Part shown: piece by piece, positions 1 to 64,000 of the stretch
How positions within the stretch are numbered: the first letter of the stretch is position 1
How the letters are laid out: every line of letters starts with the position of its first letter
NCBI RefSeq assembly: GCF_014696925.1
Contig: NZ_JACJQY010000009.1
Location: 62,001-126,000, forward strand
DNA length: 64,000 nt
Reading direction: 5' to 3'
Source of the DNA: Phormidium tenue FACHB-1050
GTDB lineage: Bacteria; Cyanobacteriota; Cyanobacteriia; Pseudanabaenales; Pseudanabaenaceae
Program-made: the position numbers and the translations under genes
The notes under the pieces: model-generated
Told to the model about the DNA's origin: nothing
Database searches by the model: none
What the model saw: the letters and a program-made list of their open reading frames with translations, nothing else

Positions 1-796
1 AACAAATGCCTGCGGCTTCCAAAAAGCCAATTACAGGATATTGGATGGCTCTGACGCGATCGGCGGCATATTTACGACGGCTATTTTGTTCTGATTCTTG
101 CTTAAAACGCTCGACTTCATAGGATTCTGTGGCAAAGGCACGAACGAGACGAATGCCGCTAAAAATTTCAGATAGTAAGGCAGCGAGATTGGAAACTTGA
201 TCTTGACTGCGACGGCTGAGGCTCAACATGCGATCGCCAAACCATGCAATTAACAAAGCAATTAGGGGTGCAACGGCAAGCGTAGTCAGGGTTAAAATCC
301 AGTTCAAATAAATCATGTACGCCAGTACAAAAATCAATTGCAAGACTGACGGAATGAATTGATGGAAAAACTTGCCGATGACTTCTCCAATGCGATCAAT
401 ATCTTCAGTCAATCGATAGGACAAATCTCCAGTACGCGACTCCGCAAAATAATCCAAATCAAGGGTTTGCAAATGGGAGTACACATCCACACGCAAATCT
501 CTTGCTGCATTCAAAGCTGCCTGAGCCATCATCGAGTCCTGTCCGTACTGCCCCAAGCCCCGAAACACAAACATGACTACGGTGAAAATGGCGATCTGAA
601 TAATCGCATTGACATCCCCCTTGCCTAAAGCTTGAGCAACTCGCCCTAAAAGTTCAGCAAGTAGAGGCATTGTACCGATAAAGACTAACGTGCATAAAAA
701 TGCTTTAGCAATGAGAAAACGTTGGGGATAAACGTAATCTCGCATCTGCCAGTAGGAAGAGCGCTTTGAAGATTTCCCTAAAGATCGTTGTTTCAA
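1..796 (-). CDS. ABC exporter, N-terminal part (runs off left edge)
   Basis: N-terminal membrane part of an ABC exporter half-transporter (MsbA/HlyB-like type I exporter), which would pump a lipid, peptide or drug across the inner membrane. The reverse strand reads through several hydrophobic helices with the family-typical stretches AARDLRVDVYSHLQTLDLDYF and TGDLSYRLTEDIDRIGEVI, then SLSRRSQDQVSNLAALLSEI, all in the transmembrane domain. The ATPase domain lies beyond the left edge, so substrate and partner cannot be judged. Start is uncertain: a TTG at 796 keeps a plausible N-terminus ending SSYWQ, while the first ATG is at 745. Neither has a convincing ribosome binding site. Confidence 0.85.
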   Translation of the reverse strand, partial: MKQRSLGKSSKRSSYWQMRDYVYPQRFLIAKAFLCTLVFIGTMPLLAELLGRVAQALGKGDVNAIIQIAIFTVVMFVFRGLGQYGQDSMMAQAALNAARDLRVDVYSHLQTLDLDYFAESRTGDLSYRLTEDIDRIGEVIGKFFHQFIPSVLQLIFVLAYMIYLNWILTLTTLAVAPLIALLIAWFGDRMLSLSRRSQDQVSNLAALLSEIFSGIRLVRAFATESYEVERFKQESEQNSRRKYAADRVRAIQYPVIGFLEAAGIC

Positions 797-843
797 ACTC
801 GTAGCTCAAATGTTTGCAATTCACCAAAGATAAGTTTCTCACT

Positions 844-939
844 TTATCGCACCAACTCGCCGCGATCGCATTGCCTATCATCAGCATAAACTATGCGATA
901 TCGCTGTCCAACAGCACGGACGCTGTAATAACCATCTAA
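844..939 (-). pseudogene. remnant of a RelE-type toxin
   Basis: The reverse strand here reads LDGYYSVRAVGQRYRIVY followed by about fourteen more codons and a stop. The YxSVRAxGQRYRIxY stretch is characteristic of the C-terminal half of RelE-type mRNA-cleaving toxins. There is no start codon and no room for the N-terminal half: the stop of the neighbouring lipoprotein gene (on the same strand) is immediately upstream. I read it as a decayed fragment of a toxin-antitoxin locus; no antitoxin partner is visible. Confidence 0.55.
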
Positions 940-942
940 ATC

Positions 943-1803
943 CTAATTTGTGGGAATGAGAGCGAAGCTATTGGCAAATTGGTCAAATGCTGTGGAATTT
1001 GGGCTATTAGAAGCATTTTGAGCATCAGGTTGGAAATAGCTGACTGTATAGATAAATTTATTGGCTTCCAGAGTTAATACTTTGACTTTCCAGCCTGTGG
1101 AGTTACTGGACGAATCACCAGTCTCGCCTGCAAATTTTTGGGTGAATTCCTTTTTCGAGCCAGACTTTGCCCCTTTGACTTTGGGATCAAAAGGAACTTC
1201 TTTTAGATCTGTGATATTTTCAGCACTATTAGAGGCGATCGCTTTGCTATCAATCGGTTGTCTTGATATCACCGTATAGATTTGCTGTTTTTGTTGTAGT
1301 TGTTTCACTAAATCATTTTTATTTAGTCCCTTAGCAATATCTCGACTAGGTGTAAAAATTACTGTACTTGCCCCTGAAGTTTCTAAACCGAGATCGATCG
1401 CTTGCCAGTCGGCAGGATAGCGGAGGGTATAACCTGTACCTGTGTATTTTCCTGTTGTTTCGGGTTTAGCATCCTCAGAACCGCAAATCTCAATTTTGCT
1501 AGCATCTTGATTGGTCTGCAAGGTGTAGCGCATATCTTCAGCAATCAGTTTGATTTCCAATCCCTCTTGAGTCGGAGCCGAGGTTTGACATAAATCGCTA
1601 ATATTTGCTAGCTGCGGTTTTTGAGACTCTGCCACGATCGCTACATTAGGCGACAGATTAAGCTGCGATCGCAAATAACTAATTGCTTTTTCAGTCGCAA
1701 GATTATTAGTTGGTGCAGTCGGGCTAGTCACTGGAGTCTGCTGACAGCTAAAAAGCAATCCCGCGATCGCGAAAATTCCGATATAGGTTTGAAACTTTGG
1801 CAT
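943..1803 (-). CDS. putative lipoprotein of unknown function
   Basis: About 286 residues starting MPKFQTYIGIFAIAGLLFSC. A short basic N-terminus, a hydrophobic helix and the lipobox LLFSC indicate a lipoprotein with the acylated cysteine near residue 20. An upstream in-frame ATG at 1818 would add five residues; I prefer 1803 because the signal peptide then has normal length. The rest is soluble, beginning with a Pro/Thr-rich linker; a stretch near the middle (TGYTLRYPADWQAIDLG) resembles the PsbP-like fold seen in several cyanobacterial lipoproteins, but that is only a guess. It is transcribed divergently from the MAPEG gene with only 35 bp between the starts. Confidence 0.7.
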   Translation of the reverse strand: MPKFQTYIGIFAIAGLLFSCQQTPVTSPTAPTNNLATEKAISYLRSQLNLSPNVAIVAESQKPQLANISDLCQTSAPTQEGLEIKLIAEDMRYTLQTNQDASKIEICGSEDAKPETTGKYTGTGYTLRYPADWQAIDLGLETSGASTVIFTPSRDIAKGLNKNDLVKQLQQKQQIYTVISRQPIDSKAIASNSAENITDLKEVPFDPKVKGAKSGSKKEFTQKFAGETGDSSSNSTGWKVKVLTLEANKFIYTVSYFQPDAQNASNSPNSTAFDQFANSFALIPTN

Positions 1804-1838
1804 AACATAAAACGACATATCGCCACTATCTTAACTAA

Positions 1839-2246
1839 ATGGACATCAAAACTCTCGTATTTCCTGCGATCGCTACGATCGGTGCATTGCTCCTTTACTT
1901 TGGCTTAGGTATCGGTGTGGGCGTAGCGCGGGTTAAATACAAAATTATGCCTCCCCAAACTACAGGCAACGAAGACTTCGAGCGAGTCTATCGCGCTCAC
2001 CAAAACACATTGGAGCAAATTGTAATTTTTCTGCCAGCCCTATGGCTATTCAGTATTTTTGTGAACCCAAATGTGGGGGCAATCTTAGGTGCTGTATGGA
2101 TTGTGGGACGCATCGCCTATGCGTGGGGATATTATATTGAAGCCAGCAAACGCGCCGCAGGAAATGCGATCGCTTCTTTATCGACCCTTGCTCTCCTCTT
2201 TGGCACACTTTTTAACCTTGTACAGGGACTATTCTTTGCTGGTTAA
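1839..2246 (+). CDS. MAPEG family membrane protein
   Basis: 135 residues with four hydrophobic segments. The loop FERVYRAHQNTLEQIVIFLP is the signature of MAPEG proteins (membrane-associated proteins in eicosanoid and glutathione metabolism), integral proteins that often have glutathione transferase or peroxidase activity. Arg and Glu residues in this loop match the family's conserved glutathione-contacting positions. Length is normal for bacterial MAPEG members. Substrate is unknown. The gene is followed directly by a run of hairpins (2249-2459). Confidence 0.85.
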   Translation: MDIKTLVFPAIATIGALLLYFGLGIGVGVARVKYKIMPPQTTGNEDFERVYRAHQNTLEQIVIFLPALWLFSIFVNPNVGAILGAVWIVGRIAYAWGYYIEASKRAAGNAIASLSTLALLFGTLFNLVQGLFFAG

Positions 2247-2248
2247 AA

Positions 2249-2300
2249 TAGCCAAGAACTCAAGTTCTTGGCTAAAAGCTCAAGTCCACTGAAGTGGACT
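2249..2300. repeat. two adjacent short perfect inverted repeats
   Basis: Two back-to-back palindromes: arms of 12 nt (2249-2260 / 2263-2274) and of 8 nt (2283-2290 / 2293-2300), each with a 2-nt spacer. They begin three bases after the MAPEG stop and could serve as its terminator. Confidence 0.7.
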
Positions 2301-2335
2301 AAAAAATACTTTCAATTAAACTGTTTCAAATTGCC

Positions 2336-2382
2336 AAAGCCCTTAAAGTTGCGCCCCTGCGGGGCGCAACTTTAAGGGCTTT
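2336..2382. repeat. perfect 22-bp palindrome, 3-nt spacer
   Basis: Arms 2336-2357 and 2361-2382 are exact reverse complements around the spacer TGC. The stem is GC-rich in the centre (GCGCCCC/GGGGCGC) and AT-rich outside. Same architecture as the other intergenic hairpins of this window. Confidence 0.85.
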
Positions 2383-2437
2383 AATTGGTAATTGCACTTG
2401 ATTGCAGAGCTATTTGTGAGTAGGCAAGCGTTATCAG

Positions 2438-2459
2438 ACAAGGGGCTTAAGCCCCTTGT
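2438..2459. repeat. 22-bp perfect palindrome
   Basis: Self-complementary 22-mer centred on GGGGCTTAAGCCCC, without spacer, between the MAPEG and DUF1499 genes. The rest of the gap 2247-2542 shows no other feature. Confidence 0.7.
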
Positions 2460-2542
2460 TCCTATTGATGGATGGATAGAAAGAGTCTATAGGTGTCATA
2501 ATCATTTGCGTATAAATACTCAGCGAAACTAACAATATCTAT

Positions 2543-3064
2543 ATGTCTAAACTTGTCGCGATCGCCGCGAGCTTATACTTTGTTACCCTTGCTTATTTCG
2601 GATTTGTCCCTGCTGCTTCGGCACATACACTCAACTATTCTCTAAATTCTGCGATCGCAACACCTATGGCAATTTTTTCTTTTTCTGGCACACGTCCTAC
2701 AAATATCGGTGTAACCGATGGCAAACTGCTTGCTTGCCCCGATTCTCCCAACTGTGTCTCTAGCCAAAGCACCGACGCAGAACATAAGATCGCACCTTTA
2801 ACTTACACAGGCGATCCTGCTAAGGCGTTAGCAGATCTTAAGGCGGTAATTGAAAACATGCCCCGCACCAAAATTATTACCGCCGAAGGTAACTATATTT
2901 ACGCTGAATTTACTAGTGCTTTCATGGGTTATGTCGATGATGTTGAGTTTTACCTCAATACTGACAAAGGTATTATTGAGGTACGTTCAGCTTCTCGTCT
3001 AGGTAAGTCGGATCTTGGAGTCAACCGCGATCGCGTTGAAGCCATTCGCACCCAACTTGCTTAA
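2543..3064 (+). CDS. DUF1499 domain protein, exported
   Basis: 173 residues. The N-terminus (MSKLVAIAASLYFVTLAYFG, then a hydrophobic run ending near ASA) is a signal peptide or membrane anchor. The body carries the DUF1499 hallmark LLACPDSPNCVSSQ near residue 55, followed by the usual strand pattern with AEFTSAFMGYVDDVEFYL and IEVRSASRLGKSDLGVNRDR. DUF1499 proteins are common in cyanobacteria and plastids; their biochemical role is not established. A perfect hairpin with a T-tract starts two bases after the stop. Confidence 0.9.
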   Translation: MSKLVAIAASLYFVTLAYFGFVPAASAHTLNYSLNSAIATPMAIFSFSGTRPTNIGVTDGKLLACPDSPNCVSSQSTDAEHKIAPLTYTGDPAKALADLKAVIENMPRTKIITAEGNYIYAEFTSAFMGYVDDVEFYLNTDKGIIEVRSASRLGKSDLGVNRDRVEAIRTQLA

Positions 3065-3065
3065 T

Positions 3066-3098
3066 AAAAAACAAAATGGCTACGCCATTTTGTTTTTT
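3066..3098 (+). terminator. intrinsic terminator-like hairpin after the DUF1499 gene
   Basis: 15-bp perfect stem (3066-3080 / 3084-3098) with loop TAC, A-tract on the 5' side and T-tract on the 3' side, starting two bases after the stop codon. Confidence 0.8.
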
Positions 3099-3110
3099 GA
3101 AAACCCAAAC

Positions 3111-3161
3111 TCAGAGATACTGTAAAAGTGTTGCAAAACAACACTTTTACAGTATCTCTGA
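3111..3161. repeat. perfect 23-bp palindrome
   Basis: Arms 3111-3133 and 3139-3161 are exact reverse complements with a 5-nt spacer. The inner stem AAAGTGTTG/CAACACTTT also occurs at 45032-45082, so the two are related. Confidence 0.85.
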
Positions 3162-3219
3162 GGATTCACGTCACTAGTCATTGCTGTAAAATCAGTAGAA
3201 TTATCCCAATAATCTTAGG

Positions 3220-3256
3220 AAAGATAAAGAGCGCACTTTGTGCGCTCTTTATCTTT
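3220..3256. repeat. perfect 17-bp hairpin, 3-nt spacer
   Basis: Arms 3220-3236 and 3240-3256 around TTT; the stem ends in GAGCGCAC/GTGCGCTC and is followed by a T-rich tail. It lies in the 315-bp gap between the DUF1499 gene and ccmK. Confidence 0.8.
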
Positions 3257-3379
3257 TGTTATATCGCAAATAAACAATGCATATCACTCAATCGATACCA
3301 TTGAGATTTATGATTGATATTGATAAAAAACCGTTATTTGATTATTTAACTAGCTTATTTACAAGCTCAAGGAAATCTT

Positions 3380-3706
3380 ATGGGAATCGCAGTTGGTTTG
3401 GTTGAGGTACTGGGTCATCCTCCCGCACTTTCCGTCGCTGACACAATGGTCAAAGCCGCGAATGTAACTTTTGTGGGCTACGAGAAAGTAAGCGGCGCAC
3501 GCCTAACCATTATCATCCGTGGACCAGTTGGCGATGTCCAAAAAGCTGTCGCCGCAGGTGTAGAAGCAGCTAAAAAAATTGAAGTCTTGAGTTCCAAGGA
3601 TAAGGCTCTATTTTTGTCGGCTACTGTAATTCCTCGTCCCCATGCCAATGTCGAAGTAATTACTAAGACTATGCAATTTAGCGAAGCTATGGAGCAGTTT
3701 CGTTAA
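3380..3706 (+). CDS. ccmK: CcmK-type carboxysome shell protein
   Basis: Single BMC domain of 108 residues, a hexamer-forming tile of the beta-carboxysome shell. MGIAVGLVEVLGHPPALSVAD, MVKAANVTFVGYEKVSGARL and the C-terminal PRPHANVEV..TMQFSEAMEQF align with CcmK2-type proteins; the pore-loop region reads KVSGAR where CcmK2 usually has KIGSGR. Between strands there are a few extra residues (KIEVLSSKDKALFLSA) compared with typical CcmK. The gene stands alone here, away from any ccmLMNO cluster, as satellite ccmK paralogues often do; I cannot assign a paralogue number. AAGGAA precedes the ATG as ribosome binding site. aroQ follows 36 bp downstream on the same strand. Confidence 0.92.
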   Translation: MGIAVGLVEVLGHPPALSVADTMVKAANVTFVGYEKVSGARLTIIIRGPVGDVQKAVAAGVEAAKKIEVLSSKDKALFLSATVIPRPHANVEVITKTMQFSEAMEQFR

Positions 3707-3742
3707 TCAGGAAAAGGAAAAAAGGAAAAATATATTTAAAGA

Positions 3743-4180
3743 ATGAAAATTCTGGTTTTGCATGGACCAAACCTCAATATGCTCGGCTTGCGAGAGCCAG
3801 AGGTATATGGCAGCACTACATTGACACAAATTAACGATCGCCTAACTCAAGATGCAATAGAGTTAGGCGCAGAGTTGAGCTTTTTGCAATCCAATCATGA
3901 GGGTGTGCTAATTGATAAAATTCATGCTGCTTTTCAGGTACAGCAAGGAATTTTGATCAATCCTGGTGGGCTTACGCATACGAGTGTGGCGCTTAGAGAT
4001 GCGATCGCCTCAGTGAATATTCCTACCGTCGAAGTACATCTCAGCAATATTCATAAGCGCGAGGAATTTCGCCATCATTCATTTATTGCACCGATCGCGA
4101 TTGGGCAGATTTGTGGGTTTGGCGCGGAGAGCTATCGTTTAGGCTTACGCGCATTAGTGAATCATTTAAAACCGATATAG
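3743..4180 (+). CDS. aroQ: type II 3-dehydroquinate dehydratase
   Basis: 145 residues, the usual size of the dodecameric type II enzyme that converts 3-dehydroquinate to 3-dehydroshikimate in the shikimate pathway. The opening [20 protein letters not shown] supplies the substrate-binding Asn12 and active-site Arg17, with catalytic Tyr22 just after; [23 protein letters not shown] and the catalytic His in [15 protein letters not shown] follow in order. Thirty-six base pairs separate it from ccmK, so co-transcription is possible though no functional tie is known. Confidence 0.96.
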
Positions 4181-4240
4181 TAAAGACAATAATTTTGCGC
4201 CGCCTCTAGTTGGATCTGTTGTTGAAATAACAAACTAGTC

Positions 4241-4381
4241 ATGGAAATAATTTGGCTGGTTTTAGGTGTGTTGCTATCGTCTCGGTTATTTAAAGAAAAA
4301 CCCAAGAAGAGAATGGCGGCGCTTCTCGCCGCCATTCTCTTCTTGGGTTTTATGTCCTCATACACTTGGCGACAGCTATAA
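4241..4381 (+). CDS. possible 46-residue small membrane protein read through a palindrome
   Basis: An uninterrupted frame from ATG 4241 to TAA 4381 encodes MEIIWLVLGVLLSSRLFKEK, a basic stretch PKKR, a second hydrophobic segment MAALLAAILFLGFM and SSYTWRQL. The second half is encoded by the palindrome at 4298-4350 and its right flank. The apex base that differs from the repeat consensus (CTTCTC instead of CTTCGC) turns an Arg codon into Leu inside the hydrophobic segment. It may be a real two-helix protein or an accidental frame through a repeat; no ribosome binding site is obvious. Confidence 0.3.
   Translation: MEIIWLVLGVLLSSRLFKEKPKKRMAALLAAILFLGFMSSYTWRQL
4298..4381. repeat. GGCGGCG-core palindrome with right end of element
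   Basis: Perfect 24-bp stem (4298-4321 / 4327-4350) with the core GGCGGCG-CTTCT-CGCCGCC, followed by a tail ending GCGACAGCTATA. The tail matches the right end of the copies at 16537 and 58822. The corresponding left end is missing, so this is a partial copy. Confidence 0.8.
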
Positions 4382-4611
4382 CAGATGCTGAGTATCAGTT
4401 CGCTAATCAATATGTCTTCAAACTTCGTGAATTATACAGACAGAAACTTCAAAGTAAATTAAATATTAAAAGAAAACGATTATTAAAATTGGTGCATGGT
4501 GATGAATCTACACTTAAACGGATTGTTGAATATGAACATCTTCGTAATCCCGATAAGTCAGAAGAATTATTGTATGAAAATGCGATTGATCGTCTTGAAA
4601 GAGGTAGGTAA
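4366..4611 (+). pseudogene. 5'-truncated unknown gene, start replaced by repeat
   Basis: The frame encodes about 80 residues of a charged, soluble protein (EYQFANQYVFKLRELYRQ, IKRKRLLKLVHGDESTLKR, DRLERGR). No ATG exists in the open part, which extends back to 4294 through the palindrome; only a TTG at 4366 inside the repeat tail could serve as start. I recognise no family. The simplest reading is a gene whose 5' end was replaced by the palindromic element. Confidence 0.4.
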
Positions 4612-4747
4612 TTAGTTTACAGAAGGAATTAATTCTGTCTGCGTAACGTCAATAAATCCGTTAAAATTAAGAGCAACTCATGATGCAAACAAAGAGCTTT
4701 TTTTGCTCTATATTTTTCCTGTCTGAAACTTAAGGGTTCACTTCACT

Positions 4748-7700
4748 ATGCTAAGCAATTTGGAAGCGGCGATTGTGCAAAACCCTCTAGTTGCATTGGT
4801 CGAAGCAACTGTGCTTTCAGCAGTGGAACAGATGAGTAACCTGAGTAGGCAGGAGATAGATGGGGACAATGGATCATCAACCTGTGTAGTGATTATATCC
4901 AAAGAGCTAAAAGTTTTAGGCATCTTGACACAACAAGACGTGATGCGTCTAGTAACTCAACAGAGGTCGATCGCCAAACTGACGCTTAGGCAATTCTTAA
5001 AACAGCACCGATCGCCATCAGATAGCCTCATAATTTCACAATCTGACTTAAGGAATTTGCGTAATATTAACGCCGCGATCGCCTATTTTGAGTCGTCACA
5101 AATTACGCATTTAGCGATCGTGGACGCGCAAGAACAACTGGTTGGTGTACTCCAGCATGAATCTCTCAAACGTCTGAGAGATTCCATCATTCACGAAGCC
5201 ACTGCTTCGCTCTTTGCTATTCAACAAAAAATTCATGAACGAATTGCCAAGGCAGAACCACTGAAAGATGTATTGGTGGATTTGCTGCAAACGATGGAAA
5301 CCTATCTGCGGGGTAGTAGTTGTTCGATTACACTCTGTATGGATGATAGACGAATGGGAGATGTGATCGCCCATAGCCTACCTCCAGAATATGCAAGGAT
5401 AGTCTCTGAAATGGGATTACCGATCGCGGAGGGCGTGGGTAGCTGCGGGACTGCGGCGTTTCGGCGCGAATTGGTTGTGGTGACGGATATTGAGAATGAT
5501 CCACTATGGCAGAATGACAAAGCCTTTGTCCTCTGCTATGGCTTACAAGCCTGTTCGTCCATGCCGATTTTTGCCAGCGATCGCACTTTATTAGGTACAT
5601 TTGGCATTTACTATCGCGAGCAGAAAGCGCCTCAAGCTCAGGAGCTAGACTGGATCGCTCAGGCTGCCCATATTGCAGGTATAGCGATCGAGCGAGATCG
5701 AGCCATACAAGCTTTGCAGCAACTAAATCACGAACTGGAAAATCGGGTGCAGGTACGAACGCAGGAATTGCAAGAACGGGAACAATTTTTGCAGACGGTA
5801 CTGGATACATTCCCCCTTTCGGTGTTCTGGAAAGATGTTAATTCGGTATATCTGGGATGTAACCAGAATTTTCTGGACGATGCAGGGCTTCAGACGATCG
5901 CGGAGATTATTGGCAAGACAGATCGTGAAATGCCTTGGGGGGAAACGGAAGCCGATCTTTACCGAGCCGACGATCAAGCGGTGATCGAGAGTCAAACCGC
6001 CAAACTGGGGATTGTGGAAACTTTGCACCATGCTAATGGTCAAACCATTTGGTTGGAAACTAATAAGCTTCCCCTCCGCAATCTCCAAGGTGAAGTGATC
6101 GGTGTGTTAGGGACTTACCAAGATATCAGCGATCGCAAAGCCGTAGAACTTGCCTTGCAAGCCAGTGAAGCCAAACTCCGACGGATTACCGAAAGTGTGC
6201 CAGGGATGATTTATCGCTATGTTTTGCACCCTGATGGTCGTGATGAGTTGGTTTATGTCAGCCCTCAAGTGCAGCAGATTTTTGAATTGACTCCTGAAGT
6301 GGTGCTTCAGGATATGAGTTGTCTCTGGGCGCGAGTTCACCCAGAAGATATTCCTATAGCTCAAAGTGCAATTCAGGAGTCGGCTGTTTCTCTACAACCC
6401 TTTTTCATTGAAGAACGTTTGCTCCTGTCTGGAAATCGGATGAAATGGATTCACAGTAGTTCCCAACCCACCCGCCAAGAGAACGGCGACATTACTTGGG
6501 ATGGGGTAGTGATGGATATCAGCGATCGCAAAGCCGTAGAACTTGCCTTGCAAGCCAGTGAAGCCAAATTCCGACGGATTACTGAAAGTGTGCCAGGGAT
6601 GATTTTCCGCTATGTTTTGCATCCTGATGGTCGTGATGAGTTGGTTTATGTCAGCCCTCAAGTGCAGCAGATTTTTGAATTGACTCCTGAAATGGTGCTT
6701 CAGGATATGAGATGTCTCTGGGCGAGATTTCACCCAGAAGATATTCCTATGATTCAAAGTGCCATTCAGGATTCGGCTGTTTCCCTCCAATCCTTTTTAG
6801 TTGAAGGACGTTTACTCCTGCCGAATGAACGGGTGAAATGGATACAAGTTAGCTCCCAGCCCGATCGCCAAGAAAATGGTGATGTTATTTGGGATGGCGT
6901 GGTGATTGATATCAGCGATCGCAAAGCTGTTGAAAAAGCACTGATGCTTAAACAAAAGCATCTCAAAGCACTGATGAACAATATTCCCCATCTTGCTTGG
7001 ATTAAGGATGAACAAGGTCGGGTTATTGCAGTAAATGAACCCTTTGCCCAAGCCTTTGGCGTTTCATCTGAGGAATTAGTCGGTAAAACAGCTCATGATA
7101 TTTTCCCAGCAGACTTGGCTCAAGCCTATCATGACGATGACGTTGAGGTCTTACAATCTGGTCAACGCAAGGTGGTGGTGGAGCGTGGCGCACTGGCTGA
7201 TGGCACTTTGGGGTGGTTTGAAACGACTAAAACACCCTTTCGGGATGATCAGCTAAACATTGCAGGAACCGTGGGGATTGCGGCGAATATCACTGAGCTT
7301 AAAATGATGGAGCTGTCGTTAAAAGCCAGTGAGCGCCGCTATGCCAGTCTCGCTGCGGCGGCTCCAGTCGCTATTTTCCGCTTTGATGAGCCACTCAACT
7401 GTGTTTATGTCAACGAACGCTGGAGTGCTCTGAGTGGGCGACCGATGGAATCAGCCTTGGGACATGGTTGGATGGAGTCAGTGCATCCCGAAGACAGAGA
7501 GCAACGCATTGCCGAATGGGCGGGATACTATGCCCAATCTAATTCTGAAGATCTAGTCATTCATGGCAGCGAAGGTCGGCATCTCCGTCCAGATGGCACT
7601 ACAACTTGGTGTTATATCCAAGCGGCGAAGGAATTCGATGATGATGGCAACGTAGTGGGCTACATCGGCACGCTGACCGATATTACCGATCGCAAAAATA

Positions 7701-10441
7701 TCGAACTCGCCCTCCAAGAAAGTCAAGCCCAATTCCGCCGCATGACAGAAAGTGTACCAGGGATGATTTTTCGCTATGTTTTGCATCTTGATGGTCGTGA
7801 TGAAGCGGTCTATGTCAGCCCCCAAGTACAGCAGATTTATGAACTCACCCCTGAAGAGGTGTGTCAGGACATTAGCTGTCTCTGGGCGAAGGTTCATAAG
7901 GATGATGCTCCGATGATGAAAATGGCTATTGAGAGTTCGGCTGACTCTCTGCACCCCTTTTTAGTCGAAGCGCGTATACTCCTGTTGGGAGAGCGGATGA
8001 AATGGGTACAGATTAGTGCTCAGCCCGATCTCCAAGAGAATGGCGATGTTATTTGGGATGGCGTGGTGATTGATATTAGCGATCGCAAAATTGCTGAGAA
8101 AGCACTGATGCTTAAACAAAAGCATCTCGAAGCGCTGATGAACAATATTCCCCAACATGCTTGGATTAAGGATGAACAAAGTCGGCTTATTGCGGTAAAT
8201 GAACCCTTAGCCCAAGCCTTTGGAGTTTCGGCTGAAGAATTAATCGGGAAAACAGCTTTTGATGTTTGTCCAGTAGACTTAGCGCAAGTTTATCATAACG
8301 GTGATGCTGAGGTATTGCAATCTGGTCAACGCAAAGTGGTTGTAGAGCATAGCAAACGCGCTGATGGCACTTTGGGGTGGTTTGAAACGACCAGAACACC
8401 CTTTCGGGACGATCAGCTAAACATTGCGGGAACGGTGGGAATTGCGGCGGATATTACTGAGCAGAAACAGGCTGAACAGAAATTGCAAGAGCTATCCGAA
8501 CGATTAGAACTAGCAATTCAATCCGCTCAAATTGGCGTTTGGGAATTTGATTTCTCCAATAATCGCCTGTTTTGGGACGAACGGATGCTGGCTATTCATG
8601 GCGTATCGCCCGAAGCATTTCATGGCACTTACGAGGACTGGAGTAGTCGTGTGCATCCCGATGACTTGCCCCATGCCCAGCCCGACATTTTAGAGGAGCA
8701 AGCTATTTACAACACAGAATTCCGCATCATTCGCCCCGATGGTACAGTCCGATGGGTTATGTCGTACTCCTGCAAACAACGCAACCATCAGGGAGAATTA
8801 GTGCGTGCGGTAGGCGTGAATATTGATATTAGCGATCGTAAAAACGCTGAACTTGCACTTCAAGACTTATCAGATCGCCTAGAATTTGCTCTTAAAGGAG
8901 CCAATATTGGTATTTGGGAATATCAAATGAATGAAGAGCGCTTGATCTGGGATGAGCGCATGTTAAGCCTTTATGGAATTTCATCAGAGGAGTTTTCTGG
9001 TAAATATACGGACTGGCTTCAGCGCGTTCATCCCGATGATCTAGATTGGGTTCAGCAGGCTGAACGACAAGCCCATCAAGGAGCTAGAGAATGTCGCGTC
9101 GAATTTCGGATTGTTCGCCCAGATAGCACAATCCGCTTTATCGATTCCTACGCTTTCAAACAATATAACGCCCAAGGTGAAATTTTAAAAACGATTGGAT
9201 TAAACATTGATATTACCGATCGCAAACAGGCAGAAGCGCAACTGCAACACATTAATGAAGAACTGATCAAAGCAACTCGCCTCAAAGATGAGTTTCTTGC
9301 CAATATGAGCCACGAATTACGCACTCCCCTCAACGCCATTTTAGGCATGACGGAAATCCTTCAGGAGGAGATTTTTGGTGACTTAAACGATCGGCAAATG
9401 CAATCTCTCCAAACCATTGAGAAAAGTAGCAACCACCTACTGGAATTGATTAACGATATTCTGGATGTGGCAAAAATCGAAGCGGGGCAAATTCATCTAT
9501 CTTGTCAACCTAGTAATGTAGAAACGCTTTGTCAATCAAGTTTAGTCTTTATTAAGCAACAAGCCTTCAGCAAAAATATTCAACTAGAGTCAGTGATTCC
9601 CGCCAACCTGCCTACCATCAACCTTGATGAACGGCGAATTCGTCAAGTTCTGATTAATCTGCTCAATAATGCTGTCAAATTCACACCGAACGGCGGCAAA
9701 ATCATCCTACAGGTAAACTATATCGAGTTTCTGAATAATGCCGAAATCGTGCAGAGCCGAGCATGTGACACTCTAGAGATTAGCGTCATTGATACTGGCA
9801 TTGGGATTGCGCCAGATCAGATCAAACGGTTATTCCAACCGTTTGTACAGGTTGAGAGCGCCCTCAATCGTAACTACGAAGGTTCGGGACTGGGTTTAGT
9901 CCTCGTCAAGCGCTTGGTTGAGCTGCATGGCGGTGAAGTCAGATTAACCAGTGAATTAGGTGTGGGCAGTTGCTTTACGATCGCGATTCCGAACTCGCCA
10001 TTCTGTGAATTATCCGTTGAGACAGAACCTGCACTTCCGTCTAACTCCGAGGCGATCAAACCTGAAATCGAGGGCGCACCAGTAATTTTACTCGCCGAGG
10101 ATAATGAGTCGAATATCAACCTGTTTGCTGATTATTTGAGTCTCAAGGGCTATCGCTTAGTCATTGCCCACAATGGACAAATGGCGATCGACTTGGCACA
10201 ACAAACCCACCCTGATTTAATTTTAATGGATATTCAAATGCCAGAAATGGATGGATTGGAAGCGATCCAGCACATTCGCCAAATACCTGAGTTAGTCGAT
10301 ACGCCAATCATTGCATTAACCGCACTGGCGATGGCAGGCGATCGCGATCGGTGCATCGCCGTGGGCGCAAATGACTATCTCAGTAAACCAGTGTCACTAA
10401 AGCAGCTAGTCAAAAAAATCAACGACTACTTGACGGACTAG
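4748..10441 (+). CDS. giant multi-PAS hybrid sensor histidine kinase
   Basis: 1897 residues, cytoplasmic by sequence. Order: a CBS-like pair (about 10-140), a GAF domain (about 145-320, containing GVGSCGTAAFRRE), a coiled coil, nine PAS/PAC units (about 345-1500), a HisKA domain with phosphoacceptor His1522 in NMSHELRTPLNAILG, an HATPase domain (about 1625-1750, with DTGIGIAPDQIKRLFQPF and GSGLGLVLVKRL) and a C-terminal receiver with Asp1828 in LILMDIQMPEMDG. Several PAS units end in ISDRK. Units 2, 3 and 6 are near copies of each other, as are 4 and 7, and 8 and 9. Ligands cannot be read from the sequence. No partner regulator is adjacent; the built-in receiver suggests a phosphorelay. Confidence 0.93.
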   Translation: MLSNLEAAIVQNPLVALVEATVLSAVEQMSNLSRQEIDGDNGSSTCVVIISKELKVLGILTQQDVMRLVTQQRSIAKLTLRQFLKQHRSPSDSLIISQSDLRNLRNINAAIAYFESSQITHLAIVDAQEQLVGVLQHESLKRLRDSIIHEATASLFAIQQKIHERIAKAEPLKDVLVDLLQTMETYLRGSSCSITLCMDDRRMGDVIAHSLPPEYARIVSEMGLPIAEGVGSCGTAAFRRELVVVTDIENDPLWQNDKAFVLCYGLQACSSMPIFASDRTLLGTFGIYYREQKAPQAQELDWIAQAAHIAGIAIERDRAIQALQQLNHELENRVQVRTQELQEREQFLQTVLDTFPLSVFWKDVNSVYLGCNQNFLDDAGLQTIAEIIGKTDREMPWGETEADLYRADDQAVIESQTAKLGIVETLHHANGQTIWLETNKLPLRNLQGEVIGVLGTYQDISDRKAVELALQASEAKLRRITESVPGMIYRYVLHPDGRDELVYVSPQVQQIFELTPEVVLQDMSCLWARVHPEDIPIAQSAIQESAVSLQPFFIEERLLLSGNRMKWIHSSSQPTRQENGDITWDGVVMDISDRKAVELALQASEAKFRRITESVPGMIFRYVLHPDGRDELVYVSPQVQQIFELTPEMVLQDMRCLWARFHPEDIPMIQSAIQDSAVSLQSFLVEGRLLLPNERVKWIQVSSQPDRQENGDVIWDGVVIDISDRKAVEKALMLKQKHLKALMNNIPHLAWIKDEQGRVIAVNEPFAQAFGVSSEELVGKTAHDIFPADLAQAYHDDDVEVLQSGQRKVVVERGALADGTLGWFETTKTPFRDDQLNIAGTVGIAANITELKMMELSLKASERRYASLAAAAPVAIFRFDEPLNCVYVNERWSALSGRPMESALGHGWMESVHPEDREQRIAEWAGYYAQSNSEDLVIHGSEGRHLRPDGTTTWCYIQAAKEFDDDGNVVGYIGTLTDITDRKNIELALQESQAQFRRMTESVPGMIFRYVLHLDGRDEAVYVSPQVQQIYELTPEEVCQDISCLWAKVHKDDAPMMKMAIESSADSLHPFLVEARILLLGERMKWVQISAQPDLQENGDVIWDGVVIDISDRKIAEKALMLKQKHLEALMNNIPQHAWIKDEQSRLIAVNEPLAQAFGVSAEELIGKTAFDVCPVDLAQVYHNGDAEVLQSGQRKVVVEHSKRADGTLGWFETTRTPFRDDQLNIAGTVGIAADITEQKQAEQKLQELSERLELAIQSAQIGVWEFDFSNNRLFWDERMLAIHGVSPEAFHGTYEDWSSRVHPDDLPHAQPDILEEQAIYNTEFRIIRPDGTVRWVMSYSCKQRNHQGELVRAVGVNIDISDRKNAELALQDLSDRLEFALKGANIGIWEYQMNEERLIWDERMLSLYGISSEEFSGKYTDWLQRVHPDDLDWVQQAERQAHQGARECRVEFRIVRPDSTIRFIDSYAFKQYNAQGEILKTIGLNIDITDRKQAEAQLQHINEELIKATRLKDEFLANMSHELRTPLNAILGMTEILQEEIFGDLNDRQMQSLQTIEKSSNHLLELINDILDVAKIEAGQIHLSCQPSNVETLCQSSLVFIKQQAFSKNIQLESVIPANLPTINLDERRIRQVLINLLNNAVKFTPNGGKIILQVNYIEFLNNAEIVQSRACDTLEISVIDTGIGIAPDQIKRLFQPFVQVESALNRNYEGSGLGLVLVKRLVELHGGEVRLTSELGVGSCFTIAIPNSPFCELSVETEPALPSNSEAIKPEIEGAPVILLAEDNESNINLFADYLSLKGYRLVIAHNGQMAIDLAQQTHPDLILMDIQMPEMDGLEAIQHIRQIPELVDTPIIALTALAMAGDRDRCIAVGANDYLSKPVSLKQLVKKINDYLTD

Positions 10442-10456
10442 AAATAGTTATCCCAA

Positions 10457-10484
10457 AGCACAAAATGCGTAGCCATTTTGTGCT
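10457..10484. repeat. hairpin with stem AGCACAAAATG
   Basis: Arms 10457-10467 and 10474-10484, stem AGCACAAAATG/CATTTTGTGCT. It matches one half of the TAATACCAA-bounded element found at 58682-58790 and sits 16 bp after the kinase stop. Confidence 0.65.
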
Positions 10485-10502
10485 GTTAAAACCCTTGCTG
10501 GA

Positions 10503-10577
10503 TATAGCTGTTAAAACCCAAATAGTGTAGGGCGGCGCTTCGCGCCGCCCTACACTATTTGGGTTTTAACAGCTATA
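10503..10577. repeat. perfect 36-bp GGCGGCGC-core palindrome
   Basis: Arms 10503-10538 and 10542-10577 pair without a mismatch around TTC; the element starts TATAGCTG and ends CAGCTATA. The core is GGCGGCGC/GCGCCGCC with the arm AAACCCAAATAGTGTAG. This is the most symmetric member of the family. Confidence 0.9.
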
Positions 10578-10622
10578 TTACACATCACGGTATATTTAGC
10601 TAAAGATACAATCATCCTCGCT

Positions 10623-11957
10623 ATGTCAGAACCTTCGCATTATTGGATTGTTAATGTTCGGATTCCTAATTGTTTTATCGATAGTGAGATTCTTGAGCAG
10701 AATCTAGAAACTAGACTCAAGCCAACATTACAACGCGATCGCCTATTCCCTTGTCACCTCGAAATTCGGAATGGTCAAATAACAGATATTTTACCGAACT
10801 CTCAAATTTCACAAATCCCGACCGAGAGTTTACCAATCATTGATGGTAAGCAAGGAATCCTGATTCCTTGCTTTGCAGATTTACACACCCACCTTGACAA
10901 AGGACATATGTGGGAACGTAGTCCGAATTTAGATGGCACATTTCAAGGCGCACTCAAAGGCGTGTATCTAGATTGCACAGAACAACGCAATTGGAACTAT
11001 GAAGACCTCTATCGCCGCATGGAATTTGGGCTGAAATGTAGTTACGCCCACGGCACAAAAGCAATAAGGACGCATTTAGATTGTCCACCGCATCAGGTGA
11101 AAACGACATTGCAAGTGTTTCAAGAATTGCGCGAGAAATGGAAGGAGAAAATCACTCTTCAAGCTGTGTCATTAGTGCAACTTTCCTATTTTGCGACTGC
11201 GGAAGGAGAACAATTTGCGGATGCGATCGCCGATTTAGGTTGCATTCTTGGCGGCATTGCCCATATGGCTCCAGAACTAGATCAACATTTAGATCGGATT
11301 CTGACCTTGGCTGTCGAACGTAACCTCAGTGTTGATTTCCATGCCGATGAAAATAATGACCCTGAGTCACGCACATTGCATCATATTGCCGAAGCAGGTT
11401 TAAGAAATAATTTTAGTTCGCAAATAGTCTGCGGACATTGCTGTAGTTTGGCAGTGCAAGAGGAAGATACCGCCAACGCCACGATCGCCCTCATCAAAGA
11501 AGCAAATATCGGCATCGTTAGTTTGCCAATGTGTAATCTGTATTTACAAGATCGCGTTGCCGATCGCACACCTCGCTGGCGTGGGGTGACACTAGTGCGG
11601 GAGCTTAATGATGCAGGTGTAACCGTGTCTCTAGCTAGTGATAACTGCCGTGATCCTTTTTATGGATTTGGGGATCATGATCTATTGGAGGTTTTCAGCA
11701 TGGGAACAAAAATTTCGCATTTAGATACACCCTATGACAACTGGATCGAGTCAGTGACTTCACGCCCTGCGGCTTTGATGGGCTTATCCGATGTTGGTAA
11801 GATTGGGATTGGACAAATTGCAGATTTGGTTCTATTTAAAGCACGTAGCTATAATGAGTTGCTCTCTCGCCACCAAGGCGATCGCACTGTGTTTAGAAAT
11901 GGCAAGGCGATCGATACTACTCTGCCCGACTATGCAGAACTTGATGATTTGATATAG
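10623..11957 (+). CDS. codA: cytosine deaminase-like amidohydrolase
   Basis: 444 residues of the metal-dependent amidohydrolase superfamily, closest by motif to cytosine deaminase (cytosine to uracil plus ammonia). The metal ligands appear in order: HTHLDK, DFHADE, VCGHCCSL and LASDNCRDPFYGFGDHD. The N-terminal strand region ending IDGKQGILIPCFADLHTHLD is the normal entry to the barrel, and RPAALMGL..VGKIGIGQIADLVLF is the usual C-terminal beta-sandwich return. Related enzymes deaminate other pyrimidines or creatinine, so the substrate is inferred. The M61 peptidase gene follows after 28 bp on the same strand. Confidence 0.8.
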   Translation: MSEPSHYWIVNVRIPNCFIDSEILEQNLETRLKPTLQRDRLFPCHLEIRNGQITDILPNSQISQIPTESLPIIDGKQGILIPCFADLHTHLDKGHMWERSPNLDGTFQGALKGVYLDCTEQRNWNYEDLYRRMEFGLKCSYAHGTKAIRTHLDCPPHQVKTTLQVFQELREKWKEKITLQAVSLVQLSYFATAEGEQFADAIADLGCILGGIAHMAPELDQHLDRILTLAVERNLSVDFHADENNDPESRTLHHIAEAGLRNNFSSQIVCGHCCSLAVQEEDTANATIALIKEANIGIVSLPMCNLYLQDRVADRTPRWRGVTLVRELNDAGVTVSLASDNCRDPFYGFGDHDLLEVFSMGTKISHLDTPYDNWIESVTSRPAALMGLSDVGKIGIGQIADLVLFKARSYNELLSRHQGDRTVFRNGKAIDTTLPDYAELDDLI

Positions 11958-11985
11958 TCGTATGCTAACGATAAATTAAAAAAAC

Positions 11986-13743
11986 ATGAAAAACCTTTCT
12001 AGTAGCCAATTTAACTACCGTCTATCGATTCCAGAGCCAGAAAATCATCTATTAGAAGTTGAACTAGCGATCGCTGATTGGCAAGCTGAATTTATCGATC
12101 TGAAGTTGCCAGTCTGGACACCTGGTTCCTATTTGGTGCGTGAATATGCTAAACATCTGCAAGATTTTGAGGCAACTGATGCTACGGGAAATCCTCTATC
12201 GTGGCAAAAAATCAGTAAAAATCATTGGCAGGTGAAATATGCAAGTAATAGCAATCATCCCAAAGATACAACCATCAAAATTCGTTATCGCATCTTCTGT
12301 AATGAATTAACCGTCCGTACTAATCATATTGATCGCACCCATGCCTTTTTGAATGGTGCAGCCGTATTTATGTACGTGCCCGAACATCAGCAGAAACCCT
12401 ATACAGTCGAGATTGGCGAGATCAAAGATAATTGGCAAATTGCGACAGCTTTACCAGCACTTGAGAACGCTACGCATACTTTCTATGCCAAGGATTTTGA
12501 CACTTTAGTTGATAGTCCCTTTGAGATTGGGATGCATCAGCGCTATGAATTCACAGTTTTGGATAAACCCCATAGCTTTGTCGTCTGGGGGCAACATAAT
12601 GCGGATATGCAGCGGATTGTGAAAGATACGGCAGCGATCGTCGCCGTGGAAGCGGAAATATTTGGGGGACTACCCTACGATCGCTATGACTTTATTCTTC
12701 ATGCTGGCAACGGTTTTGGCGGACTAGAGCATAAAAACAGCACCGTCCTGCTCTACAACCGTTTGGGCTTTCGCAAAGAAGAGAGCTATCTCCAATTTAT
12801 GAATCTCGTCGCCCACGAATTTTTCCATACATGGAATGTAAAACGGATTCGTCCTAAAGCCCTAGAAAAGTTTGATTACGACAATGAGAATTATACAAGT
12901 TCACTTTGGTTTAGCGAAGGAACTACCAGTTATTATGACCAAATTTTCCCGCTTCGGGCTGGGCTGTACGATGCTAAGCATTATCTCAAACTAGTTAGCA
13001 AGGCGATCACCCGTCTGCAAACAACCTTTGGACGAAATGTTCAATCCCTCTATGATTCTAGTTTTGACACATGGATTAAGCTCTACCGTCCTGATCCAAA
13101 TACCCATAACAACCAAATTTCCTACTACCTAAAAGGGGAATTAGTATCGCTGCTGCTAGATTTACTAATTCGTTCTAAAACTAATAATTTGAGATCGCTT
13201 GATCGGGTCATGCAGATTATGTGGGAGCGCTTTGGGAAAGAAGAGATTGGCTTTAGCGAAGCAGAACTCCATGAAGTCATCGAGACAGTCGCAGGTGTTG
13301 ACCTATCGAATTTCTGGAATGATTATCTCTACGGCACTAAAGAACTGGACTATAACTATTATCTCGAACCCTTCGGGCTAGAATTACGCACATCTCGCCA
13401 AGATATTCCCTTTACGGGGATGACGCTGAAAACTAAAAATGGGCTTGCAGAAATTGAGAAGGTTGAGTTTGGCTCACCTGCTCAAAAAGCTGGGCTTAGC
13501 ACAGGTGACATGGTAATCGCGATCGCAGGAATTCGAGTCACAGCAGAAAACTTTAGCGATCGCCTCCGCGATTACGTATCTGGTGAAACGATCGCCGTTA
13601 CCACTTTCCAGCAAGACTTACTACAGACGGTTGAAGTTACTTTGCAAGCTCCCATCTGTAATCATTTTGATCTAGTCCAAATTACCAATCCGTCACCCAA
13701 CCAAGAGCTAAACCTAAGATTGTGGCTTAGCATCGAATCATAA
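11986..13743 (+). CDS. M61 family metallopeptidase with PDZ domain
   Basis: 585 residues. The zinc-binding HEFFH (His277, Glu278, His281) in VAHEFFHTWNVKRIRP, with the downstream WFSEGTTSYY supplying the third ligand, identifies peptidase family M61 (glycyl aminopeptidase type). An N-terminal beta domain (about 1-170) and a C-terminal PDZ domain (about 470-560, SPAQKAGLSTGDMVIAIAG) complete the usual architecture. No signal peptide is seen, so it is probably cytoplasmic. The last codons and stop lie in the left arm of a palindrome shared with the convergent gene. Confidence 0.9.
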   Translation: MKNLSSSQFNYRLSIPEPENHLLEVELAIADWQAEFIDLKLPVWTPGSYLVREYAKHLQDFEATDATGNPLSWQKISKNHWQVKYASNSNHPKDTTIKIRYRIFCNELTVRTNHIDRTHAFLNGAAVFMYVPEHQQKPYTVEIGEIKDNWQIATALPALENATHTFYAKDFDTLVDSPFEIGMHQRYEFTVLDKPHSFVVWGQHNADMQRIVKDTAAIVAVEAEIFGGLPYDRYDFILHAGNGFGGLEHKNSTVLLYNRLGFRKEESYLQFMNLVAHEFFHTWNVKRIRPKALEKFDYDNENYTSSLWFSEGTTSYYDQIFPLRAGLYDAKHYLKLVSKAITRLQTTFGRNVQSLYDSSFDTWIKLYRPDPNTHNNQISYYLKGELVSLLLDLLIRSKTNNLRSLDRVMQIMWERFGKEEIGFSEAELHEVIETVAGVDLSNFWNDYLYGTKELDYNYYLEPFGLELRTSRQDIPFTGMTLKTKNGLAEIEKVEFGSPAQKAGLSTGDMVIAIAGIRVTAENFSDRLRDYVSGETIAVTTFQQDLLQTVEVTLQAPICNHFDLVQITNPSPNQELNLRLWLSIES

Positions 13744-13787
13744 AGAATAGAATCGGTGCAAAGCGCCGATTCTATTCTTTATGATTC
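13735..13787. terminator. bidirectional terminator palindrome between convergent genes
   Basis: Arms 13735-13756 and 13766-13787 are exact reverse complements of 22 nt; the stem continues inward through one G-T pair to a 3-nt AAA loop. The left arm holds the last codons and TAA of the M61 gene, the right arm the last codons and TAG of the convergent FHA-EAL gene. Confidence 0.85.
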
Positions 13788-15934
13788 GGTTTAGTTACCC
13801 CTTGCGCCCTTAACAAAACCTCAATTTCTTCGGCAGGTAGAGCCTTATAGAAAAAATAACCTTGGATCTGATCGCAGCCAAGCGATCGCAATATATCCAC
13901 CTGCTCGATCGTTTCCACACCTTCAGCAATCACATTTAAACTCAAACTATGGGCTAAATTAATAATTGAAGCCACAATTGTCCGATCATGCTCACTGTGA
14001 GTAACGTATTCGATAAAGATACGATCAATTTTTAGAGTATCAATTGGCAAATTTTTCAAATAACTTAGAGCCGAGTAACCAGTTCCAAAATCATCAATTG
14101 ACAACTGAATGCCCATTTGACGGAATTCATTTAACAAGATAATTTTTTCTTCCACATTATCCATCATGATCCCCTCGGTAATTTCTAGTTCTAGAAAATG
14201 CGGATCAAGATTTGTTTCTTCAAGAATTTGTTGTAAACAAGATAGAAAGTCCTTTTGCTGGAGTTGCTTGATCGACAAATTTACGCCAACTTGAATTGGC
14301 GGTAGTCCCTTATCTTGCCATGCGATCGCCTGTAAACAAGTTTGTCGCAATACCCAAGATCCGATCGCCGTAATTAGCCCTGTTTCTTCGGCAAGGGGAA
14401 TAAATTGACTCGGTGGAATCGAACCTAAAGAAACATGTTTCCAGCGCAGCAAGACTTCTAACCCCACAATTTTGCCTGTGAGGATATCGACTTGAGGTTG
14501 ATAGTAGGTCAGTAATTCGTTGTTTTCTAACGCCCTTCGCAGATTATTTTCCATGGACAAGCGCTGAAAACTCTGCTCCTGCATATTCGGAACATAGAAC
14601 TGAAAGCTATTTTGTCCTTCAGCTTTAGCCCGATACATAGCCATATCTGCATTCCGAATTAGCCCCTCAACTTCAGTATGATGATCTGGATAAATACTTG
14701 CACCAATACAAGTGGTGATATGGAGTTCATGACCACCACAGTTAAAAGGTAAAGTCAAAGCCTGAATCATGGCTTCAGCAACTTGGACAACGGCATCTGT
14801 AGAATGAATATCCATAGCCACGATCGCAAATTCATCCGCGCCCCAACGCACCATTAAATCACCCTGTTTCAGCAAACTCTTGAGGCGATCGCTAACGGCT
14901 TTTAGCAATAAATCACCAACATTATGCCCTAGAGAATCATTAATTAACTTAAACCGATCAATATCTAAAAATAAAACTGCAAATTGTTGTTCTTTATCTT
15001 CTAACTTGTTGATAACTTCAACCAAATGTTCATGCAAATATTTTCGGTTGGGCAAACCTGTCAGTGTGTCATGATGACTTTGATAGGCGATGATCGCTTC
15101 GGCTTGTCTTTGTTTGGTCACATCCGCTATGTGGATACGAATGACTTCATTCCAAGGCATAAAATGAATGATTTCTTCAAATACCTTGTCATCAATCATC
15201 ACCTCTCGCACAAAGAATTTGCGGACAGGATTCGCCAATGGCACTAACTGAGCCAACAGTTCTTGAAGCAAGGGATGACTAATTCGCTTCTCTTCAAGAT
15301 TAGGAAACTGAGATAAAGCCGCAGGATTAAGATAAAGGATTTTGCCAACAAGATTTAACTCAATAATTGGTTGGGGATCTAGCTCAGGCGATGAAATGAA
15401 TTGGTTAACGGTCTTATGGATATGAGCAGATATATCTTGATCAGCAATAGAGAGTAAAGGCGAAAATCGAAATAGCTCAGTCTCATCAAAGGGCGAATTA
15501 TTCAGATAAGGATAGCTGCTTTGAGTAATCTGATTTTGATAGTTATTACTTTTAGGGATGTTAGTAATCGCACTGATTACCTGATATACCGCCTTAGTAT
15601 CTTTACTAAATAGAATTTCGTCACCATGGGATAATATATGCGAAAATCTCTTTTTGCCGTTAATTAAAATTCCGTTTGTACTACGTTTTCCTTCTACACT
15701 GCCATCAATTATTCGGAAAAAGCTTGAAGACTTTTTAGAAGTTACAGCTAATAAAGTTGCATGTTGACGCGATACAAGATTAGACCGCAGAATTATCGAA
15801 TTACCCAAGCTTCGTCCTAATGAATAAGTCATATTATTCAAGAGAAAATTGCGAAAACCTTGTGGATCTTCAACCGTAATTACGTGATGAAGCATCTCTT
15901 TGATCTCAAGAGTGGATGACTCTTCTGGTCTCAC
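13772..15934 (-). CDS. FHA-PAS-GGDEF-EAL protein (c-di-GMP metabolism)
   Basis: 720 residues. N-terminal FHA domain (about 18-110: YSLGRSLGNS, VSRQHA, STNGILING) that binds phosphothreonine peptides; a PAS-like region (about 165-265); a GGDEF domain (about 290-430) whose signature reads GADEF (365-369); and an EAL domain (about 455-705) with EVLLRW, the Glu-bearing LELEITEG, DDFGTGYSALSYL and EGVET. The EAL residues for metal and c-di-GMP look intact, whereas the Gly-to-Ala change in GGDEF suggests a weakened or regulatory cyclase. The combination implies phosphodiesterase output gated by Ser/Thr phosphorylation; that is inference. It converges on the M61 gene. Confidence 0.92.
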   Translation of the reverse strand: MRPEESSTLEIKEMLHHVITVEDPQGFRNFLLNNMTYSLGRSLGNSIILRSNLVSRQHATLLAVTSKKSSSFFRIIDGSVEGKRSTNGILINGKKRFSHILSHGDEILFSKDTKAVYQVISAITNIPKSNNYQNQITQSSYPYLNNSPFDETELFRFSPLLSIADQDISAHIHKTVNQFISSPELDPQPIIELNLVGKILYLNPAALSQFPNLEEKRISHPLLQELLAQLVPLANPVRKFFVREVMIDDKVFEEIIHFMPWNEVIRIHIADVTKQRQAEAIIAYQSHHDTLTGLPNRKYLHEHLVEVINKLEDKEQQFAVLFLDIDRFKLINDSLGHNVGDLLLKAVSDRLKSLLKQGDLMVRWGADEFAIVAMDIHSTDAVVQVAEAMIQALTLPFNCGGHELHITTCIGASIYPDHHTEVEGLIRNADMAMYRAKAEGQNSFQFYVPNMQEQSFQRLSMENNLRRALENNELLTYYQPQVDILTGKIVGLEVLLRWKHVSLGSIPPSQFIPLAEETGLITAIGSWVLRQTCLQAIAWQDKGLPPIQVGVNLSIKQLQQKDFLSCLQQILEETNLDPHFLELEITEGIMMDNVEEKIILLNEFRQMGIQLSIDDFGTGYSALSYLKNLPIDTLKIDRIFIEYVTHSEHDRTIVASIINLAHSLSLNVIAEGVETIEQVDILRSLGCDQIQGYFFYKALPAEEIEVLLRAQGVTKPNHKE

Positions 15935-16395
15935 CTGAATAATGTCCCTTTACAACGAGCTTTAGAAGGATTGGCAGTTATATAAACTATTACATCTGTG
16001 TTAAAAGTATCATTAACCGATAGTTTTAACAAAAATTAGCATTTCACTTGAGTGAAAAACGTTCTAAGCACATGTATTTCTTAATCTAAGAATTTCTTTA
16101 CTTTTGTAGATTACTCGCTTTAAGGATATTAAGTCTAATTATATAAATTTATGAGTTGAAAACAGTCACTTAACTTACGGTTATACAACTAGATTTAGCG
16201 TTTGTGAAGTGAATACTAGTAAATTTACGGCTTTCCAAGTAATTTTTGAGGGATTTTAGATAAATCAGTAGATTAACGAACTATAGGATATTTTTGGCAA
16301 GTGCGGATGCAAAATAGTTTCTAAAAATACCTTGGCTTAGGTTTGAGCGCAAATGGCAAAACCTCCCCCCATCTAATCTACCGTGTACACACGTC
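15935..16395. other. AT-rich gene-free region upstream of the FHA-EAL gene
   Basis: No convincing reading frame on either strand. Presumed promoter region for the leftward FHA-EAL gene. It contains a 16-bp perfect palindrome TTTCACTTGAGTGAAA at 16042-16057 that could be a regulator site; no regulator is identified. Confidence 0.4.
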
Positions 16396-16501
16396 TAATA
16401 CCAAAACTAAAAATGGCTCCGCCATTTTTAGTTTTAAAACCCTGTAAGGGTTTGGTTTTTAATTCACAAAAGTGTTGGCTCACTTTTGTGAATTGGTATA
16501 A
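16396..16501. repeat. TAATACCAA-bounded two-hairpin element
   Basis: About 106 bp, bounded by TAATACCAA and TTGGTATAA. It holds two perfect hairpins: 16403-16417/16421-16435 (stem AAAACTAAAAATGGC) and 16461-16474/16481-16494 (stem AATTCACAAAAGTG), separated by AAAACCCTGTAAGGGTTT. Copies occur at 19665 and 58682, with a partial one at 26902. Confidence 0.75.
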
Positions 16502-16536
16502 CTGTCTACGTTTCGATGTATACCTATAGTCACTTA

Positions 16537-16621
16537 CACAAACCCAGAAGACGAGTGGCGGCGCTTCGCGCCGCCACTCGTCTTCTGGGTTTGTGTCCTA
16601 ACAAGAATGGCGACAGCTATA
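16537..16621. repeat. GGCGGCGC-core palindrome with right end of element
   Basis: Perfect 28-bp stem (16537-16564 / 16568-16595) around TTC, arm AACCCAGAAGACGAGT, core GGCGGCGC. It is followed by a tail ending GGCGACAGCTATA like that of the copy at 58822; a TATAG also stands upstream at 16525. Confidence 0.85.
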
Positions 16622-16628
16622 TCTAAGC

Positions 16629-16768
16629 TCAGTTCGGGTTAATTACAAACTAGCTCCTAGAGAGGGTTCACGGCGCGAACCCTCTCTAGGAGCCAAAACA
16701 GTAAAAGCCTCGCGAAGCGAGGCTTTTACTGTTTTGGCTTTTAAAATTTTGTAGCTTATCCCGAACTC
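16629..16768. repeat. nested palindromes within an outer inverted repeat
   Basis: Outer arms AGTTCGGG (about 16630) and CCCGAACT (about 16760) enclose two adjacent perfect hairpins: 16653-16669/16677-16693 and 16691-16713/16717-16739 (core CCTCGC-GAA-GCGAGG). The two inner hairpins share the bases AGC at 16691-16693. Confidence 0.75.
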
Positions 16769-16836
16769 ACGTTATCTAAGCCCCCTAAGTGCCACAATTC
16801 TTGGGGACTTTGAAAGAATCTTATTTTCTTGTCCCA

Positions 16837-16889
16837 AAACCCAAAATAAAAGTGGCGGCGCGAAGCGCCGCCACTTTTATTTTGGGTTT
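16837..16889. repeat. perfect 25-bp GGCGGCGC-core palindrome
   Basis: Arms 16837-16861 and 16865-16889 around GAA, arm AAACCCAAAATAAAAGT. It lies 80 bp before recQ. The stretch 16783-16830 between it and the previous repeat resembles a fragment of the CCCCCTAA/AATTCTTGGGG repeat seen intact at 34799. Confidence 0.85.
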
Positions 16890-16968
16890 GGATTTGTTCG
16901 AGATATCTTTTTTATTGCCATATAAAATGTTGGCATTAATCAGCCCTTAATACCAATGCCAAAAAACA

Positions 16969-18408
16969 ATGTCAGAAACCTGTAGAACATGGACTGAAGT
17001 TCAGCAAACATTTCAGAAAATATGGGGATATGACGATTTGCGTCCATCTCAGCGTGCTGTAGTTACCAGCTTATTGGAAGGACAAGATAGTTTGGCAATT
17101 ATGGCGACAGGAGGTGGCAAGTCTATTTGTTTTCAATTACCAGCAATAATCAATGAAGGATTAACTTTGGTGATTTCTCCGTTACTTGCCCTGATGGAAG
17201 ACCAAGTACGGGACTGTAAATCGCGACATCTATCCGCCGCTTGTTTACACAGCAATTTATCGCAAATGGAGCGTCGTGAGATTTTGCGTAATCTCTCAAG
17301 CACGAGCTTGCTTTATGTTTCACCAGAAACCCTCTTGAGTGAGCCTGTCTGGGAAAAACTCAGCGATCACCAATTAAAAATTTCAGGACTAATGCTTGAT
17401 GAAGCCCATTGTCTGGTGCAGTGGGGAGACTCATTTCGACCGAGCTATCGTCGATTAGGAGCCGTGCGATCGGCTCTGATCGCTCAAAAGCCCGATCATC
17501 ACCCACGCATAGCTCTAGCAGCATTTACAGCCACCGCCGATCGCAATACGACTGCGGAGTTACAGGCTTGTTTGAATCTAGAGAATCCCCAGATTGTGCG
17601 TACTAGCCCCTATCGTCCCCATCTCAGTCTCCAAGTGGCGATCGCATGGACACCCGCAGGACGTAAATCCCGCACCCTCAAATTTATCCGCGATCGCAAG
17701 GGGCAATCGGGATTGATCTATGTGCGTAGTCGCCGTGATGCAGAAATATTAGCCACTTGGTTACAAGAAAACTCGTTTAAAACCGCCGCCTATCATGCAG
17801 GCTTACCACCCCAAGAGCGTCGGCATATCGAGCAGCAATGGCTGACTAATCAATATCCCTTTGTAATCTGCACTTCAGCCTTCGGGCTAGGCATTAACAA
17901 ACCAGACACCCGTTGGGTCTTGCATTTTCATCCGCCTTTAACACTTTCAGAATATATCCAAGAAATTGGACGAGCAGGACGCGACGACAAACCTGCGGAG
18001 GCGTTGATGCTAGTCAGTGAACCAACAGGATTACTTGATGATAGCGATCGCCAAAGGGTAAATTTTTTCTTGCAACAGCAGCAAAAAATTCAACAACAAG
18101 CTCTAGCTCTTTTGCCAAAGCTACCGCGACAAGGGAATTTCGCGGAAGTTGCCAAAATACATTCTGATGCGGCGATCGCGCTGGGGCTATTGCATCGTGC
18201 AGGTCATCTCACATGGAAAACACCTTTTGTTTATGAAATTCATAGCTTACATAACCAGCAACAAAAACTAAAACAACAAATGGGGGATCAAAGCAAAGTT
18301 TCTCAAATGCAAGCTTATAGCCGTGTAAAAGGCGATCGCTGGGCTTTTTTACTTGATAACTTTGGTTTTGAGGAAGAATCCAAGTTACTGCTAAGATCTA
18401 AGAGCTAA
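16969..18408 (+). CDS. recQ: RecQ-family ATP-dependent DNA helicase
   Basis: 479 residues, a 3'-5' superfamily 2 helicase for recombination and repair. Seen in order: the Q-motif region GYDDLRPSQ, Walker A ATGGGKS (Lys51), ISPLLALMEDQV, DEAH in LMLDEAHCLVQWG, AFTATA, GLIYVRSRRDAE, TSAFGLGINKPDTRWVLHF and the arginine-finger motif QEIGRAGRD. It is shorter than the about 610-residue E. coli RecQ: only a reduced segment follows the helicase core, without a recognisable zinc-binding cysteine cluster or HRDC domain. Short RecQ proteins of this kind are common in cyanobacteria. desB follows 31 bp downstream. Confidence 0.9.
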   Translation: MSETCRTWTEVQQTFQKIWGYDDLRPSQRAVVTSLLEGQDSLAIMATGGGKSICFQLPAIINEGLTLVISPLLALMEDQVRDCKSRHLSAACLHSNLSQMERREILRNLSSTSLLYVSPETLLSEPVWEKLSDHQLKISGLMLDEAHCLVQWGDSFRPSYRRLGAVRSALIAQKPDHHPRIALAAFTATADRNTTAELQACLNLENPQIVRTSPYRPHLSLQVAIAWTPAGRKSRTLKFIRDRKGQSGLIYVRSRRDAEILATWLQENSFKTAAYHAGLPPQERRHIEQQWLTNQYPFVICTSAFGLGINKPDTRWVLHFHPPLTLSEYIQEIGRAGRDDKPAEALMLVSEPTGLLDDSDRQRVNFFLQQQQKIQQQALALLPKLPRQGNFAEVAKIHSDAAIALGLLHRAGHLTWKTPFVYEIHSLHNQQQKLKQQMGDQSKVSQMQAYSRVKGDRWAFLLDNFGFEEESKLLLRSKS

Positions 18409-18439
18409 CTTAATTTTTCTTAACAACAGGGAAATATAC

Positions 18440-19522
18440 GTGTCGTCTTCGACTATTCATCGGATCAATCTTGACAATCCGCTTACCGATACATCTTCGA
18501 CATCTCAAACTGAGCTTCCGTTTACCTTCCAAGATGTAAAATCTGCGATTCCTGCTGAATGTTTTGCTCCTAATGTATGGCGATCGCTCGCCTATTTTTT
18601 TGCCGATGCGGCAATTATTGTGGGTTTGTACGCCACTGCTGCTTACTTAGATGCATGGTGGTTTTATCCAATTTTTTGGTTTGCTATGGGGACAATGTTT
18701 TGGGCTTTCTTCGTGGTCGGTCATGACTGCGGACATGGCTCTTTCTCACGCATTAAATGGCTAAATAACTTAATCGGACACTTGACCCATATTCCGATCC
18801 TCGTGCCATATCATGGCTGGCGCATCAGCCATCGCACTCATCACCAAAACACAGGTAATATTGACACCGATGAAAGTTGGTATCCAGTTACTGAAAGTCA
18901 ATACAAGGCGATGGACTGGATTGGGAAATTCATCCGCTTTGATGCCCTGTTGTTTGCTTATCCTTTGTATTTATTTAAGCGATCGCCTGCGCGTCCCACA
19001 GCCTCGCATTTCGTTCCCAACAATGATCTTTTCCGTGAATCTGAGACTAATGATATTCTCACCAGCAGCATCCTCTTTACAGTGATGGTTGGGTTTTTAG
19101 GATGGTTGGGTTTTACCTATGGTTTCCTATTTCTGTTTAAGTTTTACATCGTTCCCTATCTGATCTTTGTAGTGTGGCTTGATCTTGTCACCTACTTACA
19201 CCATACCGAAGCTGATATTCCTTGGTATCGCGGTAAAGATTGGTACTTTTTGAAGGGAGCGCTTTCCACTATTGATCGTGATTATGGAATCTTCAACGAT
19301 ATCCATCACAATATTGGCACTCATGTTGCCCACCACATCTTTATTGGCATTCCTCACTATCATCTTAAGACTGCTACTGAAGCGATCAAACCAGTTTTAG
19401 GCTCCTATTACCGAGTTTCCAACGTGCCAATCTGGAAATCCTTCTTTACTTCTCAAAAGGCTTGTATATTTGTCCCTGACTCAGGCAGTGGCGTATATTA
19501 TAGCGATCGACTTACAGATTAA
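18440..19522 (+). CDS. desB: acyl-lipid omega-3 (delta-15) fatty acid desaturase
   Basis: 360 residues, integral membrane di-iron desaturase that introduces the omega-3 double bond into glycerolipid acyl chains. The three histidine boxes are HDCGH (95-99), HRTHHQ (131-136) and HVAHH near residue 296. The segments FNDIHHNIGTHVAHH and IPHYHLKTATEAIKP are typical of the omega-3 rather than the delta-12 (DesA) enzymes. Start is GTG at 18440 with ACAGGG upstream; no ATG fits. In cyanobacteria desB is usually induced by cold; nothing in the sequence shows that directly. Confidence 0.92.
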   Translation: MSSSTIHRINLDNPLTDTSSTSQTELPFTFQDVKSAIPAECFAPNVWRSLAYFFADAAIIVGLYATAAYLDAWWFYPIFWFAMGTMFWAFFVVGHDCGHGSFSRIKWLNNLIGHLTHIPILVPYHGWRISHRTHHQNTGNIDTDESWYPVTESQYKAMDWIGKFIRFDALLFAYPLYLFKRSPARPTASHFVPNNDLFRESETNDILTSSILFTVMVGFLGWLGFTYGFLFLFKFYIVPYLIFVVWLDLVTYLHHTEADIPWYRGKDWYFLKGALSTIDRDYGIFNDIHHNIGTHVAHHIFIGIPHYHLKTATEAIKPVLGSYYRVSNVPIWKSFFTSQKACIFVPDSGSGVYYSDRLTD

Positions 19523-19542
19523 AAAACGACCCAAAACCGATC

Positions 19543-19587
19543 CCAAAAAAGAGAGGGGGGCGCAACGCGCTCCCCTCTCTTTTTTGG
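19543..19587. repeat. palindrome, variant of the GC-core family
   Basis: 21-nt arms (19543-19563 / 19567-19587) around AAC with one G-T pair; core GGGGGGCGC/GCGCTCCCC. Outer sequences ACGACCCAAAA (about 19526) and TTTTGGGTTCGT (about 19611) form a second, wider inverted repeat. Confidence 0.75.
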
Positions 19588-19664
19588 ACAAAAGCCGTCC
19601 ACTTCACATTTTTTGGGTTCGTACTTATAATGTAAGTGAGCATTAAGTATTATTACTGTCTTAC

Positions 19665-19767
19665 TACCAATTCACAAAAGTGTGAAGACACTTCTGTGAA
19701 TTAAAAACCAAACCCATTAAGGGTTTTAATTCGCAAAATAGCTACGCCATTTTGTGTTTTGGTATTA
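19665..19767. repeat. TAATACCAA-type two-hairpin element
   Basis: Starts TACCAATTCACAAAAG and ends TTTTGGTATTA, with hairpins 19669-19683/19688-19702 (one mismatch) and 19732-19756, separated by AACCCATTAAGGGTTTT. Same layout as the element at 16396, opposite orientation. Confidence 0.7.
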
Positions 19768-19886
19768 TCTACAAAGTAGATCTGCCCAAACTTTCATCTT
19801 ACTTAATACTCCAAACTAAATACCGCAATTATCTAAAAACATAAATTCTCCTGCTTGCAAACCTTTGTTGGAGGCTACCTAATAAT

Positions 19887-20168
19887 ATGTCTACCGAAAC
19901 TATTCAACGTCCCGAAACCATACGCAAAATTGCACCAAGATATCGGGTTTTGTTACATAACGACGATTACAACTCAATGGAATATGTTGTTGAAACCTTA
20001 ATGCAAGTCGTAAATGGGCTTACGCAGCCGCAAGCTGTCGATATTATGATGGCAGCTCATGCGAGTGGTTGTGCCTTAGTAATTACCTGCGTGCAAGAAC
20101 ATGCCGAATTTTATTGTGAAGGACTACAAAGTAAAGGTTTAACTAGCACCATTGAGCCTGAATCATAA
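19887..20168 (+). CDS. clpS: ClpS, adaptor of the ClpAP/ClpCP protease
   Basis: 93 residues, normal ClpS length. ClpS binds N-degron substrates and hands them to the Clp unfoldase. The core RYRVLLHNDDYNSMEYVV contains the Asn-Asp-Asp N-degron pocket, and the second conserved stretch is AAHASGCALVITC with the family's helix. TTGGAGG lies upstream as a strong ribosome binding site. Cyanobacteria often have two ClpS paralogues; which one this is cannot be told. Confidence 0.93.
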   Translation: MSTETIQRPETIRKIAPRYRVLLHNDDYNSMEYVVETLMQVVNGLTQPQAVDIMMAAHASGCALVITCVQEHAEFYCEGLQSKGLTSTIEPES

Positions 20169-20170
20169 GT

Positions 20171-20199
20171 AAAAAAGGAGCGCTTAGCACTCCTTTTTT
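20171..20199 (+). terminator. terminator of clpS
   Basis: Stem AAAAAAGGAG/CTCCTTTTTT with a short GC-containing inner part and a 3' T-tract, two bases after the clpS stop. Confidence 0.75.
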
Positions 20200-20228
20200 G
20201 CGATCGCATTACCAAACGCTAAATGTAG

Positions 20229-20269
20229 AGAACAGGTAGGATTGTTATTAACAAAATCCTACCTGTTCT
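20229..20269. terminator. hairpin immediately before the CPBP protease start
   Basis: 15-bp perfect stem (20229-20243 / 20255-20269), followed by TTTATT. The GTG start of the next gene is only six bases beyond it, so the hairpin may act as an attenuator or translation control rather than only as a terminator. Confidence 0.6.
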
Positions 20270-20275
20270 TTTATT

Positions 20276-21127
20276 GTGAATCTCGATCGCTTAAATTCCT
20301 ATCCAGCACCAGCCCGCATCATTCTATTTTTACTAACTTTGTTGGTGCTATGGCTACCGATCGCCGCACCAATGTATTTAATTTGGGGGGAGACGGTTGG
20401 GGTAGCCCTGACAATTTTGTTGTATTGCGGATTTTTGGGATTAATTTGGTTCTGGGGACGCAAAATTGCTAAATATTCGCATCCCTATCGCTATTACGGT
20501 TTGTCATTTACTCGCAAAAATGGCAGCGATTTTTTGTTTGGCTTGGGACTAGGCTGTGTGACCCTGATTATTTTCTTTGGACTACAGGTAAGTCTGGGTT
20601 GGCTAGCAGTACAAACTGTCACTTGGCAGCAGCCCTTACCAGATAATCTCTTACCAGCGATCGGCGTGTATTTTGTCGATTGGCAAGGGGCTATATTACC
20701 TGGGCTGTTGACTTCTGTTGGTGTGGGATTTGCAGAGGAAATGTTATTTCGTGGTTGGGTGCTATCGGAGCTAGAGCGTGATTATTCCAAAAATACAGCT
20801 TTACTGGGTTGCAGTCTCGTATTTGCGATTTTGCACTTTATCAAGCCCCTAAATGTAATTCTCGAAACATGGAGCCAATTTCTCGGTTTAGTGATGCTCA
20901 GTGTTGCCCTAGTCCTAGCTCGACGCAGATGTGATGGCAGATTAGGGATCTCAGTGGGCTTACATGGTGGCTTAGTTTGGTGTTATTACATTGTCAATAC
21001 GACCCATTGGCTAAAACCAACAGGCGTTGTGCCTGAGTGGGTAACGGGTATTAGTGGCAACCCGATCGCAGGTGTGATGGGAATTATTTTTTTAAGTGCG
21101 ATCGCGATCGGCTTTCATAAAAAATAA
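20276..21127 (+). CDS. CPBP family intramembrane metalloprotease
   Basis: 283 residues with seven to eight hydrophobic segments. The CPBP (Abi/CAAX protease) motif 1 is GFAEEMLFRGWVL, with the paired Glu and Arg; motif 2 is in GCSLVFAILHFI and a further conserved His in VGLHGGLVWCY. Such proteins are membrane glutamic-type proteases, related to Rce1; bacterial roles include maturation of peptides or immunity to them. The GTG start at 20276 gives MNLDRLNSYPAPARII; no earlier start is usable. The last four residues and stop lie in the left arm of a perfect palindrome. Confidence 0.85.
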   Translation: MNLDRLNSYPAPARIILFLLTLLVLWLPIAAPMYLIWGETVGVALTILLYCGFLGLIWFWGRKIAKYSHPYRYYGLSFTRKNGSDFLFGLGLGCVTLIIFFGLQVSLGWLAVQTVTWQQPLPDNLLPAIGVYFVDWQGAILPGLLTSVGVGFAEEMLFRGWVLSELERDYSKNTALLGCSLVFAILHFIKPLNVILETWSQFLGLVMLSVALVLARRRCDGRLGISVGLHGGLVWCYYIVNTTHWLKPTGVVPEWVTGISGNPIAGVMGIIFLSAIAIGFHKK

Positions 21128-21160
21128 AAAGAGGCTAAGCCTCTTTTTATTTTTTATGAA
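21114..21160 (+). terminator. perfect 23-bp palindrome spanning a stop codon
   Basis: Arms 21114-21136 and 21138-21160 around a single A. The left arm includes the final codons FHKK and the TAA of the CPBP gene; the right arm repeats them inverted. T-rich 3' side, good terminator form. Confidence 0.85.
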
Positions 21161-21226
21161 AATTCCTATTGCAAGTAGTGCAATAAATGTATATGATTAG
21201 ATTCGCTTGGAAAACAACTAAGCAAA

Positions 21227-21307
21227 GGGTCGATGCCCGAGTGGTTAATGGGGGCGGACTGTAAATCCGCTGCGTAAGCTACGTTGGTTCAAATCCATCT
21301 CGGCCCA
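21227..21307 (+). tRNA. tRNA-Tyr (anticodon GTA)
   Basis: Acceptor arms GGGTCGA and TCGGCCC pair with one G-T; discriminator A; CCA not encoded. D-loop GAGTGGTTAATGG, anticodon loop CTGTAAA within GGACTGTAAATCC, a long variable arm as in bacterial tRNA-Tyr, and the T-loop region GGTTCAAATCC. An inverted repeat with a T-run downstream (about 21340-21385) probably terminates the transcript. Confidence 0.95.
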
Positions 21308-21427
21308 TCTAAATAAAAAACGGCTGGTATGCTGGTTAATAATGGTCAAAGACCATCAATGACCATTATTACCGCCTTTTTTTTTAGGCAATATTTAAAA
21401 AATGGCTAGCCAATCAGGATTAAACCT

Positions 21428-21709
21428 ATGACAGACAGACTAGACAGAATTGAAAATATCTTGCTTGACATCTCAGAAAAAGCTAAAAAAACTGAAGCGA
21501 TCGCTAACTCAAATGCTCGTGCGGTAGAGGCTATGTTGCAGCAGATGGCAATGGATCGAGAAGAGCGCAATGCAGTTTTAGAGATGATTGCTAAGCAACA
21601 AAAACAACTAGACCGACATCAACGCATTCTTAAAGGATTACAAACCGAAAATCGTCGCATTTTAGACTTACTGATCAACAATCAACCTGAACCAGATGAC
21701 GACGAATAA
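21428..21709 (+). CDS. small coiled-coil protein of unknown function
   Basis: 93 residues, hydrophilic, no membrane segment or signal. Almost the whole chain fits an alpha-helical coiled coil (IENILLDISEKAKKTEAIAN, MLQQMAMDREERNAVLEMIA, LKGLQTENRRILDLLI), ending in an acidic tail PEPDDDE. I recognise no named family. The reading frame has a well-placed ATG but no clear ribosome binding site. The stop codon lies in the left arm of the terminator hairpin. Confidence 0.65.
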   Translation: MTDRLDRIENILLDISEKAKKTEAIANSNARAVEAMLQQMAMDREERNAVLEMIAKQQKQLDRHQRILKGLQTENRRILDLLINNQPEPDDDE

Positions 21710-21750
21710 AAAAGGAAAATCGGCACGATGTGCCGATTTTCCTTTTTTAT
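21706..21750 (+). terminator. perfect 21-bp terminator hairpin spanning a stop codon
   Basis: Arms 21706-21726 and 21730-21750 around GAT, stem ending AATCGGCAC/GTGCCGATT. The TAA of the coiled-coil gene is inside the left arm. Confidence 0.85.
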
Positions 21751-21765
21751 AGGAAATCTCTTATA

Positions 21766-21891
21766 TATAGCAAAGCAAGTTTTGCTTAGGACATAAAACC
21801 CAAGAATCAAGTGGCGGCGCTTCGCGCCGCCACTTGATTCTTGGGTTTTGGTTTGTACTAGCTAACTCTTTTTTTGCTATAGCTGTCGCCT
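21766..21891. repeat. complete palindromic element with TATAGCAAA ends
   Basis: 126-bp element with terminal inverted repeats TATAGCAAA / TTTGCTATA. It contains the perfect 26-bp stem 21795-21820/21824-21849 (arm AAAACCCAAGAATCAAGT, core GGCGGCGC-TTC). Its right end overlaps the left end of the next copy. Confidence 0.8.
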
Positions 21892-22010
21892 TTCTTGTTA
21901 GGACATAAAACCCAAATAGTGTGAGGCGGCGCGAAGCGCCGCCTCACACTATTTGGGTTTTGATTTGTGCTGATACAGGTAGACACAAAATGGCGTAGCC
22001 ATTTTGTGTC
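21888..22010. repeat. second palindromic element plus hairpin, abutting a gene end
   Basis: Begins TATAGCTGTCGCC, contains the perfect 26-bp stem 21907-21932/21936-21961 (arm AAAACCCAAATAGTGTGA, core GGCGGCGC-GAA), then CTGATACAGGTAG. A further perfect hairpin (21982-21994/21998-22010, stem GACACAAAATGGC) touches the stop codon of the leftward gene. Confidence 0.8.
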
Positions 22011-22931
22011 TTAAGCAAAGATTTGCGCGAGTGCTTTATCAATATCTGGATATTGGAAAGCAAATTTATTAATCTCAGCTTTGTGTGGCACAACTCTCTG
22101 ACCATCTAGCAATACCGTTGCACCTTCGCCAAATACCAAGATCAACGCCGCCGCAGGAACAGGCAAAAAGGCAGGACGTTTAATTGCCCTAGCAAAGGCA
22201 ACCGTAAAATCTTCATTGGTGACAGCTTTAGGAGCAGTCCCATTGAGTGCGCCTGTAATCTGATTATTACTCAAAGCATAAATGATTAGCTCCACCAGAT
22301 CGTCGCGATGAATCCATGAAAACCATTGCTTGCCAGTACCAATTTTGCCGCCACCACCAACTTGAAAAATCGGTAACATTTTGGCGATCGCCCCACCCAT
22401 ACCTAACACAATTCCCGTTCTTAGCTTGACTAGGCGCACGCCTAAGCCAGTAACAACATCGGCAGCAGCTTCCCACTCCTTGCAAACATTCGCTAAGAAG
22501 TCATCACCTGCATTACTATATTCGTCAAAGGATTTATCTAGACTTGTACCGTAATAACCGATCGCTGAACCACTAATTAATAACTGTGGTTTCACATCGG
22601 CTTGGGCGATCGCCTCAACTAACACTTTTGTAGTTAAAATACGACTATCACGGATTTCTTGCTTACGTTTATCAGTCCAACGCACACCAGCGAGGGGTTC
22701 GCCAGCCAGATTAATTACCGCATCACTACCAGATATCACCTTCGCCCAATCACCCAATTTAAAAGGCGTGTAGCTAATTACTTCAACATTGGGAAAAGTA
22801 TCTTGGGGAAATTGACGGATTGCTTTTTGAGAATTACGAGCTAAGACGACAATGCGATTACCTAAAGCATGTAATCGCTCAACTAATTTCACACCAACAA
22901 ACCCAGTAGCACCCGTTAATACAATCTTCAT
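22011..22931 (-). CDS. thyD: TIGR01777 family epimerase-like protein (ThyD type)
   Basis: 306 residues, an atypical short-chain dehydrogenase/epimerase. Nucleotide-binding GATGFVG near the N-terminus, INLAGEPLAG, the TIGR01777-typical WTDKRKQEIRDSR, and GSAIGYYG with the active-site-like Tyr followed by a distal WIHRDDLVELI. The family is known in E. coli as YfcH and in cyanobacteria and plastids as SulA/GC1/ThyD, linked to cell or plastid division and thylakoid integrity; the reaction is unknown. Two consecutive ATGs exist; the second gives the family-typical MKIVLTGATG. Confidence 0.85.
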   Translation of the reverse strand: MKIVLTGATGFVGVKLVERLHALGNRIVVLARNSQKAIRQFPQDTFPNVEVISYTPFKLGDWAKVISGSDAVINLAGEPLAGVRWTDKRKQEIRDSRILTTKVLVEAIAQADVKPQLLISGSAIGYYGTSLDKSFDEYSNAGDDFLANVCKEWEAAADVVTGLGVRLVKLRTGIVLGMGGAIAKMLPIFQVGGGGKIGTGKQWFSWIHRDDLVELIIYALSNNQITGALNGTAPKAVTNEDFTVAFARAIKRPAFLPVPAAALILVFGEGATVLLDGQRVVPHKAEINKFAFQYPDIDKALAQIFA

Positions 22932-23016
22932 CATATATTTTTGTTTAGATTACTAGAGACATCAGCCCAAGACTAGTCGCTTATTTTAATGTGAAAACAT
23001 CTTCGTAACCACATAC

Positions 23017-25971
23017 ATGCATAGTTCACCAGAAAATAAACAAAGCCAAAAGTCTCGCAACAAACTGTTGATCGTTGATGATGAAGAAGACAACTTAGAC
23101 TTACTTCAACGTATTTTTCATCGAAGTCATCTAATCCTGCGGGCTAAGAATGGGTTTGAGGCTTTGGCAATCTTAGCCAAGGAGCCAGATATTGCCGTGA
23201 TCGTCTCCGATCAGCGAATGCCCATGATGTCGGGGACGGAGTTTTTAAGTCAAGTTGCCGAGCGTTATCCTGACACATTGCGGATCATTCTGACCGCTCA
23301 TACCGATGTGCATGATTTGGTGGAAGCAATCAACCAATCCAAAGTTTTTAAATACATTACTAAGCCTTACAAAATAGAAGAATTAGAGGAAGTTGTCCAA
23401 CAGGCGACCGAAATCTATAAATTATTGCAATTAAGAACTTCCAAACTGCGTAACGATCTTGAAAATGCCGAAGCTAGGTATCAAAGCATTTTTGAGAATG
23501 CGATCGAGGGGATTTTTCAGACGACAATTGATGGACGTTATCTGATCGCTAATTCCATGCTTGCCCAGATTTATGGATATCCTTCTACGGAGTCTCTGAT
23601 TAGTAATGTCACGAATATAGCCAATCAGATTTATGTCAACCCATTACGTCGTCAAGAATTTATTAATGTTTTGCGTACCCATGACACGGTTTCTAATTTT
23701 GAGTCGCAGGTTTATCGCCGCGATGGCACAAAAATCTGGATTTCAGAAAATGTGCGTGCAGTCAGGGATTTTGATGGCAATCTAATCGGATTTGAAGGTA
23801 CTGTACAGGATATTTCCCAGCGCAAGCGGGCTGAAGAAGAATCACAATTATTACAATGCTTGACCTTAGAAATTAGTGCTGCTAATGATTTTCAAACGGC
23901 GCTAGAAGTAGTCCTTACCAAAATTTGTCAATTTACGGGATGGGACTATGGCGAAGCATGGATACCAGCGGGGGAAGAATCTTTGACATGTAGCCCTGCA
24001 TGGTACAGCAGTATTGAGGGTTTAGAAGATTTTCGTCGGGTGAGTGAGAGAATCTCTTTCCCCATGGGAATTGGTTTTCCAGGAAGAGTTTGGGGAAACC
24101 AGCGCCCAGAATGGATTTGGGACATTTCTCTGGAGGCAGAGTCCCACTTCTTACGCAAATATCCTGCTTTAGAATGTGGTTTGCGATCGGGTTTGGCAAT
24201 TCCCGTCAGTGCCGACACTAATGTGGTCGCCATCATGGTTTTTTTTACCAGATCTCCCAACGATCGCGATCAGCAATTAGTGGGCTTAATTGGGGCGATC
24301 GCCATGCAGTTGGGGGTATTGATGCGCCGTAAGCGAGATGAAGAAACACTCCGCTTGATGAATGAAGAACTTGCCCTAGCACGCGATCGCGCCCTAGAAG
24401 CAAATCGCACTAAAAGCACCTTTGTCGCTAATATGAGCCATGAATTACGCACCCCTCTCAATGCGATTATCGGCTATAGCGAGATGTTGCAGGAAGATGC
24501 AGCTTTATTGGGATTAGATGATTTTGAAGATGATCTCCAAAAAATTCATCGCTCTGGAAAGCATCTCCTAGATTTGATTAACGACATTTTGGATATGACC
24601 AAAATTGAAGCTGGTAAATTGGAAATTTATTACGATGATTTTGATGTGCCAATGCTGGTATTCGATACCAGTAGAACAATTCAGCCATTGTTGCTCAAAA
24701 ACAATAATCATCTAGAGATAGAATGTGATCTCCAACTTGGAGAGATTCGCGCCGATATGACGCGCCTACGCCAAGTTCTCTTAAACATTTTAAGTAATGC
24801 CTGTAAATTCACGAAATCAGGTGAAATTAAAATTCAGGTAAATCGCCAAAATTATATTCAAGGCGAATTTTTCTGCTTCACGATTAGTGACACAGGCATA
24901 GGCATTAGTCCCGAAAATCTGCAAAAACTGTTTCAACCCTTCAACCAAGCTGATAGCTCCACGACCAGACAATATGGAGGAACAGGGCTAGGGCTAGCCA
25001 TTAGTCATCGTCTTTGCCAAATGATGAGTGGAGATATTACGGTAACTAGTCAATTAGGAATAGGTTCGACTTTCACGATTTGCTTACCTGTCGATTGCGA
25101 AAGTGTAGCCAAAAACTCGCAAAAAAATGCACAAAATTCCTTGCCCAATTTATCAAAGTTGCCTCAATCCCTACCACAGGAGACAGATAATCCACAGCAA
25201 AAACATCCTTCGATTTTAGTGATTGCAGACGATCCGTTGATCCATCAAAGTACCCATGCTTCTCTTAATCATTTGGGAGTTTCCATCTACTCATCCCTAA
25301 GTGGAGAGAATGGCATGAAATTAGTCTACCAAATTTTACCTGATGCGATTATTTTAGATATGCAAACTCCCTCTATGAGTGGATGGGAAATGCTTAAGGA
25401 ATTAAAGTCACAACCTTTAACTTCTGGAATTCCGATTATTTTGCTGACAATCAATGATAATGACGAGATCTATCAAGGCTGTGAGATTGGAGCAAATGAT
25501 TATTTGTTTAAGCCGATTGATCGCGATCGCCTGCTTACGATCATTGATAAATACCGCAATGAGCAAAAGTCTGAGCTTTCAGTATTAGTAATTGAAGATG
25601 ACCTCAATACTAGAGCAATGTTGAAACGGATGCTAGAAAAAGAGGGTTGTATTGTCTCTGAAGCTCAAGACGGACATGAAGCCTTAGAAGTAATGACAAA
25701 GCATATGCCGCAGTTAATTCTGCTTGATTTGATGATGCCCAATGTCGATGGCTTTGAATTAATTCATTTACTAAGGTTGCGATATAACACTCCACCAATT
25801 CCAGTTATTATTATCACCGCTAAAGATTTAACGAATGCAGACTGCATTCGTCTAAGTGGATCATTCCAAAAAATCCTGCAAAAGACTAATTATAGTTACG
25901 CTCAACTGCTAGAAGAAATTGTCCAAAGACTCTATAAATTGGGAGTCTTGACAACATTCGCCGCGCCGTAG
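23017..25971 (+). CDS. hybrid histidine kinase REC-PAS-GAF-HisKA-HATPase-REC-REC
   Basis: 984 residues, soluble. N-terminal receiver with Asp65 in VIVSDQRMPMMSG and the ADTLRIILTAHTD pattern of the RpfG/NtrC-like receivers; PAS (about 150-270); GAF (about 285-430); HisKA with His475 in NMSHELRTPLNAIIG; HATPase with DTGIGISPENLQKLFQPF and GGTGLGLAIS; then two receivers, the first with ILDMQTPSMSG and the second with LLDLMMPNVDG. The N-terminal receiver implies it is itself a phosphorelay target. No regulator gene is adjacent. The extreme C-terminus TTFAAP is encoded by a palindromic repeat (25956-25982), so the tail may have been altered by insertion. Confidence 0.93.
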   Translation: MHSSPENKQSQKSRNKLLIVDDEEDNLDLLQRIFHRSHLILRAKNGFEALAILAKEPDIAVIVSDQRMPMMSGTEFLSQVAERYPDTLRIILTAHTDVHDLVEAINQSKVFKYITKPYKIEELEEVVQQATEIYKLLQLRTSKLRNDLENAEARYQSIFENAIEGIFQTTIDGRYLIANSMLAQIYGYPSTESLISNVTNIANQIYVNPLRRQEFINVLRTHDTVSNFESQVYRRDGTKIWISENVRAVRDFDGNLIGFEGTVQDISQRKRAEEESQLLQCLTLEISAANDFQTALEVVLTKICQFTGWDYGEAWIPAGEESLTCSPAWYSSIEGLEDFRRVSERISFPMGIGFPGRVWGNQRPEWIWDISLEAESHFLRKYPALECGLRSGLAIPVSADTNVVAIMVFFTRSPNDRDQQLVGLIGAIAMQLGVLMRRKRDEETLRLMNEELALARDRALEANRTKSTFVANMSHELRTPLNAIIGYSEMLQEDAALLGLDDFEDDLQKIHRSGKHLLDLINDILDMTKIEAGKLEIYYDDFDVPMLVFDTSRTIQPLLLKNNNHLEIECDLQLGEIRADMTRLRQVLLNILSNACKFTKSGEIKIQVNRQNYIQGEFFCFTISDTGIGISPENLQKLFQPFNQADSSTTRQYGGTGLGLAISHRLCQMMSGDITVTSQLGIGSTFTICLPVDCESVAKNSQKNAQNSLPNLSKLPQSLPQETDNPQQKHPSILVIADDPLIHQSTHASLNHLGVSIYSSLSGENGMKLVYQILPDAIILDMQTPSMSGWEMLKELKSQPLTSGIPIILLTINDNDEIYQGCEIGANDYLFKPIDRDRLLTIIDKYRNEQKSELSVLVIEDDLNTRAMLKRMLEKEGCIVSEAQDGHEALEVMTKHMPQLILLDLMMPNVDGFELIHLLRLRYNTPPIPVIIITAKDLTNADCIRLSGSFQKILQKTNYSYAQLLEEIVQRLYKLGVLTTFAAP

Positions 25972-25982
25972 GCGTGGCGAAT
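25956..25982. repeat. inverted repeat at the end of the hybrid kinase gene
   Basis: Stem ATTCGCCGCGCC / GGCGTGGCGAAT around GTA with one G-T pair. The TAG stop codon overlaps the spacer. No T-tract, so it is not a clear intrinsic terminator. Confidence 0.65.
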
Positions 25983-26066
25983 CCTTCAAATTCTGGGTAC
26001 TTTGCCAATGATTGCGATAGACTATTGATTGTTTTCTAGCGCCCCAGCATATAGACCGCTATTTCA

Positions 26067-26909
26067 ATGCCAAACACCAAACCAAATCCTAATATCACGA
26101 TCCATCCTCGCGCCATCGTTCATCCCCATGCCAAAATTGGTGAGGGTACATCCATCGGAGCCGATGTCATTATTGACGAATTTGTGGAGATTGGCGATCG
26201 CTGCGAGATTCGCGCTAGAGCAATCATTACAGGGCATACTAAGATCGGCAATGACAACCAAATTGGCTATGGCGCAATCGTTGGCTCGGAGCCTCAGGAT
26301 ACCTCTTACAAAGGCGCAGTTAGTTTTGTAGAAATCGGCGATCGCAATGTGTTGCGTGAATATGTGACGGTCAATCGTGGCACTAAGGAAGGCTCAGCGA
26401 CAACCATTGGCAATGATAATTTATTTTTTACAGGTGCTCATGTAGCTCATAATTGTGCGATCGGCGATCGCGTAATTTTAGTAAATAATGTGTTGCTAGC
26501 GGGTTATGTGGAAGTACATGACTATGCCTTTATGGGTGGGGACTCAGTAGTACATCAATTCACGCGCATTGGTTCCTATGCGATGATTCGTGGTCAAACT
26601 CGCCTTGGCATGGATGTACCACCCTATTGCATGGCTGTGGATACAAATATGGTGTTTGGCCTCAATCGCCTTGGTCTACGTCGCAATGGGTTTAGCCACG
26701 ATCGCCGCCGTTCTATTCTCTCTGCCTATGAGGTGATCTATAAGTCCGATCGCAATCGTACTCAAGCGATCGAATTTCTAGAGTCAGCTCCCGAATTTGC
26801 CAATAATCCTGATATTCAATTATTTTGTAGTTTCATCAAGAATAGTCGTCGCGGTATTTGTAAGCTCTATGAAAAAGGTGCAAGTCGCATCGAAGAAGAT
26901 CGGGATTAA
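26067..26909 (+). CDS. lpxA: acyl-ACP--UDP-N-acetylglucosamine O-acyltransferase
   Basis: 280 residues; first enzyme of lipid A synthesis, transferring a hydroxyacyl chain from ACP to UDP-GlcNAc in the cytoplasm. Hexapeptide repeats forming the left-handed beta-helix run from residue 9 (IHPRAIVHPHAKIGEGTSIG) to about 190, with the catalytic His in GAHVAHNCAIGD and the LpxA landmarks REYVTVNRGT and RIGSYAMIRGQTRLGMDVPP. A C-terminal helical domain begins FGLNRLGLRRNGF. It is not next to lpxC, lpxD or fabZ here. The final codons and stop are part of a perfect palindrome. Confidence 0.95.
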   Translation: MPNTKPNPNITIHPRAIVHPHAKIGEGTSIGADVIIDEFVEIGDRCEIRARAIITGHTKIGNDNQIGYGAIVGSEPQDTSYKGAVSFVEIGDRNVLREYVTVNRGTKEGSATTIGNDNLFFTGAHVAHNCAIGDRVILVNNVLLAGYVEVHDYAFMGGDSVVHQFTRIGSYAMIRGQTRLGMDVPPYCMAVDTNMVFGLNRLGLRRNGFSHDRRRSILSAYEVIYKSDRNRTQAIEFLESAPEFANNPDIQLFCSFIKNSRRGICKLYEKGASRIEEDRD

Positions 26910-27008
26910 AGCAAAACTCAAAATGGCTACACCATTTTGAGTTTTGCTTTAATCCCTTGCTGGGTTTGGTTTTCAACTCACAAAAGTGTGACAACACTTT
27001 TGTGAGTT
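26902..27008. repeat. two-hairpin element overlapping the lpxA stop codon
   Basis: Hairpin 1 has 25-nt perfect arms (26902-26926 / 26932-26956); its left arm contains the last codons and TAA of lpxA. Hairpin 2 has 15-nt perfect arms (26975-26989 / 26994-27008, stem AACTCACAAAAGTGT). Together with CTTGCTGGGTTTGG between them and GGTATTA after them, this is a copy of the TAATACCAA-type element. It lies between convergent lpxA and adhE. Confidence 0.8.
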
Positions 27009-27012
27009 GGTA

Positions 27013-29604
27013 TTAGCCGTAATAGGCTTGGATCATTAACTGCTTGAGATCGGCTATTAAGGGATAACGAGGATTCGCACCCGTACATTGATCATCAAAC
27101 GCCTGATCAGCCATATCTTCTACATGGGTCATGAAAAATTCTTCACCCGTACCCTGCTCTAAGAGAGCATCTTTAATCGTGGCAGGAATATCCACTTGAC
27201 GTTTGAGATCTTCGATCGCCGCAATCAATAATTCCACCTTCTCATCATCGGTATCACCACCCAAGTTTAGATAGTTAGCAATCTGGGCATAGCGCCATTT
27301 ACTATTGGGATACTTGTTTTGAGAGAAAATCGCTTGCTTAAAGGGCGTATCGGTGGCGTTGTAACGGATCACATGGGAGATCATCAGCGCGTTAGCTAGC
27401 CCGTGAGCAATATGACAAGTGCCGCCTAATTGGTGAGCGATCGAGTGACATACACCTAAGAAGGCATTAGCAAAAGCCATCCCTGCGATCGTGGCAGCAT
27501 AATGCACTTTTTCTCTCGCTTTAGGATCTTTGGCTCCATTGTTATAAGCGCTGGGTAGATATTTGAACAACAAACGAATCGCTTCGAGGGCTAAGCCATT
27601 GGTATATTCTGAAGCAAGTACGGAAACGTAAGACTCGATCGCATGGGTGAGGGCATCAATACCGCCATAAGCCGTTAAGCGTTTGGGAATATTCATCGTC
27701 AATTCAGGATCGACGATCGCCATATTAGGGGTTAGGGCATAGTCCGCGAGAGGATACTTAATGCCAGTTTTCTCATCGGTGACAACTGCAAAAGGAGTAA
27801 CTTCAGAACCAGTTCCCGATGTGGTGGGAACTGCCACCATCATCGCTTTTGCGCCTAAAGGAGGAAGTTCATACACCCGTTTGCGAATATCCATAAATCG
27901 CATCGCCAAGCCTTCAAATTCGATATCGGGATGTTCGTACATCAGCCACATGATTTTGGCGGCATCCATTGGCGAACCACCACCAAAGGCAATAATCACA
28001 TCAGGGTGGAAGCTGTTACAGATCGCTAAACCTTTGCGGACTGTGGCAAGCGAAGGATCGGGTTCGACATCATAAAAAGTATAGTGGGCGATACCGATTT
28101 CTTCTAAGCTATCGGTGACTTCTTTAGTTAAGCCCAGTTCAAACAAAGGGCGATCGGTAACAATCAACGCGCGTTTTCGACCCATGAGATCCCGCAAAGC
28201 GACAGGCAAGCAGCCAGCTTTGAAGTAAATTTTTGGTGGGATGCGAAACCAGAGCATATTTTCGCGTCGTTCGGCGGCGGTTTTGATATTCAGTAAATGA
28301 TGGGGAGTCACGTTTGCGGAAATCGAGTTACCGCCCCAACTACCACAGCCCAGTGTCAGCGAAGGATCGAGTCGGAAGTTATAGAGATCACCGATCGCAC
28401 CCTGAGAAGATGGTGTATTAATTAACACTCGCGAAGTTTCTAACTTATTCTCAAAATAGCGAATATGCTCTTGATTATTAGGCGCGGTATACAACACCGA
28501 AGTATGCCCATGTCCACCAAATATAACCAATGCTTCTGCCTTATCCACCGCTTCATGGAAATCTTCAGCACGATACATCGCAAGGATCGGCGACAATTTC
28601 TCAAAGGCAAAGGGTTCATCCTGAGAAATCTTCTCCACTTCACCAATCAATACTCTGGTATTTGCAGGAATCTCAAATCCTGCCACCTCGGCAATCTTTA
28701 GCACTGGCTGTCCTACAATCGCGGCATTCAGTCTGCCATCCTTGATAATTACTTGGCGAATTTGGTCACGCTCTACTTCATTGAGGAAATATGCACCACG
28801 CTTGATAAATTCCTCTCTCACCGCATCATAAATCGCATCAACTACTACTACTGATTGTTCAGAAGCGCAAATCGTGCCATTGTCAAAGGTTTTGCTCAGA
28901 ATAATCGAACTTACTGCCATCTGAATATGCGCGGTTTCATCAATGATCGCAGGCGTATTTCCCGCACCAACACCGATGGAAGGATGTCCTGAAGAATAGG
29001 CAGCCTTGACCATCCCCGGTCCCCCCGTAGCCAAAATCAATTTGATATTCGGATTTTGCATCAAAGCCTGAGATAGCGGTACGGTCGGCTCATCAATCCA
29101 GCCAATAATATCGGGAGGCGCACCTGCGGCTACGGCTGCATCAAGAACAATTTTTGCCGCAGCGATCGTGCAGTCCTTAGCATGGGGATGCGGCGAGAAG
29201 ATGATTCCGTTGCGGGTTTTCAGCGCAATCAAAGACTTAAAGATGGTGGTAGAAGTGGGATTAGTGACAGGCACAATTCCCGCTAACAGCCCCACAGGTT
29301 CAGCAATACGTTCATAGCCAAAATGCTTGTCCGACTCAATCACACCACAAGTTTTATCATTCTTATACTTGTTGTAAATCATCTCCGAAGCAAAGTGATT
29401 CTTGATTGCTTTATCTTCAATCACACCCATGCCCGATTCTTTGACCGCCGCCTTCGCCAGAGGAATTCGCGCAGCATTTGCTGCCAGCGCCGCCTGCTTG
29501 AAAATGCGATCGACCTGCTCTTGGGTAAAAGCAGCAAACTCAGCTTGAGCAACTTTCACCCGCTGAATCAACAATTCCAATTCTTCGACATTTGTGACTT
29601 TCAT
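27013..29604 (-). CDS. adhE: bifunctional acetaldehyde-CoA/alcohol dehydrogenase
   Basis: 863 residues, near the usual 870-890 of AdhE. The enzyme reduces acetyl-CoA to acetaldehyde and then ethanol, regenerating NAD+ in fermentation, and forms spirosomes in other bacteria. N-terminal aldehyde dehydrogenase half (about 1-440) with the catalytic Cys in DNGTICASEQS; C-terminal iron-dependent alcohol dehydrogenase half with FGGGSPMDAAKIMW, VPTTSGTGSEVTPFAVV and the iron ligands in GVCHSIAHQLGG and HIAHGLANA. It lies downstream of pflA on the same strand, 139 bp away across a tandem-repeat spacer. AGGAGT precedes the start. Confidence 0.97.
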   Translation of the reverse strand: MKVTNVEELELLIQRVKVAQAEFAAFTQEQVDRIFKQAALAANAARIPLAKAAVKESGMGVIEDKAIKNHFASEMIYNKYKNDKTCGVIESDKHFGYERIAEPVGLLAGIVPVTNPTSTTIFKSLIALKTRNGIIFSPHPHAKDCTIAAAKIVLDAAVAAGAPPDIIGWIDEPTVPLSQALMQNPNIKLILATGGPGMVKAAYSSGHPSIGVGAGNTPAIIDETAHIQMAVSSIILSKTFDNGTICASEQSVVVVDAIYDAVREEFIKRGAYFLNEVERDQIRQVIIKDGRLNAAIVGQPVLKIAEVAGFEIPANTRVLIGEVEKISQDEPFAFEKLSPILAMYRAEDFHEAVDKAEALVIFGGHGHTSVLYTAPNNQEHIRYFENKLETSRVLINTPSSQGAIGDLYNFRLDPSLTLGCGSWGGNSISANVTPHHLLNIKTAAERRENMLWFRIPPKIYFKAGCLPVALRDLMGRKRALIVTDRPLFELGLTKEVTDSLEEIGIAHYTFYDVEPDPSLATVRKGLAICNSFHPDVIIAFGGGSPMDAAKIMWLMYEHPDIEFEGLAMRFMDIRKRVYELPPLGAKAMMVAVPTTSGTGSEVTPFAVVTDEKTGIKYPLADYALTPNMAIVDPELTMNIPKRLTAYGGIDALTHAIESYVSVLASEYTNGLALEAIRLLFKYLPSAYNNGAKDPKAREKVHYAATIAGMAFANAFLGVCHSIAHQLGGTCHIAHGLANALMISHVIRYNATDTPFKQAIFSQNKYPNSKWRYAQIANYLNLGGDTDDEKVELLIAAIEDLKRQVDIPATIKDALLEQGTGEEFFMTHVEDMADQAFDDQCTGANPRYPLIADLKQLMIQAYYG

Positions 29605-29640
29605 TTGTAAATACTCCTCATTTTTATTTTTTATTTTTTA

Positions 29641-29746
29641 GCTTTTAGCCGTTAGCTGTTAGCCACACTAGACTTAAAAATCCGCTACCAATCACCAATC
29701 ACCCATTACCCATTACCAGACTAAAAAGCCAAAAGCCAAAAGCTAA
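29641..29746. repeat. short tandem repeats between adhE and pflA
   Basis: Three small blocks: GTTAGC-type repeats (29641-29664), 7-mers of the form CCAATCA/CCCATTA repeated four times (29688-29717), and AAAAGCC repeated (29725-29745), the last one running into the pflA stop codon. These look like the short tandemly repeated sequences common in cyanobacterial intergenic DNA. Confidence 0.75.
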
Positions 29747-30483
29747 AGCCCCACTGCCCCCAGTGCATTAATTCCGCGATCGCGAAATATATCAACCGTC
29801 TGTTTTACGAGTTCAGGTGTTGCTGGTGGTGTGTCTTTGAGGGAATAGGGCAAGCCTAGCTGCTCCCATTTGTATTCCCCCATTTTATGAAATGGCAGCA
29901 CTTCCAATCTTTCTATATTTTTCAAAGTAGCTATGAAATCAGCAAGTTGCGTGATGTTTTCCTCATTGTCTGTAAGATGTGGCACTAATACAAACCGAAT
30001 CCATGCTGGTTTACCAATTTCGCTGAGATGCTTTGCTAGAGCTAGCGTCGGCTCAATAGAAACATTGGTAACTTTGTAATAGAGTTCAGGAATATAGGAT
30101 TTGATATCCAGCAGAACCAAGTCGGTTTCTTCGAGAACTGATTTTGCTGCCTCGATCGCACAGTAACCTGATGTATCAAGGGCAGTATCCAAACCTAGCT
30201 CGTGACAACGCTTAAATATTTCCCTTGTAAATTCAGGCTGCATCAAAGGTTCGCCGCCACTGACGGTTACGCCACCTTTGCGAATGAAAGATTTACATTT
30301 TTTGATCTCGTCAATTAGATAATCAACGGTGACTTCTTTGCCATCATGGGCGCTGCGACAGTCTGGATTATGACAGTAGAGACAGCGTAGGGGACAGCCT
30401 TGAGTAAAGACAATAAATCTGATTCCAGGGCCGTCCACTGTACCGAAGGTTTCGATTGAGTGAATGCGTCCAATTCCCGACAT
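29743..30483 (-). CDS. pflA: pyruvate formate-lyase activating enzyme (radical SAM)
   Basis: 246 residues from the ATG at 30483, giving MSGIGRIHSIETFGTVDGPG; an upstream ATG at 30528 would add 15 residues lying in the intergenic hairpin and is less likely. It generates the glycyl radical of PflB using S-adenosylmethionine and a 4Fe-4S cluster. The cluster motif CxxxCxxC is in GCPLRCLYCHNPDC, followed by TVSGGEPLMQPEF and the LDTSGY and VLPFHKMGEYKW motifs of PflA. It is directly downstream of pflB, 55 bp away, with a hairpin between. Confidence 0.96.
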   Translation of the reverse strand: MSGIGRIHSIETFGTVDGPGIRFIVFTQGCPLRCLYCHNPDCRSAHDGKEVTVDYLIDEIKKCKSFIRKGGVTVSGGEPLMQPEFTREIFKRCHELGLDTALDTSGYCAIEAAKSVLEETDLVLLDIKSYIPELYYKVTNVSIEPTLALAKHLSEIGKPAWIRFVLVPHLTDNEENITQLADFIATLKNIERLEVLPFHKMGEYKWEQLGLPYSLKDTPPATPELVKQTVDIFRDRGINALGAVGL

Positions 30484-30503
30484 AGAATTTCCTAAGTAAT
30501 TTT

Positions 30504-30536
30504 TATAAAGAGTGCTGCTTTGCAGCACTCTTTATA
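30504..30536 (-). terminator. hairpin between pflB and pflA
   Basis: 15-bp perfect stem (30504-30518 / 30522-30536) around TTT, starting two bases after the pflB stop. It may attenuate read-through so that pflA is made at lower level than pflB. Confidence 0.8.
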
Positions 30537-30538
30537 GA

Positions 30539-32767
30539 TTAGACACGTTCGTGGAACGTGCGCTTAATCACATCCAATTGCTGCTCACGGGTGAGCTTAA
30601 TGAAGTTCACCGCATAGCCTGAAACCCGAATCGTCAGTTGTGGATAGTTCTCAGGGTGATCCATCGCATCCAGTAAAGTATTGCGATCCAGAGCATTCAC
30701 ATTAATATGATGTCCACCATCATGGAAATAGCCATCTAACAAACCAACCAGATTATTGGTGCGATCGCTTTCCTGTCTACCCAGAGCCATTGGCACAATC
30801 GAGAAAGTATTCGAGATACCATCCTGACAATCGCTGTAGGGCAGTTTGGCAACCGATGAAAGCGAGGCGATCGCGCCGCAACTATCGCGTCCATGCATCG
30901 GATTAGCTCCAGGAGCAAAGGGTTCGCCAGCCCTACGTCCATCGGGAGTGTTACCCGTTTTCTTGCCATAGACCACATTGGAAGTAATGGTCAGCACGGA
31001 TTGAGTAGGCACTGCATGGCGATAGGTAGGATGTTTGCGAATTTCATTCATGAACCTTGCCACGATGTCGATCGCCATATTATCTACGCGATCATCATTA
31101 TTGCCATATTTAGGATATTCGCCTTCGGTTTCGTAATCTACTGCCAAGCCTTGCTCATTGCGAATCACTTTCACCTTGGCATGTTTAATAGCCGAGAGCG
31201 AGTCCGTCACCACAGATAAACCAGCGATTCCACAAGCCATCGTTCGATAGACATCGCGATCGTGTAGCGCCATTTCGATCCGCTCGTAGCAATACCTGTC
31301 ATGCATATAGTGAATGACATTGAGCGTATTGATGTACGCCTTAGCAAGCCAGCCCATCATTTGCTGCAAGCGTTCATTGACTTCTTGGTAATCGAGATAT
31401 TCAGCCGTGATCGGGGCAAAGTTAGGAGCAACTTGCTCCCCAGACTTCTCATCTTTACCACCGTTAATCGCATAGAGCAAAGTCTTCGCAAGGTTAACCC
31501 TCGCCCCAAAGAATTGCATCTGTTTGCCAATTCGCATTACTGACACACAGCAGGCGATCGCATAGTCATCACCATAGATGGGGCGCATCAGATCATCGTT
31601 TTCATACTGAATGGAACTTGTGTCGCTGGAAATCTTGGCGCAGAACTGTTTGAAGTTTTCAGGCAAATGTTCTGACCAAAGCACCGTTAAGTTAGGCTCA
31701 GGAGCCGCACCCAAATTTGAGAGCGTATGCAAAAATCGATAACTAGATTTGGTAACCAAAGTCCGACCATCGGCACTCATACCACCGATCGCTTCGGTTA
31801 CCCATGTGGGATCGCCTGAGAATAAGTCGTTGTAGTCAGGAGTACGCAAGAAACGTACCATGCGTAACTTCATTACGAAATGGTCAATCAGTTCTTGCAA
31901 TTCAATTTCTGTGGTTAGACCATTCCTTAAATCTCGCTCGAAATATATGTCTAAAAACGTTGAAACTCGACCGAGGGACATCGCAGCCCCATTTTGTTCT
32001 TTGACCGCACCTAGATAGCCAAAATACAGCCATTGCACAGCTTCTTTTGCGGTCAATGCAGGGCGACCAATATCAAAGCCATACTTAGCCGCCATTTCCT
32101 TTAGCTCAAACAAAGCGCGAATTTGTTCGGATAGTTCTTCACGCAGACGAATGGTTTCTTCGTCCATTACATCTAATTCGAGAGATTCTTTCTGAGTCTT
32201 TTTGTCATCAATCAGGCGATCGACCCCGTATAAAGCTACACGGCGATAGTCACCAATGATCCGTCCCCGTCCATAGGCATCAGGTAAACCAGTGATGATC
32301 CCTGATTTCCTTGCCTTTCGCATTTCACTGGTATAAGCGTCAAACACACCATCATTATGGGTTTTGCGATATTTAGTAAAAACTTCTTCCGTTTGGGGAT
32401 CAAGTTGATAACCATAGGCTTCCAGTCCCGCCTTAACCACACGAATACCGCCATAGGGCATGATGGCGCGTTTTAGAGGTTTATCAGTTTGTAAACCCAC
32501 AATTTGTTCTAGTTCACGATCAATATATCCAGCATCATGTGCCGCGATCGCCGTAGGAATCTTTGTATCAACATCCAATACCCCTTTTTCGCGCTCTAGC
32601 TTCATTAGTTCCAAGACTTCCTGCCAAAGCTGCTGTGTTCTTGCGGTTGGCGCAACTAGAAATTCGGCAGATCCTTCATAGGGAGTGTAATTCTTTTGGA
32701 TAAAATCCCTAACGTTAATTTCTCTTGTCCAACTGCCTTCCGTAAAGCCCTGCCATTCTACATACAT
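30539..32767 (-). CDS. pflB: pyruvate formate-lyase (formate C-acetyltransferase)
   Basis: 742 residues from ATG 32767 ([20 protein letters not shown]); an ATG five codons upstream is also open. It cleaves pyruvate with CoA to acetyl-CoA and formate without NADH production, an oxygen-sensitive fermentation step. The adjacent active-site cysteines are in IACCVSVMR and the glycyl-radical motif RVSGYAV near the C-terminus puts the radical at about Gly717. Length and N-terminal pattern match E. coli PflB. Gene order pflB-pflA-adhE on one strand forms a mixed-acid/ethanol fermentation unit, known in a minority of cyanobacteria. Confidence 0.97.
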
Positions 32768-32958
32768 TGCTTTAATCTCCAAATTTTTTGCGAAAGATTA
32801 AAATCAATTTATCTTTCTATTCCATTATAGATTTACCTACAAGTTCCCAAGAGAATGCTGTTAATGTCATTACAAAAGTTAACTACGCGATCGACTCATC
32901 ACATCGCTTGATGACAACAAAATCTTGGAGTTAATTAGGTCATGAAAATTGCTGTAAA

Positions 32959-33489
32959 TTATTTCCATTTACACAGTTGTGTGGGAGAAGTCATGAGTGA
33001 CTGCTGATATTGATAAAACCCCTCAGTATTCAGCTTTGCATCATTAAACAAAATCCATTCTGTCTTTCCACCTCGATCCATAGCAGTACGAATGATTTTG
33101 CCATCTTGGAGAGACAAGCGCCCTTCTTGATCCCAGTTAAATTCAGTGTTTGGAATACTCATCCATTGACTACCACCCCAAGACATTGCTAGAGCTTCGC
33201 CTGTAACCAGACTACCTCTCACTTCACCGCGAACACAGATCAAATCATCCGTATGGGGGTAGCCATAATATCCATCCACGCGATCGCCTGTTTTGACAAA
33301 ATTAAAACAGACTCCCGCACCACTGCGCCAATCATTAGGTTTCGGTTGACTACAAAACTGATAGTTGCCATTTGATAGCGTGGCGATCGCATTTTGAGAA
33401 TTAGCTTTGTCATTAGAGAGGAATAAACCCATAGAGACAGCTATCAAAATCACGCCACAGAACTTGAGGAGATTGTTCTTGCCAAACAC
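32959..33489 (-). CDS. exported protein of unknown function
   Basis: 176 residues. A basic N-terminus then the hydrophobic FCGVILIAVSMGLFLS suggests a signal peptide cleaved near residues 30-35. The mature part has four cysteines (FCSQPKP, GVCFNFVK, DLICVRGEV, QLCKWK) and is rich in Gly, Trp and Asp, suggesting a small disulfide-bearing beta domain. I recognise no family. The gene lies between pflB (same strand) and the divergent htrA-like gene. Confidence 0.7.
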   Translation of the reverse strand: MFGKNNLLKFCGVILIAVSMGLFLSNDKANSQNAIATLSNGNYQFCSQPKPNDWRSGAGVCFNFVKTGDRVDGYYGYPHTDDLICVRGEVRGSLVTGEALAMSWGGSQWMSIPNTEFNWDQEGRLSLQDGKIIRTAMDRGGKTEWILFNDAKLNTEGFYQYQQSLMTSPTQLCKWK

Positions 33490-33553
33490 AATTGCATCAC
33501 CTCCTAATAGGAAGTTGCTTGTATCTATATTCTACTCCTTTAAATTCACAACA

Positions 33554-33612
33554 GAGGGCGACGCTTCGCGCCACCTTCACAATTTGGGATTACAGCGCCA
33601 AGCGCTGTAATC
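33554..33612. repeat. decayed GC-core palindrome and intact small palindrome
   Basis: At 33554-33575 AGGGCGACGCTTCGCGCCACCT is a degenerate relative of the GGCGGCGC-core family. It is followed by the perfect 11-bp hairpin GATTACAGCGC-CAA-GCGCTGTAATC (33588-33612). The rest of 33490-33706 shows no gene. Confidence 0.6.
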
Positions 33613-33706
33613 TGCGACAAATGGCTTAAACATTAATCGGAACTGTGCGATCGCAACTCGCGTCAAAATTGGCAGAACAGGAATTATACGGACAGCAGAG
33701 AAGCCA

Positions 33707-34735
33707 ATGAAAACCAGAGCGATCGCCTTGAGCGTGATAACCGCCTTACTAGTTAGCATTCCCAGCTTTGGCAGGGTCGCCTCCTTATCCGCCGCACCCA
33801 AGGATTTTGAGCCTGAAGAAAAAATCACAATGGAAGTCTATCGGTCAGCAAATCCTGCGGTAGTAACCATCAAAGCCGCGAATAGCACTGGCTCAGGCAG
33901 CATCATTACCCCTGAAGGCTTAGTAATTACTAATGAGCATGTCATTCGTGACGCAAAAAATGGGCTGGTCAAAATTATTAATACTGAAGGAAAAACCTAT
34001 AACGGACAGGTTCTTACGGTTGATCGCAAAAATGATTTGGCTTTAGTGCGGATTAACTCTAGCGATCGCTTTCCGACCTTAGCATTTGCCGATCGCGAAA
34101 ATATTCTGGTTGGTCAAAGAGTATTTGCGATCGGTAGTCCCTTTGGATTGTCAGGTACGCTCACCACAGGCATTCTCAGCCGTGTCGCAACCAATGGCGA
34201 TCTACAAACCGATGCTAGACTCAATCCTGGGAATTCTGGGGGACCCTTGCTCAACTCTCGTGGTGAAATGATTGGTGTAAATAAAGCGATTCTTAGCCCC
34301 GATGGACGCTCCAATACAGGAATTGGCTTTGCCATAAGCGCCCCCATCGCCAAAGAATTTCTCACCCGTAGCGCGGCGCTCATCAAGCCGAATCCTGTCG
34401 CCAGTCTTCCTAGTTCTCAGACGAAACCAGCACCTGCCCTATCTCCCCAGACCAAGGCTCCAGCGATCGCCTCAGCTCCACCATCTACGACATTGGCGGA
34501 ACGACCTCAATTAGGAGTGATTCTCAATCCAGCGAGCCTCACTGTTTATGAAGTGCGCCCTAACTCTCTGGCTAGTCTTATGGGTTTAAAACGTGGCGAT
34601 CGCTTGATTGGATTAAATGGCACACCGCTCAGCGATGCTAAACAAATTGTTGATTATCTAGCTCAGCGTCCATCGGTTGCACTTTTGACCGTAGCCAGAA
34701 CTACAGGTATTACCAACTATCAAATCAAATTCTAA
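33707..34735 (+). CDS. HtrA/Deg-like periplasmic serine protease with PDZ domain
   Basis: 342 residues. A signal peptide (MKTRAIALSVITALLVSIPS) directs it to the periplasm or thylakoid lumen. The trypsin-like domain has the triad His78 (VITNEHVI), Asp110 (NDLALV) and Ser177 (NPGNSGGP); one C-terminal PDZ domain (about 258-340, LASLMGLKRGDRLIGLNG) follows a Pro/Ala-rich linker. Members of S1C degrade misfolded proteins under stress. It is smaller than typical HhoA/HtrA (about 400 residues) because of a short N-terminal extension. Its stop codon is inside the left arm of a GC-core palindrome. Confidence 0.9.
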   Translation: MKTRAIALSVITALLVSIPSFGRVASLSAAPKDFEPEEKITMEVYRSANPAVVTIKAANSTGSGSIITPEGLVITNEHVIRDAKNGLVKIINTEGKTYNGQVLTVDRKNDLALVRINSSDRFPTLAFADRENILVGQRVFAIGSPFGLSGTLTTGILSRVATNGDLQTDARLNPGNSGGPLLNSRGEMIGVNKAILSPDGRSNTGIGFAISAPIAKEFLTRSAALIKPNPVASLPSSQTKPAPALSPQTKAPAIASAPPSTTLAERPQLGVILNPASLTVYEVRPNSLASLMGLKRGDRLIGLNGTPLSDAKQIVDYLAQRPSVALLTVARTTGITNYQIKF

Positions 34736-34791
34736 AACCGAAAAGAGAAAGGGCGGCGCTTCGCGCCGCCTTTTCTCTTTTCGGTTTTAGA
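34731..34791. terminator. GGCGGCGC-core palindrome spanning the protease stop codon
   Basis: 29-nt arms (34731-34759 / 34763-34791) around TTC, paired throughout with one G-T pair; arm TCTAAAACCGAAAAGAGAA. The TAA of the htrA-like gene is in the left arm and is repeated inverted in the right arm. Confidence 0.85.
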
Positions 34792-34798
34792 GAAAAGC

Positions 34799-34940
34799 GT
34801 GTTTGAGAAGTTTTACTTTAGCCCCCCTAGCCCCCCAATTCTGGGGGGAACCAGATTAAAGTCCCCCAGAATTGGGGGATTTAGGGGGCTAAAACATTGG
34901 CTTTAGCTCAAAAATGTGTGTACATTGACTTCTCAAACAC
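34799..34940. repeat. 142-bp element with 13-bp terminal inverted repeats
   Basis: Ends GTGTTTGAGAAGT (34799-34811) and ACTTCTCAAACAC (34928-34940) are exact inverted repeats. Inside, two opposed copies of a TTTAGCCCCC / CCCCCAATTCTGGGGG motif form a large imperfect stem. No coding capacity; MITE-like. It occupies most of the gap between the convergent htrA-like and galT genes. Confidence 0.75.
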
Positions 34941-34964
34941 ACTTTCAGCAGACAGCACAGGTTT

Positions 34965-35975
34965 TTAAATTTGAGAAGATACATCGATCTCTCGTAAGAA
35001 TTTAGCGCTATCCTCTGGCATCGCTGGATTAATATACATGCCACTACCTAACTCAAATCCTGCGGCTTTAGTTACACGCGGCACGATCGCTAAATACCAA
35101 TGGAAATAGTCAGATTGCCTCTCATCGGTAGGCATAGAGCGAATTGTATAATTGTACGCAGGATTATTTAAACCATAGTAAAGCTTAGCTAGAACTGTTT
35201 TTAGACTATAGGCAAGATCCACTAATTCGGCTTCGGAAATGTCACCAAAGCAGGAAACATGTTTCCGAGGAAATACCCATAGATGGAAAGGCGAAAGTGC
35301 CGCATAGGGAATGAAAGTGACAAAATGCTCTGTTTCTAAAACAATTCGCTCCTTTGCCTTTAGCTCGTCTCGGAGCGTATAGCAGAATAAACATTCGCCC
35401 ATATCATCAAAATAACTAGTTGCTTCGACCATCCGATAGCGAATCTGGGAAGGCACAACGGGCGTGGCGGTAATTTGTGAATGGGGATGCTCTAAAGATG
35501 TCCCTGCACTCTCACCATGATTTTTAAAAATGATAATGCTCTCAATGCGCTTATCTTCACTAATAACGTTATAGCGCTGACGATAAGCACTGAGGATATT
35601 GATCACATCATCAATTTCCATTAAGGCGATCGTGGCATTGTGATCGGGATGTTCGATCAAGACTTCGTGATAGCCGACACCTGTAATCGAGCGATGAATA
35701 CCTTCACTATGACGAATGCGATCGCCTATGGGAGAAAGCGCAGGATATTTATTAGGGATAATCCTTACTCGCCAACCGCGTTCATCTTCTACGCGAAAAT
35801 ATTCGGTTTCCGATGGGTTTTCATTGCCCTTACAAAAAGGACAGCTATGTCTATAAATCGGCAATTCTGGAGGAATATCATCATGCGATCGCACAAATTC
35901 ATGGGGACGCTTCGATCTCTCTGTGGCAAAAATCACCCAGTCTTTAGTAATCACGTTTTGGCGAAGATGTGACAT
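34965..35975 (-). CDS. galT: galactose-1-phosphate uridylyltransferase
   Basis: 336 residues, HIT superfamily. It exchanges UMP between UDP-glucose and galactose-1-phosphate in the Leloir pathway through a uridylylated histidine. Zinc site CPFCKGNE near residue 46, the family stretch VRIIPNKYPAL, GYHEVLIEHPDH, and the catalytic HPHSQ in LEHPHSQITATP. The C-terminal half has CLFCYTL, FPRKHVSCF and FHWYLAIVPR. No other galactose gene is adjacent. Other nucleotidyltransferases of the family share these motifs, so substrate is inferred. Confidence 0.92.
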   Translation of the reverse strand: MSHLRQNVITKDWVIFATERSKRPHEFVRSHDDIPPELPIYRHSCPFCKGNENPSETEYFRVEDERGWRVRIIPNKYPALSPIGDRIRHSEGIHRSITGVGYHEVLIEHPDHNATIALMEIDDVINILSAYRQRYNVISEDKRIESIIIFKNHGESAGTSLEHPHSQITATPVVPSQIRYRMVEATSYFDDMGECLFCYTLRDELKAKERIVLETEHFVTFIPYAALSPFHLWVFPRKHVSCFGDISEAELVDLAYSLKTVLAKLYYGLNNPAYNYTIRSMPTDERQSDYFHWYLAIVPRVTKAAGFELGSGMYINPAMPEDSAKFLREIDVSSQI

Positions 35976-36041
35976 AGCAATTTACGAGGTTAGGGTTTTA
36001 GAATCGGCAGGGCAAATCACCACATAATCCTAGATCTATAG

Positions 36042-36098
36042 CTAAGTTAGAGTATTTGAAAGTCTTGCGAAGCAAGACTTTCAAATACTCTAACTTAG
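36042..36098. repeat. perfect 27-bp palindrome, 3-nt spacer
   Basis: Arms 36042-36068 and 36072-36098 around GAA; apex CTTGC-GAA-GCAAG. It lies 9 bp downstream of the stop of the leftward MASE1-GGDEF gene and upstream of galT. Confidence 0.85.
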
Positions 36099-36107
36099 GC
36101 TTGAGTG

Positions 36108-37637
36108 CTAAGCGCCATCAGAGAAAACTACAGATTGATTGCGCCCCTGCTGTTTAGCACGATAAAGGGCAATATCGGCTTGCTTAATCAGTACTGATCG
36201 CTCTTGATGCAGACTTGGTAACATACTAGCCACGCCAAGACTAACCGTAACTATATCGTTGATATCCGAATTTTGGTGAGCCAACTCTAGATTGGTAATC
36301 GCAATGCGAATCTGCTCTGAAACTACAAACGCTCCTTTGAGATCAGTATTAGGTAAAATCACTCCAAACTCCTCACCTCCATAGCGTGCCACCAAATCGG
36401 CAGGACGAGATAAAACTTGTCTAGCTGTTTGGGCGATCGCCGTTAGACAATCATCACCCATTTGATGTCCATAGAGATCGTTATAGAGTTTGAAATAATC
36501 AATATCAAATAAGATCAAAGAGATTGGTTGTAAATCTCGGCTCAGTCTTTCCCATTCCATTTTTAGGCGATCATCAAAACAGCGACGGTTACCCACTTGG
36601 GTCAATCCATCAATATTCACCAACTTTTCTAATTCTAAATTTGCTTGTTTGAGAAGATCTTCACTGCGTTGTAATTCTGTAGTTCTCTCAATTACTTGTA
36701 ATTCAAGATTCTCCATTGCTTGCTTGAGAGATAGCTGGGCTGCATTTTTTTCATCTATGACTGCCGAAAGGATTAACGATGTCAAAGCCAGCACTGCCAT
36801 AAAAGATTGCAATAGTAATAAAGATGCATTGGGTTCATTGGGAATATAGAGTCCATGATTTTTTGCCGTAGCTAAAATTGCAATTAGGGAAACGATACTC
36901 ACTAATAAACTTGCAAAAAAACTACCATACCGAAACACTATGAAAATCAGAATTGGCAGAAATAGATAAGCTAAGGGATAGCCGCTCTCAAAAGCAATCC
37001 AACTAACACCTAAAAATATACTCAGTCCCAGACCTATTTCCCAAGATTTAGTCCAGATCTCTTTGTAAGAAAGGTTTTGCCATAGCAATATAGTCGGGGT
37101 AAAGATTAAATGTGGCAGTGCACTACCGAGCCACCAAGTCATCCAGCTAATGCCATAACTCGTCCATGGGATGATTCCTGATATGCAGAGACTAGTAATC
37201 CCAAACGATGCCGATATAGTTGGTGCAAAAACTGCTGCCATAATATATAGGACAACTGTATTCACATGACTAAAGATTTGTTTGTGGGGTGAAAACCTTT
37301 TAATTAGATAGGTGGCAATCATGGGCTGTAGAACATTTCCACAAGCACAAGCAATCAGAATTAATACGAGATTAAAAAACGATAAGGAAGGGATTTTTAG
37401 TAAACCTGATGTCAGGGCATAGGTAGAGCCACCAATAATGCCTAAAATGACGCGATCGCCTAGTAAATAAACTAGGGCTAAAGTCATCCCTGAAGGAAAC
37501 CAAACAGAAGCGACTGTACCAGGCAAAGTCGCAAAGTCATGACTAATCCTTACCCCATAAGCATAGGCAATTGCTACTAACAGATTCAGAATAATATATT
37601 GAGCGATTCCCCTCTGCAATAGCCAATTGCCTTTCAT
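36108..37637 (-). CDS. MASE1-GGDEF diguanylate cyclase
   Basis: 509 residues. N-terminal about 300 residues contain eight or more membrane helices of the MASE1 sensor type (GTVASVWFPSGMTLALVYLLG is characteristic); a short coiled coil (ENLELQVIERTTELQRSE) leads to a GGDEF domain with DGLTQVGNRRCFD and active-site RYGGEEFGVI. The GGEEF signature indicates a functional c-di-GMP synthase; the inhibitory RxxD site is seen in ARQVLSRPAD only loosely. The stimulus is unknown. It is 42 bp downstream of the Tab2 gene on the same strand. Confidence 0.92.
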   Translation of the reverse strand: MKGNWLLQRGIAQYIILNLLVAIAYAYGVRISHDFATLPGTVASVWFPSGMTLALVYLLGDRVILGIIGGSTYALTSGLLKIPSLSFFNLVLILIACACGNVLQPMIATYLIKRFSPHKQIFSHVNTVVLYIMAAVFAPTISASFGITSLCISGIIPWTSYGISWMTWWLGSALPHLIFTPTILLWQNLSYKEIWTKSWEIGLGLSIFLGVSWIAFESGYPLAYLFLPILIFIVFRYGSFFASLLVSIVSLIAILATAKNHGLYIPNEPNASLLLLQSFMAVLALTSLILSAVIDEKNAAQLSLKQAMENLELQVIERTTELQRSEDLLKQANLELEKLVNIDGLTQVGNRRCFDDRLKMEWERLSRDLQPISLILFDIDYFKLYNDLYGHQMGDDCLTAIAQTARQVLSRPADLVARYGGEEFGVILPNTDLKGAFVVSEQIRIAITNLELAHQNSDINDIVTVSLGVASMLPSLHQERSVLIKQADIALYRAKQQGRNQSVVFSDGA

Positions 37638-37679
37638 GCAATATCCTGTAAAACTATCAGGCTTTTCTTATTTTACAGC

Positions 37680-38534
37680 CTAAACCACCTCTTTTAGCAT
37701 CCAAAATCCCGCAAAATGTTCTTCATCAGGATTTTTTTGGACTGCTAAGAAATGAAATCCCTGAGAATTTTGTTTAGCTTTCTCAAAGGTGGCTCCTTGG
37801 GCGATCGCTTCTTTATCCTTGGGTGCTAGCAAATTAGCCAAAACCCATTGGGCATCAGCACTTGCTTCTAATTGCATCTGGGTGCGATCGCCTAGTAAGT
37901 TGCGCTCAAATTTGATAAATACAGGATCAACACCTGACATCCAAGCTGCTAGAGCCGTCGCCCTTGACGAAATAATAATAATCCCTGAAATAATTGTGTC
38001 AGGATCAAGATGGCTAATATCAAGCAGTTCGCTAAAGTCCATCGACCATTCCTTTGCTTCGGCAAAATCCCCTGCCTTCAGCGACACCAAGATCCACCGT
38101 TCGCCCGTCAGTGCGTCGGGAACAGGCTTAGGATCTTGGGCTGCTAATACTTTCAATGGCAACGGATTAGGATCAACGGCTTGAAATCCATCACGGTTAG
38201 GATAAATGCTCGCCATTCTCTCCACTAACCAAGCTGACATCGTAAATACGCGACGAGTGGCTTGTCCAGTGATTCCTGCGAGCTTACAACCACGCATAAT
38301 AATATTCGTCATGCTGGGACGGAAAAAGCGGATCTTAATCGGAGTTTGTCCTGTGCTGTTTACGCAGTCGGTGAGTTGCTTGGCTAACCATTCGGAGTTC
38401 ACTTCTGTGGAGGGGCATTCGCGCACCCATTCAACCTGGCGATCTCGATCGCAGATCAGCAATTCCCAAACTTTTTTATTATTGCTATCCAGTAAGGGAC
38501 GGGAATAAAAATCTAACTCCCAAATATTCGACAT
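37680..38534 (-). CDS. Tab2/Atab2 family RNA-binding protein
   Basis: 284 residues. The N-terminal MSNIWELDFYSRPLLD..KKVWELLICD and the central IIMRGCKLAGITGQATRRV are hallmarks of the Tab2/Atab2 family. In Chlamydomonas and Arabidopsis chloroplasts the family is needed for translation of photosystem I psaB mRNA and binds A/U-rich RNA; the cyanobacterial role is less clear. Length and C-terminal GFHFLAVQKNPDEEHFAGFW match the family. Soluble. It may be co-transcribed with the downstream MASE1-GGDEF gene. Confidence 0.88.
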   Translation of the reverse strand: MSNIWELDFYSRPLLDSNNKKVWELLICDRDRQVEWVRECPSTEVNSEWLAKQLTDCVNSTGQTPIKIRFFRPSMTNIIMRGCKLAGITGQATRRVFTMSAWLVERMASIYPNRDGFQAVDPNPLPLKVLAAQDPKPVPDALTGERWILVSLKAGDFAEAKEWSMDFSELLDISHLDPDTIISGIIIISSRATALAAWMSGVDPVFIKFERNLLGDRTQMQLEASADAQWVLANLLAPKDKEAIAQGATFEKAKQNSQGFHFLAVQKNPDEEHFAGFWMLKEVV

Positions 38535-38736
38535 AACTTAATTTCTAACTTGACTTTGTATAACATGGCTTTTTTCATGTTATCGCGATCGCTACCTCTA
38601 GAGTTTTTTAGGTGTGGGATTTTGGCTAGGCGATCGCGAATATAGGCAGTTGTTTCCGCAAGTCCTGCAAAGTAGTGCAGCAAATTAGGATGAGTAGGGG
38701 TTATTCAGAATTTAGTGCAAGGCTAATCCATGTTAA

Positions 38737-38754
38737 TATATCAAATGTGATATA
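38737..38754. promoter_or_regulatory. candidate autoregulatory operator of the higBA locus
   Basis: Perfect inverted repeat TATATCA-AATG-TGATATA ending seven bases before the toxin start. HigA-type antitoxins usually bind such sites to repress their own operon; binding here is inferred. Confidence 0.45.
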
Positions 38755-38761
38755 AAGCAAT

Positions 38762-39095
38762 ATGGACAATCAAAGTAAACCTTTAGTGTGGCTGCATGGA
38801 GAAGTTAAGACTCCGCCTTTCAGTCAAGAAATACGGGTAGAAACAGGTGTTCTACTTAGGCAATTGCAGCAAGGATTGTCTCTCGGATTACCTCATTCTC
38901 GTCCTATGCCAAGTATTCGGAGAAGGCTGTCATGAGTTACGCATTAGAGATGCTGATAAAAACTGGAGAATCATTTATCGAATTGATGATGATGCAATTC
39001 TAATTGTGGAGGTTTTTAACAAATCAACGAGAGCGACTCCCAAGAATGTGATTGAAGTTTGCAAAAAACGCCTTAGTAAATACGATGCTGACTAG
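38762..39095 (+). pseudogene. higB: HigB-like toxin (Gp49/DUF891 family), frameshifted
   Basis: The ATG at 38762 opens MDNQSKPLVWLHGEVKTPPF and runs to SRPMPSI, then the frame shifts by +1. The frame starting at 38919 continues GEGCHELRIRDADKNWRIIY and reaches a stop at 39095 after TPKNVIEVCKKRLSKYDAD. Joined, the two parts give the complete Gp49-like toxin fold of about 110 residues. One extra C at 38918 (in TATTCGGAGAA) accounts for the break. Either the toxin is naturally inactivated, as often in orphaned antitoxin loci, or this is a single-base sequencing error. The antitoxin gene follows 13 bp downstream. Confidence 0.85.
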
Positions 39096-39108
39096 CAGGA
39101 TTAATGCG

Positions 39109-39423
39109 ATGGATTTAGATAAAAGAGCACGTTTGGAGTCTAAGGGCTGGAAGGTCGGTACAGTTTCAGATTTTTTAGAGTTAACACCTGAAGAATCTGT
39201 TTTGGTAGAAATTAAGTTGGCTCTTAGTCAAAGCTTGAAGGAGCGTCGGCAAAAGCTGATGACTCAAAGTGAACTTGCTTCTAAGATGAGTTCTAGTCAG
39301 CCTCGGATCGCTAAAGCTGAAAATGGTGATGCTTCTGTTTCTATTGAGTTATTGATTAGGGCAATGTTGGCGACTGGTGCGACTCCTCAAGATATTGGAC
39401 AGGTTATTGCTGGCGTAGGTTAA
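39109..39423 (+). CDS. higA: HigA-like antitoxin, XRE helix-turn-helix
   Basis: 104 residues starting MDLDKRARLESKGWKVGTVS, the usual opening of antitoxins paired with Gp49-like toxins; an in-frame ATG at 39052 inside the toxin gene is less likely. The C-terminal helix-turn-helix reads LMTQSELASKMSSSQPRIAK followed by ENGDASVSIELLIRAMLATG. It neutralises the toxin and probably represses the operon. The frame is intact although the toxin is broken. Confidence 0.85.
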   Translation: MDLDKRARLESKGWKVGTVSDFLELTPEESVLVEIKLALSQSLKERRQKLMTQSELASKMSSSQPRIAKAENGDASVSIELLIRAMLATGATPQDIGQVIAGVG

Positions 39424-39426
39424 GCG

Positions 39427-39555
39427 ATGGTTGCGGCAAGTCGAGATATGTCGATAGATGCGTTGCTAAAATTTTATATTGGGAATGGGTTGCGCGAAGA
39501 TAAGGCTAAGTTATTTAGCGATCGCAAATCTCTCCACGAAAAAGGCGATCGCTAA
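39427..39555 (+). CDS. possible 42-residue protein fragment after higA
   Basis: ATG three bases after the higA stop; MVAASRDMSIDALLKFYIGN, GLREDKAKLFSDR, then KSLHEKGDR. The N-terminal two thirds look like a truncated small antitoxin-type protein, while the tail is encoded by a GCGATCGC-containing repeat similar to one at 40634-40672. It may be a remnant. Confidence 0.35.
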   Translation: MVAASRDMSIDALLKFYIGNGLREDKAKLFSDRKSLHEKGDR

Positions 39556-39645
39556 GAAATAAATCCCACACAATCACAATATTCATGATTTCATATTTTC
39601 ATTGTAAGATCTAAATTATGAGAGATCTAACATTGAGGTAACAAA

Positions 39646-39870
39646 ATGGAAAATCAATTAATTGTAAGAGATCCTGAAATTCTCTCTGGAATACCTATAT
39701 TTAAGGGAACTAGAGTTCCTGTAAAGAACTTGGTTGATTATCTGGAAGCAGGAGACTCTCTGGAAGAATTTTTAGATGACTTCCCAACTGTGCAGAAAGA
39801 AAAAGTAGTGAAGTTTTTGAATTTATCAATCAAATATTATTTGGCACATGATTATGAAAGTGCTGCTTGA
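39646..39870 (+). CDS. DUF433 domain protein, antitoxin-like
   Basis: 74 residues, the normal size of DUF433. The signature LSGIPIFKGTRVPVKNLVDYLEAG is complete, followed by a helix-turn-helix-like DDFPTVQKEKVVKFL. DUF433 proteins are usually the antitoxin partner of a DUF5615 PIN-like toxin encoded just downstream with a short overlap. Here only a stump of that toxin is left (39854-39898). Confidence 0.88.
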   Translation: MENQLIVRDPEILSGIPIFKGTRVPVKNLVDYLEAGDSLEEFLDDFPTVQKEKVVKFLNLSIKYYLAHDYESAA

Positions 39871-39898
39871 TGAGTGCTTGCCCAAAAATTTTCCCTAA
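39854..39898 (+). pseudogene. stump of a DUF5615 PIN-like toxin
   Basis: The ATG at 39854 overlaps the end of the DUF433 gene by 17 bases, as expected for this pair, and encodes MKVLLDECLPKNFP then a stop. MKxLLDECLP is the conserved opening of DUF5615 toxins, which normally run to about 110-120 residues. The rest is gone; the next sequence is the 3' end of the convergent PIN gene, whose stop overlaps this one. Confidence 0.6.
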
Positions 39899-40302
39899 AT
39901 CCGTGAACTTTCTTCATAGGCTTGAAAATCTACAGGGGCAATAATATCAATATTCTCGAATCGGGCAATCGCTAACAAATCTTTATCTCCCGTAACGATA
40001 CATTGAGCTTTACCTGCCAAAGCTGTTGCCAAAATCCAATCATCATCAATATCTCGACATACTTGCTGCTCTAATGGAGATGGGATAACTATTTCCATCT
40101 TTGAGCAAAATATTGATAAAGCTTCATTTATATCTTCTGTCTTATACTTGAATTTCTTTTGGAGTTTTTCTGCGAGTTCATCCAGTATAAATTTGGAGGA
40201 AATAATTTCATGAACTTTGAGCGAGTTTTCTACAAGTGCATAACATTTACCTCTAGAGATCAGTGATGCTATTAAAACATTGGTATCAAGAACTATTCTC
40301 AT
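39895..40302 (-). CDS. PIN-domain toxin (VapC-like ribonuclease)
   Basis: 135 residues. MRIVLDTNVLIASLISRGKC carries the first acidic residue (Asp6), later ones are in LDELAEKL, CRDIDDDWILATAL and IVTGDKDLL, making the four-acid PIN active site. This subtype (putative toxin-antitoxin system toxin component) cleaves RNA when free of its antitoxin. The antitoxin gene is immediately upstream with a 4-nt ATGA overlap. Confidence 0.9.
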   Translation of the reverse strand: MRIVLDTNVLIASLISRGKCYALVENSLKVHEIISSKFILDELAEKLQKKFKYKTEDINEALSIFCSKMEIVIPSPLEQQVCRDIDDDWILATALAGKAQCIVTGDKDLLAIARFENIDIIAPVDFQAYEESSRI

Positions 40303-40517
40303 GACACCATTTCAAAGATATCTTCATCAGTAAATCCACCTTGCAGGTCAGCTTGTTTAAGCATTTTTTCGCGTAATGTTTGCAATCTACGCACTAAAAG
40401 ATATTCGCGAACTGCGCGTTCGATGAGTTCGAGAGATGAGATTGCTTCAATCTGCGATCGCGCTTCGAGTGAATCTCTGACATCGGCTGGTAAGTTTAGA
40501 GTGATAGCTTCTTGCAT
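40299..40517 (-). CDS. antitoxin of the PIN toxin
   Basis: 72 residues from the ATG at 40517 (MQEAITLNLPADVRDSLEAR); an ATG five codons upstream is possible. The N-terminal strand-helix pattern fits a ribbon-helix-helix DNA-binding domain, and the C-terminal tail LQGGFTDEDIFEMVS would wrap the toxin. Its stop overlaps the toxin start by four bases, indicating translational coupling. Confidence 0.82.
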   Translation of the reverse strand: MQEAITLNLPADVRDSLEARSQIEAISSLELIERAVREYLLVRRLQTLREKMLKQADLQGGFTDEDIFEMVS

Positions 40518-40683
40518 GGAAGTTAAAAGCATTGGTTGTCTTTATTTTAGCAAAGTGGGTAATGTCGTCTGGTCGCTTTTGCTGCCATTGTTGTTATCGC
40601 TCTTCACCGTGTTTAGTCTAAATAATATTCATGGCGATCGCTAATCTCTCCATAAAAATCGCGATCGCTTAAAGTAAAATCAT

Positions 40684-43284
40684 TTATTTAAGGAGATCAG
40701 CAATTAATTTAGTACAAACCATTGGATTCTTCTTTGCATATTCATTAAAAAATCGAATAGTAGGAACTCCAAGATTAGCAATTTGACTCATTCTAAGATT
40801 ATCTTTATCAATTTGTTCCTGATCATTAAAATGTTGATGCCCGTCTACTTCTACAACGCATAATTTTTTAGATTCATGATTGAAACATATGAAATCAGCC
40901 TTATAGTATTTGTCAATTTTAACTTGACGTAATACTTCTAGCTCCGAATTTAAAATTTTGTTATATAGCTCATCCTCTCCTGCTCCTATCAAGTGACTAT
41001 TAATTTTAATTTCTCTGCCTTTACTAATTTGCCAGCCTTTAGCACGACAAACAATAGACATACTAAATTTTTTATAAAACAACTTATGGCGTATCCAAAC
41101 ACCTATCCACAAAGCCGCAACATAAACAATGAAATTACTGCCAACAAATATATCTATAGACACCAATAAAATTGATGGAAAAATGTGATTCCAAAATTTA
41201 ACTGTTGGGATATGTCCAGCATTGGGGCGAGTAGCAGGGTAAATTCTATAGTTTTCTTTTTGTAAAATTGTTTGATTAGAATTTACTGTAGAAGATATTG
41301 AACTTACTCTATTATTTTTAGCAGGTATATTATTAGACTGATTTACTTTAGTTTGTACAACTGAAAATATTCTTCCATCTTGTAATATTTTTTGCCAATC
41401 AGTGACTTGTATAGGTATCGAATATCCATCAAACCTTGCAATCAGTCGTTGGTCATCCATATCAATAATCTGTCCAATACCTTGAGCGTAATCTGGAATA
41501 GATACAAAGCTACCTATTTTCAGCCATTTAGGAATAGTTTGTTTTATTGTTGGAGTAGCATTAATTGGATTTGGTGAGGACTTAGGCGAAGACTTATTAT
41601 TTGTTAGATCAATTACGCTTGCAATTAATTTCCAGCAACGCTTCTCGCCTTTCCAGTCTGGAGCTGCCCAAGGCATATTTAAACTTACGACTACAAGACA
41701 GTTTTCATTGGGTAAATAACCTTCATCTAGCTTCTTAATAAAAACTGGATCTGTAATGGTCATATTTTCTGATGTTTGACCATTAGCAAGTTCAATTGAA
41801 CCTTTCCATTTTCGGTTACTATTTCCACTAGAGAACACAGAAAATTTTTTAGGCTGAACTAGTTGTACAGTATGACGTTTCTCTGCTGGCAAAGCTTTTA
41901 TCTCAGAAGGACTAACATATTTTAAAGAGTTATGAAGTATATAAGGAAAGTCTTTATAATAAGCAAGTAGATCGCTTGGACTTGCTTTTCCTAATAATTT
42001 CCATTTACCAGATGAGATTGAAATGTTTTCTGATTGAAATCCAAAGTCTTTGCCTGTATTAGCTAGAGGAATTTCTAATATGTCTAGTAACTCTGGTTCT
42101 CTTCCTTGTATAAGTCTAATTTCTCGTGAAACTCGACCATCTTCAGGGTACAAATCATCACATACGGGACGTACCCATTTACCAGTTTTAATGTCAATTC
42201 CAGATATACAGCGTTCTGTCTCTTTCCAAGAATTTTCCAGACAAATTATTTGTCTTGTTCCAAGATTATTAGAAGATATTGTTTTTGCTGTTTGTTGATT
42301 TGGAGTAGTAGAAATTGATACTCGATTCTGTGTTTTTAATTCTGACGCTTTAAAACTATAGAAGCCAGAAGTATTGCCAGTAATTGAGACCACCTGTCTA
42401 ATACCTAATTCCTGCAAAATCTCTGTAGCAGAAGTTGGTCTTTCCTTTACCCTATAAGCAGTAAGTCGATCCAATAACTTCCCAAAATTATCGCTAACGG
42501 TTCTTCCATGCAAAAACTGTTGCCATTGATATTCATTTTCCAAAACGTCATAGAGCGTAAACGGTTCCACATTCGTGAGCAAATGCAAACAAGTCACGCC
42601 CAACCCAAACAAATCACTCTGAAACACCGACTTACCCAACATTTGCTCAGGAGCGCCATAACTCGGCTTTCCGATGCCCGTCCCCGTCTTTGCCAATAAC
42701 GTCGCCGTTGCGTGCTTTGCCGCCCCAAAATCTACCAGCACCAACTTTTGATCACTGCGCCGCCGAATAATATTGTCTGGCGAAATATCGCGATGAATTA
42801 CCGACTTGCCATGCACAAACTCCAAAATTTGCAGCACCTCCACCAACACATCCCGCACCTGCTGCTCACTAAAAGCACCAACTCGCGCTAGTTCCTGCTC
42901 CAAAGTCTCACCATCGATAAACTCTTGGATGAGGTACTGCTTCCCCTCATGAATTGTAAAAGATAGAAGTTCAGGAATTTGGGGATGCTTACCCAAATCA
43001 TCGAGCCGCTTTGCCTCCTGCTCAAATAACCTGACTGCGACATCCAAAGTTCCTTGACTCGCATTAGGATTAATCGTTTCAAAAGCAAATTGCTTAATCA
43101 CACAACGCGGCTGTGATGGCTTCGACTCATCCTGAGCCAAGAAAGTCTTACCAAATCCCCCCTGTCCAATTACCTTCAAAGCGCGATAACGCTCTTGAAT
43201 TTGTAACTTAGCGCCGCATTGAGTACAAAATTTGGTTGTTATTGGGTTTAAGCGATCGCAAGCAAGACAAAGACAGTTAATCAT
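40684..43284 (-). CDS. Ser/Thr kinase fused to dual-OB-like and Vsr/DUF559-like nuclease domains
   Basis: 866 residues. Zinc ribbon (C6xxC9, C20xxC23), then a Ser/Thr kinase (about 35-292) with glycine loop GQGGFGKTF, Lys64, HRDISPDN (Asp166) and DFGAAK (Asp185): all catalytic residues are present. Residues about 343-560 (RQIICLENS, SGIDIKTGKWVRPVCDDLYP, DILEIPLAN) resemble the dual-OB domain seen in defence-linked proteins; 588-645 is a small SH3-like domain. A hydrophobic segment at 702-732 follows. The C-terminus (about 755-866) has KADFICF (Asp797), VVEVDGHQHF (Glu812, Asp814) and GVPTIRFFNE, the pattern of Vsr-like DUF559/DUF2726 endonucleases. It lies beside two toxin-antitoxin loci. 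Function unknown; a phosphorylation-controlled nuclease is inferred. Confidence 0.85.
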   Translation of the reverse strand: MINCLCLACDRLNPITTKFCTQCGAKLQIQERYRALKVIGQGGFGKTFLAQDESKPSQPRCVIKQFAFETINPNASQGTLDVAVRLFEQEAKRLDDLGKHPQIPELLSFTIHEGKQYLIQEFIDGETLEQELARVGAFSEQQVRDVLVEVLQILEFVHGKSVIHRDISPDNIIRRRSDQKLVLVDFGAAKHATATLLAKTGTGIGKPSYGAPEQMLGKSVFQSDLFGLGVTCLHLLTNVEPFTLYDVLENEYQWQQFLHGRTVSDNFGKLLDRLTAYRVKERPTSATEILQELGIRQVVSITGNTSGFYSFKASELKTQNRVSISTTPNQQTAKTISSNNLGTRQIICLENSWKETERCISGIDIKTGKWVRPVCDDLYPEDGRVSREIRLIQGREPELLDILEIPLANTGKDFGFQSENISISSGKWKLLGKASPSDLLAYYKDFPYILHNSLKYVSPSEIKALPAEKRHTVQLVQPKKFSVFSSGNSNRKWKGSIELANGQTSENMTITDPVFIKKLDEGYLPNENCLVVVSLNMPWAAPDWKGEKRCWKLIASVIDLTNNKSSPKSSPNPINATPTIKQTIPKWLKIGSFVSIPDYAQGIGQIIDMDDQRLIARFDGYSIPIQVTDWQKILQDGRIFSVVQTKVNQSNNIPAKNNRVSSISSTVNSNQTILQKENYRIYPATRPNAGHIPTVKFWNHIFPSILLVSIDIFVGSNFIVYVAALWIGVWIRHKLFYKKFSMSIVCRAKGWQISKGREIKINSHLIGAGEDELYNKILNSELEVLRQVKIDKYYKADFICFNHESKKLCVVEVDGHQHFNDQEQIDKDNLRMSQIANLGVPTIRFFNEYAKKNPMVCTKLIADLLK

Positions 43285-43393
43285 GCTGAATGAAATTTTC
43301 TGGAAAGCTACCTTTGATAATTATGACATTTAGATAGGATGATAGTCCACATCGATTACCTCAAAGCGATCGCTCGTGTACAAATAAACTCAA

Positions 43394-43434
43394 ACAAAAA
43401 AGAGGAGCAAACAATGTTTGCTCCTCTTTTTTGT
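43394..43434 (-). terminator. terminator of petE
   Basis: Perfect 19-bp stem (43394-43412 / 43416-43434) around AAT, core AGAGGAGCAAAC/GTTTGCTCCTCT with flanking A- and T-tracts, 26 bp downstream of the petE stop. Confidence 0.85.
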
Positions 43435-43459
43435 CAAATAAGCTCAGTTATTAATTGGA

Positions 43460-43834
43460 CTATTGGACAACCACTTTGCCTGCCATACCAGCACCACGGT
43501 GAGGAGAGCAGTAGTAAGCAAATTCACCAGCTTCATTGAAGGTGGACTCTAGCTCAGCCTTAGGCTTTTGAGCTAACTTCTTGTGAGAAAGTTCTTCATG
43601 ACCATCAAACACAATGTTGTGAGGGAAAGCTTTGTTATTAACCCATTTAACAGTGTCGCCAACTTTGATTGTGACTACCTTAGGATCAAATACTAGCTGA
43701 CCACCATCAGAACCCATCTTCACAGTGACGGTATCCGCCGACGCAGGAGAAGCAGTGATGAACAAGCTACCAACAACAAACAAAAGGCTAGCGATCGCTA
43801 GACCTAGCTTTTTCGCAAAGGAAGAAATATTCAT
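43460..43834 (-). CDS. petE: plastocyanin
   Basis: 124 residues: signal peptide (about 1-33, ending ASPASA) for export to the thylakoid lumen, then a mature type I copper protein of about 91 residues. Copper ligands are His72 (AFPHNIVF), Cys109 (YYCSPH), His112 and Met117 (GAGM). It carries electrons from cytochrome b6f to photosystem I or cytochrome oxidase. Length and motifs are standard. petE is usually copper-induced; no regulatory site is evident. psbV lies 147 bp upstream on the same strand. Confidence 0.97.
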   Translation of the reverse strand: MNISSFAKKLGLAIASLLFVVGSLFITASPASADTVTVKMGSDGGQLVFDPKVVTIKVGDTVKWVNNKAFPHNIVFDGHEELSHKKLAQKPKAELESTFNEAGEFAYYCSPHRGAGMAGKVVVQ

Positions 43835-43981
43835 AATTAACTACCGACTAAAATTCAACTTGACCTGCACTAATTCGACTCGACTCGAACTAAAGCAACT
43901 AAAACACGTAGAGAAAAAGCTAATAAAATTAGCTTTTTATTTAACTAGACCGTGACTCGACTAAAAGCACAGATTTCTAGT

Positions 43982-44479
43982 TTAATAATATACCTTGCCG
44001 CCGCCCCAGCCGATACCTTTGACCTTAGGTTCGTAGAGGATATAACCTGCAATTAGCTTGAGGTCATTGTCGGTAAGTCCACGCATGGTGGGGAAAAGAT
44101 CGGTACTCTTGAGACTTGGGTGAACGTCATAGATTTCAGTTACGCCATCATAGGTAGTAGGCTTCTTCATGAAATCCACCAAACCGAGAACGTTGTTACG
44201 GACAGGATTAGCTCCAGCCAAGGATTCGGGAGAAAGGTTAACGTTAGGATTGGTAAAAGTTGCACCGCCAAGGTGACAAGTAGCACAGGCATTAGAGAAT
44301 AATTTCTTGCCCTTAGAAATGTCTTTTTGAGTCAAGACAATATTGGTAGTTTCGTTAAGGGGAACAGTCCGCAGTTCGATGGGAATATCGGCGGCGCTGA
44401 CACTGGAAGTAAAAAGCTGGAAGGCTAGCATTACGAATGCGATCGCCACCGCTAAATATTTAAAAGAATTTTTGTTCAT
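43982..44479 (-). CDS. psbV: cytochrome c-550 of photosystem II
   Basis: 165 residues from the ATG at 44479 (MNKNSFKYLAVAIAF); an ATG four codons upstream is open too. Signal peptide ends SSVSAA, so the mature protein begins near DIPIELRTVPLNET. Haem is attached at CATCH (Cys65, Cys68, His69); the distal ligand His lies in YDVHPSLKSTDLFP. PsbV is an extrinsic lumenal subunit that stabilises the manganese cluster. C-terminal GIGWGGGKVYY is typical. Confidence 0.97.
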   Translation of the reverse strand: MNKNSFKYLAVAIAFVMLAFQLFTSSVSAADIPIELRTVPLNETTNIVLTQKDISKGKKLFSNACATCHLGGATFTNPNVNLSPESLAGANPVRNNVLGLVDFMKKPTTYDGVTEIYDVHPSLKSTDLFPTMRGLTDNDLKLIAGYILYEPKVKGIGWGGGKVYY

Positions 44480-44581
44480 AATTACGGACATAACTTAATT
44501 TATCTAAGTTTATCTAAAAGAATTTAACCTAATCTCAAAGATTTATTGCGATTTTGCGATCGCGATTACTCTTTAGATTTT

Positions 44582-44776
44582 TTAGGGATTTTTGGAAGAG
44601 ATTTTAGAATTTTGGGCTTCGGATGCCATGATTACGGCTTTTGCGTCTTCCAAAGCGAGTTTGGTTTCGGCATCTTGGTATGCAATCCCAAGGCGATCGC
44701 ATAATTTAAAAACAGACTCAACGGTGAGTTTGTAGTCTTCCGCGATCTCAGTGATCGAATAATCAGCAAAGCCCAT
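44582..44776 (-). CDS. conserved small protein, IF-2 N-terminal-like fold
   Basis: 64 residues. MGFADYSITEIAEDYKLTVE and SVFKLCDRLGIAYQDAETKL resemble the helical IF2_N module, and the short ALEDAKAVIM helix completes it. Similar stand-alone proteins occur across cyanobacteria and are often labelled as IF-2-like; function is not known. It is about 100 bp upstream of psbV on the same strand. Confidence 0.7.
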   Translation of the reverse strand: MGFADYSITEIAEDYKLTVESVFKLCDRLGIAYQDAETKLALEDAKAVIMASEAQNSKISSKNP

Positions 44777-44844
44777 AACAATACTCTTATCTAGTTAATT
44801 CTAGAGACGTTTGTGCTATTTTCTCATGCAAAGGGGAGACAAAA

Positions 44845-44889
44845 CCTAAAAAGTAAAGGCGGTGCGATGCGCCGCCTTTACTTTTTAGG
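44845..44889. repeat. GC-core palindrome (variant GGCGGTGC)
   Basis: 21-nt arms (44845-44865 / 44869-44889) around GAT, paired with one G-T; arm CCTAAAAAGTAAA. A member of the GGCGGCGC family with different arms. Confidence 0.8.
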
Positions 44890-44913
44890 GCTTAACTAAA
44901 ATGGCTTTAACTT

Positions 44914-44999
44914 ATATAGCAAAGCAAGTTTTTCTTACAACCCAAAACCCAAGAAGCGAGTGGCGGCGCGAAGCGCCGCCACTCGCTTCTTGGGTTTTG
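44914..44999. repeat. palindromic element with TATAGCAAAGC left end
   Basis: Begins TATATAGCAAAGCAAGTTTTTC like the element at 21766, and contains a perfect 27-bp stem (44943-44969 / 44973-44999) around GAA with arm CAAAACCCAAGAAGCGAGT and core GGCGGCGC. Confidence 0.85.
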
Positions 45000-45031
45000 C
45001 TAACTCTTGCAATTAACGAGCAAACGAACCA

Positions 45032-45082
45032 CAAGAAAATTTTTGAAAGTGTTGCAAAGCAACACTTTCAAAAATTTTCTTG
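45032..45082. repeat. perfect 24-bp palindrome, 3-nt spacer
   Basis: Arms 45032-45055 and 45059-45082 around AAA, inner stem GAAAGTGTTGC/GCAACACTTTC, related to 3111-3161. It lies 61 bp before the C39-like gene. Confidence 0.8.
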
Positions 45083-45143
45083 GTTTGGGTCTGAGCGCGA
45101 AGCGCTGTTAGATAATAAAGACAGTAGTAAACAGTGAACAACA

Positions 45144-46997
45144 ATGACAGACGCTTCTAATAATTCACCTGTTGATTTACCTGTTGATGTTGTAGTTAAG
45201 GCAGCGATCGCTGTTACCCAAGCACCTGACGAAGTGCTGATCAATCGTGAAATTGCGATCGCAGGAACAGCAGATTTTTCGCAAGTTTCACAGATTCTGG
45301 TCACCTTACCCAACGAGGCTACCGTTGCGGTGCAACTTAATACCACAACAGGAACTTGGCAAGCAAAAATTGCGGCGGGTTTGCCCAATGCCTCAGCGAC
45401 ATACTTACGGGTAAGGGCTATAGGCGCAAACAATCAACTTTTGGCAGAGTTAATCGTCAATATTTTAGTCAAGCTGCCGACAATTTCACTGGTCACCAAG
45501 CAAGGGACTCTCTTCAAAACCTCACCTGCGGATTCTTCGACCTTACCACCCAATGCAAAGGTCGAAGTGATGGCTGGGCAAACCTTTGAAGTGTTGCGTT
45601 ATGGTGCTGTTGATGGACATATTAAGGTTTTGCTCAAGCAGCCGATCGCCCCTGTCGGAGAATTTGGTTATTTCTATGGACTGCATGTGGATTTGATTGC
45701 GCCAATTACGCTCACAGTCAAGCAAAACACGATTTTCAAGATTTCTACAGCAGCTTCACAAGCTTTGCCCTTTACTCAAAAAGTCGAGGTAAAAGCAGGC
45801 ACAGAGTTTTTGTTAAATGGGGATTACACGATCGCAGATAACCATATTCGAGTCAAACTAGCGCAACCGCTAGCCCCCGTTGGACAGGATGGGTTCTTTT
45901 TTCTGCCCCATGTCGAATTATCAAAACTAGGTGAATCCCTCGATTTTGCTGATCCTGAGGATGTTAGCAATATTCAGATCAAGGGCGCGATCGCCACGGT
46001 GATCACTGACACTTTTTTGAAAGCATCTTCACAGGATGCAAGTAGACTCTCCAACTCGCAAAAAATCATGGTCAAGGCGGGTACGACCTATCCGATTAGT
46101 GGCTATGCTGCGGTTAATGGTCATTTTCGCGTGAAGTTTACTTCAGATGTCGCGCCCATTGGCGATGTGGGCTTTTTCTATGCGCGACATGTCAGCATTA
46201 CCAAAAATGGCAAAGCGATCGCCTTTGATCCAGATATGAAAACGCTGACCATTAGACAAAATACGGTACTCAAAAAACGCCCCATCGATTCGCGCCAGTT
46301 AACAGCTAGTGAGTTAGCACCTCTCACCGCAAGCGATGTTTTTGGGGTAGATAGCTATAGTCTCACCGACATCCATTTTCAAGTCACTTTAAATGAAGAC
46401 GTACCACCCCTAGGAAAGTCTGGATTTGTATTTGCGGGGCATGTCAATCTCAGGCAAGGCAATAGGGCGATCGAGTTTACGCCCAAGCGCAAGGTTTTAG
46501 GTGTTCCCTATTTTTCGCAATTAGATAATCCCCGTGATCCTTTTGTAACTTGCAATGTTACTTCGATCGCGATGGTGTTAGCTTTTCATGGCAGGCGATC
46601 GCGCAATCCCCGCCAACAACTAGAGGATGAGTTATATCAATGGATCATCGATCGCTACGGTAGACAAGCGCGTACTGACAATTCAGTTATGCAAAAGCTG
46701 TATCAAGCCTATGGCTTTGGTGGGGGCTTTAGTACAACTCGCACATGGTCACAAATCAAACAAGAACTCATCGAAAATCGCCCCGTTGTGATCGGTGGCT
46801 ACTTCACCCACGGCGGACATATCATTTGTATTATTGGCTTCGATGAATTTGGCTACATTGTCCACGATCCCTATGGCAACGCCCTCACAGGCTATCGCCA
46901 GACTGAGGGGAAAAGTTTGCGCTATCCCTATGTTTACATGCGCGACATGTGTGGTGTTGATGGCGATGTCTGGGCGCATTTCATTTTGCCCCGCTAA
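45144..46997 (+). CDS. C39-like cysteine peptidase with four N-terminal repeats
   Basis: 617 residues. An Ig-like N-terminal segment (about 20-105) is followed by four related units of about 80-90 residues (about 110-440), each ending in a pattern like APVGEFGYFYGLHVDL, APVGQDGFFFLPHVEL, APIGDVGFFYARHVSI or PPLGKSGFVFAGHVNL. The C-terminus is a papain-fold C39-type domain: Cys470 (TCNVTSIAM), His559 (GGHIICIIGFD) and Asp575 (VHDPYG) form the likely catalytic set. No signal peptide is visible, odd for a repeat protein of surface type. The substrate is unknown. Its last codon and stop belong to a palindrome shared with convergent hisA. Confidence 0.85.
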   Translation: MTDASNNSPVDLPVDVVVKAAIAVTQAPDEVLINREIAIAGTADFSQVSQILVTLPNEATVAVQLNTTTGTWQAKIAAGLPNASATYLRVRAIGANNQLLAELIVNILVKLPTISLVTKQGTLFKTSPADSSTLPPNAKVEVMAGQTFEVLRYGAVDGHIKVLLKQPIAPVGEFGYFYGLHVDLIAPITLTVKQNTIFKISTAASQALPFTQKVEVKAGTEFLLNGDYTIADNHIRVKLAQPLAPVGQDGFFFLPHVELSKLGESLDFADPEDVSNIQIKGAIATVITDTFLKASSQDASRLSNSQKIMVKAGTTYPISGYAAVNGHFRVKFTSDVAPIGDVGFFYARHVSITKNGKAIAFDPDMKTLTIRQNTVLKKRPIDSRQLTASELAPLTASDVFGVDSYSLTDIHFQVTLNEDVPPLGKSGFVFAGHVNLRQGNRAIEFTPKRKVLGVPYFSQLDNPRDPFVTCNVTSIAMVLAFHGRRSRNPRQQLEDELYQWIIDRYGRQARTDNSVMQKLYQAYGFGGGFSTTRTWSQIKQELIENRPVVIGGYFTHGGHIICIIGFDEFGYIVHDPYGNALTGYRQTEGKSLRYPYVYMRDMCGVDGDVWAHFILPR

Positions 46998-47032
46998 TTA
47001 AAAGGAGTCGCTTTGCGACTCCTTTTAATTAG
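46994..47032. terminator. bidirectional terminator between convergent genes
   Basis: Perfect 18-bp stem (46994-47011 / 47015-47032) around TTT. The left arm contains the TAA of the C39-like gene, the right arm the TAA of hisA on the other strand, and both stops sit in equivalent positions of the palindrome. Confidence 0.88.
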
Positions 47033-47793
47033 GCGATCGCCGATCCATCGATTACATCTTGCCAACGTCCGTTACCAACAGCCCGAATCGCTTCTTTAAG
47101 TTGAATATCACCCGTATAAATCGCTTTACCAACGATCGCCCCTGTCACACCCACAGACTCTAGGGATACCAAATTTAGTAAATCCGTAATCGAGCTAACC
47201 CCACCTGACGCAATCACAGGCACATCAACATTTTCGGCAAGTTGACGCAGTGCTTCGATATTGGGTCCTTGCATCGTGCCATCGCGATGAATATCCGTGT
47301 AAATAATTCCTGCGATACCCACAGAAGTCATCCGTTTGGCAAGATCCACTGCCATTATCTCTGAGGTTTCCAGCCAGCCTCTGGTCGCCACCTTGCCATC
47401 ACGGGCATCAATGCCAATCATGATTTGCTCAGGAAATTCTGCACAAATCTCGGCAATCAATTGCGAACTCTCCACCGCTGCCGTTCCTAAGATCACTCGA
47501 CTCACGCCAGAGTTCAGCACTGAAACGATACTTGCGCGATCGCGTAAGCCACCACCCATCTGCACACGCATTGGAATTGAACGGGCGATCGCCTCGATTA
47601 CCTTCAAGTTTTTGGGCTTGCCTTCCTTTGCACCATCCAAATCAACTACATGCAAATACTTAGCGCCTTGACTGTACCAGCGTTGGGCAACCTCTACAGG
47701 GTCTTCACCAAATACTTCTGATTGTTGATAATCCCCCTGATAGAGCCTAACGCAGCGTCCATCTAAAATATCAATTGCGGGAATTACATCCAT
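47029..47793 (-). CDS. hisA: phosphoribosylformimino-AICAR ribotide isomerase
   Basis: 254 residues, a TIM barrel catalysing the fourth step of histidine synthesis (ProFAR to PRFAR). [20 protein letters not shown] holds the first catalytic Asp (Asp8), MQMGGGLR-type phosphate loop in [24 protein letters not shown] with the second Asp, and [14 protein letters not shown] plus IASGGVSS for the second phosphate. All family landmarks are present. It is isolated from other his genes, as usual in cyanobacteria. Confidence 0.96.
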
Positions 47794-47897
47794 AATTTTT
47801 ACCTACGATCCCAGAAGCTTATTTTAGCTAGATTTAGCGATCGCGGTATAGTACAAATCTAGGAAAAACAAATTTATGGCTTTACCGTAAGATCAGG

Positions 47898-47944
47898 AAC
47901 CAGTTTTTGATGGCGCAGCGGAGCCGCGCAGTCAAAAACTGGTT
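47898..47944. repeat. inverted repeat with GC-rich centre
   Basis: 13-nt perfect arms AACCAGTTTTTGA / TCAAAAACTGGTT enclosing TGGCGCAGCGGAGCCGCGCAG, itself partly self-complementary. Located between hisA and the divergent ABC permease gene. Confidence 0.7.
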
Positions 47945-48024
47945 TCGTCTATGGCGAGAAACCGATAAATTGGTTTTTGTTCAGTTTTTATCTAAATATT
48001 TGCCAAACTCAAAATCTGTCCCCT

Positions 48025-48873
48025 ATGAAATCGCCTAAGCAGTCAGTATCGCAACAGTTAATGTCTATTGGTATCGTGATTAGCGTTGTTTTTTTGCTGA
48101 TGGCGATTCTTGCGCCGTTCCTGCAAGCCATAGGGGTGTTAACTAATCCCAGTGAATTTCTCAGCAATCCGATCCATCAGCCACCATCACCACAACATTG
48201 GTTTGGCACAGATTTACAGGGGCATGATGTATTTACAAGGACGATAGCTGGTGCTGGTGTGGCATGGCAAGTAACGATCGCCTCAACGGTAATTAGCTTA
48301 GCGATCGGCGTGCCCTTGGGGATGCTAAGCGGCTACAAAGGAGGCTGGCTGGATCGCGGGTTAGTCTTTCTCATGGATGCGCTGTACACCTTGCCCAGTT
48401 TATTGCTGTCGCTGACGATCGCCTTTGTAGTCGGTGCGGGTGTCTGGAATGCCGCGATCGCTCTCAGTGTTGCCTATATCCCTCAGTATTTTCGAGTAAT
48501 CCGCAATCAAACCGTAAGTACGAAAACCGAGGTGTATATCGAAGCTGCTCAAGCGATCGGTGCGGACACGAAAACGATCTTGATCAAATATCTCGCGCCT
48601 AATGTGATCCAAAGCTTACCCGTAATTTTCACTCTCAATGCTGCTGATGCAATTCTGACTCTGGCAGGTTTAGGATTTTTAGGTTTAGGCATTCCCGAAG
48701 ATGTCCCTGAATGGGGTCACGATCTCAAGCAAGCTCTCGATGCGCTCTCGACTGGCGAAAATATCTGGTGGACAACGGTTTTCCCTGGTTTGGCGATTAC
48801 TTTTATGGCGATCGGTTTATCGCTAGTAGGTGAAGGCTTGACTCAGAAATTTAGTAGCAAGAAGGATCAATGA
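48025..48873 (+). CDS. ABC transporter permease, DppC/OppC type
   Basis: 282 residues from ATG 48025 (MKSPKQSVSQQLMSIGIVIS); an in-frame ATG at 47977 would add 16 unlikely residues. Six hydrophobic helices, an N-terminal periplasmic segment HWFGTDLQGHDVFTRTIAGA typical of dipeptide/oligopeptide or nickel permeases, and the cytoplasmic EAA loop in EAAQAIGADTKTILIKYLAPN that contacts the ATPase. No partner permease, ATPase or binding protein is adjacent, so the substrate cannot be assigned. Confidence 0.88.
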   Translation: MKSPKQSVSQQLMSIGIVISVVFLLMAILAPFLQAIGVLTNPSEFLSNPIHQPPSPQHWFGTDLQGHDVFTRTIAGAGVAWQVTIASTVISLAIGVPLGMLSGYKGGWLDRGLVFLMDALYTLPSLLLSLTIAFVVGAGVWNAAIALSVAYIPQYFRVIRNQTVSTKTEVYIEAAQAIGADTKTILIKYLAPNVIQSLPVIFTLNAADAILTLAGLGFLGLGIPEDVPEWGHDLKQALDALSTGENIWWTTVFPGLAITFMAIGLSLVGEGLTQKFSSKKDQ

Positions 48874-48885
48874 GCTTATATAGCT

Positions 48886-49284
48886 ATGTATTTCGACTTC
48901 CTTATTCCTAAACGCCCCGTATCTTTGCAAACAAGAAAAACCGCAAATTTACAAGCATGGAAACAATATGTTCGCACCGAAGCTGCAAAAACTTGGACAG
49001 GTCAAATTTTTGCGAATCAAGATGTTTACCTAAAATTGATTTATCTTTATGATAGCGATCCTGTTGATACTGACAACATCATTAAACCAATCCAAGACGC
49101 ATTGATTGGGCTGATTTACGCAGATGATTTACTGATTACAGATGTAGAAGCCCACCGTCGTTCACTATATGGAGTGTTTGACCTAACCCTATGCCCAACT
49201 CCTCTTGTTCAAGGCATAATATCAGGCATAGAATGTGTATATGTTAGAGTTTCTGAATCTAAACCATTGGAGGACTACTTATGA
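48886..49284 (+). CDS. RusA-like Holliday junction resolvase
   Basis: 132 residues. The RusA catalytic pattern DPVDTDNIIKPIQDAL followed by YADDLLITDVEAHR supplies the clustered aspartates for metal-dependent cleavage of Holliday junctions; an N-terminal PKRPVSLQTRKTANLQAWK matches the family. RusA genes are usually carried by phages or accessory islands. The start is 12 bp after the ABC permease stop, but the product overlaps the following gene by 4 nt and probably belongs with it. Confidence 0.85.
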   Translation: MYFDFLIPKRPVSLQTRKTANLQAWKQYVRTEAAKTWTGQIFANQDVYLKLIYLYDSDPVDTDNIIKPIQDALIGLIYADDLLITDVEAHRRSLYGVFDLTLCPTPLVQGIISGIECVYVRVSESKPLEDYL

Positions 49285-49970
49285 CTGTTGATTCTCAATT
49301 AGTGGAAAAGGGTTTAGGCACTAAATTTTCAGAAAAAGATAGATTGCAAGGAATTGCAGAAAAGTATAGATTGCAAGGATTTGAAGTTGTAATCGAGCCG
49401 TCTAAAACCTTGATTCCTTTTAACTTAGGAAATTATCGTCCAGATCTTATTGCAAGAAAGGGATCGGATGAAGGTTATATAATTGAATTTAAAAACTCAA
49501 TTGCTAAAATCTCAGTCGATCGCTATCGAGAAATTGCCGAAATAGTTGCTCAGCATCACGGTTGGAGATTTTTATTGATCACTGGAGAAGATGTCTCTTC
49601 GGAAGATCCCCAAAATGATAGTGAATTGATGACTTGGGAACAGATGTTGCAACGCCAAGAACAGGCTCAAAAGTTTTTAGCGATCGGAGAAATGGAAGTT
49701 GCCTTTTTGTATTTATGGGGAGTTTTGGAAGCTGCCATGCGTCGTCAAGCTAGGCAAGTTGCAATTCCGATAGAACGCTTTCCTGCTAACTCTTTGATTA
49801 ATCATTTGTATTCTCAAGGCGAGCTTTCGATGGAACATTTTGATCAAGTAAGAGTAATTCAAACTGTACGTGATCGCTTCATACATGGCTATCTAATGCC
49901 TAATCTTGATGAACCTACAAAACAATTGCAAGTGCTTGTTAATGAATTAATTGCAATGTGGAAGATCTAA
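49281..49970 (+). CDS. PD-(D/E)XK nuclease-like protein with C-terminal HEPN motif
   Basis: 229 residues, no membrane segment. The N-terminal half reads NYRPDLIARK (Pro54-Asp55) and GYIIEFKNS (Glu69-x-Lys71), a textbook PD-(D/E)XK spacing, in a core resembling REase-like domains of defence genes. The C-terminal half is all-helical and contains VRDRFIHGY, an R-x4-H motif (Arg197, His202) diagnostic of HEPN domains, many of which are RNases. The start overlaps the RusA-like gene by four bases. I infer a combined DNA/RNA-targeting accessory protein. Its last eight codons and stop are in the left arm of a perfect 27-bp palindrome. Confidence 0.7.
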   Translation: MTVDSQLVEKGLGTKFSEKDRLQGIAEKYRLQGFEVVIEPSKTLIPFNLGNYRPDLIARKGSDEGYIIEFKNSIAKISVDRYREIAEIVAQHHGWRFLLITGEDVSSEDPQNDSELMTWEQMLQRQEQAQKFLAIGEMEVAFLYLWGVLEAAMRRQARQVAIPIERFPANSLINHLYSQGELSMEHFDQVRVIQTVRDRFIHGYLMPNLDEPTKQLQVLVNELIAMWKI

Positions 49971-50009
49971 ATCTATGCTGACAGATTTAGATCTTCCACA
50001 TTGCAATTA
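49948..50009 (+). terminator. perfect 27-bp palindrome copying the end of a gene
   Basis: Arms 49948-49974 and 49983-50009 are exact reverse complements separated by 8 nt. The left arm is coding: it holds the final codons (LIAMWKI) and TAA of the nuclease-HEPN gene; the right arm repeats that coding DNA inverted. Confidence 0.88.
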
Positions 50010-50077
50010 GTGAAACGTCAGTCGGCAAAGGCTTAACTCATAGATTTAGTGGCAATAAAACTGAATCGCAACACTAA

Positions 50078-51412
50078 ATGAAGAATACTAAAAACAATAT
50101 GGCACAGAGTAAAATCGATGAATCTTTTCAGGAGATAAGATCACTAATTGATTTTTTGAAATCGAGAACTGAAGCTCCTACGGAAAAAATACTTTCACTA
50201 TATTTTGAACGTCACGAACTAGGCAGCTTGCACTTAGATTATGAAGAGGCTTCACGTTATCATAAGTGCCTAAGGAATCTAATAAAAAATTCAGTTAAAG
50301 ACAATGACTTAAGCCTAAAGAAGGTAGAAAATGCTTTTCAAGAGACTTTATTAAAAGCACTATGCGTGAATACTAGTTCTATTTCTGAAGATTTAAGAAT
50401 TAGTGAAATCCTACAAAATTTGAAGCAAAAAATTACTGCTAAACGAATTACATACCGTTGCTATATTCCAATATGCGGAATAAGTGAGAGAGGTCTACCT
50501 TTATCAATAGGACAAATTGAATTTATTGTTTTTGACGATCTTCTTGTCAATCATTTCCAAGAAATAGTGGCAAAACATCCAATTCAAAAAGAAGATAAAT
50601 GGAAAACGCTTAAAAATAATATTGATACGAGTTTCTATGAAAAAGTATTTAGTGTAGTCACTGTAGAAGCAAAAGATTATGAATCAGCACAAGTAATCGC
50701 AATCAAAAAAACACGAAAAATTCTAGACATACTTAATTTTTTTAGCGCATTAGTTCCATACAATCCTGATGCTTGGGCATACTTGTCGGGAGACTCAGGA
50801 TCACATTTGTTTGAAACAATTATACTAAATGAAGATGATGGAGTCAGTTTAAATATTGGTAGAAAGCGGCTCGGTTCGTTACAGAAACTTGAAATCCTAA
50901 GAATTATAGAATCAGATGAAAAAGACAATATTGGCTTTAGTCATATTAACAATCTTCTAAAGAAAAACAATCTAAATAAATTTGAACAAGCTTTGATTAC
51001 CGCTATACAGTGGATAGGAAGAGCCGTTATCGCTAATAGACGAGAGGATGCATTTCTCTTTTACGCTATTGCACTTGAAAGTATTGTATTAGTAGACAAC
51101 GAAAAAGCTGAGTTGAGTTATCGTTTGCGGATACGAATTGCTCATCTGATTACAAGTAACCCAAAGAATCGAAAAGAAGTAGTGAATGCTGTAAGAGAAC
51201 TTTACAATCTACGCTCAAAGCTCGTTCATGATGGAAAGTATGAGATAACTGACCTAGAGCTAAATTCTATGAAATTTATATCCATACGTTGTATTCAACG
51301 TTTATGTATTGACCCTAGATTCCAAAACATTACTTCTCCAGAAGATTTTTCTGACTGGTTAGAAGATCAGATTCTTGCTAATGTCATTGAGAAATCCGAT
51401 ATTACAGTGTGA
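50078..51412 (+). CDS. protein of unknown function with C-terminal Apea-like HEPN domain
   Basis: 444 residues, soluble, AT-rich compared with housekeeping neighbours. The N-terminal about 280 residues are not recognised. The C-terminal part (about 300-410) reads FYAIALESIVLVDNEKAELS, YRLRIRIAHLITS and LYNLRSKLVHDGKY; the R-x4-H motif (Arg379-His384) and preceding helix pattern fit Apea-like HEPN domains, suspected or proven RNases in defence proteins. A second ATG at 50099 gives MAQSKIDES and is an alternative start. It follows the nuclease-HEPN gene by 108 bp. A role in phage defence is inferred from domain and context only. Confidence 0.7.
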   Translation: MKNTKNNMAQSKIDESFQEIRSLIDFLKSRTEAPTEKILSLYFERHELGSLHLDYEEASRYHKCLRNLIKNSVKDNDLSLKKVENAFQETLLKALCVNTSSISEDLRISEILQNLKQKITAKRITYRCYIPICGISERGLPLSIGQIEFIVFDDLLVNHFQEIVAKHPIQKEDKWKTLKNNIDTSFYEKVFSVVTVEAKDYESAQVIAIKKTRKILDILNFFSALVPYNPDAWAYLSGDSGSHLFETIILNEDDGVSLNIGRKRLGSLQKLEILRIIESDEKDNIGFSHINNLLKKNNLNKFEQALITAIQWIGRAVIANRREDAFLFYAIALESIVLVDNEKAELSYRLRIRIAHLITSNPKNRKEVVNAVRELYNLRSKLVHDGKYEITDLELNSMKFISIRCIQRLCIDPRFQNITSPEDFSDWLEDQILANVIEKSDITV

Positions 51413-51461
51413 TCACCGATCTTGTGGTGCGATCGCTGATTTTCTTTGAAAGATTAATGGC

Positions 51462-51476
51462 TATATAATTTATATA
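51462..51476. promoter_or_regulatory. candidate promoter/operator of the RelE-type toxin pair
   Basis: Perfect inverted repeat TATATAA-T-TTATATA that contains TATAAT, 28 bp before the GTG start of the upstream gene; plausible overlap of a -10 box with an autoregulatory site. Confidence 0.4.
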
Positions 51477-51504
51477 TGGATGTATAGAGAAGGAAACAAA
51501 TATT

Positions 51505-51732
51505 GTGAGCCAAGCAGAAATTACAGAATCTTTGCTAACTAGCAAAGGCTTTTATAGCCTATTTCAAACCTTACCATTAGAAATCCGACAAGGCTTTCTA
51601 CAGCTTTTATTTCAAAATAATTCCGCCGAATTAGAGGACTCTATCCTATATTTAGCTTGTGAAAACTCCCGCAATGAAGGCTTTTTATCTGAGTTAGAGT
51701 CACAATCTCTCTTGGAGAGTTTGCCTCAATGA
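51505..51732 (+). CDS. putative antitoxin paired with RelE-type toxin
   Basis: 75 residues starting at GTG 51505 with AGAAGGAAA upstream. MSQAEITESLLTSKGFYSLF is followed by acidic helices; no DNA-binding motif is recognised. Small size, acidity and a 4-nt ATGA overlap with the downstream toxin gene support an antitoxin role. Confidence 0.65.
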   Translation: MSQAEITESLLTSKGFYSLFQTLPLEIRQGFLQLLFQNNSAELEDSILYLACENSRNEGFLSELESQSLLESLPQ

Positions 51733-51998
51733 AATATCAAATCGCTAAACGCTTCAAAAAAGATTTAGACAAAATCAATGATCGCAAAATTCTTGCAAAA
51801 GTTAGAAAATGTATTGAATCAATTGCAACTTCTCAAACACTGTCCGAAATTCCCGATCTTGAGCCACTAAAAGGATTTTCGGGATACTATCGCATTAGGT
51901 TCGATTATAGCTATCGTATTGGAATTTTCTGGGATGGAGAAGTTATTGAAATCCTCAAAATAGAGAGTCGCGAAGGATTCTACAAAAATTTTCCTTAG
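51729..51998 (+). CDS. RelE/ParE superfamily toxin
   Basis: 89 residues. MKYQIAKRFKKDLDKINDRK, PLKGFSGYYRIRFDYSYRIG and ILKIESREGFYKNFP give the RelE/ParE fold: two helices, then the strand with the basic YRIRFDYSYRI patch. RelE-type toxins cut mRNA on the ribosome; ParE-types inhibit gyrase, and sequence alone does not decide. Translation is coupled to the upstream gene through a 4-nt overlap. Confidence 0.85.
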   Translation: MKYQIAKRFKKDLDKINDRKILAKVRKCIESIATSQTLSEIPDLEPLKGFSGYYRIRFDYSYRIGIFWDGEVIEILKIESREGFYKNFP

Positions 51999-52091
51999 AT
52001 CGCTTAGAGTACTTTAATGCAATGTTCTAATACTAAATGTTTGAGTGCGTTACGCTACGCAAACACACCCTACTTAATTTCAAATTATCGC

Positions 52092-55000
52092 TCACAGATA
52101 TTTTTGAATCATCTCTGTTAGAAGACTTAATCTCACAGGTTTGCTGAGATACTCATCAGCACCAGCTTTTAAGCAACGCTCATGATCATCTTTCATTGCT
52201 AAGGCAGTCAAAGCAATAATGGGAATATCCCCAATCCCCAAGTCTTGACGAATCCGCTTGGTCGCTTCGATACCATCCATAATTGGCATTTGAATATCCA
52301 TTAAGATGACATTAGGGCGGAGTGATTGAACCAAAGCGATCGCCTCTTGACCATTTTCGGCGAAAGCTAGACGGTAGCCTTTTGCCTCAAGATATGTTGA
52401 GATGGTCATCACATTTGCTGCATCATCCTCAACCAGTAGAATTAAGGGAGCAGAGAGTTGATCTGTTTGATCTGATTGGGAATGCAGTTCCTCCACTGAA
52501 GAAGGGATTTCGGTCAGCCAAGGTAGATTGATGATAAAAGAACTACCAGCACCAACTTCACTATTAACCTGCACAAAGCCTTTGTGAAGTTCTACAATTT
52601 TTTTAACCAGAGCCAAGCCTAAACCCGTCCCTTCGTACCTGCGATTGAGCGCACTGTCTATTTGGGTAAAGGGTTGGAAGATTTTATCGAGATTTTCAGG
52701 TAAAATGCCGATGCCAGTATCTTTGATGGTAATGCGAAGGAAGCCTTGAGGACAATTCATTGTTGGATCGGGTAAGGATTGCCCATCGATACAGAGAGAA
52801 ACCTGTCCACCATCTGGCGTAAATTTGACAGCATTGCTCAACAGATTGATAAGGACTTGCTTGATCCGATTGGTATCCATCAGCAGAGATGGCAGTTGAT
52901 TGGGAAGACTAGTTTGAAACTGAATCCGTTTTTTCTGCGCCTGTGGTTGAAGCATTTGCAAACTGGCATAACAAAGCTGGACAATATTTGTAGGTGCTAG
53001 GGTAAGTTCGAGTTTGTCTGCTGTAATTTTGGAAAGATCAAGGATATCGTTGATCAGAGTGAGTAGGTGAGTACCACTCTGATTAATCGTGTTCAGAGCT
53101 TTAAGCTGCTTAGGATTAATATCTCCAAAAATTTCTTCTTGTAAACCCTCTGTCATTCCCAAAATGGCATTGAGGGGCGTACGGAGTTCATGGCTCATGG
53201 TAGCGAGAAACTCATCCTTCAGGCGGGTGGCGCGAATCAGTTCTGCATTGGTGCGTTCAAGGTATTCTTCATGGTTTTTGCGATCGCTAATATCTTGGGC
53301 TTGGGAAAAGGCAAATCCTTGCCCTTCGGATTCTAGATAATTACTCGTAATTTCCACAGGGAAAATTTTGCCGTCTTTGTGTTGGTGATAGGTTTCAAAT
53401 CTCACATATTTTTTTTGAGTTAGATCTTGCCAGTAACGCGACCATTCTTGGGGTTGGAGGTACGCATCAATATCCCAAATATAACGCCCCTGTAATTCAT
53501 CTTGACCATAACCAAGGCTAGAGCAAGCAGCTTCGTTAGTATCCCAAAATGAACCATCCTCGCGAATCCAGAAAATTCCCATGGCGGTTTTATTGACAGC
53601 AAATTGCGTCAGCTTTAGAGATTTTTCGGCTTTTTTCAATTCGCTGATATCGCGCATGATGGTCGAGAAATGTTTGACTTCTCCCGCTGCATTCTTATGG
53701 GCGATAATCACTTGAGAAACTGGAATTTCTTGCCCCTTATCGTCTAGGAGAGCCAGTTCTCCTGTCCAACTTCCTTGCGCGATCGCAGTTGGCAAAGCTT
53801 GATTTAAGATGATTTCATTAGCCCAGTTAGGATGACATTCTGAAATATCTTTGTGAACGGTTAAGTCGTGACGCAATGTTCGGAGTGGCTTATTGTGCCA
53901 GATAATTTCTCCCTTAGCATTGGCTACGCCTATATAATCGGGCGTTGTTTCGAGAACATCTATGAGTCTTTGTTGTTCAGCTTCAAGTTGTTTTAGTTCC
54001 ACTAAAGACTGTTCTAACTGCTCGGCATAACCCTGAGATTGCTGATAGAGTCGAGCATTTTCCAACGAGATCGCGGCTTGAGTACAAAGGAAGTTAAGAA
54101 TGAGAATGCGATCTTTGGTAAAAACCCCTTGAGTTGATCGATTGCTGACGTACATAATACCCACCACCTGCCCTTGGTGCAGTAATGGTAGACAGAGGAT
54201 ACTTTGGGGTCGCTGCTGTTCGAGATATGGATCGATAATCGGCAGATCAGTATTCAGGTTATCAATCACCAAGACTTCTTGGGTATTTTTGACATACTGA
54301 ATCAACTTAACAGGTAAATTGTGATCCTTTTCAAGGAGAGTGTTGCCTAGAGCAATACTATTTGGTGTAGCGATCGCTCGTACTTGCCATTCTTTAGAGA
54401 GATTAGGAAGTACTAACGCACAGCGATCGCCCCCTGAATTTTGCAAAATAATCTGAGTCAGTTGATGTAGTAGCTCATCTAAGTGAATCGTACTAGAGAG
54501 AGCTTGGGACGCTTTGAGAATACTGGCAAAATCAATGCTTTGGTTAAGAATACTATAGTTTTTGCCCGTGCTAGAATGCTCCGATATTGTGGGCGCAGCA
54601 ACAGCCATCAGCATATTTAATACTTCCCCTGAAACCGCTGATGGTTGCAAAATGGAGCCTAGAAGTTCGGGATAGCGCTGCTCTAAATCATCAGTTTTAG
54701 CTTTTGCACCCCAGCGATAATAGCAGTAATAAGCTTCTTGCATATAGCTTGCGGCGATCTTTTCTTTGCCTGAGTCGAGATAGAATTTAGCAGCAAGTTC
54801 ATTCGCGATCGCTTCTTCTTGAATATAGCCGTTGTTCCTTGCACCAGCGATCGCCAAGTCATAAAGTTCCATCGCTTGATAACGCTTACTTAAAATGCGA
54901 TGTCGTTCCGCCTCCACCAAATCGTACTTATGTTGAAAGGTTACAGGCGCAGCATCAACTCTCACCTTGAGCCAAGCTTGGTTGCGATCAACAAGATCCA

Positions 55001-58000
55001 GCACAGTCGTGAGATCTGATTGAGCATGGCTCGGATATTGAGCAAGTTCAGCCAAAGACTGCACAAAATTATGCATGGGAATTGTAAATACCCCTGGAAT
55101 TGCAAAGGTATGTTGACCGCATTGGGCGGCAAACCCTGCGCTTTGTTCGTAACGTCCAAATAGATAGTTTATGAAGCTTTTGGCAAGATAAAAGCAAACC
55201 AAAGTATTGTGGACATTGCCCGCTTCTAATTCTGGCTGACTCTCTTCCTCGTTGAAATAGGCTCCCCTTAAATAGAACACTTGATCGGTGAAGGGTTGGC
55301 GCAGATTATAGACCATTTGTCGCCAGACACAAGCAAATTCCCGTGAGAAGGACTGCTTTAGATAACGATCAATAAAAGCGATCGCTCGCTCCTGTTCTTG
55401 AGCAACTGTATCCAGCTTTTCCCCAGCCCAAATCGGGTAATGACAGTAATGCATGGCAGCATAGCTGGCATATTCGAGATCTCCTGTATCTAAACCGCTA
55501 TACATCAATTCCCGCAAGGGATTTAGAGTATTGCGGAGAGGTTCGCGATAGGCAAGAATATGGGCATTGTAGAGTACTCCTAACTTAGTTCTAAGGGTTG
55601 GAGTATTCAGTTTTTCTTTCAGATATAAACTCAGTTCCCCCGCTCGATATCCCAAAAGAATTTTGCCCTGTGCGCCTGTTACCAACCACCCATAGGCGGC
55701 ATAGGCATAGGGAGAGAGCTTGGAATTACCATAGGCTAACGATAGCTTCAACATCGTTACCACAACTTGAGGAAAGAGGTTTGTTGCAATAAAGACGGGA
55801 GGAATAATCGTCATCAACACACTCATTGATCGGAGAATCAGAGGATCGCTCATGGTAGCGATCGCTTCTAGTTCTTCTTGTTTAGGTAAAACGATCTCCT
55901 CTTCGGCGGTTTTGGCATCTAAAATCTCAACTCCCAAACTCTCCAAAATGCCACATCCCAATTCAACCGCCTCCAACATTCGCCCACGAGCAATTTCAAT
56001 TAATACTTGAACTTCAAGGATTTTAGCCCGTTCAAGGGGGGAACTCACATTCGCTAAGGTTTGCTCTCCGATCGTCCATGACTGTTCATAATCACCATTG
56101 AGATAGGCGACCTCCATCCTTGCAATGGCAAGATCTAATCGGCGATCGCTGTCATCACCCCAAGGAACATCAGGAAGCAAACTCCAAGCAATTTCAAAAT
56201 ATTTAATTGCCGCTCCATAGGCGACAGACTTACGCGACTTTTCTCCAGCTTGCATATTCAAAACTAAGACTGTTTGCCGTTCTGTCTCAGTTTCGATTAA
56301 ATGCCGCCCATGATTAAACTGACTTGTCAACACAAAAAGTTGGAGATCTCGATCTTCTTCAGTAGTTTGCTGAAGTAGTAATCGCCCAATTTTCAAGTGA
56401 AACTTTGACTTATCATGCTCAGCAATCAGATTATATGCAGCTTGTTGAACGCGATCGTGCAGAAATCGATAATGGAGGATTTCGGTCGGTTCCAGTTGTT
56501 GTGCTTCTGACTCTCCCAATCCTCCCAAATAGAACTTATAAAGAATGCTTTGCGGGAGAATCAATCCATCCTGCAAGGCTTGCCATAGTGATGTCGCTAC
56601 TTCCGTTTGAGATTGCTCCGCAACAATTGCCAACGTAGTTAGATCAAATTGCGCTCCAATACAGGCCGCCAGCTTTAACATCTCTTTGGTCGATTCTGGC
56701 AATTTTTGTAACTGCAAAGCCATAAACTCGACCACATCATCGGTCAAAGCCGATTCTCGGACTTTTGCCATATCGCATTGCCAGTGATCAGCATCGTGGT
56801 CAAATGTAATCAGTTGCTCTTGATACAAGGTCTTTAGGAACTGGGTAGCGAAGAAGGGATTACCTTGAGTCTTTTGCATCACCAGATCCGAGAGGGGATG
56901 TGCTAAAGATTCTGCCACATGCAGCGTATCGGCAATCAGGTGGTTGAGACTAGCAAAGCTGAGGGGTTGGAGCGTAATCGTATGGATGGGAACCTCGACT
57001 TTTTGCATCTCATCAAGGCTTAACATCAGAGGATGAGCAGGAGAAACTTCATTATCACGATAGGCTCCCAGCAATAGCAAATAGCCTGTCTGCACATCAG
57101 CCATTAGCAAATGAATTAAGTTTAATGATGCCGAATCCGCCCATTGCAAGTCATCGACAAAGATTACCAATGGATGCTCGGCGGTGGTAAATACTTGAAT
57201 AAACCGTTGGAACAGGATGTTAAACCGATTTTGAGCAGCAGTTCCCGATAGTTCTGGTGCGGAAGACTGAGCACCAATGATGCGTTCTAAAGCGGGAATC
57301 AGTTCAACAATAACTTGAGCATTTTCTCCTAAGGCTTCTAAAATCTGTGTCTTCCAAGTTTGTAGTTGTGTATCACTTTCACTGAGTAGTTGCCCAACTA
57401 AGTCGCGAAAGGCTTGCACAAAAGCTGAAAAGGGAATACTGCGATTAAACTGATCGAACTTGCCTTTGATAAAGTAGCCCCGTTGTCGTGCGATCGGTTT
57501 ATGTACCTCATTGACTACGGCAGTTTTACCCACCCCTGAATAACCCGCCACCAGCATCAGTTCCGATGTCCCCTGAGATACTCGATCAAAGGCTGTTAGC
57601 AAGGTGTGAACTTCAGTCTCTCGTCCGTAAAGTTTTTCTGGAATCAGGAAGCGATCGCTTAAATCTCTCTGACCTAATCCAAATTCAACAACTGTGCCTG
57701 TTTCCTGCCATTGAACTAAGCATAGTTCCAAATCATGCTTGAGAATAATTGCACTTTGATAACGATCTTCAGCATTCTTAGCCATCAATTTTGCCACGAT
57801 CGCCGCAACCATCATAGGAACGCTAGGATTGACCTCATTCACAGACACAGGGATTTGAGCTATATGGCTATGGAGTAATTCCAGTGGATCTTCACTAGTA
57901 AATGGAAGTCTTCCAGTTAGCAATTGATATAGTGTCACCCCCAGAGCATAAAAATCAGCCCGATAGTCAAGCCCCCTGTTCATCCGCCCCGTTTGTTCTG

Positions 58001-58574
58001 GAGCCAGATAAGCCAGAGTTCCTTCTAGGTGTTTCGGACTTTGGAGTACTTGGGTCTCTTTTGGCAGTAGTGAAGCAAGGCTAAAGTCGATCAGCCTGAC
58101 CTGTTTGGATTCTGGATGAATCAGAATATTGGCAGGTTTGATATCTTTGTGAATCACCCGATGTTGATAAAGTTCGTGGCAAATATCAGCAAGTTGAATG
58201 GCAATATCAAGGATTTCCCTGATGGTAAGAGAATGATTTTGATAGTATTGACTTAAAGAAATCCCCCCAAAGTCCTCCATAACTAATGCATAGCTATTGC
58301 CACAATATAGGAGTTGCAGATGCCGAATAAAGCCTTCAATAGGTAAGTCCTTCGCGACCATGTATTGATTGCGAAACTGCACTAACTCGCGAAATGAGGG
58401 ATATTCCTGAGCTAAGATTTTGATGACTACAGGTTGCTGTGTAACACTCTCTACAGCACGATAGACTATGGTTCGGGAACCCTGATAAACAAGCTCAACA
58501 AAGGTATATTTAGAGAGTTGTTGTTTTGCTTGAGCTAGTTGATTGGCAAAGCGACTCATAGGGTCAACAGGCAA
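52092..58574 (-). CDS. giant Ser/Thr kinase-ATPase-GAF-PAS-histidine kinase-receiver hybrid
   Basis: 2160 residues. Order: Ser/Thr kinase-like domain (about 22-285) with HKDIKPANIL and APEQTGRMNRGLDYRADFYA; an AAA/STAND-type ATPase (about 315-620) with P-loop GYSGVGKT and LVIFVDDLQWAD; a long helical TPR-like region (to about 1290); GAF (about 1330-1500); coiled coil; two PAS units (about 1510-1760); HisKA with His1795 in TMSHELRTPLNAILG; HATPase with DTGIGILPENLDKIFQPF; receiver with Asp2093 in LMDIQMPIMDG. This order is typical of the large cyanobacterial multisensor kinases. The kinase metal-binding motif reads DFS, not DFG, and the glycine loop is poor, so that domain may be weak or a scaffold. 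A palindrome-rich spacer separates it from SMI1. Confidence 0.93.
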   Translation of the reverse strand: MPVDPMSRFANQLAQAKQQLSKYTFVELVYQGSRTIVYRAVESVTQQPVVIKILAQEYPSFRELVQFRNQYMVAKDLPIEGFIRHLQLLYCGNSYALVMEDFGGISLSQYYQNHSLTIREILDIAIQLADICHELYQHRVIHKDIKPANILIHPESKQVRLIDFSLASLLPKETQVLQSPKHLEGTLAYLAPEQTGRMNRGLDYRADFYALGVTLYQLLTGRLPFTSEDPLELLHSHIAQIPVSVNEVNPSVPMMVAAIVAKLMAKNAEDRYQSAIILKHDLELCLVQWQETGTVVEFGLGQRDLSDRFLIPEKLYGRETEVHTLLTAFDRVSQGTSELMLVAGYSGVGKTAVVNEVHKPIARQRGYFIKGKFDQFNRSIPFSAFVQAFRDLVGQLLSESDTQLQTWKTQILEALGENAQVIVELIPALERIIGAQSSAPELSGTAAQNRFNILFQRFIQVFTTAEHPLVIFVDDLQWADSASLNLIHLLMADVQTGYLLLLGAYRDNEVSPAHPLMLSLDEMQKVEVPIHTITLQPLSFASLNHLIADTLHVAESLAHPLSDLVMQKTQGNPFFATQFLKTLYQEQLITFDHDADHWQCDMAKVRESALTDDVVEFMALQLQKLPESTKEMLKLAACIGAQFDLTTLAIVAEQSQTEVATSLWQALQDGLILPQSILYKFYLGGLGESEAQQLEPTEILHYRFLHDRVQQAAYNLIAEHDKSKFHLKIGRLLLQQTTEEDRDLQLFVLTSQFNHGRHLIETETERQTVLVLNMQAGEKSRKSVAYGAAIKYFEIAWSLLPDVPWGDDSDRRLDLAIARMEVAYLNGDYEQSWTIGEQTLANVSSPLERAKILEVQVLIEIARGRMLEAVELGCGILESLGVEILDAKTAEEEIVLPKQEELEAIATMSDPLILRSMSVLMTIIPPVFIATNLFPQVVVTMLKLSLAYGNSKLSPYAYAAYGWLVTGAQGKILLGYRAGELSLYLKEKLNTPTLRTKLGVLYNAHILAYREPLRNTLNPLRELMYSGLDTGDLEYASYAAMHYCHYPIWAGEKLDTVAQEQERAIAFIDRYLKQSFSREFACVWRQMVYNLRQPFTDQVFYLRGAYFNEEESQPELEAGNVHNTLVCFYLAKSFINYLFGRYEQSAGFAAQCGQHTFAIPGVFTIPMHNFVQSLAELAQYPSHAQSDLTTVLDLVDRNQAWLKVRVDAAPVTFQHKYDLVEAERHRILSKRYQAMELYDLAIAGARNNGYIQEEAIANELAAKFYLDSGKEKIAASYMQEAYYCYYRWGAKAKTDDLEQRYPELLGSILQPSAVSGEVLNMLMAVAAPTISEHSSTGKNYSILNQSIDFASILKASQALSSTIHLDELLHQLTQIILQNSGGDRCALVLPNLSKEWQVRAIATPNSIALGNTLLEKDHNLPVKLIQYVKNTQEVLVIDNLNTDLPIIDPYLEQQRPQSILCLPLLHQGQVVGIMYVSNRSTQGVFTKDRILILNFLCTQAAISLENARLYQQSQGYAEQLEQSLVELKQLEAEQQRLIDVLETTPDYIGVANAKGEIIWHNKPLRTLRHDLTVHKDISECHPNWANEIILNQALPTAIAQGSWTGELALLDDKGQEIPVSQVIIAHKNAAGEVKHFSTIMRDISELKKAEKSLKLTQFAVNKTAMGIFWIREDGSFWDTNEAACSSLGYGQDELQGRYIWDIDAYLQPQEWSRYWQDLTQKKYVRFETYHQHKDGKIFPVEITSNYLESEGQGFAFSQAQDISDRKNHEEYLERTNAELIRATRLKDEFLATMSHELRTPLNAILGMTEGLQEEIFGDINPKQLKALNTINQSGTHLLTLINDILDLSKITADKLELTLAPTNIVQLCYASLQMLQPQAQKKRIQFQTSLPNQLPSLLMDTNRIKQVLINLLSNAVKFTPDGGQVSLCIDGQSLPDPTMNCPQGFLRITIKDTGIGILPENLDKIFQPFTQIDSALNRRYEGTGLGLALVKKIVELHKGFVQVNSEVGAGSSFIINLPWLTEIPSSVEELHSQSDQTDQLSAPLILLVEDDAANVMTISTYLEAKGYRLAFAENGQEAIALVQSLRPNVILMDIQMPIMDGIEATKRIRQDLGIGDIPIIALTALAMKDDHERCLKAGADEYLSKPVRLSLLTEMIQKYL

Positions 58575-58594
58575 TTAGACTTAGCAATTCATTA

Positions 58595-58686
58595 TATAGC
58601 AGTCACCTGTATCAGGACAAATCAAAAAAAATAGTAGGAGGCGGCGCGAAGCGCCGCCTCCTACTATTTGGTTTTATGTCCTAATA
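58595..58686. repeat. GGCGGCGC-core palindromic element, left end intact
   Basis: Starts TATAGCAGTCACCTGTATC and holds a perfect 19-bp stem (58629-58647 / 58651-58669) around GAA with arm AAATAGTAGGA. The right end is cut at GTCCTAATACC, where the TAATACCAA-type element begins. Confidence 0.8.
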
Positions 58687-58790
58687 CCAATTCACGAAAG
58701 TGTGACAACACTTTTGTGAATTAAGAACCAAACCCAGTAAGGGTTTTAAAAGCACAAAATGACTACATCATTTTGTGCTTTGATATAATG
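58682..58790. repeat. TAATACCAA-type two-hairpin element
   Basis: Begins TAATACCAATTCACG, with hairpins 58689-58703/58708-58722 (one mismatch) and 58749-58762/58769-58782, separated by AAACCCAGTAAGGGTTTT. It appears inserted into, or recombined with, the right end of the preceding element. Confidence 0.75.
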
Positions 58791-58821
58791 AACAAGAAAC
58801 ACTAGAAATTTTAAGTATAGT

Positions 58822-58931
58822 TATAGCCACCTGTATGAGGACAAATCAAAACCCAAATAGTGTGAGGCGGCGCTTCGCGCCGCCTCACACTATTTGGGTT
58901 TTATGTCCTAACAAGAATAGCGACAGCTATA
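58822..58931. repeat. complete GGCGGCGC-core palindromic element
   Basis: 110-bp element from TATAGCCACCTG to GCGACAGCTATA with a perfect 26-bp stem (58848-58873 / 58877-58902) around TTC, arm AAAACCCAAATAGTGTGA. The right end CTATA is followed by ATA to form TATAAT ten to fifteen bases before the SMI1 start. Confidence 0.85.
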
Positions 58932-58940
58932 ATACAATTT

Positions 58941-59486
58941 ATGCAAGAAATTTGGTTAAGAATAGAAGCTTGTTTAAGAACTAATGCTCCAGAACACCTT
59001 GATATATTAGCGTCAGGAGCTTCTGATGTTCAAATCAGTGAATTAGAAGCACTCCTTTCTATCCAACTTCCTGAAGATATCAAATCCTCCTATCGCATTC
59101 ATAATGGACAAACATCCTATGATTATGGATTGATTAATGGATGTGAATTCTTATCGCTAGAGCGGATTAAGGATGAATGGCAAATCTGGAAAGGACTTCT
59201 GGATAGTGGAACATTTCAAGATGAAGACGGACAAGATCAGGGGTGTGAACCTGATTTCGGGATTTGTAATGTTTGGTGGAGTTCAAAATGGATACCTCTA
59301 ACTTATGATGGTTGTGGCAATCATGATTGCCTAGATTTAGCGCCTGCGGAAGGAGGAAACATCGGACAGATCATCTCAATGTGGCATGATGCTCCTGAGA
59401 GAAAGATACTTGCACCTAGTTTTCGAGATTGGTTACAGAACTATGCCGAGGAATTGGAGCATAGCTCACTCAAGTCCAATTTGTGA
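58941..59486 (+). CDS. SMI1/KNR4 family protein
   Basis: 181 residues. LDILASGASDVQISELEALL, LPEDIKSSYRIHNGQ, ISMWHDAPERKILAPSF and FRDWLQNYAEELE follow the SMI1/KNR4 fold. Bacterial members are often immunity proteins against polymorphic toxins; no toxin gene is adjacent, so it is an orphan. It starts ten bases after a palindromic element whose end contributes TATAAT, so the transcript could be almost leaderless. Its 3' end overlaps the convergent alr gene by 21 bp. Confidence 0.85.
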   Translation: MQEIWLRIEACLRTNAPEHLDILASGASDVQISELEALLSIQLPEDIKSSYRIHNGQTSYDYGLINGCEFLSLERIKDEWQIWKGLLDSGTFQDEDGQDQGCEPDFGICNVWWSSKWIPLTYDGCGNHDCLDLAPAEGGNIGQIISMWHDAPERKILAPSFRDWLQNYAEELEHSSLKSNL

Positions 59487-60641
59487 TGCTCCTGATAATG
59501 CTTCAGGCTTCCTAATTTCGCCTACCACATTAATTCTAGGGAGACGATGCTTAAACCCGCAGAGAACTTCCCAAGAAATTGTGCCTAATAAATTAGCCCA
59601 ATCATCAGCAGTATTCTCTGAAGCTCCGCCTAGAAATGTCACTACATCACCAACGTGAACATTTGAGACATGCGTAACATCGATCGCACATTGATCCATC
59701 GTAATTGTGCCGATCTGAGAAACTTTTTGACCATTCACGGATACACGAATACGATTGGATAGACCGCGTGGAATGCCATCAGCATAGCCGATCGCTACAG
59801 TTGCAATCGTCATATCCTGTGACGCTATAAACGATCGCCCATAGCTCACACTTGTACCTGCTTTAATTTCTTTGACTTGGGTAATGCGTGCTTTGACCGT
59901 GAGCGCAGGGCGTAGATCGATAATATTTTTGAGATGGGGCGCAGGATAAAGCCCATAAATACCTAGCCCAGTTCGCACAATATCGAAATGAATTTGGCGA
60001 TCGCATAACATCGCGGCTGTATTACAAATGTGAATACGTGGTGGATAGAGCCCTTCAGCTTTAAGTGCGGCAATTATTTGCTCAAACCTCTGAGTTTGCA
60101 ATTCCATGAAGGTGCGATCGCGCTCATCGGCAGTAGCAAAGTGCGAATACACACTCATAATTTCTAAATTCGGTAAATGCTGCACCAGTTGCACAAAGGC
60201 GATCGCCTCTTGCCAATTTACGCCCAGTCGCGACATGCCTGTATCAATTTTAAGATGGACAGGAACCTGCTCGCCAATTTGCGAAAGGACATCATGATAA
60301 ATCAACGCTTGCTTAGGATTACAAATTGTTGGTTGTAAGCGATATTCTGCGATCGCCTTGATTTCATCAACCCCATTCGTTGCCCCTAAAACCACAATGG
60401 GAACCGTGATTCCTGCACAGCGTAACTGAATTCCTTCGGGAATTGTGGCAACCCCTAGCCATGTCGCTCCCGCCTCGATCGCGGTTTGACTGACATCGAT
60501 CGCCCCATGCCCGTAGGCATCAGCTTTGACGATCGCCATTAACTCAGTAGGCGCAGTTAGCAGAGACTTTAATTGATGCACATTATGCTTAATTGCTGAG
60601 AGATCGACTTCCACCCATGCTCGATGGTTTTGCTTGAGCAT
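59466..60641 (-). CDS. alr: alanine racemase
   Basis: 391 residues; PLP enzyme making D-alanine for peptidoglycan. The PLP lysine is Lys39 in MAIVKADAYGHGA; VHLKIDTGMSRLGVN, HICNTAAML, VRTGLGIYG and the second catalytic base Tyr in GTSVSYGRSF are all present, as is GTITMDQCAIDV. The typical C-terminus RLPRINVVGE is followed by about a dozen extra residues (IRKPEALSGASQIGLE) whose coding DNA overlaps the SMI1 gene. No neighbouring operon partner. Confidence 0.95.
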   Translation of the reverse strand: MLKQNHRAWVEVDLSAIKHNVHQLKSLLTAPTELMAIVKADAYGHGAIDVSQTAIEAGATWLGVATIPEGIQLRCAGITVPIVVLGATNGVDEIKAIAEYRLQPTICNPKQALIYHDVLSQIGEQVPVHLKIDTGMSRLGVNWQEAIAFVQLVQHLPNLEIMSVYSHFATADERDRTFMELQTQRFEQIIAALKAEGLYPPRIHICNTAAMLCDRQIHFDIVRTGLGIYGLYPAPHLKNIIDLRPALTVKARITQVKEIKAGTSVSYGRSFIASQDMTIATVAIGYADGIPRGLSNRIRVSVNGQKVSQIGTITMDQCAIDVTHVSNVHVGDVVTFLGGASENTADDWANLLGTISWEVLCGFKHRLPRINVVGEIRKPEALSGASQIGLE

Positions 60642-60715
60642 TACAGCGCACTCCTCATAGGGTAATTTGGTTTACAAAGCTTATACTCCTTTGCCAGTCT
60701 AAAAATTGACATTAG

Positions 60716-60768
60716 AACCCAAGAATTAGTGGTGCAGCGCTTCGTGCTGCACCACTAATTCTTGGGTT
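60716..60768. repeat. palindrome, variant core GGTGCAGCGC
   Basis: 25-nt arms (60716-60740 / 60744-60768) around TTC with one G-T pair; arm AACCCAAGAATTAGT. The AACCCAAG outer arm is shared with the GGCGGCGC family while the core differs. It lies 75 bp upstream of the alr start. Confidence 0.8.
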
Positions 60769-60925
60769 GGAAGGGCTTAACATTGCAAATCTCATATTTG
60801 TTTTTAGCTTACAAAACTTTATATTAATTTGATTCGGCAAAAATACGCTTGTCTTGTCAGAGAGATCTGGCGCAAACTCAAAATAGCTTTAAAAAGCTGC
60901 CTTAATTCTCAGGATCGAAACTAAA

Positions 60926-60972
60926 TCTAGTTTTGCCGCGTCTTGCTCAAGACCAGCATCGCCAAAACTAGA
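60926..60972. repeat. interrupted inverted repeat
   Basis: Outer arms TCTAGTTTTG / CAAAACTAGA with an inner perfect hairpin GTCTTG-CT-CAAGAC. It lies about 55 bp upstream of the glycoside hydrolase gene, so a role in its expression is possible. The rest of 60642-61025 holds no gene. Confidence 0.55.
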
Positions 60973-61025
60973 CTTACAATGAGAATTGCGATCAGTATTT
61001 TTACTTAGTATAATTATCGATACTT

Positions 61026-62378
61026 ATGCGACTCATGCAACTCCTACCAAGTGTTATGCCTCAAAATTGGCAAGAAAATAATTTTAGGCATAATCTTAAA
61101 CATAGCTTTAGGCAAATGTGGCGATCGCGCAAACGTTTTTTGTCATTTCTTTTTGTCGTAACTTTTGCAATCACAATATTTTTACATAGTCTTATTCCTG
61201 CGTTTTTGGTGAATGATCAGGCGATCGCCCAAATTAAATCACAAATTCCGCAGTTGAACCAACCCATCATTCCACCAAGTCCACCCATCAATCAGCCAGT
61301 AGACAAGCGCCAAGAGATTCGGGGCGTATGGCTAACCAGTAACGACTTCTCAGTAATTCGAGATCGTCAACAGCTTAGTAAAGCTCTCAAGCAACTCAAG
61401 CAACTCAATTTCAACACCATCTATCCTGTTGTCTGGAATTCAGGCTATGTGATGTATCCCAGTACGGTCGCCCAAGAGGCAGGAATTCAGCCCTTTGTCT
61501 ATCGCGGGTTGGAAGGACAGGATATTGTTGAAGACATCATCGCTCAGGGGCATCAAAATAATTTGTTGGTGATGCCTTGGTATGAGTTTGGATTCATGGC
61601 TCCCCAAATGTCTGAGCTGGCGATCGCCCATCCAGATTGGCTCACCCAACAACGTAATGGCGATAAAACTTCAATCACAGCCGCAGGTGAAGTTGCATGG
61701 CTCAATCCTTTTCATCCTGAAGTGCAGCAGTTTTTGACTGACCTTATATTGGAAGCTGTCTCTAAGTATGATTTAGATGGTATCCAGTTTGACGATCACA
61801 CCAGTCTTCCCAAAACCTTTGGCTACGATCGCTACACTCTCAATCTTTATCGTCAAGAAACTAAAAAAGAAGCTCCCGCCGATGTGAACAATCCTGAATG
61901 GGTACGTTGGCGAGCTAACAAGATTACGGCTTTTATGGCAAGACTAAGTAAAGCCGTGAAGCAAAGAAAGCCCAATGTAATTTTCTCAGTATCTCCCAAT
62001 TATCATGACTTCGCCTATAGGCAACAGTTACAAGACTGGCTAAGCTGGGTGCGTCAAGGCTTTGTTGATGAATTATTGGTGCAGGTATACCGCGATGACC
62101 TAGATGATTTTCTGTCTCAAATTAGTCGTCCTGAAATTGTGGAAGTACAAGGTAAAATTTCCACTGCGATCGCCATTCTCTCTGGACTCCGCAATAGTAA
62201 TGTGCCGATGTCTAGGGTCTATTCTCAAGCTGTAAATGCTAGAAATCGCGGGTTAGGGGTTTCTTTCTTTTATTACAAGAGTTTATGGGGCTATGGGCCA
62301 GAATCTATTGCCGATCGCCAAAGGGATTTTCAATATCTATTCCGCAGTCCTGCGCCAAGGTTTGCCAATAGGAATTGA
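61026..62378 (+). CDS. glycoside hydrolase-like protein, GHL10 (DUF187) family
   Basis: 450 residues. A basic cytoplasmic N-terminus and one hydrophobic helix (about 38-62, FLSFLFVVTFAITIFLHSLI) anchor or export it; a Pro-rich linker follows. The catalytic barrel starts EIRGVWLTSNDF and contains LKQLNFNTIYPVVWNSGYV, LLVMPWYEFGFM, DLDGIQFDDH and FSVSPNYHDF, the pattern of family GHL10/DUF187 enzymes. The acid residues in DGIQFDDH are the likely catalytic site. Substrate is unknown, probably a cell-envelope polysaccharide. Confidence 0.9.
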   Translation: MRLMQLLPSVMPQNWQENNFRHNLKHSFRQMWRSRKRFLSFLFVVTFAITIFLHSLIPAFLVNDQAIAQIKSQIPQLNQPIIPPSPPINQPVDKRQEIRGVWLTSNDFSVIRDRQQLSKALKQLKQLNFNTIYPVVWNSGYVMYPSTVAQEAGIQPFVYRGLEGQDIVEDIIAQGHQNNLLVMPWYEFGFMAPQMSELAIAHPDWLTQQRNGDKTSITAAGEVAWLNPFHPEVQQFLTDLILEAVSKYDLDGIQFDDHTSLPKTFGYDRYTLNLYRQETKKEAPADVNNPEWVRWRANKITAFMARLSKAVKQRKPNVIFSVSPNYHDFAYRQQLQDWLSWVRQGFVDELLVQVYRDDLDDFLSQISRPEIVEVQGKISTAIAILSGLRNSNVPMSRVYSQAVNARNRGLGVSFFYYKSLWGYGPESIADRQRDFQYLFRSPAPRFANRN

Positions 62379-62501
62379 TAAATCGCGTAAATCTTGATTA
62401 GAAAAATCTAGCGACTGAGTCATAAGTCAAAGGTATTTGCCCAAAATCAAAGCTTCAGCAAATATCTAAAATATTAATGGTAAATCCCAAAATTAGTAAA
62501 G

Positions 62502-63065
62502 TTATATGCTTGCCATTACTTGATTCATCGATAGCGAAATGCTGGGAAAAATATCAGAGGCAATGCGATCGGCTTCTCTATATACTTTCTCAATATAACT
62601 TCCATTTACCAAAGTTAAAACCGAAAACGTTCCCACCAAAAAATCAACAATCCAATATTCGGGAATCCCAAATTGGGCGTATTCCTTCCGCTTCTCGACA
62701 GTATCCACTGAGCGACAAGTTGGGCTAACAATCTCAATTACCAACAAACATGGCTCATGTAAAATATCTGGCTGATTTCCTAAGCTTTTTGATTGAGCAA
62801 CGGTCATTACCAAGACATCAGGACAGCGAGTTCTTTTCCCCGTGAATATTTCGGTGCTATTCACACGCACACAATAGGGATGCTGAGATTGGTTAATTTC
62901 TAATTGCAGATGAAACGAAAAAAACATCATTAAAACATTATGAAGGGCGGTTGCTGGACTCATTTCCACCAATTCTCCATCGTTAAATTCATAACGCCGA
63001 TCGCTACCATCTTCATAGGTTAGATATTCCTCAAATGTCATTTTTTTTGCAGTGGTGACGGTCAT
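62502..63065 (-). CDS. Uma2 family protein (DUF820, restriction endonuclease-like fold)
   Basis: 187 residues. MTFEEYLTYEDGSDRRYEFN, DGELVEMSPA, RCPDVLVMT and CLLVIEIVSPTCRSVD...KRKEYAQFGIPEYWIVD are the Uma2 hallmarks; Asp in CPDVLV and Glu in VIEIVSP with the following Lys correspond to the PD-(D/E)XK active site. The family is greatly expanded in cyanobacteria, and its role is unproven. It starts 72 bp after the palindrome behind rca. Confidence 0.9.
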   Translation of the reverse strand: MTVTTAKKMTFEEYLTYEDGSDRRYEFNDGELVEMSPATALHNVLMMFFSFHLQLEINQSQHPYCVRVNSTEIFTGKRTRCPDVLVMTVAQSKSLGNQPDILHEPCLLVIEIVSPTCRSVDTVEKRKEYAQFGIPEYWIVDFLVGTFSVLTLVNGSYIEKVYREADRIASDIFPSISLSMNQVMASI

Positions 63066-63136
63066 AGCTTTCCATCCTTGCTCTTGAATTGTGAGTAAAT
63101 CTATTGTATCTACCTAAATCTAAATAATCACACTTA

Positions 63137-63199
63137 ACTTAAAACCCAAGAAACTGTAGCACACGCTGTGCGTGTGCTACAGTTTCTTGGGTTTTAAGT
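63137..63199. repeat. perfect 30-bp palindrome behind rca
   Basis: Arms 63137-63166 and 63170-63199 around TGT, outer arm ACTTAAAACCCAAGAAACTG, core GTAGCACACGC/GCGTGTGCTAC. It starts two bases after the rca stop and shares the AAAACCCAAG outer arm with the GGCGGCGC family, but with a different core. Confidence 0.88.
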
Positions 63200-63201
63200 A
63201 T

Positions 63202-64000
63202 TTAATGCACCTTTCCTACGGGCATATATTCTTGAATGAGATTACGCTGACTGACCCGATCGCCCTCTGCTAACAAGCGATCGCCTGCCTCCTTCAAAGT
63301 TCTCAAATCAAAACTAGGTGGACGAAATTCGGGTAAAGCCTCGGTGCTATTGACCAAACGTAACGACAAACGATCTAAACCAATTTCATAGACAAACTTC
63401 CGCACTTGCTCATCATACAAACTCGATCGCAGTGAGCCAAAGAAATCAATCGAGCGATCAGGATACATATCCACCAGCCGCTCAATTTCCCATTGCGGAA
63501 TATTATCGGGCGCAAAAATACCACTGACAATACCAATGCGATCGTTGCGATCGGGTTGCCAATAAAACTTCTCCATTCGTCCATCACGCACCAACGGCGC
63601 ATATAAAGTCGAAAAATCATTCCCCGTCACAATAATCGGTACACGTCTAATCGGATTGCTGTCATAGCTCCCTGGAAGCTGCACATTCGTCGGGTTATCA
63701 GCAATATTCATCAACGTGGCGTTGACTAACTGCGTATTTACCGTATATTGCGTAGTGCTATCAACTCGTCCAGCCCCCGCGTCGAGATCGTTAATCAAGA
63801 AAGCGCACATCTTGCCCCGCACCTTCACTAACTCAGAAGCCTCACGATAGCGCATTCTAATCAATCGCGCAGGATCACCAGCATCAGGACTTTCCAACTC
63901 ACCACCCGACATTCTGATCGGATCAATCCCTAGTTTCTGAAAAGCTAACTCACATTGAAATGACTTACCTTCACCTTTGCCCCCGTGAATACCTAAAATT
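63202..64000 (-). CDS. rca: Rubisco activase, C-terminal part (cut by right edge)
   Basis: About 266 residues visible. AAA+ ATPase that removes inhibitory sugar phosphates from Rubisco. Walker A GGKGEGKSFQCELAF lies at the very edge, followed by MSGGELESPDAGDPARLIR, MCAFLINDLDAGAG (Walker B), TTQYTVNTQLVNATLMNIAD, VPIIVTGNDFSTLYAPL and GRMEKFYWQP, all highly typical of green-type Rca. The protein ends IQEYMPVGKVH: it lacks the RbcS-like C-terminal extension carried by many cyanobacterial activases that targets them to carboxysomes. The N-terminus is outside the window. Confidence 0.93.
   Translation of the reverse strand, partial: ILGIHGGKGEGKSFQCELAFQKLGIDPIRMSGGELESPDAGDPARLIRMRYREASELVKVRGKMCAFLINDLDAGAGRVDSTTQYTVNTQLVNATLMNIADNPTNVQLPGSYDSNPIRRVPIIVTGNDFSTLYAPLVRDGRMEKFYWQPDRNDRIGIVSGIFAPDNIPQWEIERLVDMYPDRSIDFFGSLRSSLYDEQVRKFVYEIGLDRLSLRLVNSTEALPEFRPPSFDLRTLKEAGDRLLAEGDRVSQRNLIQEYMPVGKVH

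Follow-up and report, generated by a model that had tools for sequence, protein, structure and literature searches.

When a stem shows compensatory changes, these are generally taken to prove that selection acts on RNA structure. Small inversions associated with hairpins were reportedly described from chloroplast DNA by Kelchner and Wendel in 1996. The part of a more recent plastome survey drawn on here places such inversions at 11 sites in 20 plastomes (PMC6824564). In yeast, 39 protein-coding genes and ten spacer inversions are given in the portion of Abraham and Hazkani-Covo (2021; PMC8604942) used here. Monttinen and Loytynoja (2022; PMC8794818), in the text relied on here, have template switching both create and maintain RNA hairpins, and state that the strongest support to be expected would be compensatory change together with loop inversion.

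Here we describe a palindrome family in the window (the whole 64,000-nucleotide stretch of DNA that was analysed) and in the genomes of Pseudanabaena. The tips of such hairpins flip between species and their arms match, which suggests that, during DNA copying, one arm often serves as the template from which the other is rewritten. We think it probable that the arms are kept complementary largely by rewriting at the DNA level, in which the nascent strand would switch to the other arm. The rewriting would occur in long, near-perfect hairpins of these genomes, among them those of a MITE-like, TA-inserting element whose subfamily arms are spread by transposition, with selection probably adding to the effect. 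No description of the hairpin family in Pseudanabaena was found among titles and the openings of abstracts in the open-licence PMC literature, which is no proof of absence.

The sequence-only reading had placed a covarying family at 11 positions in the window. All 11 copies are present (Table 1) and chance is excluded by the counts given below, but the statement that the arms match in every copy was slightly overstated. The hairpin at 34731 carries one G-T mispair, the right core of the copy at 4297 is shortened, so that its loop reads as 5 nt, pairing in the copy at 58629 extends over just 19 bp, and at 44845 GGCGGTGC stands opposite GCGCCGCC with further outer mismatches. The last is missed by the long-palindrome filter, which recovers the other 10 copies, 9 of them without mismatch in the scored stem; its ortholog in the relative G005 has a paired core with GGCGGCGC.

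Table 1. Family copies and elements in the window, with their palindromes, arms and loops
Feature	Position	Strand	Palindrome	Arm	Loop	Ends and other features
Family copy	4297..4380	.	4297-4351	GAAGAGAAT		CTATA reached at 4380; left TATAG not found within 70 nt
Family copy	10502..10578	.	37-bp arms including TATAGCTGTT/AACAGCTATA ends	ATAGTGTAG	TTC	
Family copy	16525..16621	.	16536-16596	GAAGACGAGT	TTC	TATAG at 16525, CTATA ending 16621
Family copy	16837..16889	.		AATAAAAGT	GAA	No TATAG ends seen
Full-length element	21766..21881	.	21795-21849	GAATCAAGT	TTC	TATAGC to GCTATA
Second element	21878..21990 (right end approximate)	.	21907-21961	ATAGTGTGA	GAA	
Hairpin at stop codon of ORF 33707-34735	34731..34791	.				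Orthologs in G022 and G005
Degenerate copy	44845..44888	.		AAAGTAAA		Core GGCGGTGC/GCGCCGCC
Family element	44915..45009 (truncated right end, approximate)	.	44943-44999	GAAGCGAGT	GAA	TATAG at 44915
Family copy	58595..58680 (right end approximate)	.	58629-58669	ATAGTAGGA	GAA	TATAG at 58595
Full-length element	58822..58931	.	58848-58902	ATAGTGTGA	TTC	TATAG at 58822, CTATA ending 58931; end order opposite to copy at 21878

Several of these sites differ in the relatives G022 and G005, which were used for orthologous comparison with the own genome (G000). The palindromes of the copies at 16525 and 16837 are absent from the orthologous stretch in both relatives, the element at 44943 is absent from G005, and G022 has other repeats at the site of the copy at 10502. 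The elements starting at 21766 and 21878 abut and have TATA in common. G022 carries one element only at this tandem pair, the outcome expected of recombination between tandem repeats.

A whole-genome pattern search of G000 gave 430 matches to the strict core GGCGGCGC-NNN-GCGCCGCC and 0 to a reversed control pattern, and 842 kb of genome hold 373 long palindromes against 0 in 150 kb of base-shuffled sequence; together these contrasts exclude chance. The core is found in 23/23 genomes of the genus Pseudanabaena searched and is nearly absent outside the genus. The long palindromes have arms of approximately 15-30 bp that are inverted repeats, and the GGCGGCGC-core family makes up just 54 of the 373 in the sampled 842 kb. 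Of 229 family copies 186 are perfect adjoining the core, and subfamily arms are shared among them (ATAGTGTGA in 28, AAGATGAGT in 21); the arms largely track subfamilies. Viral carriage of the family was rejected, with 0 viral contigs matching the outer-plus-core pattern, as was a known RNA family as the identity of the hairpins, a tRNA being the only match in the window at gathering thresholds.

Pairing was assessed directly and by a shuffle test in which only the left half, AAACCCAA-N9-GGCGGCGC, was required and the 9 variable positions were scored. In the G genomes alone the 9-bp arm is fully paired in 75/84 copies, and the 35 distinct arms are 0.946 paired versus 0.437 when shuffled (shuffle maximum 0.521). 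In a wider set 148/168 copies are fully paired and the 71 distinct arms reach 0.961 versus 0.428 (maximum 0.512 of 500); half of these 168 belong to named loci that were retrieved by a pattern demanding a paired core, though not paired arms, and the clean figure is therefore that of the G genomes alone. Arms mostly unpaired genome-wide, the finding that the sequence-only reading had said would tell against it, were not encountered.

The family is a MITE-like, TA-inserting, non-autonomous element of approximately 115 bp in Pseudanabaena and close relatives, as seen from its ends, its copies and an empty site; the earlier suggestion of a small mobile element is thus supported. The ends, TATAGC...GCTATA, differ from one another and are only partly similar, and 115/229 copies are without recognisable ends. 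The single clean full-length empty site concerns a 115-bp insertion, ATATAGCTGTCGCC...GGCAGCT/ATA, in G022 (C1_2077001 #19) that is missing in G000. Its target duplication is of the TA type and measures 2 or 3 bp, an ambiguity that arises because the element ends themselves contain TA. A second, similar case (G000 C1 #107) has a degraded right end and the remaining cases are degraded too. Whole elements are repeated elsewhere in the genomes of relatives.

The element would be moved by a transposase. An IS630-type (DDE_3) parent did not emerge: none of 8 DDE_3 matches in G000 was seen with a matching end pair, and a scan of the fetched contigs for two ends of one type lying far apart gave none. 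It is quite unlikely that the element is itself copied by way of an intermediate, single-stranded or a hairpin, in which one arm is remade on the other and the loop is turned round in each cycle. A MITE would then heal its palindrome while moving, and the other hairpins of the host would be what that machinery left behind or produced on the side.

Paired change was measured at orthologous hairpins under a strict filter (arms free of gaps, one or both of them at least 70% identical, both 20-nt flanks at least 70% identical, lengths equal within 6). This replaced earlier, less strict counts of double and single changes, which took in sites with an unrelated hairpin in the relative. The filter drops 56/87 anchored hairpins for G000-G022, 40/57 for G000-G005 and 38/48 for G022-G005, among them true orthologs with larger indels (e.g. 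G000 C2:65892); for G000-G005, 3/60 more had been excluded beforehand, the relatives' stretches being overlong.

From G000 to G022, the 31/87 retained hairpins (585 pairs) show 24 double paired changes, 20 one-sided changes and 3 positions changed on both sides but unpaired, against a permutation mean of 1.32 double changes (maximum 7 of 2000); 5 of the 24 come from a gene-conversion site and 19 are left without it. The double, one-sided and unpaired changes in the other directions, small numbers like the first, unpolarised by an outgroup, and taken from near-perfect query hairpins in genome pairs that share branches, are as follows: 12/21/3 for G000 to G005 (17/57 hairpins; permutation mean 1.07, maximum 6), 10/18/0 for G022 to G005 (10/48; 1.23, 5), 33/44/2 for G022 to G000 (34/97; 2.12, 8), 16/19/4 for G005 to G000 (17/45; 1.05, 6) and 12/13/1 for G005 to G022 (12/39; 0.89, 4).

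Paired arm change is real and general, affecting many perfect hairpins beyond the GGCGGCGC-core family; at orthologous hairpins outside the family one or a few paired positions are changed with the flanks aligned. The best family example, at window position 34731, lies outside the filtered set and was compared by eye: three stem pairs differ among G000, G022 and G005, one as A-T/G-C, another as G-C/C-G, while the third reads G-C in G022, T-A in G005 and in G000 forms the G-T mispair. The covariation, which had been read as complete, is not so: at orthologous hairpins one-sided changes equal or exceed the paired ones in frequency. They outnumber double changes in 5/6 directions. The pace of rewriting therefore does not greatly exceed that of mutation, and single-step events are not forced by the data.

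The arms diverge at about the rate of the flanks. Arm and intergenic-flank divergence are 0.053/0.069, 0.059/0.065 and 0.108/0.104 in the three forward pairs and 0.071/0.067, 0.088/0.084 and 0.077/0.103 in reverse. Selection on RNA pairing, by which mismatches are purged or compensated mutation by mutation because the hairpins serve to terminate transcription in both directions or to stabilise mRNA, is doubtful as the sole explanation though by no means far-fetched. Arm divergence clearly below that of the flanks, which it would lead one to expect, is not seen. One-sided intermediates are nevertheless common at orthologous hairpins, and the double changes lean towards transitions: 33/46 against 0.57 in flanks when the three forward pairs are pooled (Fisher p 0.060), and 31/41 without the gene-conversion site (p 0.030), with no significant difference in any single genome pair. 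This excess hints mildly at the passage through G-U pairs expected under selection, and selection probably contributes; 10/41 of the double changes are transversions, which speak against that route.

Under a simple ORF-based gene model, palindromes are enriched in convergent intergenic regions (5.6 per kb versus 2.8 in tandem and 1.9 in divergent ones), and an ORF stop lies within an arm in 66/373, some of these ORFs being possibly spurious. Terminator function may therefore contribute. A share of the arm covariation may still come from selection. The outer stems are A-rich on the 5' side and T-rich on the 3' side, and the hairpin at 34731 sits at an ORF stop codon. Yet 83/349 intergenic palindromes lie between divergent genes under the same model. 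Some arms apparently extend into coding ends, an observation that is suggestive only.

Loop inversion is predicted by arm-templated strand switching and not by pairing selection alone. The loop is exactly inverted in 5/22 scorable loops for G000-G022, 2/12 for G000-G005 and 2/9 for G022-G005, as in one AAC to GTT change with zero arm bases changed. Compensatory change and exact inversion coincide at G000 C4:56123, and with one extra loop substitution at C4:60783 and C1:287252. In 107 family elements whose ends give an orientation, the loop points either way at random (GAA 38/TTC 32, AAA 10/TTT 10, GGA 5/TCC 5), a randomness likewise foreign to pairing selection. Read in the transcript sense, the loops show no clear preference (TTC 48/GAA 44, AAA 34/TTT 30).

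It is very unlikely that subfamily replacement is the whole explanation, with old, subfamily-specific arm differences spread by transposition and ectopic gene conversion and fixed sites nearly static. The strong arm subfamilies are in its favour, as are the single element of G022 at the 21.8-kb tandem pair, a hybrid copy near C3:47877 and the site G000 C4:56243. There, in comparison with G022, the arms are swapped with the core kept, the pattern that the sequence-only reading had proposed as the mark of rewriting; the element's right end is replaced as well, so that rewriting was rejected for this site and the swap is ectopic gene conversion of the whole hairpin. Replacement does not account for orthologous non-family hairpins that alter one or a few paired positions between aligned flanks, nor for a loop direction that varies within a subfamily (GAA 13/TTC 10 in ATAGTGTGA) when conflicting ends are rare (7/114 elements with recognisable ends).

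Recombination between the inverted arms could also invert the loops, arm matching then coming from a separate process. The arms are inverted repeats and the loop footprint would be identical, but where inverted loops are as short as 2-4 nt two duplex arms would, it seems to us, pair with difficulty, and plain inversion would leave arm matching unexplained; we regard this route as unlikely.

Strand switching is thus preferred. The nascent strand would switch to the opposite arm, copy it and return, which would either erase a new mutation or place it in both arms; an intermolecular form of the switch would invert the loop. Point mutation with arm copying would yield paired double changes, arm divergence near that of the flanks and random loop direction, and all three are observed. 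We infer the switching step from these footprints, which are themselves seen directly. One-sided changes cluster within 5 bp of the loop, which fits fold-back priming and equally a tolerated enlargement of the loop. Selection on pairing would probably supplement the rewriting, transposition would then spread subfamily arms, and ectopic recombination between copies might occasionally swap or hybridise a whole hairpin. Rewriting, which the sequence-only reading had offered for the family as one of two causes of covariation beside selection, is supported by paired double changes and exact loop inversions, but it concerns many kinds of hairpin and not the family alone. That palindromes are tolerated for want of the hairpin nuclease SbcCD was rejected, SbcD being found in 23/23 genomes of the genus searched, mostly as two strong matches; so was loss of exonuclease VII, xseA being present in 23/23.

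Because paired changes accompany loop inversions in Pseudanabaena hairpins, mutation may account for some of the covariation. These genomes are a large natural data set for weighing DNA copying against selection in stem maintenance, and a warning that covariation alone is insufficient for calling structured RNAs where hairpins are so abundant. Judged by the parts of the sources drawn on here, bacterial MITEs, including the cyanobacterial Nezha (PMC10969869, PMC3049150), are similarly short and multi-copy with inverted ends and a target duplication; the Pseudanabaena element differs in its central perfect hairpin with variable arms, and no autonomous partner was found for it among the DDE_3 hits and fetched contigs. 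The pneumococcal SPRITE, as presented in PMC3049150, is likewise a hairpin repeat scattered near the ends of genes and a possible terminator, but it has 30 copies, is AT-rich and is not described there as inverting its loop. REP elements with GTAG/CGTC tags are short, high-copy palindromes found also in cyanobacteria, to judge from the sections of PMC3733652 used. The Pseudanabaena family, in contrast, inserts at TA sites, and its identity as REP was rejected, such a tag (either strand) lying no more than 8 nt from the edge of the palindrome in just 16/229 copies.

The plastome stem-loops resemble ours in loops that flip repeatedly among related species, and differ, as far as that account describes them (PMC6824564), in being without a mobile family or arm covariation. 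In the yeast genes, as set out in the relevant part of PMC8604942, one arm is copied from the other and short spacers, TTC/GAA included, are exactly inverted with the arms unchanged; Pseudanabaena differs in its many intergenic hairpins, its mobile family and its near-random loop direction. The passages drawn on from PMC8794818 also explain compensatory changes through a DNA-level event. There the combination of compensatory change and loop inversion is extremely rare in rRNA, whereas here it is found in exact form at C4:56123 and with one substitution at C4:60783 and C1:287252.

The strict core of the family occurs 430 times in the source genome (5.63 Mb), where a contig of 150,765 bases contains the window, and all eleven copies named in the sequence-only reading were found. 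HIP1 sites (GCGATCGC), whose abundance is a mark of cyanobacteria, number 107 against 0.9 expected. Among the 38 genomes searched, the strict core is present in all 23 counted genus members (18 to 430 copies each; three further members lie outside the count), and in the 15 genomes of other genera it is found zero times in 13 and once in 2. A family pattern scan of named genomes gave, among the matches listed (at least 92 stretches), 88 from Pseudanabaena and 4 from 'uncultured' or 'Oscillatoriales' cyanobacterial contigs. The family is MITE-like and genus-specific.

Full copies run from TATAGC through end A (..GGACAT), AAAACCCAA, arm, core, loop, second core, second arm, TTGGGTTTT and end B (GATTTGTCC..) to GCTATA, and also occur with the whole layout reversed. 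The arms fall into subfamilies. In the relatives G022 and G005, which are approximately 90-93% identical to the source genome (G000) across shared stretches, entire elements are repeated at many locations. Comparison with them uncovered a single empty site that is clean and full-length, marked by a TA-type duplication, along with several that are less clean. Because of these empty sites, the proposed mobile element can be said to be, or to have been, mobile. Further MITE-like repeats, with target duplications of 7-10 bp, also hold long palindromes (G022 C1_2077001 #9 and C1_2867001 #36; G000 C1 #58). At C4:56243 the truncated left junction is identical in G000 and G022, but the hairpin and the right end belong to different subfamilies in the two genomes; this switch reads as ectopic recombination, which is also visible in a hybrid copy with unpaired arms near C3:47877 and in a tandem pair at window 21.8 kb that is a single element in G022.

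Large open reading frames in the window
Feature	Window position	Remark
1897-aa ORF	4748-10441	DNA repeated internally; one G022 region is matched several times, with overlaps
2160-aa ORF	52092-58574	

The family is part of a larger hairpin population, as the GGCGGCGC core is in only 54 of the 373 palindromes with stem score of at least 14 in 842 kb of the source genome (4.4 per 10 kb). Of these, 350 have no mismatch; a base-shuffled 150 kb control had no long palindromes. Five further genus stretches hold 0.5 to 3 per 10 kb. Fourteen stretches of other cyanobacterial genera, together 278 kb, hold six, four from one genome. The fourteen include a G030 stretch that was selected for its one core match; a fifteenth stretch, 267 bases long, was omitted. 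SbcD and ExoVII are both present in the genus despite the abundance of perfect hairpins. A second SbcD-like match lies above the cut-off in 22 of the 23 genus genomes; second matches in other genera are mostly weak. The commonest 3-nt loops in the sampled genome are GAA/TTC, AAA/TTT and GTA/TAC. GC-GAA-GC is a DNA mini-hairpin of unusual stability, which might favour fold-back.

The claimed covariation of the arms is real. At the window 34731 hairpin three stem pairs vary among three genomes: the first is A-T or G-C, the second exchanges G-C and C-G without a G-U route, and the third is mispaired (G-T) in G000 but paired in the two relatives, as G-C in G022 and as T-A in G005. Across orthologous hairpins with gapless arms and similar flanks, each of the six directions has far more paired double changes than permutation yields, in samples that are small, with non-independent pairs and query hairpins selected as near perfect. 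The forward counts are 24 against 1.3 for G000-G022, 12 against 1.1 for G000-G005 and 10 against 1.2 for G022-G005, beside 20, 21 and 18 one-sided changes. Outside ORFs, as placed by a simple ORF model, double and one-sided changes number 17/16, 6/21 and 6/17, so one-sided changes predominate in two of the three pairs. Within 5 bp of the loop G000-G022 shows 1 double and 7 single changes, and farther out 23 and 13; this fits priming on the loop-proximal stem, among other readings. Upstream of a tRNA gene, at window 21113-21161, a terminator-like hairpin has arms that differ yet remain paired in G000, G022, G016 and G019. At the 34731 gene end, two loci of other species (L267, L268) carry other perfect hairpins, in which the outer arm is a mirror of the last bases and stop of the adjoining gene.

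Among the scorable loops of the three forward pairs, 5 of 22, 2 of 12 and 2 of 9 are exact reverse complements, the weaker cases being 2-nt loops and GATG/CATC, since only two bases differ; inversion plus one substitution fits 4, 0 and 2 more. Loop direction is random in the 107 of 229 copies oriented by their ends (115 lack recognisable ends, 7 have conflicting ones).

Selection on pairing probably contributes to keeping the stems, and a possible terminator role would probably add to it. Such selection does not predict loop inversion, and it predicts arms slower than flanks, whereas the two diverge alike (flank neutrality is an assumption). Under rewriting, a new mutation in one arm would be either erased or copied into the other, and we infer that long-term arm divergence would then equal the neutral rate. 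Of the 46 pooled double changes, 33 are transitions, compared with 261/460 in flanks (p 0.060); without the gene-conversion site C4:56243 the figure is 31/41 (p 0.030). This points mildly to the G-U route expected under selection; yet 10 of those 41 are transversions, and no single pair differs significantly from flanks. The spectrum is mixed evidence on rewriting, which the species comparisons suggest although they cannot resolve single-step events.

Covariation alone is no evidence of RNA function. The template-switch model is described as predicting homogenised arms and inverted spacers (PMC8604942). Hairpin arm matching is widespread here and loop inversion frequent. The rRNA study (PMC8794818) reports a strong direction preference in rRNA loops, whereas the hairpins here have no clear preference in transcript sense. 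It describes compensatory change with loop inversion as the strongest support and as extremely rare in rRNA; here the combination is exact at G000 C4:56123 and, with one further loop substitution, near-exact at C4:60783 and C1:287252.

Follow-up and report, generated by a model that had tools for sequence, protein, structure and literature searches.

The kinases of multicellular cyanobacteria are numerous, and most of them are without known function. Polymorphic toxins join a constant N-terminus to an exchangeable C-terminus, and integron cassette arrays consist of shuffled small genes, many of them toxin-antitoxin genes, which are separated by a repeat in a fixed orientation. Zhang et al. (2007, PMC2176072) surveyed the Ser/Thr kinases of cyanobacteria and listed 14 additional domain types, with GUN4 and DUF323/FGE among the C-terminal domains and with no nuclease or DuOB domain; the phylogenies of tail and catalytic domain often disagreed, and the authors suggested that the additional domains had been recruited laterally. 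Cyanobacterial kinases that are diversified by diversity-generating retroelements (DGRs) and that have C-terminal CLec domains have also been described (PMC7517822). The 866-amino-acid (aa) protein analysed here has, like the cbSTKII kinases, a Hanks-type kinase followed by a C-terminal module; the cbSTKII account (PMC2176072), however, is without one orthologous head that bears interchangeable tails in a repeat-bearing island. In the DGR-diversified kinases, too, the kinase is joined to a C-terminal ligand-binding domain that varies and that may be compared with the FGE tails in relatives of our protein; their tails, however, are point-mutated, whereas behind the Pseudanabaena heads whole tails appear to be replaced. 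A constant head with exchanged tails is shared with the polymorphic toxins; the Pseudanabaena head, however, is a kinase and not a secretion or delivery domain, and no immunity gene was recognised at the island. Shuffled toxin-antitoxin genes and a fixed-orientation repeat occur both in integron arrays and in the Pseudanabaena island, but the island repeat is a HIP1-bounded hairpin that does not look like integron attC, and no integrase was seen in the island. New in comparison with these systems are the DuOB-nuclease tail, which is unique so far, and the evidence for one orthologous head with exchanged tails in a small repeat-bearing island.

The gene lies at 43284..40684 (minus strand) of the window (the whole stretch of DNA that was analysed, 64,000 nucleotides), within a 150-kb contig of the 5.6-Mb genome of a pond cyanobacterium, and its open reading frame encodes 866 aa from an ATG start. 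The order of the domains is Hanks-type kinase, DuOB, hydrophobic segment and DUF559/Vsr-fold nuclease domain. The constant kinase head (residues 1-293; 42406..43284, minus strand; assigned with Pfam and the orthologues) consists of an N-terminal zinc-ribbon-like motif, which is a weak match below the Pfam cut-off, and the Hanks-type kinase (Pkinase match at residues 33-291, E 2.4e-33), of which the motifs are complete (G-loop from residue 39, K64, HRD at 164-166, DFG at 185-187). According to tblastn and the ORF translations, a linker (residues 294-343; 42256..42405, minus strand) that is common to the GUN4-tailed orthologues follows, and the 5' junction of the tail is at about residue 343; GC3, which is 0.46 in the head, is lower in the tail (0.15-0.22, about 0.2). 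As in the definition of cbSTKII, the protein has a Hanks-type catalytic domain, at least one additional domain and no histidine kinase; DuOB and DUF559 are outside the 14 additional types of the 2007 list, which is a description and not a strict requirement (PMC2176072).

The nuclease domain (residues 768-866; 40687..40983, minus strand) was assigned from Pfam, an alignment, a structural model and structural matches. The DUF559 profile matched residues 771-862 (E 2e-8, 34.5 bits with a cut-off of 20.6), and E770, D797, E812, D814, H818, D828 and R831 were invariant in an alignment of 23 sequences (the 866-aa protein and 22 DUF559 proteins). In the AlphaFold2 model of residues 684-866 the core is ordered alpha-bbb-alpha-b, and its pLDDT values are mostly about 90 or higher; the best structural match was the DUF559-type structure 3hrl (Z 11.0, rmsd 1.6 over 87 residues), and further matches were the homing nuclease I-Bth0305I (Z 9.6) and Vsr (Z 8.2). 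The domain thus has the same fold and catalytic residues as the DUF559/Vsr-like nucleases (3hrl; Vsr, 1cw0; I-Bth0305I, 3r3p), but unlike them it is fused behind a kinase, DuOB and a hydrophobic segment. The single hydrophobic stretch of the protein, at about residues 701-731 (41092..41184, minus strand; hydropathy), is perhaps a membrane hairpin (model helices at 695-708 and 717-748), and residues 584-649 (41338..41535, minus strand) are a relative of DEAD-box helicase N-termini, with 35-41% identity in matches of 56-68 aa. The preliminary description had read the chain as kinase, OB-like region, membrane segment and Vsr-like nuclease with Asp797, Glu812 and Asp814, had set structure prediction as a check on the nuclease, and knew of no characterised system with this architecture. 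The arrangement in one chain was borne out by Pfam, hydropathy and the complete kinase motifs; the three residues are conserved along with E770; and in the prediction both the fold, which matches 3hrl, and the active-site residues are present. The statement on novelty is consistent with the literature searched, which held no paper on DuOB with an OB-fold, on PDC-M45, or on a kinase with DUF559 in defence, and with the 2007 survey, which has no nuclease (PMC2176072).

A joint alignment of the whole tail was set aside because the DUF559 rows were misplaced. The 386 genomes of the phylum contained no relative of the whole tail, only DUF559 parts, and the viral contigs contained no relative of residues 679-866; plasmids had no DNA match to the tail, and the plasmid search with the tail gave two weak helicase matches. 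As a separate observation, a DUF559 gene is inserted in frame in a type I restriction HsdR-like protein at two loci, L046 (G000 contig C19, 59634-62864) and L041 (G246 C82); the insertion lies before the helicase P-loop, with flanking repeats that read SPSPTGRGARGEG, and thus places a second nuclease inside HsdR.

The DuOB domain (residues 345-557; 41614..42252, minus strand) was identified with Pfam PF22557 (E 2.7e-42), and the pLDDT of its AlphaFold2 model is mostly above 90; the PADLOC profile PDC-M45A also matches the 866-aa protein (E 4.2e-24). The structural neighbours of the model were HIN-200 domains, other OB folds and BrxL, mostly nucleic-acid binders; since all of these matches are weak (Z below 8), we take only an OB-type arrangement to be supported. 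The domain is up to 57% identical to that of the nearest DuOB proteins. Elsewhere DuOB occurs mostly in proteins of 220-300 aa (291 cyanobacteria), and in viral contigs as distant relatives only. In the loci inspected, DUF488 genes nearly always adjoin the cyanobacterial DuOB genes; no DUF488 gene is near the 866-aa ORF, and the single one of the genome is on another contig. The DUF488-DUF488-DuOB clusters (PADLOC PDC-M45A) have the DuOB domain in common with our protein, but differ in their adjacent DUF488 genes. The stand-alone cyanobacterial DuOB genes (L002-L028) lie nearly always 3' of a DUF488 gene or of two such genes; the cluster is conserved and corresponds to the PADLOC candidate PDC-M45. 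Among the stand-alone genes are two DuOB variants with extra C-terminal parts (WD40-like in L022).

The gene is probably one allele of a Ser/Thr kinase whose head is constant and whose tail is exchangeable, because a near-identical head is found on unrelated tails, at the same petE locus with different tails and at other loci, because empty sites exist, and because an island-specific repeat lies on the kinase strand wherever both were seen, with toxin-antitoxin genes around. Close orthologues of residues 1 to ~345 are present across Pseudanabaena (one copy each, at 86% or above, in 17 of the 26 genomes), and over residues 25-250 the DNA of the head is 94-96% identical to that of each head-bearing genome compared, near or far. 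The tails behind it are FGE-sulfatase domains (L049, L052, L056, L057, L058 and L060), two GUN4 domains (L050 and L061) or one GUN4 domain (L051 and L054, and L069 by sequence); a TPR-GUN4 ORF lies behind an IS-interrupted head in L053, and the heads of L079 and L080 are truncated. Among these orthologues the DuOB and nuclease tail was found solely in the gene of the window; the nuclease-tailed form is represented by one genome, a point against this explanation. The interruption in L053 (Pseudanabaena sp. SR411) is an IS5-like transposase gene at 8716-9627, between the kinase and the TPR-GUN4 tail. The FGE-sulfatase tails of L049, L052, L057, L058 and L060 end in a variable stretch of the kind targeted by diversity-generating retroelements.

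By comparison with empty petE-Tab2 intervals, the variable island, with kinase, tail and toxin-antitoxin genes, was placed at 38600..43385 (minus strand), between petE (plastocyanin-like; 43460..43834, minus strand; Pfam) and Tab2 (37680..38534, minus strand; Pfam). Similarity to the empty interval is lost at 43381-43396 and starts again at about 38536-38627, and the L058 copy, at another locus, shares sequence from 43385 on; these borders give an island of about 4.8 kb. The head is behind petE in the window, L053, L055, L061 and L080; the heads of G130, G144, G185, G199 and G213 have another common upstream region (which in G144 includes a gene for an S1-like ribosomal protein), and the remaining heads are at still other loci. 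In G206, G108 and G246, petE and Tab2 are 0.3-0.8 kb apart and the head is on another contig or locus, and in G117 and G023 the close petE-Tab2 pair is present with no near-identical head. The neighbours named in the preliminary description, HigBA, DUF433 and PIN, were all confirmed with Pfam: a HigB-like (Gp49) toxin (38847..39095, plus strand), a HigA-like HTH_3 antitoxin (39052..39423, plus strand), a DUF433 gene (39646..39870, plus strand) and a PIN-domain toxin-like gene (PIN_3; 39895..40302, minus strand), the last paired with a putative antitoxin (40299..40532, minus strand; an ORF with no Pfam match). The DUF433 gene is at least 93% identical in 11 of 25 genomes and is less than 7 kb from the head in nine of these 11, though the loci differ. 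The PIN gene is 99% identical in DNA to L061:11208-11615, while the flanking genes of the two species are 81-91% identical, which indicates that the PIN gene moved recently.

It is unlikely that the gene encodes a dedicated anti-phage effector, a form of the defence effector suggested in the preliminary description, in which infection would activate the kinase and phosphorylation would license cleavage by the predicted nuclease tail. The toxin-antitoxin neighbours would suit such an effector, but these genes flank the head whatever its tail and are therefore uninformative on the nuclease form; in the same way, the active-site residues of kinase and nuclease are intact, but the head is common to the GUN4 and FGE forms and is not nuclease-specific. 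DuOB proteins are PADLOC candidates (PDC-M45A), a point in favour, whereas the scores with another PADLOC profile, PD-T4-6, are generic: it matched the 866-aa protein at E 3e-109 and a paralogous FGE-tailed kinase, which served as control, at E 1.4e-120. Because this paralogue scores higher, the PD-T4-6 match is no evidence of defence, and assignment to defence by PADLOC score was rejected.

To return to the constant head with an exchangeable tail, the repeat of the island is 35 nt long (GCGATCGC-N19-GCGATCGC), HIP1-bounded and conserved in its interior. Copy 1 (40634..40668, minus strand) begins 15 nt after the stop codon of the kinase gene, copy 2 is at 39518..39552 (minus strand), and these two were the only matches in a search of the 5.6-Mb genome with three mismatches allowed. 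The 25 genomes contained 17 copies, of which 13 were less than 8 kb from the kinase head, all 13 on the strand of the head, and the other four were beside Tab2 or DUF433; the reversed-sequence control gave no matches in the 25 genomes. The flanks of the repeat reassort: a given left flank was seen with three different right flanks, and a given right flank with two different left ones. As single-stranded DNA, both repeats of the window form a hairpin in which the two HIP1 octamers pair with each other (equalled by 4/200 and 3/200 shuffles). There was no Rfam match to the repeat, and by inspection no GTTRRRY core, as compared with integron attC. Counting against the exchange reading, the repeat borders only the 3' side of the tail, no site was seen at the 5' junction of the tail, and no recombinase or integrase is among the island genes of the window. 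In three islands (L049, L057 and L172) the repeat closely follows Y1_Tnp genes, and it was considered as the end of a REP-associated (RAYT) transposase; relatives of these transposases elsewhere, however, carry a different palindrome (GTAGGGGCAGAGC...), and thus the repeat was not taken as theirs. A GTAG-type palindrome (GTAGGGGCAGAGCATT...) was found 3' of RAYT-like transposase genes in several genomes (L060:10073-10109 and L196-L201) and also in some kinase islands. In the pooled Pseudanabaena loci, pairs of adjacent HIP1 octamers are also concentrated at spacings of 22, 41 and 43 nt, possible marks of further repeat families.

The head is less diverged than its surroundings: neighbour genes at the same locus in L055 and L061 are 81-91% identical in DNA, as against the 94-96% of the head. 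At fourfold-degenerate sites the mean divergence was 0.173 for the head and 0.556 for Tab2, that is, about a third, and the head was the less diverged in 105 of 105 pairs (15 genomes); Tab2 is the single vertical gene compared across all genomes, which counts against the exchange reading. The two divergences were hardly correlated (Pearson 0.33), and the head of G076, a close genome, is no nearer than those of distant genomes. Tails of the same class differ at 0.36-0.85 of the fourfold sites, and their heads at 0.12-0.24. G124 and G239, with double-GUN4 tails at different loci, are the exception: these tails differ at 0.13 while the heads differ at 0.23, which looks like a tail passed between loci. 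By these sequence comparisons, the head has had another history than the tail. The tree of the head is star-like, with no supported branches, and a four-gamete and neighbour-compatibility test was negative for the head and Tab2 alike and thus speaks neither for nor against recombination inside the head.

We consider it quite improbable that the gene is an ordinary cyanobacterial kinase with a chance domain gain, the low divergence of the head reflecting codon constraint and the changes of locus reflecting rearrangements: recruitment of C-terminal domains is known in cyanobacterial kinases (PMC2176072) and the head tree is without resolution, but the divergence of the head hardly tracks that of the species (as the correlation and G076 show), and the empty sites and the orientation-fixed repeat would be left unexplained. 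Still less probable is a recent functionless chimaera or an assembly error, which the occurrence in one genome only and the sharply different composition of the tail might suggest, but which is at odds with an open frame of 866 codons within a 150-kb contig, with the retention of DuOB and all nuclease motifs, and with a fusion point at which the linker shared by the orthologues meets the start of DuOB.

Under the reading of a constant head with an exchangeable tail, recombination of the conserved head with downstream sequence, either the repeat or shared genes, would replace the tail, and the island would spread between species. In the protein, DuOB would be the sensing part and may sense or bind a nucleic acid or nucleotide, the hydrophobic segment would be a membrane anchor, and a single stress or defence sensor would have the kinase and the nuclease as its coupled outputs. 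As the most likely scheme, put forward tentatively, the bound state of the tail and the autophosphorylation of the kinase would control each other and the nuclease; the assumed role of the GUN4 and FGE tails is that of sensors, and a nuclease tail may follow a different principle. A defence function of the nuclease-tailed kinase is possible from its sequence, and a stress response is equally so; the two are not told apart by the PADLOC scores. It is conceivable, although rather doubtful, that the island is a hitherto undescribed cassette-exchange island of Pseudanabaena, in which the constant kinase head comes first, the tail and the following toxin-antitoxin genes are the cassettes, recombination takes place at the HIP1-bounded hairpin repeat, which keeps a fixed orientation, and the nuclease tail is one of a pool that re-aims one kinase.

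Natural exchange of tails behind one head amounts to an experiment that is already prepared: the catalytic domain is the same, the input or output differs, and the contribution of the tail can be compared. The nuclease-tailed form raises the question of whether a nuclease can be switched in cis by phosphorylation. Exchange can be tested directly by means of the repeat and the empty sites, which may also reveal a shuffling of toxin-antitoxin and signalling genes in cyanobacteria without a known integrase.

Follow-up and report, generated by a model that had tools for sequence, protein, structure and literature searches.

The rusA and ahjr-hepn genes form a genuine conserved two-gene pair, in both their order and their overlap. 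They were analysed in a 64,000-nt stretch of DNA (the window), which is part of a Pseudanabaena genome, Pseudanabaena being the genus compared throughout. Here, rusA (positions 48886 to 49284; 132 aa), a RusA-family gene, and ahjr-hepn (49281 to 49970; 229 aa), whose product joins an AHJR-like PD-(D/E)XK domain to a HEPN domain, lie on the forward strand and share four nucleotides, the ATGA at 49281-49284. A third gene, which encodes a 444-aa protein, follows in tandem on the same strand. This arrangement, the 4-nt overlap, and the flanks (hisA and an ABC permease upstream, a RelE-type pair and a large kinase-like gene downstream) are as described in an earlier note on this DNA, whose hisA-like and ABC permease names are retained here without a profile re-test. 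That note had grouped all three genes; the association of RusA with the PD-(D/E)XK-HEPN protein is real, while the third gene proved to be an unrelated neighbour.

Distribution and phylogeny of the rusA/ahjr-hepn pair

Across the fetched loci, 116 distinct full-length AHJR-HEPN proteins were recovered, 112 of them with enough upstream DNA for comparison. RusA is encoded directly upstream of 69 of these 112 genes, among which the overlap recurs 48 times, and is absent or lost beside the remaining 43. Among cyanobacterial loci outside Pseudanabaena, the proportion with RusA immediately upstream is 23 of 26. The pair spans five phyla, being present also in loci labelled Chloroflexota, Planctomycetota, Thermodesulfobacteriota, Methylococcaceae, and Duganella, labels which may err because several of the loci are metagenome bins. 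On Rhizobium and Azospirillum plasmids, annotated RusA genes overlap a partner listed as "hypothetical," and an Agrobacterium plasmid listing names RusA and AHJR-HEPN side by side. No relative was found in viral contigs and phage records.

The distances among RusA proteins and those among their AHJR-HEPN partners are strongly correlated (Mantel rho 0.88 over 63 pairs, with 0 of 999 permutations as high). In the AHJR-HEPN tree, in which 23 of the 109 inner branches are weak and some branches are long, RusA-linked copies are spread over all parts, and the cyanobacterial sequences are interspersed with those of other phyla. The large RusA-less group corresponds to one nested clade of 19 sequences, and the pairing thus looks ancestral.

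Domain architecture and active-site conservation

RusA of the window matches PF05866 above the cut-off (E = 8.8e-7; 30 bits against 22.8) and is by family a Holliday-junction-type endodeoxyribonuclease, for which junction cleavage is predicted; its sequence matched no PDB chain at E values up to 1. Residues D61, D63, N64, K67, D71, and D81 are kept in 62-63 of the 63 RusA proteins that are linked to AHJR-HEPN, and D61, D63, and D81 are presumably the catalytic acidic residues, as mapped to those of E. coli RusA by pattern only. The RusA of lambdoid prophages is known as a resolvase that stands alone; the RusA described here shares the family match and the conserved acidic residues but is coupled to AHJR-HEPN. 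An 815-aa RusA fusion in one locus (L185) was rejected as an artefact of a masked run.

The product of the second gene is modelled as an archaeal-Holliday-resolvase-like (AHJR) half joined to a HEPN half, which bears out its earlier description as a PD-(D/E)XK-HEPN fusion. The protein matches PF18743 (AHJR-like) with an E value of 2.5e-21 (76 bits against a cut-off of 26.1), and its AlphaFold2 model (36 sequences; pLDDT 79.9) contains restriction endonuclease (REase) and HEPN folds. The N-terminal half aligns to VRR_NUC (4qbn; Z 8.6) and Hjc (1gef; Z 7.7). The C-terminal half aligns to the HEPN protein 2hsb (Z 12.9; rmsd 2.9; 116 residues aligned), so that the structure prediction proposed in the earlier note did return a four-helix HEPN fold, and its other top matches include HepT (6m6w; Z 11.6), Csm6 (Z about 11), and many HEPN chains; Foldseek by itself gave no match under an E value of 0.001. 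The AHJR-like domain is assigned to residues 17-121 (49329 to 49643), with P54, D55, E69, and K71, and the HEPN domain to residues 115-229 (49623 to 49967), with R197-x4-H202. All of these residues, as well as R379 and H384 of the 444-aa protein, are present as the earlier note had claimed. Taken alone, such motifs are weak evidence, being near chance level: among 5000 shuffled versions of the 229-aa protein, 1410 contained R-x4-H and 229 contained the PD...[DE]xK pattern. They become credible because families, folds, and conservation support them.

The HEPN R/H pair (R-x4-6-H) is kept in 108 of the 112 AHJR-HEPN copies, including 42 of the 43 that are without RusA, as against 80 of 112 for the PD-(D/E)XK (DEK) triad, which is complete in the window protein (D55, E69, K71). 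Together with the near-invariance of the RusA acidic residues, these counts suggest that the RNase-type and RusA sites are essential and that the AHJR site is less so. The presence of RusA is not significantly associated overall with an intact AHJR triad (53 of 69 versus 27 of 43; Fisher p 0.13). Within the nested RusA-less clade, 4 of 19 copies have an intact triad, as against 76 of 93 outside it, a contrast that reflects one evolutionary event rather than 19, so that its p-value overstates it, and the HEPN R/H pair is retained in 19 of 19. This clade represents a copy that occupies one unchanging chromosomal position in about 20 Pseudanabaena genomes, beside a 439-aa gene which we take to be leuC. 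Decay of the triad alongside full retention of the R/H pair points to the HEPN domain as the part that selection keeps, and the AHJR DNA site can, it appears, be dispensable.

Proposed function of the pair

Fusions of AHJR and HEPN domains are already known, and it is the partnership with RusA that was not found described in the open-access literature searched. The occasional fusion of HEPN-M domains to an archaeal-Holliday-junction-resolvase-like REase was noted in 2013 (PMC3710099); this HEPN-M/DUF86 (HepT)-AHJR fusion has the same architecture as the 229-aa protein, but RusA is not named as a partner in the main text of that paper, where it has 0 occurrences. The MNT-HEPN (MntA-HepT) systems are comparable through the alignment of the HEPN half to HepT, but differ in that AHJR-HEPN is without a nucleotidyltransferase, has a nuclease as its partner, and persists in RusA-less copies.

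We tentatively favor, at somewhat below an even chance, an explanation in which rusA and ahjr-hepn specify a translationally coupled nuclease module that wires the sensing of DNA structure to a HEPN RNA-degrading effector. To the observed pair, spread, folds, and conserved sites, this explanation adds a putative mechanism and function. RusA would cut branched or Holliday-type DNA, which the AHJR domain would bind and often also cut; engagement of branched DNA would switch on the HEPN domain, and the activated HEPN domain would cleave RNA and halt growth, a response whose most likely use would be against invading or recombining foreign DNA. A fuller version of this proposal, which we regard as possible but doubtful, holds that the pair is an undescribed immune or stress module of at least five phyla, in which two resolvase-like folds would recognize Holliday-type branches and license a HEPN RNase, and in which RusA-less lineages would keep the RNase while the DNA site decays. 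In either form, the two small proteins would make the question of how DNA switches on HEPN RNases a testable one.

Several observations touch on the effector reading from both sides. The resemblance of the HEPN half to HepT/MntA toxins and Csm6 RNases was counted in its favor, as were features of the Nostocales loci, namely the ParE-like or antitoxin-like extensions and the PIN or SduA_C genes that may follow the pair. Also in its favor were the frequency and spread of the pairing, the correlated distances, the pattern of site conservation, and the conflict genes beside some loci. Counted against it were the lack of defence enrichment, the fixed place in Nostocales, the 43 of 112 copies without RusA, the lack of a significant overall association between RusA and an intact AHJR triad, the lack of a viral relative, and the PADLOC result (0 of 5 locus proteins matched by its profiles); a conserved pair of a DNA-junction nuclease and an RNA-cutting fold has, in other words, been missed by this defence library.

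The earlier note had seen a compact defence island here. The site does carry nuclease- and toxin-type cassettes, but no excess of defence genes beside RusA-AHJR-HEPN was apparent in a matched cyanobacterial control, in which the neighbors of 16 loci matched 42 PADLOC families (93 ORFs) and control regions from the same genomes matched 185 (92 ORFs), the number of families being a coarse measure because one restriction enzyme matches about 20 models. Defence is, therefore, treated here as a hypothesis and not as a result. An uncontrolled scan of 117 neighbors chosen from 216, with most Nostocales left out, yielded 222 families and, promising as it seemed, was not counted as enrichment. Single loci do lie near conflict genes: a type IIG enzyme, a DpdE-like protein, and an REase in L158, a type IIG enzyme and HEC-03B in L174, a BrxD-like ATPase in L156, and AbiEii (L261), with restriction genes, on a Rhizobium plasmid.

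The matched control sits well with a chromosomal recombination or repair module, in which RusA would act with AHJR as a back-up resolvase and the HEPN domain would only dimerize, bind RNA, or trim R-loop RNA. Such a role would also fit the Nostocales, where the pair occupies one fixed place and looks vertically inherited, the order being a DHH gene, DUF29, rusA, ahjr-hepn, sometimes PIN or SduA_C, a His_Phos gene, and citrate synthase; it would likewise fit the RusA-less copy maintained at a single site in about 20 Pseudanabaena genomes. Nostocales AHJR-HEPN proteins often carry a C-terminal extension, ParE-like in some, with weak matches (Pfam E 0.0044-0.07; best PDB match 0.12), and antitoxin-like by eye in others. 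A repair module is, however, difficult to reconcile with the patchy distribution of AHJR-HEPN, which was detected in 39 of 386 cyanobacterial genomes, with the retention of the HEPN catalytic R/H pair in nearly all copies (108 of 112), with the nesting of sequences from other phyla among the cyanobacterial ones, and with the evidence, described below, that rusA has been lost or replaced in places at the permease hotspot. We consider this alternative unlikely, if still a serious one.

An effector-type HEPN domain could also be accommodated by a toxin-antitoxin pair, with AHJR-HEPN as the toxin and RusA as its antitoxin or regulator, a scheme to which two small overlapping genes, the likeness of the HEPN half to HepT toxins, and the occurrence of the pair on plasmids would all lend themselves. 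Yet, the R/H pair survives in 42 of the 43 RusA-less copies, which argues that RusA is not needed to survive AHJR-HEPN, and RusA has kept its nuclease residues, which would not be expected of a mere antitoxin, so that we regard such an arrangement as improbable.

Cassette turnover behind the permease gene

In the window, the pair lies behind an ABC permease gene (47977 to 48873, forward strand) that is present in 25 of the 26 genus genomes and whose 3' end is an insertion hotspot, the content downstream of it differing in nearly every genome. The 25 Pseudanabaena permease loci were compared; in two of them (G004 and G014), the contig ends less than 120 bp past the permease. AHJR-HEPN is encoded behind the permease in 12 of the 25, once with internal stops (G021), and full-length RusA in 5; in the RusA-less loci G001, G003, G015, and G019, the last codons of rusA still precede the ATG. 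Displaced permease tails lie beside cassettes in 4 of the 25 loci. That of the window is a 59-nt copy (50000 to 50058, forward strand; 71% identical to 48805-48863), of which 46 bp are 84.8% identical to the permease tail of G005, and the other three measure 114 bp in G008, 87 bp in G024, and, in G012, three pieces that extend as far as 309 bp back. The tails of G008, G012, and G024 are closer to the permease of another genome than to their own, although by little in G024. Such scars show that sequences have repeatedly been inserted and replaced at the 3' ends of genes, leaving displaced tails. Small nuclease- and toxin-type genes abound at this cassette hotspot, which would grow by insertions behind gene 3' ends. 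Its insertions, scars, and losses form a natural series in which cassette turnover in cyanobacteria can be studied.

Restriction-modification genes can insert with long target duplication, and the hotspot resembles that process in having a cassette behind a gene and a duplicated stretch of the gene at the far end of the cassette. It differs in that its tails are diverged, sometimes being closer to the permease of another genome, and a defined event is only putative. The same tails, and the copies of the ahjr-hepn 3' end that lie behind the ParE pair in G001, G012, and G016, would be accounted for by a selfish recombination element, with RusA and AHJR promoting the insertion of the element itself at the 3' ends of genes. 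G008, however, has a permease tail and no AHJR-HEPN at the site, and the tails mark the ParE cassette too, the loci compared for target duplications being those of Pseudanabaena; we hold this explanation to be quite improbable.

The 444-aa gene (50078 to 51412, forward strand) is followed by a 75-aa gene (51505 to 51732, forward strand; an ORF with no Pfam, NCBIfam, or PADLOC match), which is the partner of a ParE/RelE-type toxin gene (51729 to 51998, forward strand; 89 aa; PF05016, E = 1.5e-7), and then by a 2160-aa kinase-like gene. The product of the 444-aa gene had been called Apea-like, a designation that did not hold up, as PF18739 gave no match to it at E values up to 1. The protein has no Pfam match of its own above cut-off, and a 19%-identical homologue matches HEPN_MAE_28990 (2.4e-4) and then HEPN_Apea (0.028), both under cut-off. 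R-x4-H arose in 2029 of 5000 shuffles of the sequence; all seven sequences compared (13-87% identity) retain R379 and H384. In the AlphaFold2 model (7 sequences; pLDDT 64), the C terminus (298-420) aligns best to HEPN toxins, namely 8yuf (Z 10.1), 8xdj (9.8), and 2hsb (9.6, over 298-417), with HEPN chains ranked 1-4, although higher Z scores are recommended where helical bundles are compared. A HEPN-like C-terminal domain is thus predicted; of the HEPN-like folds that had been supposed in both proteins, model comparison supports that of the 229-aa protein and, on a poorer model, makes that of the 444-aa protein probable.

The permease remnant between the second and third genes places the 444-aa gene outside the RusA-AHJR insert, and its distribution agrees. 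A search of 58 relatives gave matches to AHJR-HEPN in 33 genomes; the 444-aa protein has matches in 11, mostly via the HEPN part, and a close copy (87%) in G008 only. The 444-aa gene occurs in two of the 25 permease loci, in the window and in G008, where it lies behind a small gene pair and the permease tail, and accompanies AHJR-HEPN in the window only. The 444-aa query matched 7 of the 386 cyanobacterial genomes (remote or own matches), and the two families share 3 of the 386; in the two of these other than the genome of the window, they lie on separate contigs or some 620 kb from one another. The co-occurrence of the 229- and 444-residue families that the earlier note had looked to as the mark of a unit was, therefore, not found, and the 444-aa gene is not part of one; it and the ParE/RelE pair represent independent cassettes that share the hotspot with rusA and ahjr-hepn. 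A three-gene defence unit of RusA, AHJR-HEPN, and the 444-aa HEPN protein, with the RelE pair, is suggested by the tandem on one strand in the window, but is very improbable given that the families adjoin only there and that a permease remnant separates the second gene from the third.

No association of the ParE cassette with AHJR-HEPN is claimed for the hotspot (6 of 12 versus 1 of 11 loci; p 0.07; the two loci with less than 120 bp of sequence after the permease were excluded). A perfect inverted repeat with 27-nt arms and an 8-nt loop (49948 to 50009, unstranded; fold -46.2 kcal/mol, z -10.5) extends over the ahjr-hepn stop codon of the window and has no counterpart at the 3' end in the 11 other loci examined. 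At the end of the 444-aa gene lies a copy (51411 to 51434, forward strand) of a 24-26 bp repeat that is seen behind the stop codons of several hotspot cassette genes.

Repeats at the 3′ ends of cassette genes

A repeat of 24 to 26 bp, found at the 3′ ends of several cassette genes and represented in the window by a forward-strand copy at 51411-51434, is also present at the Pseudanabaena loci of the hotspot, where cassettes of variable content follow the 3′ end of an ABC permease gene. With up to two mismatches permitted, the repeat was located at 23 places in the 26 genomes searched, 10 of them at the permease hotspot, while its reversed control was located at none under the same conditions. 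Without exception, the hotspot copies have the same orientation as the cassette genes there. A stop codon often stands immediately 5′ of the repeat, and looser matches were situated near a stop in 14 of 34 cases, versus an expected 9.7%.

The stop codon of ahjr-hepn, the gene encoding an AHJR-like nuclease domain fused to a HEPN domain, is itself spanned by a perfect 27-bp inverted repeat (49948-50009), which is contiguous with a permease remnant. It resembles a scar left by template switching, or else a terminator specific to this lineage.

A remnant of the RusA/AHJR-HEPN pair, possible HEPN-less relatives and a paralogue

Behind the permease of L042 (G007), the start of RusA is fused to the end of AHJR-HEPN, a joint which is a deletion remnant of the pair. 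In L099 and L100 (G057 and G046), the gene next after RusA is short and encodes AHJR without HEPN, its motifs being changed (LD, E-x-R); these genes may be HEPN-less relatives.

An AHJR-HEPN paralogue without RusA occupies a fixed site in L061, L064, L084 and approximately 20 Pseudanabaena loci; its PD-(D/E)XK triad is decayed and its HEPN R/H residues are invariant, and it may be a domesticated HEPN protein.

Extended proteins and neighboring small genes

In Nostocales (L119, L163, L166, L167, L178, L180 and L189), AHJR-HEPN carries approximately 150 to 210 additional C-terminal residues, which are weakly ParE-like in one group and, by eye, antitoxin-like in another. Downstream of the extended gene lie PIN genes in L166 and L167 and an SduA_C gene in L163.

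Small genes belonging to one cluster (C3) are situated close to the permease hotspot in G022, G016, G010, G013, G009 and G024, and encode putative REP-associated transposase-like proteins.
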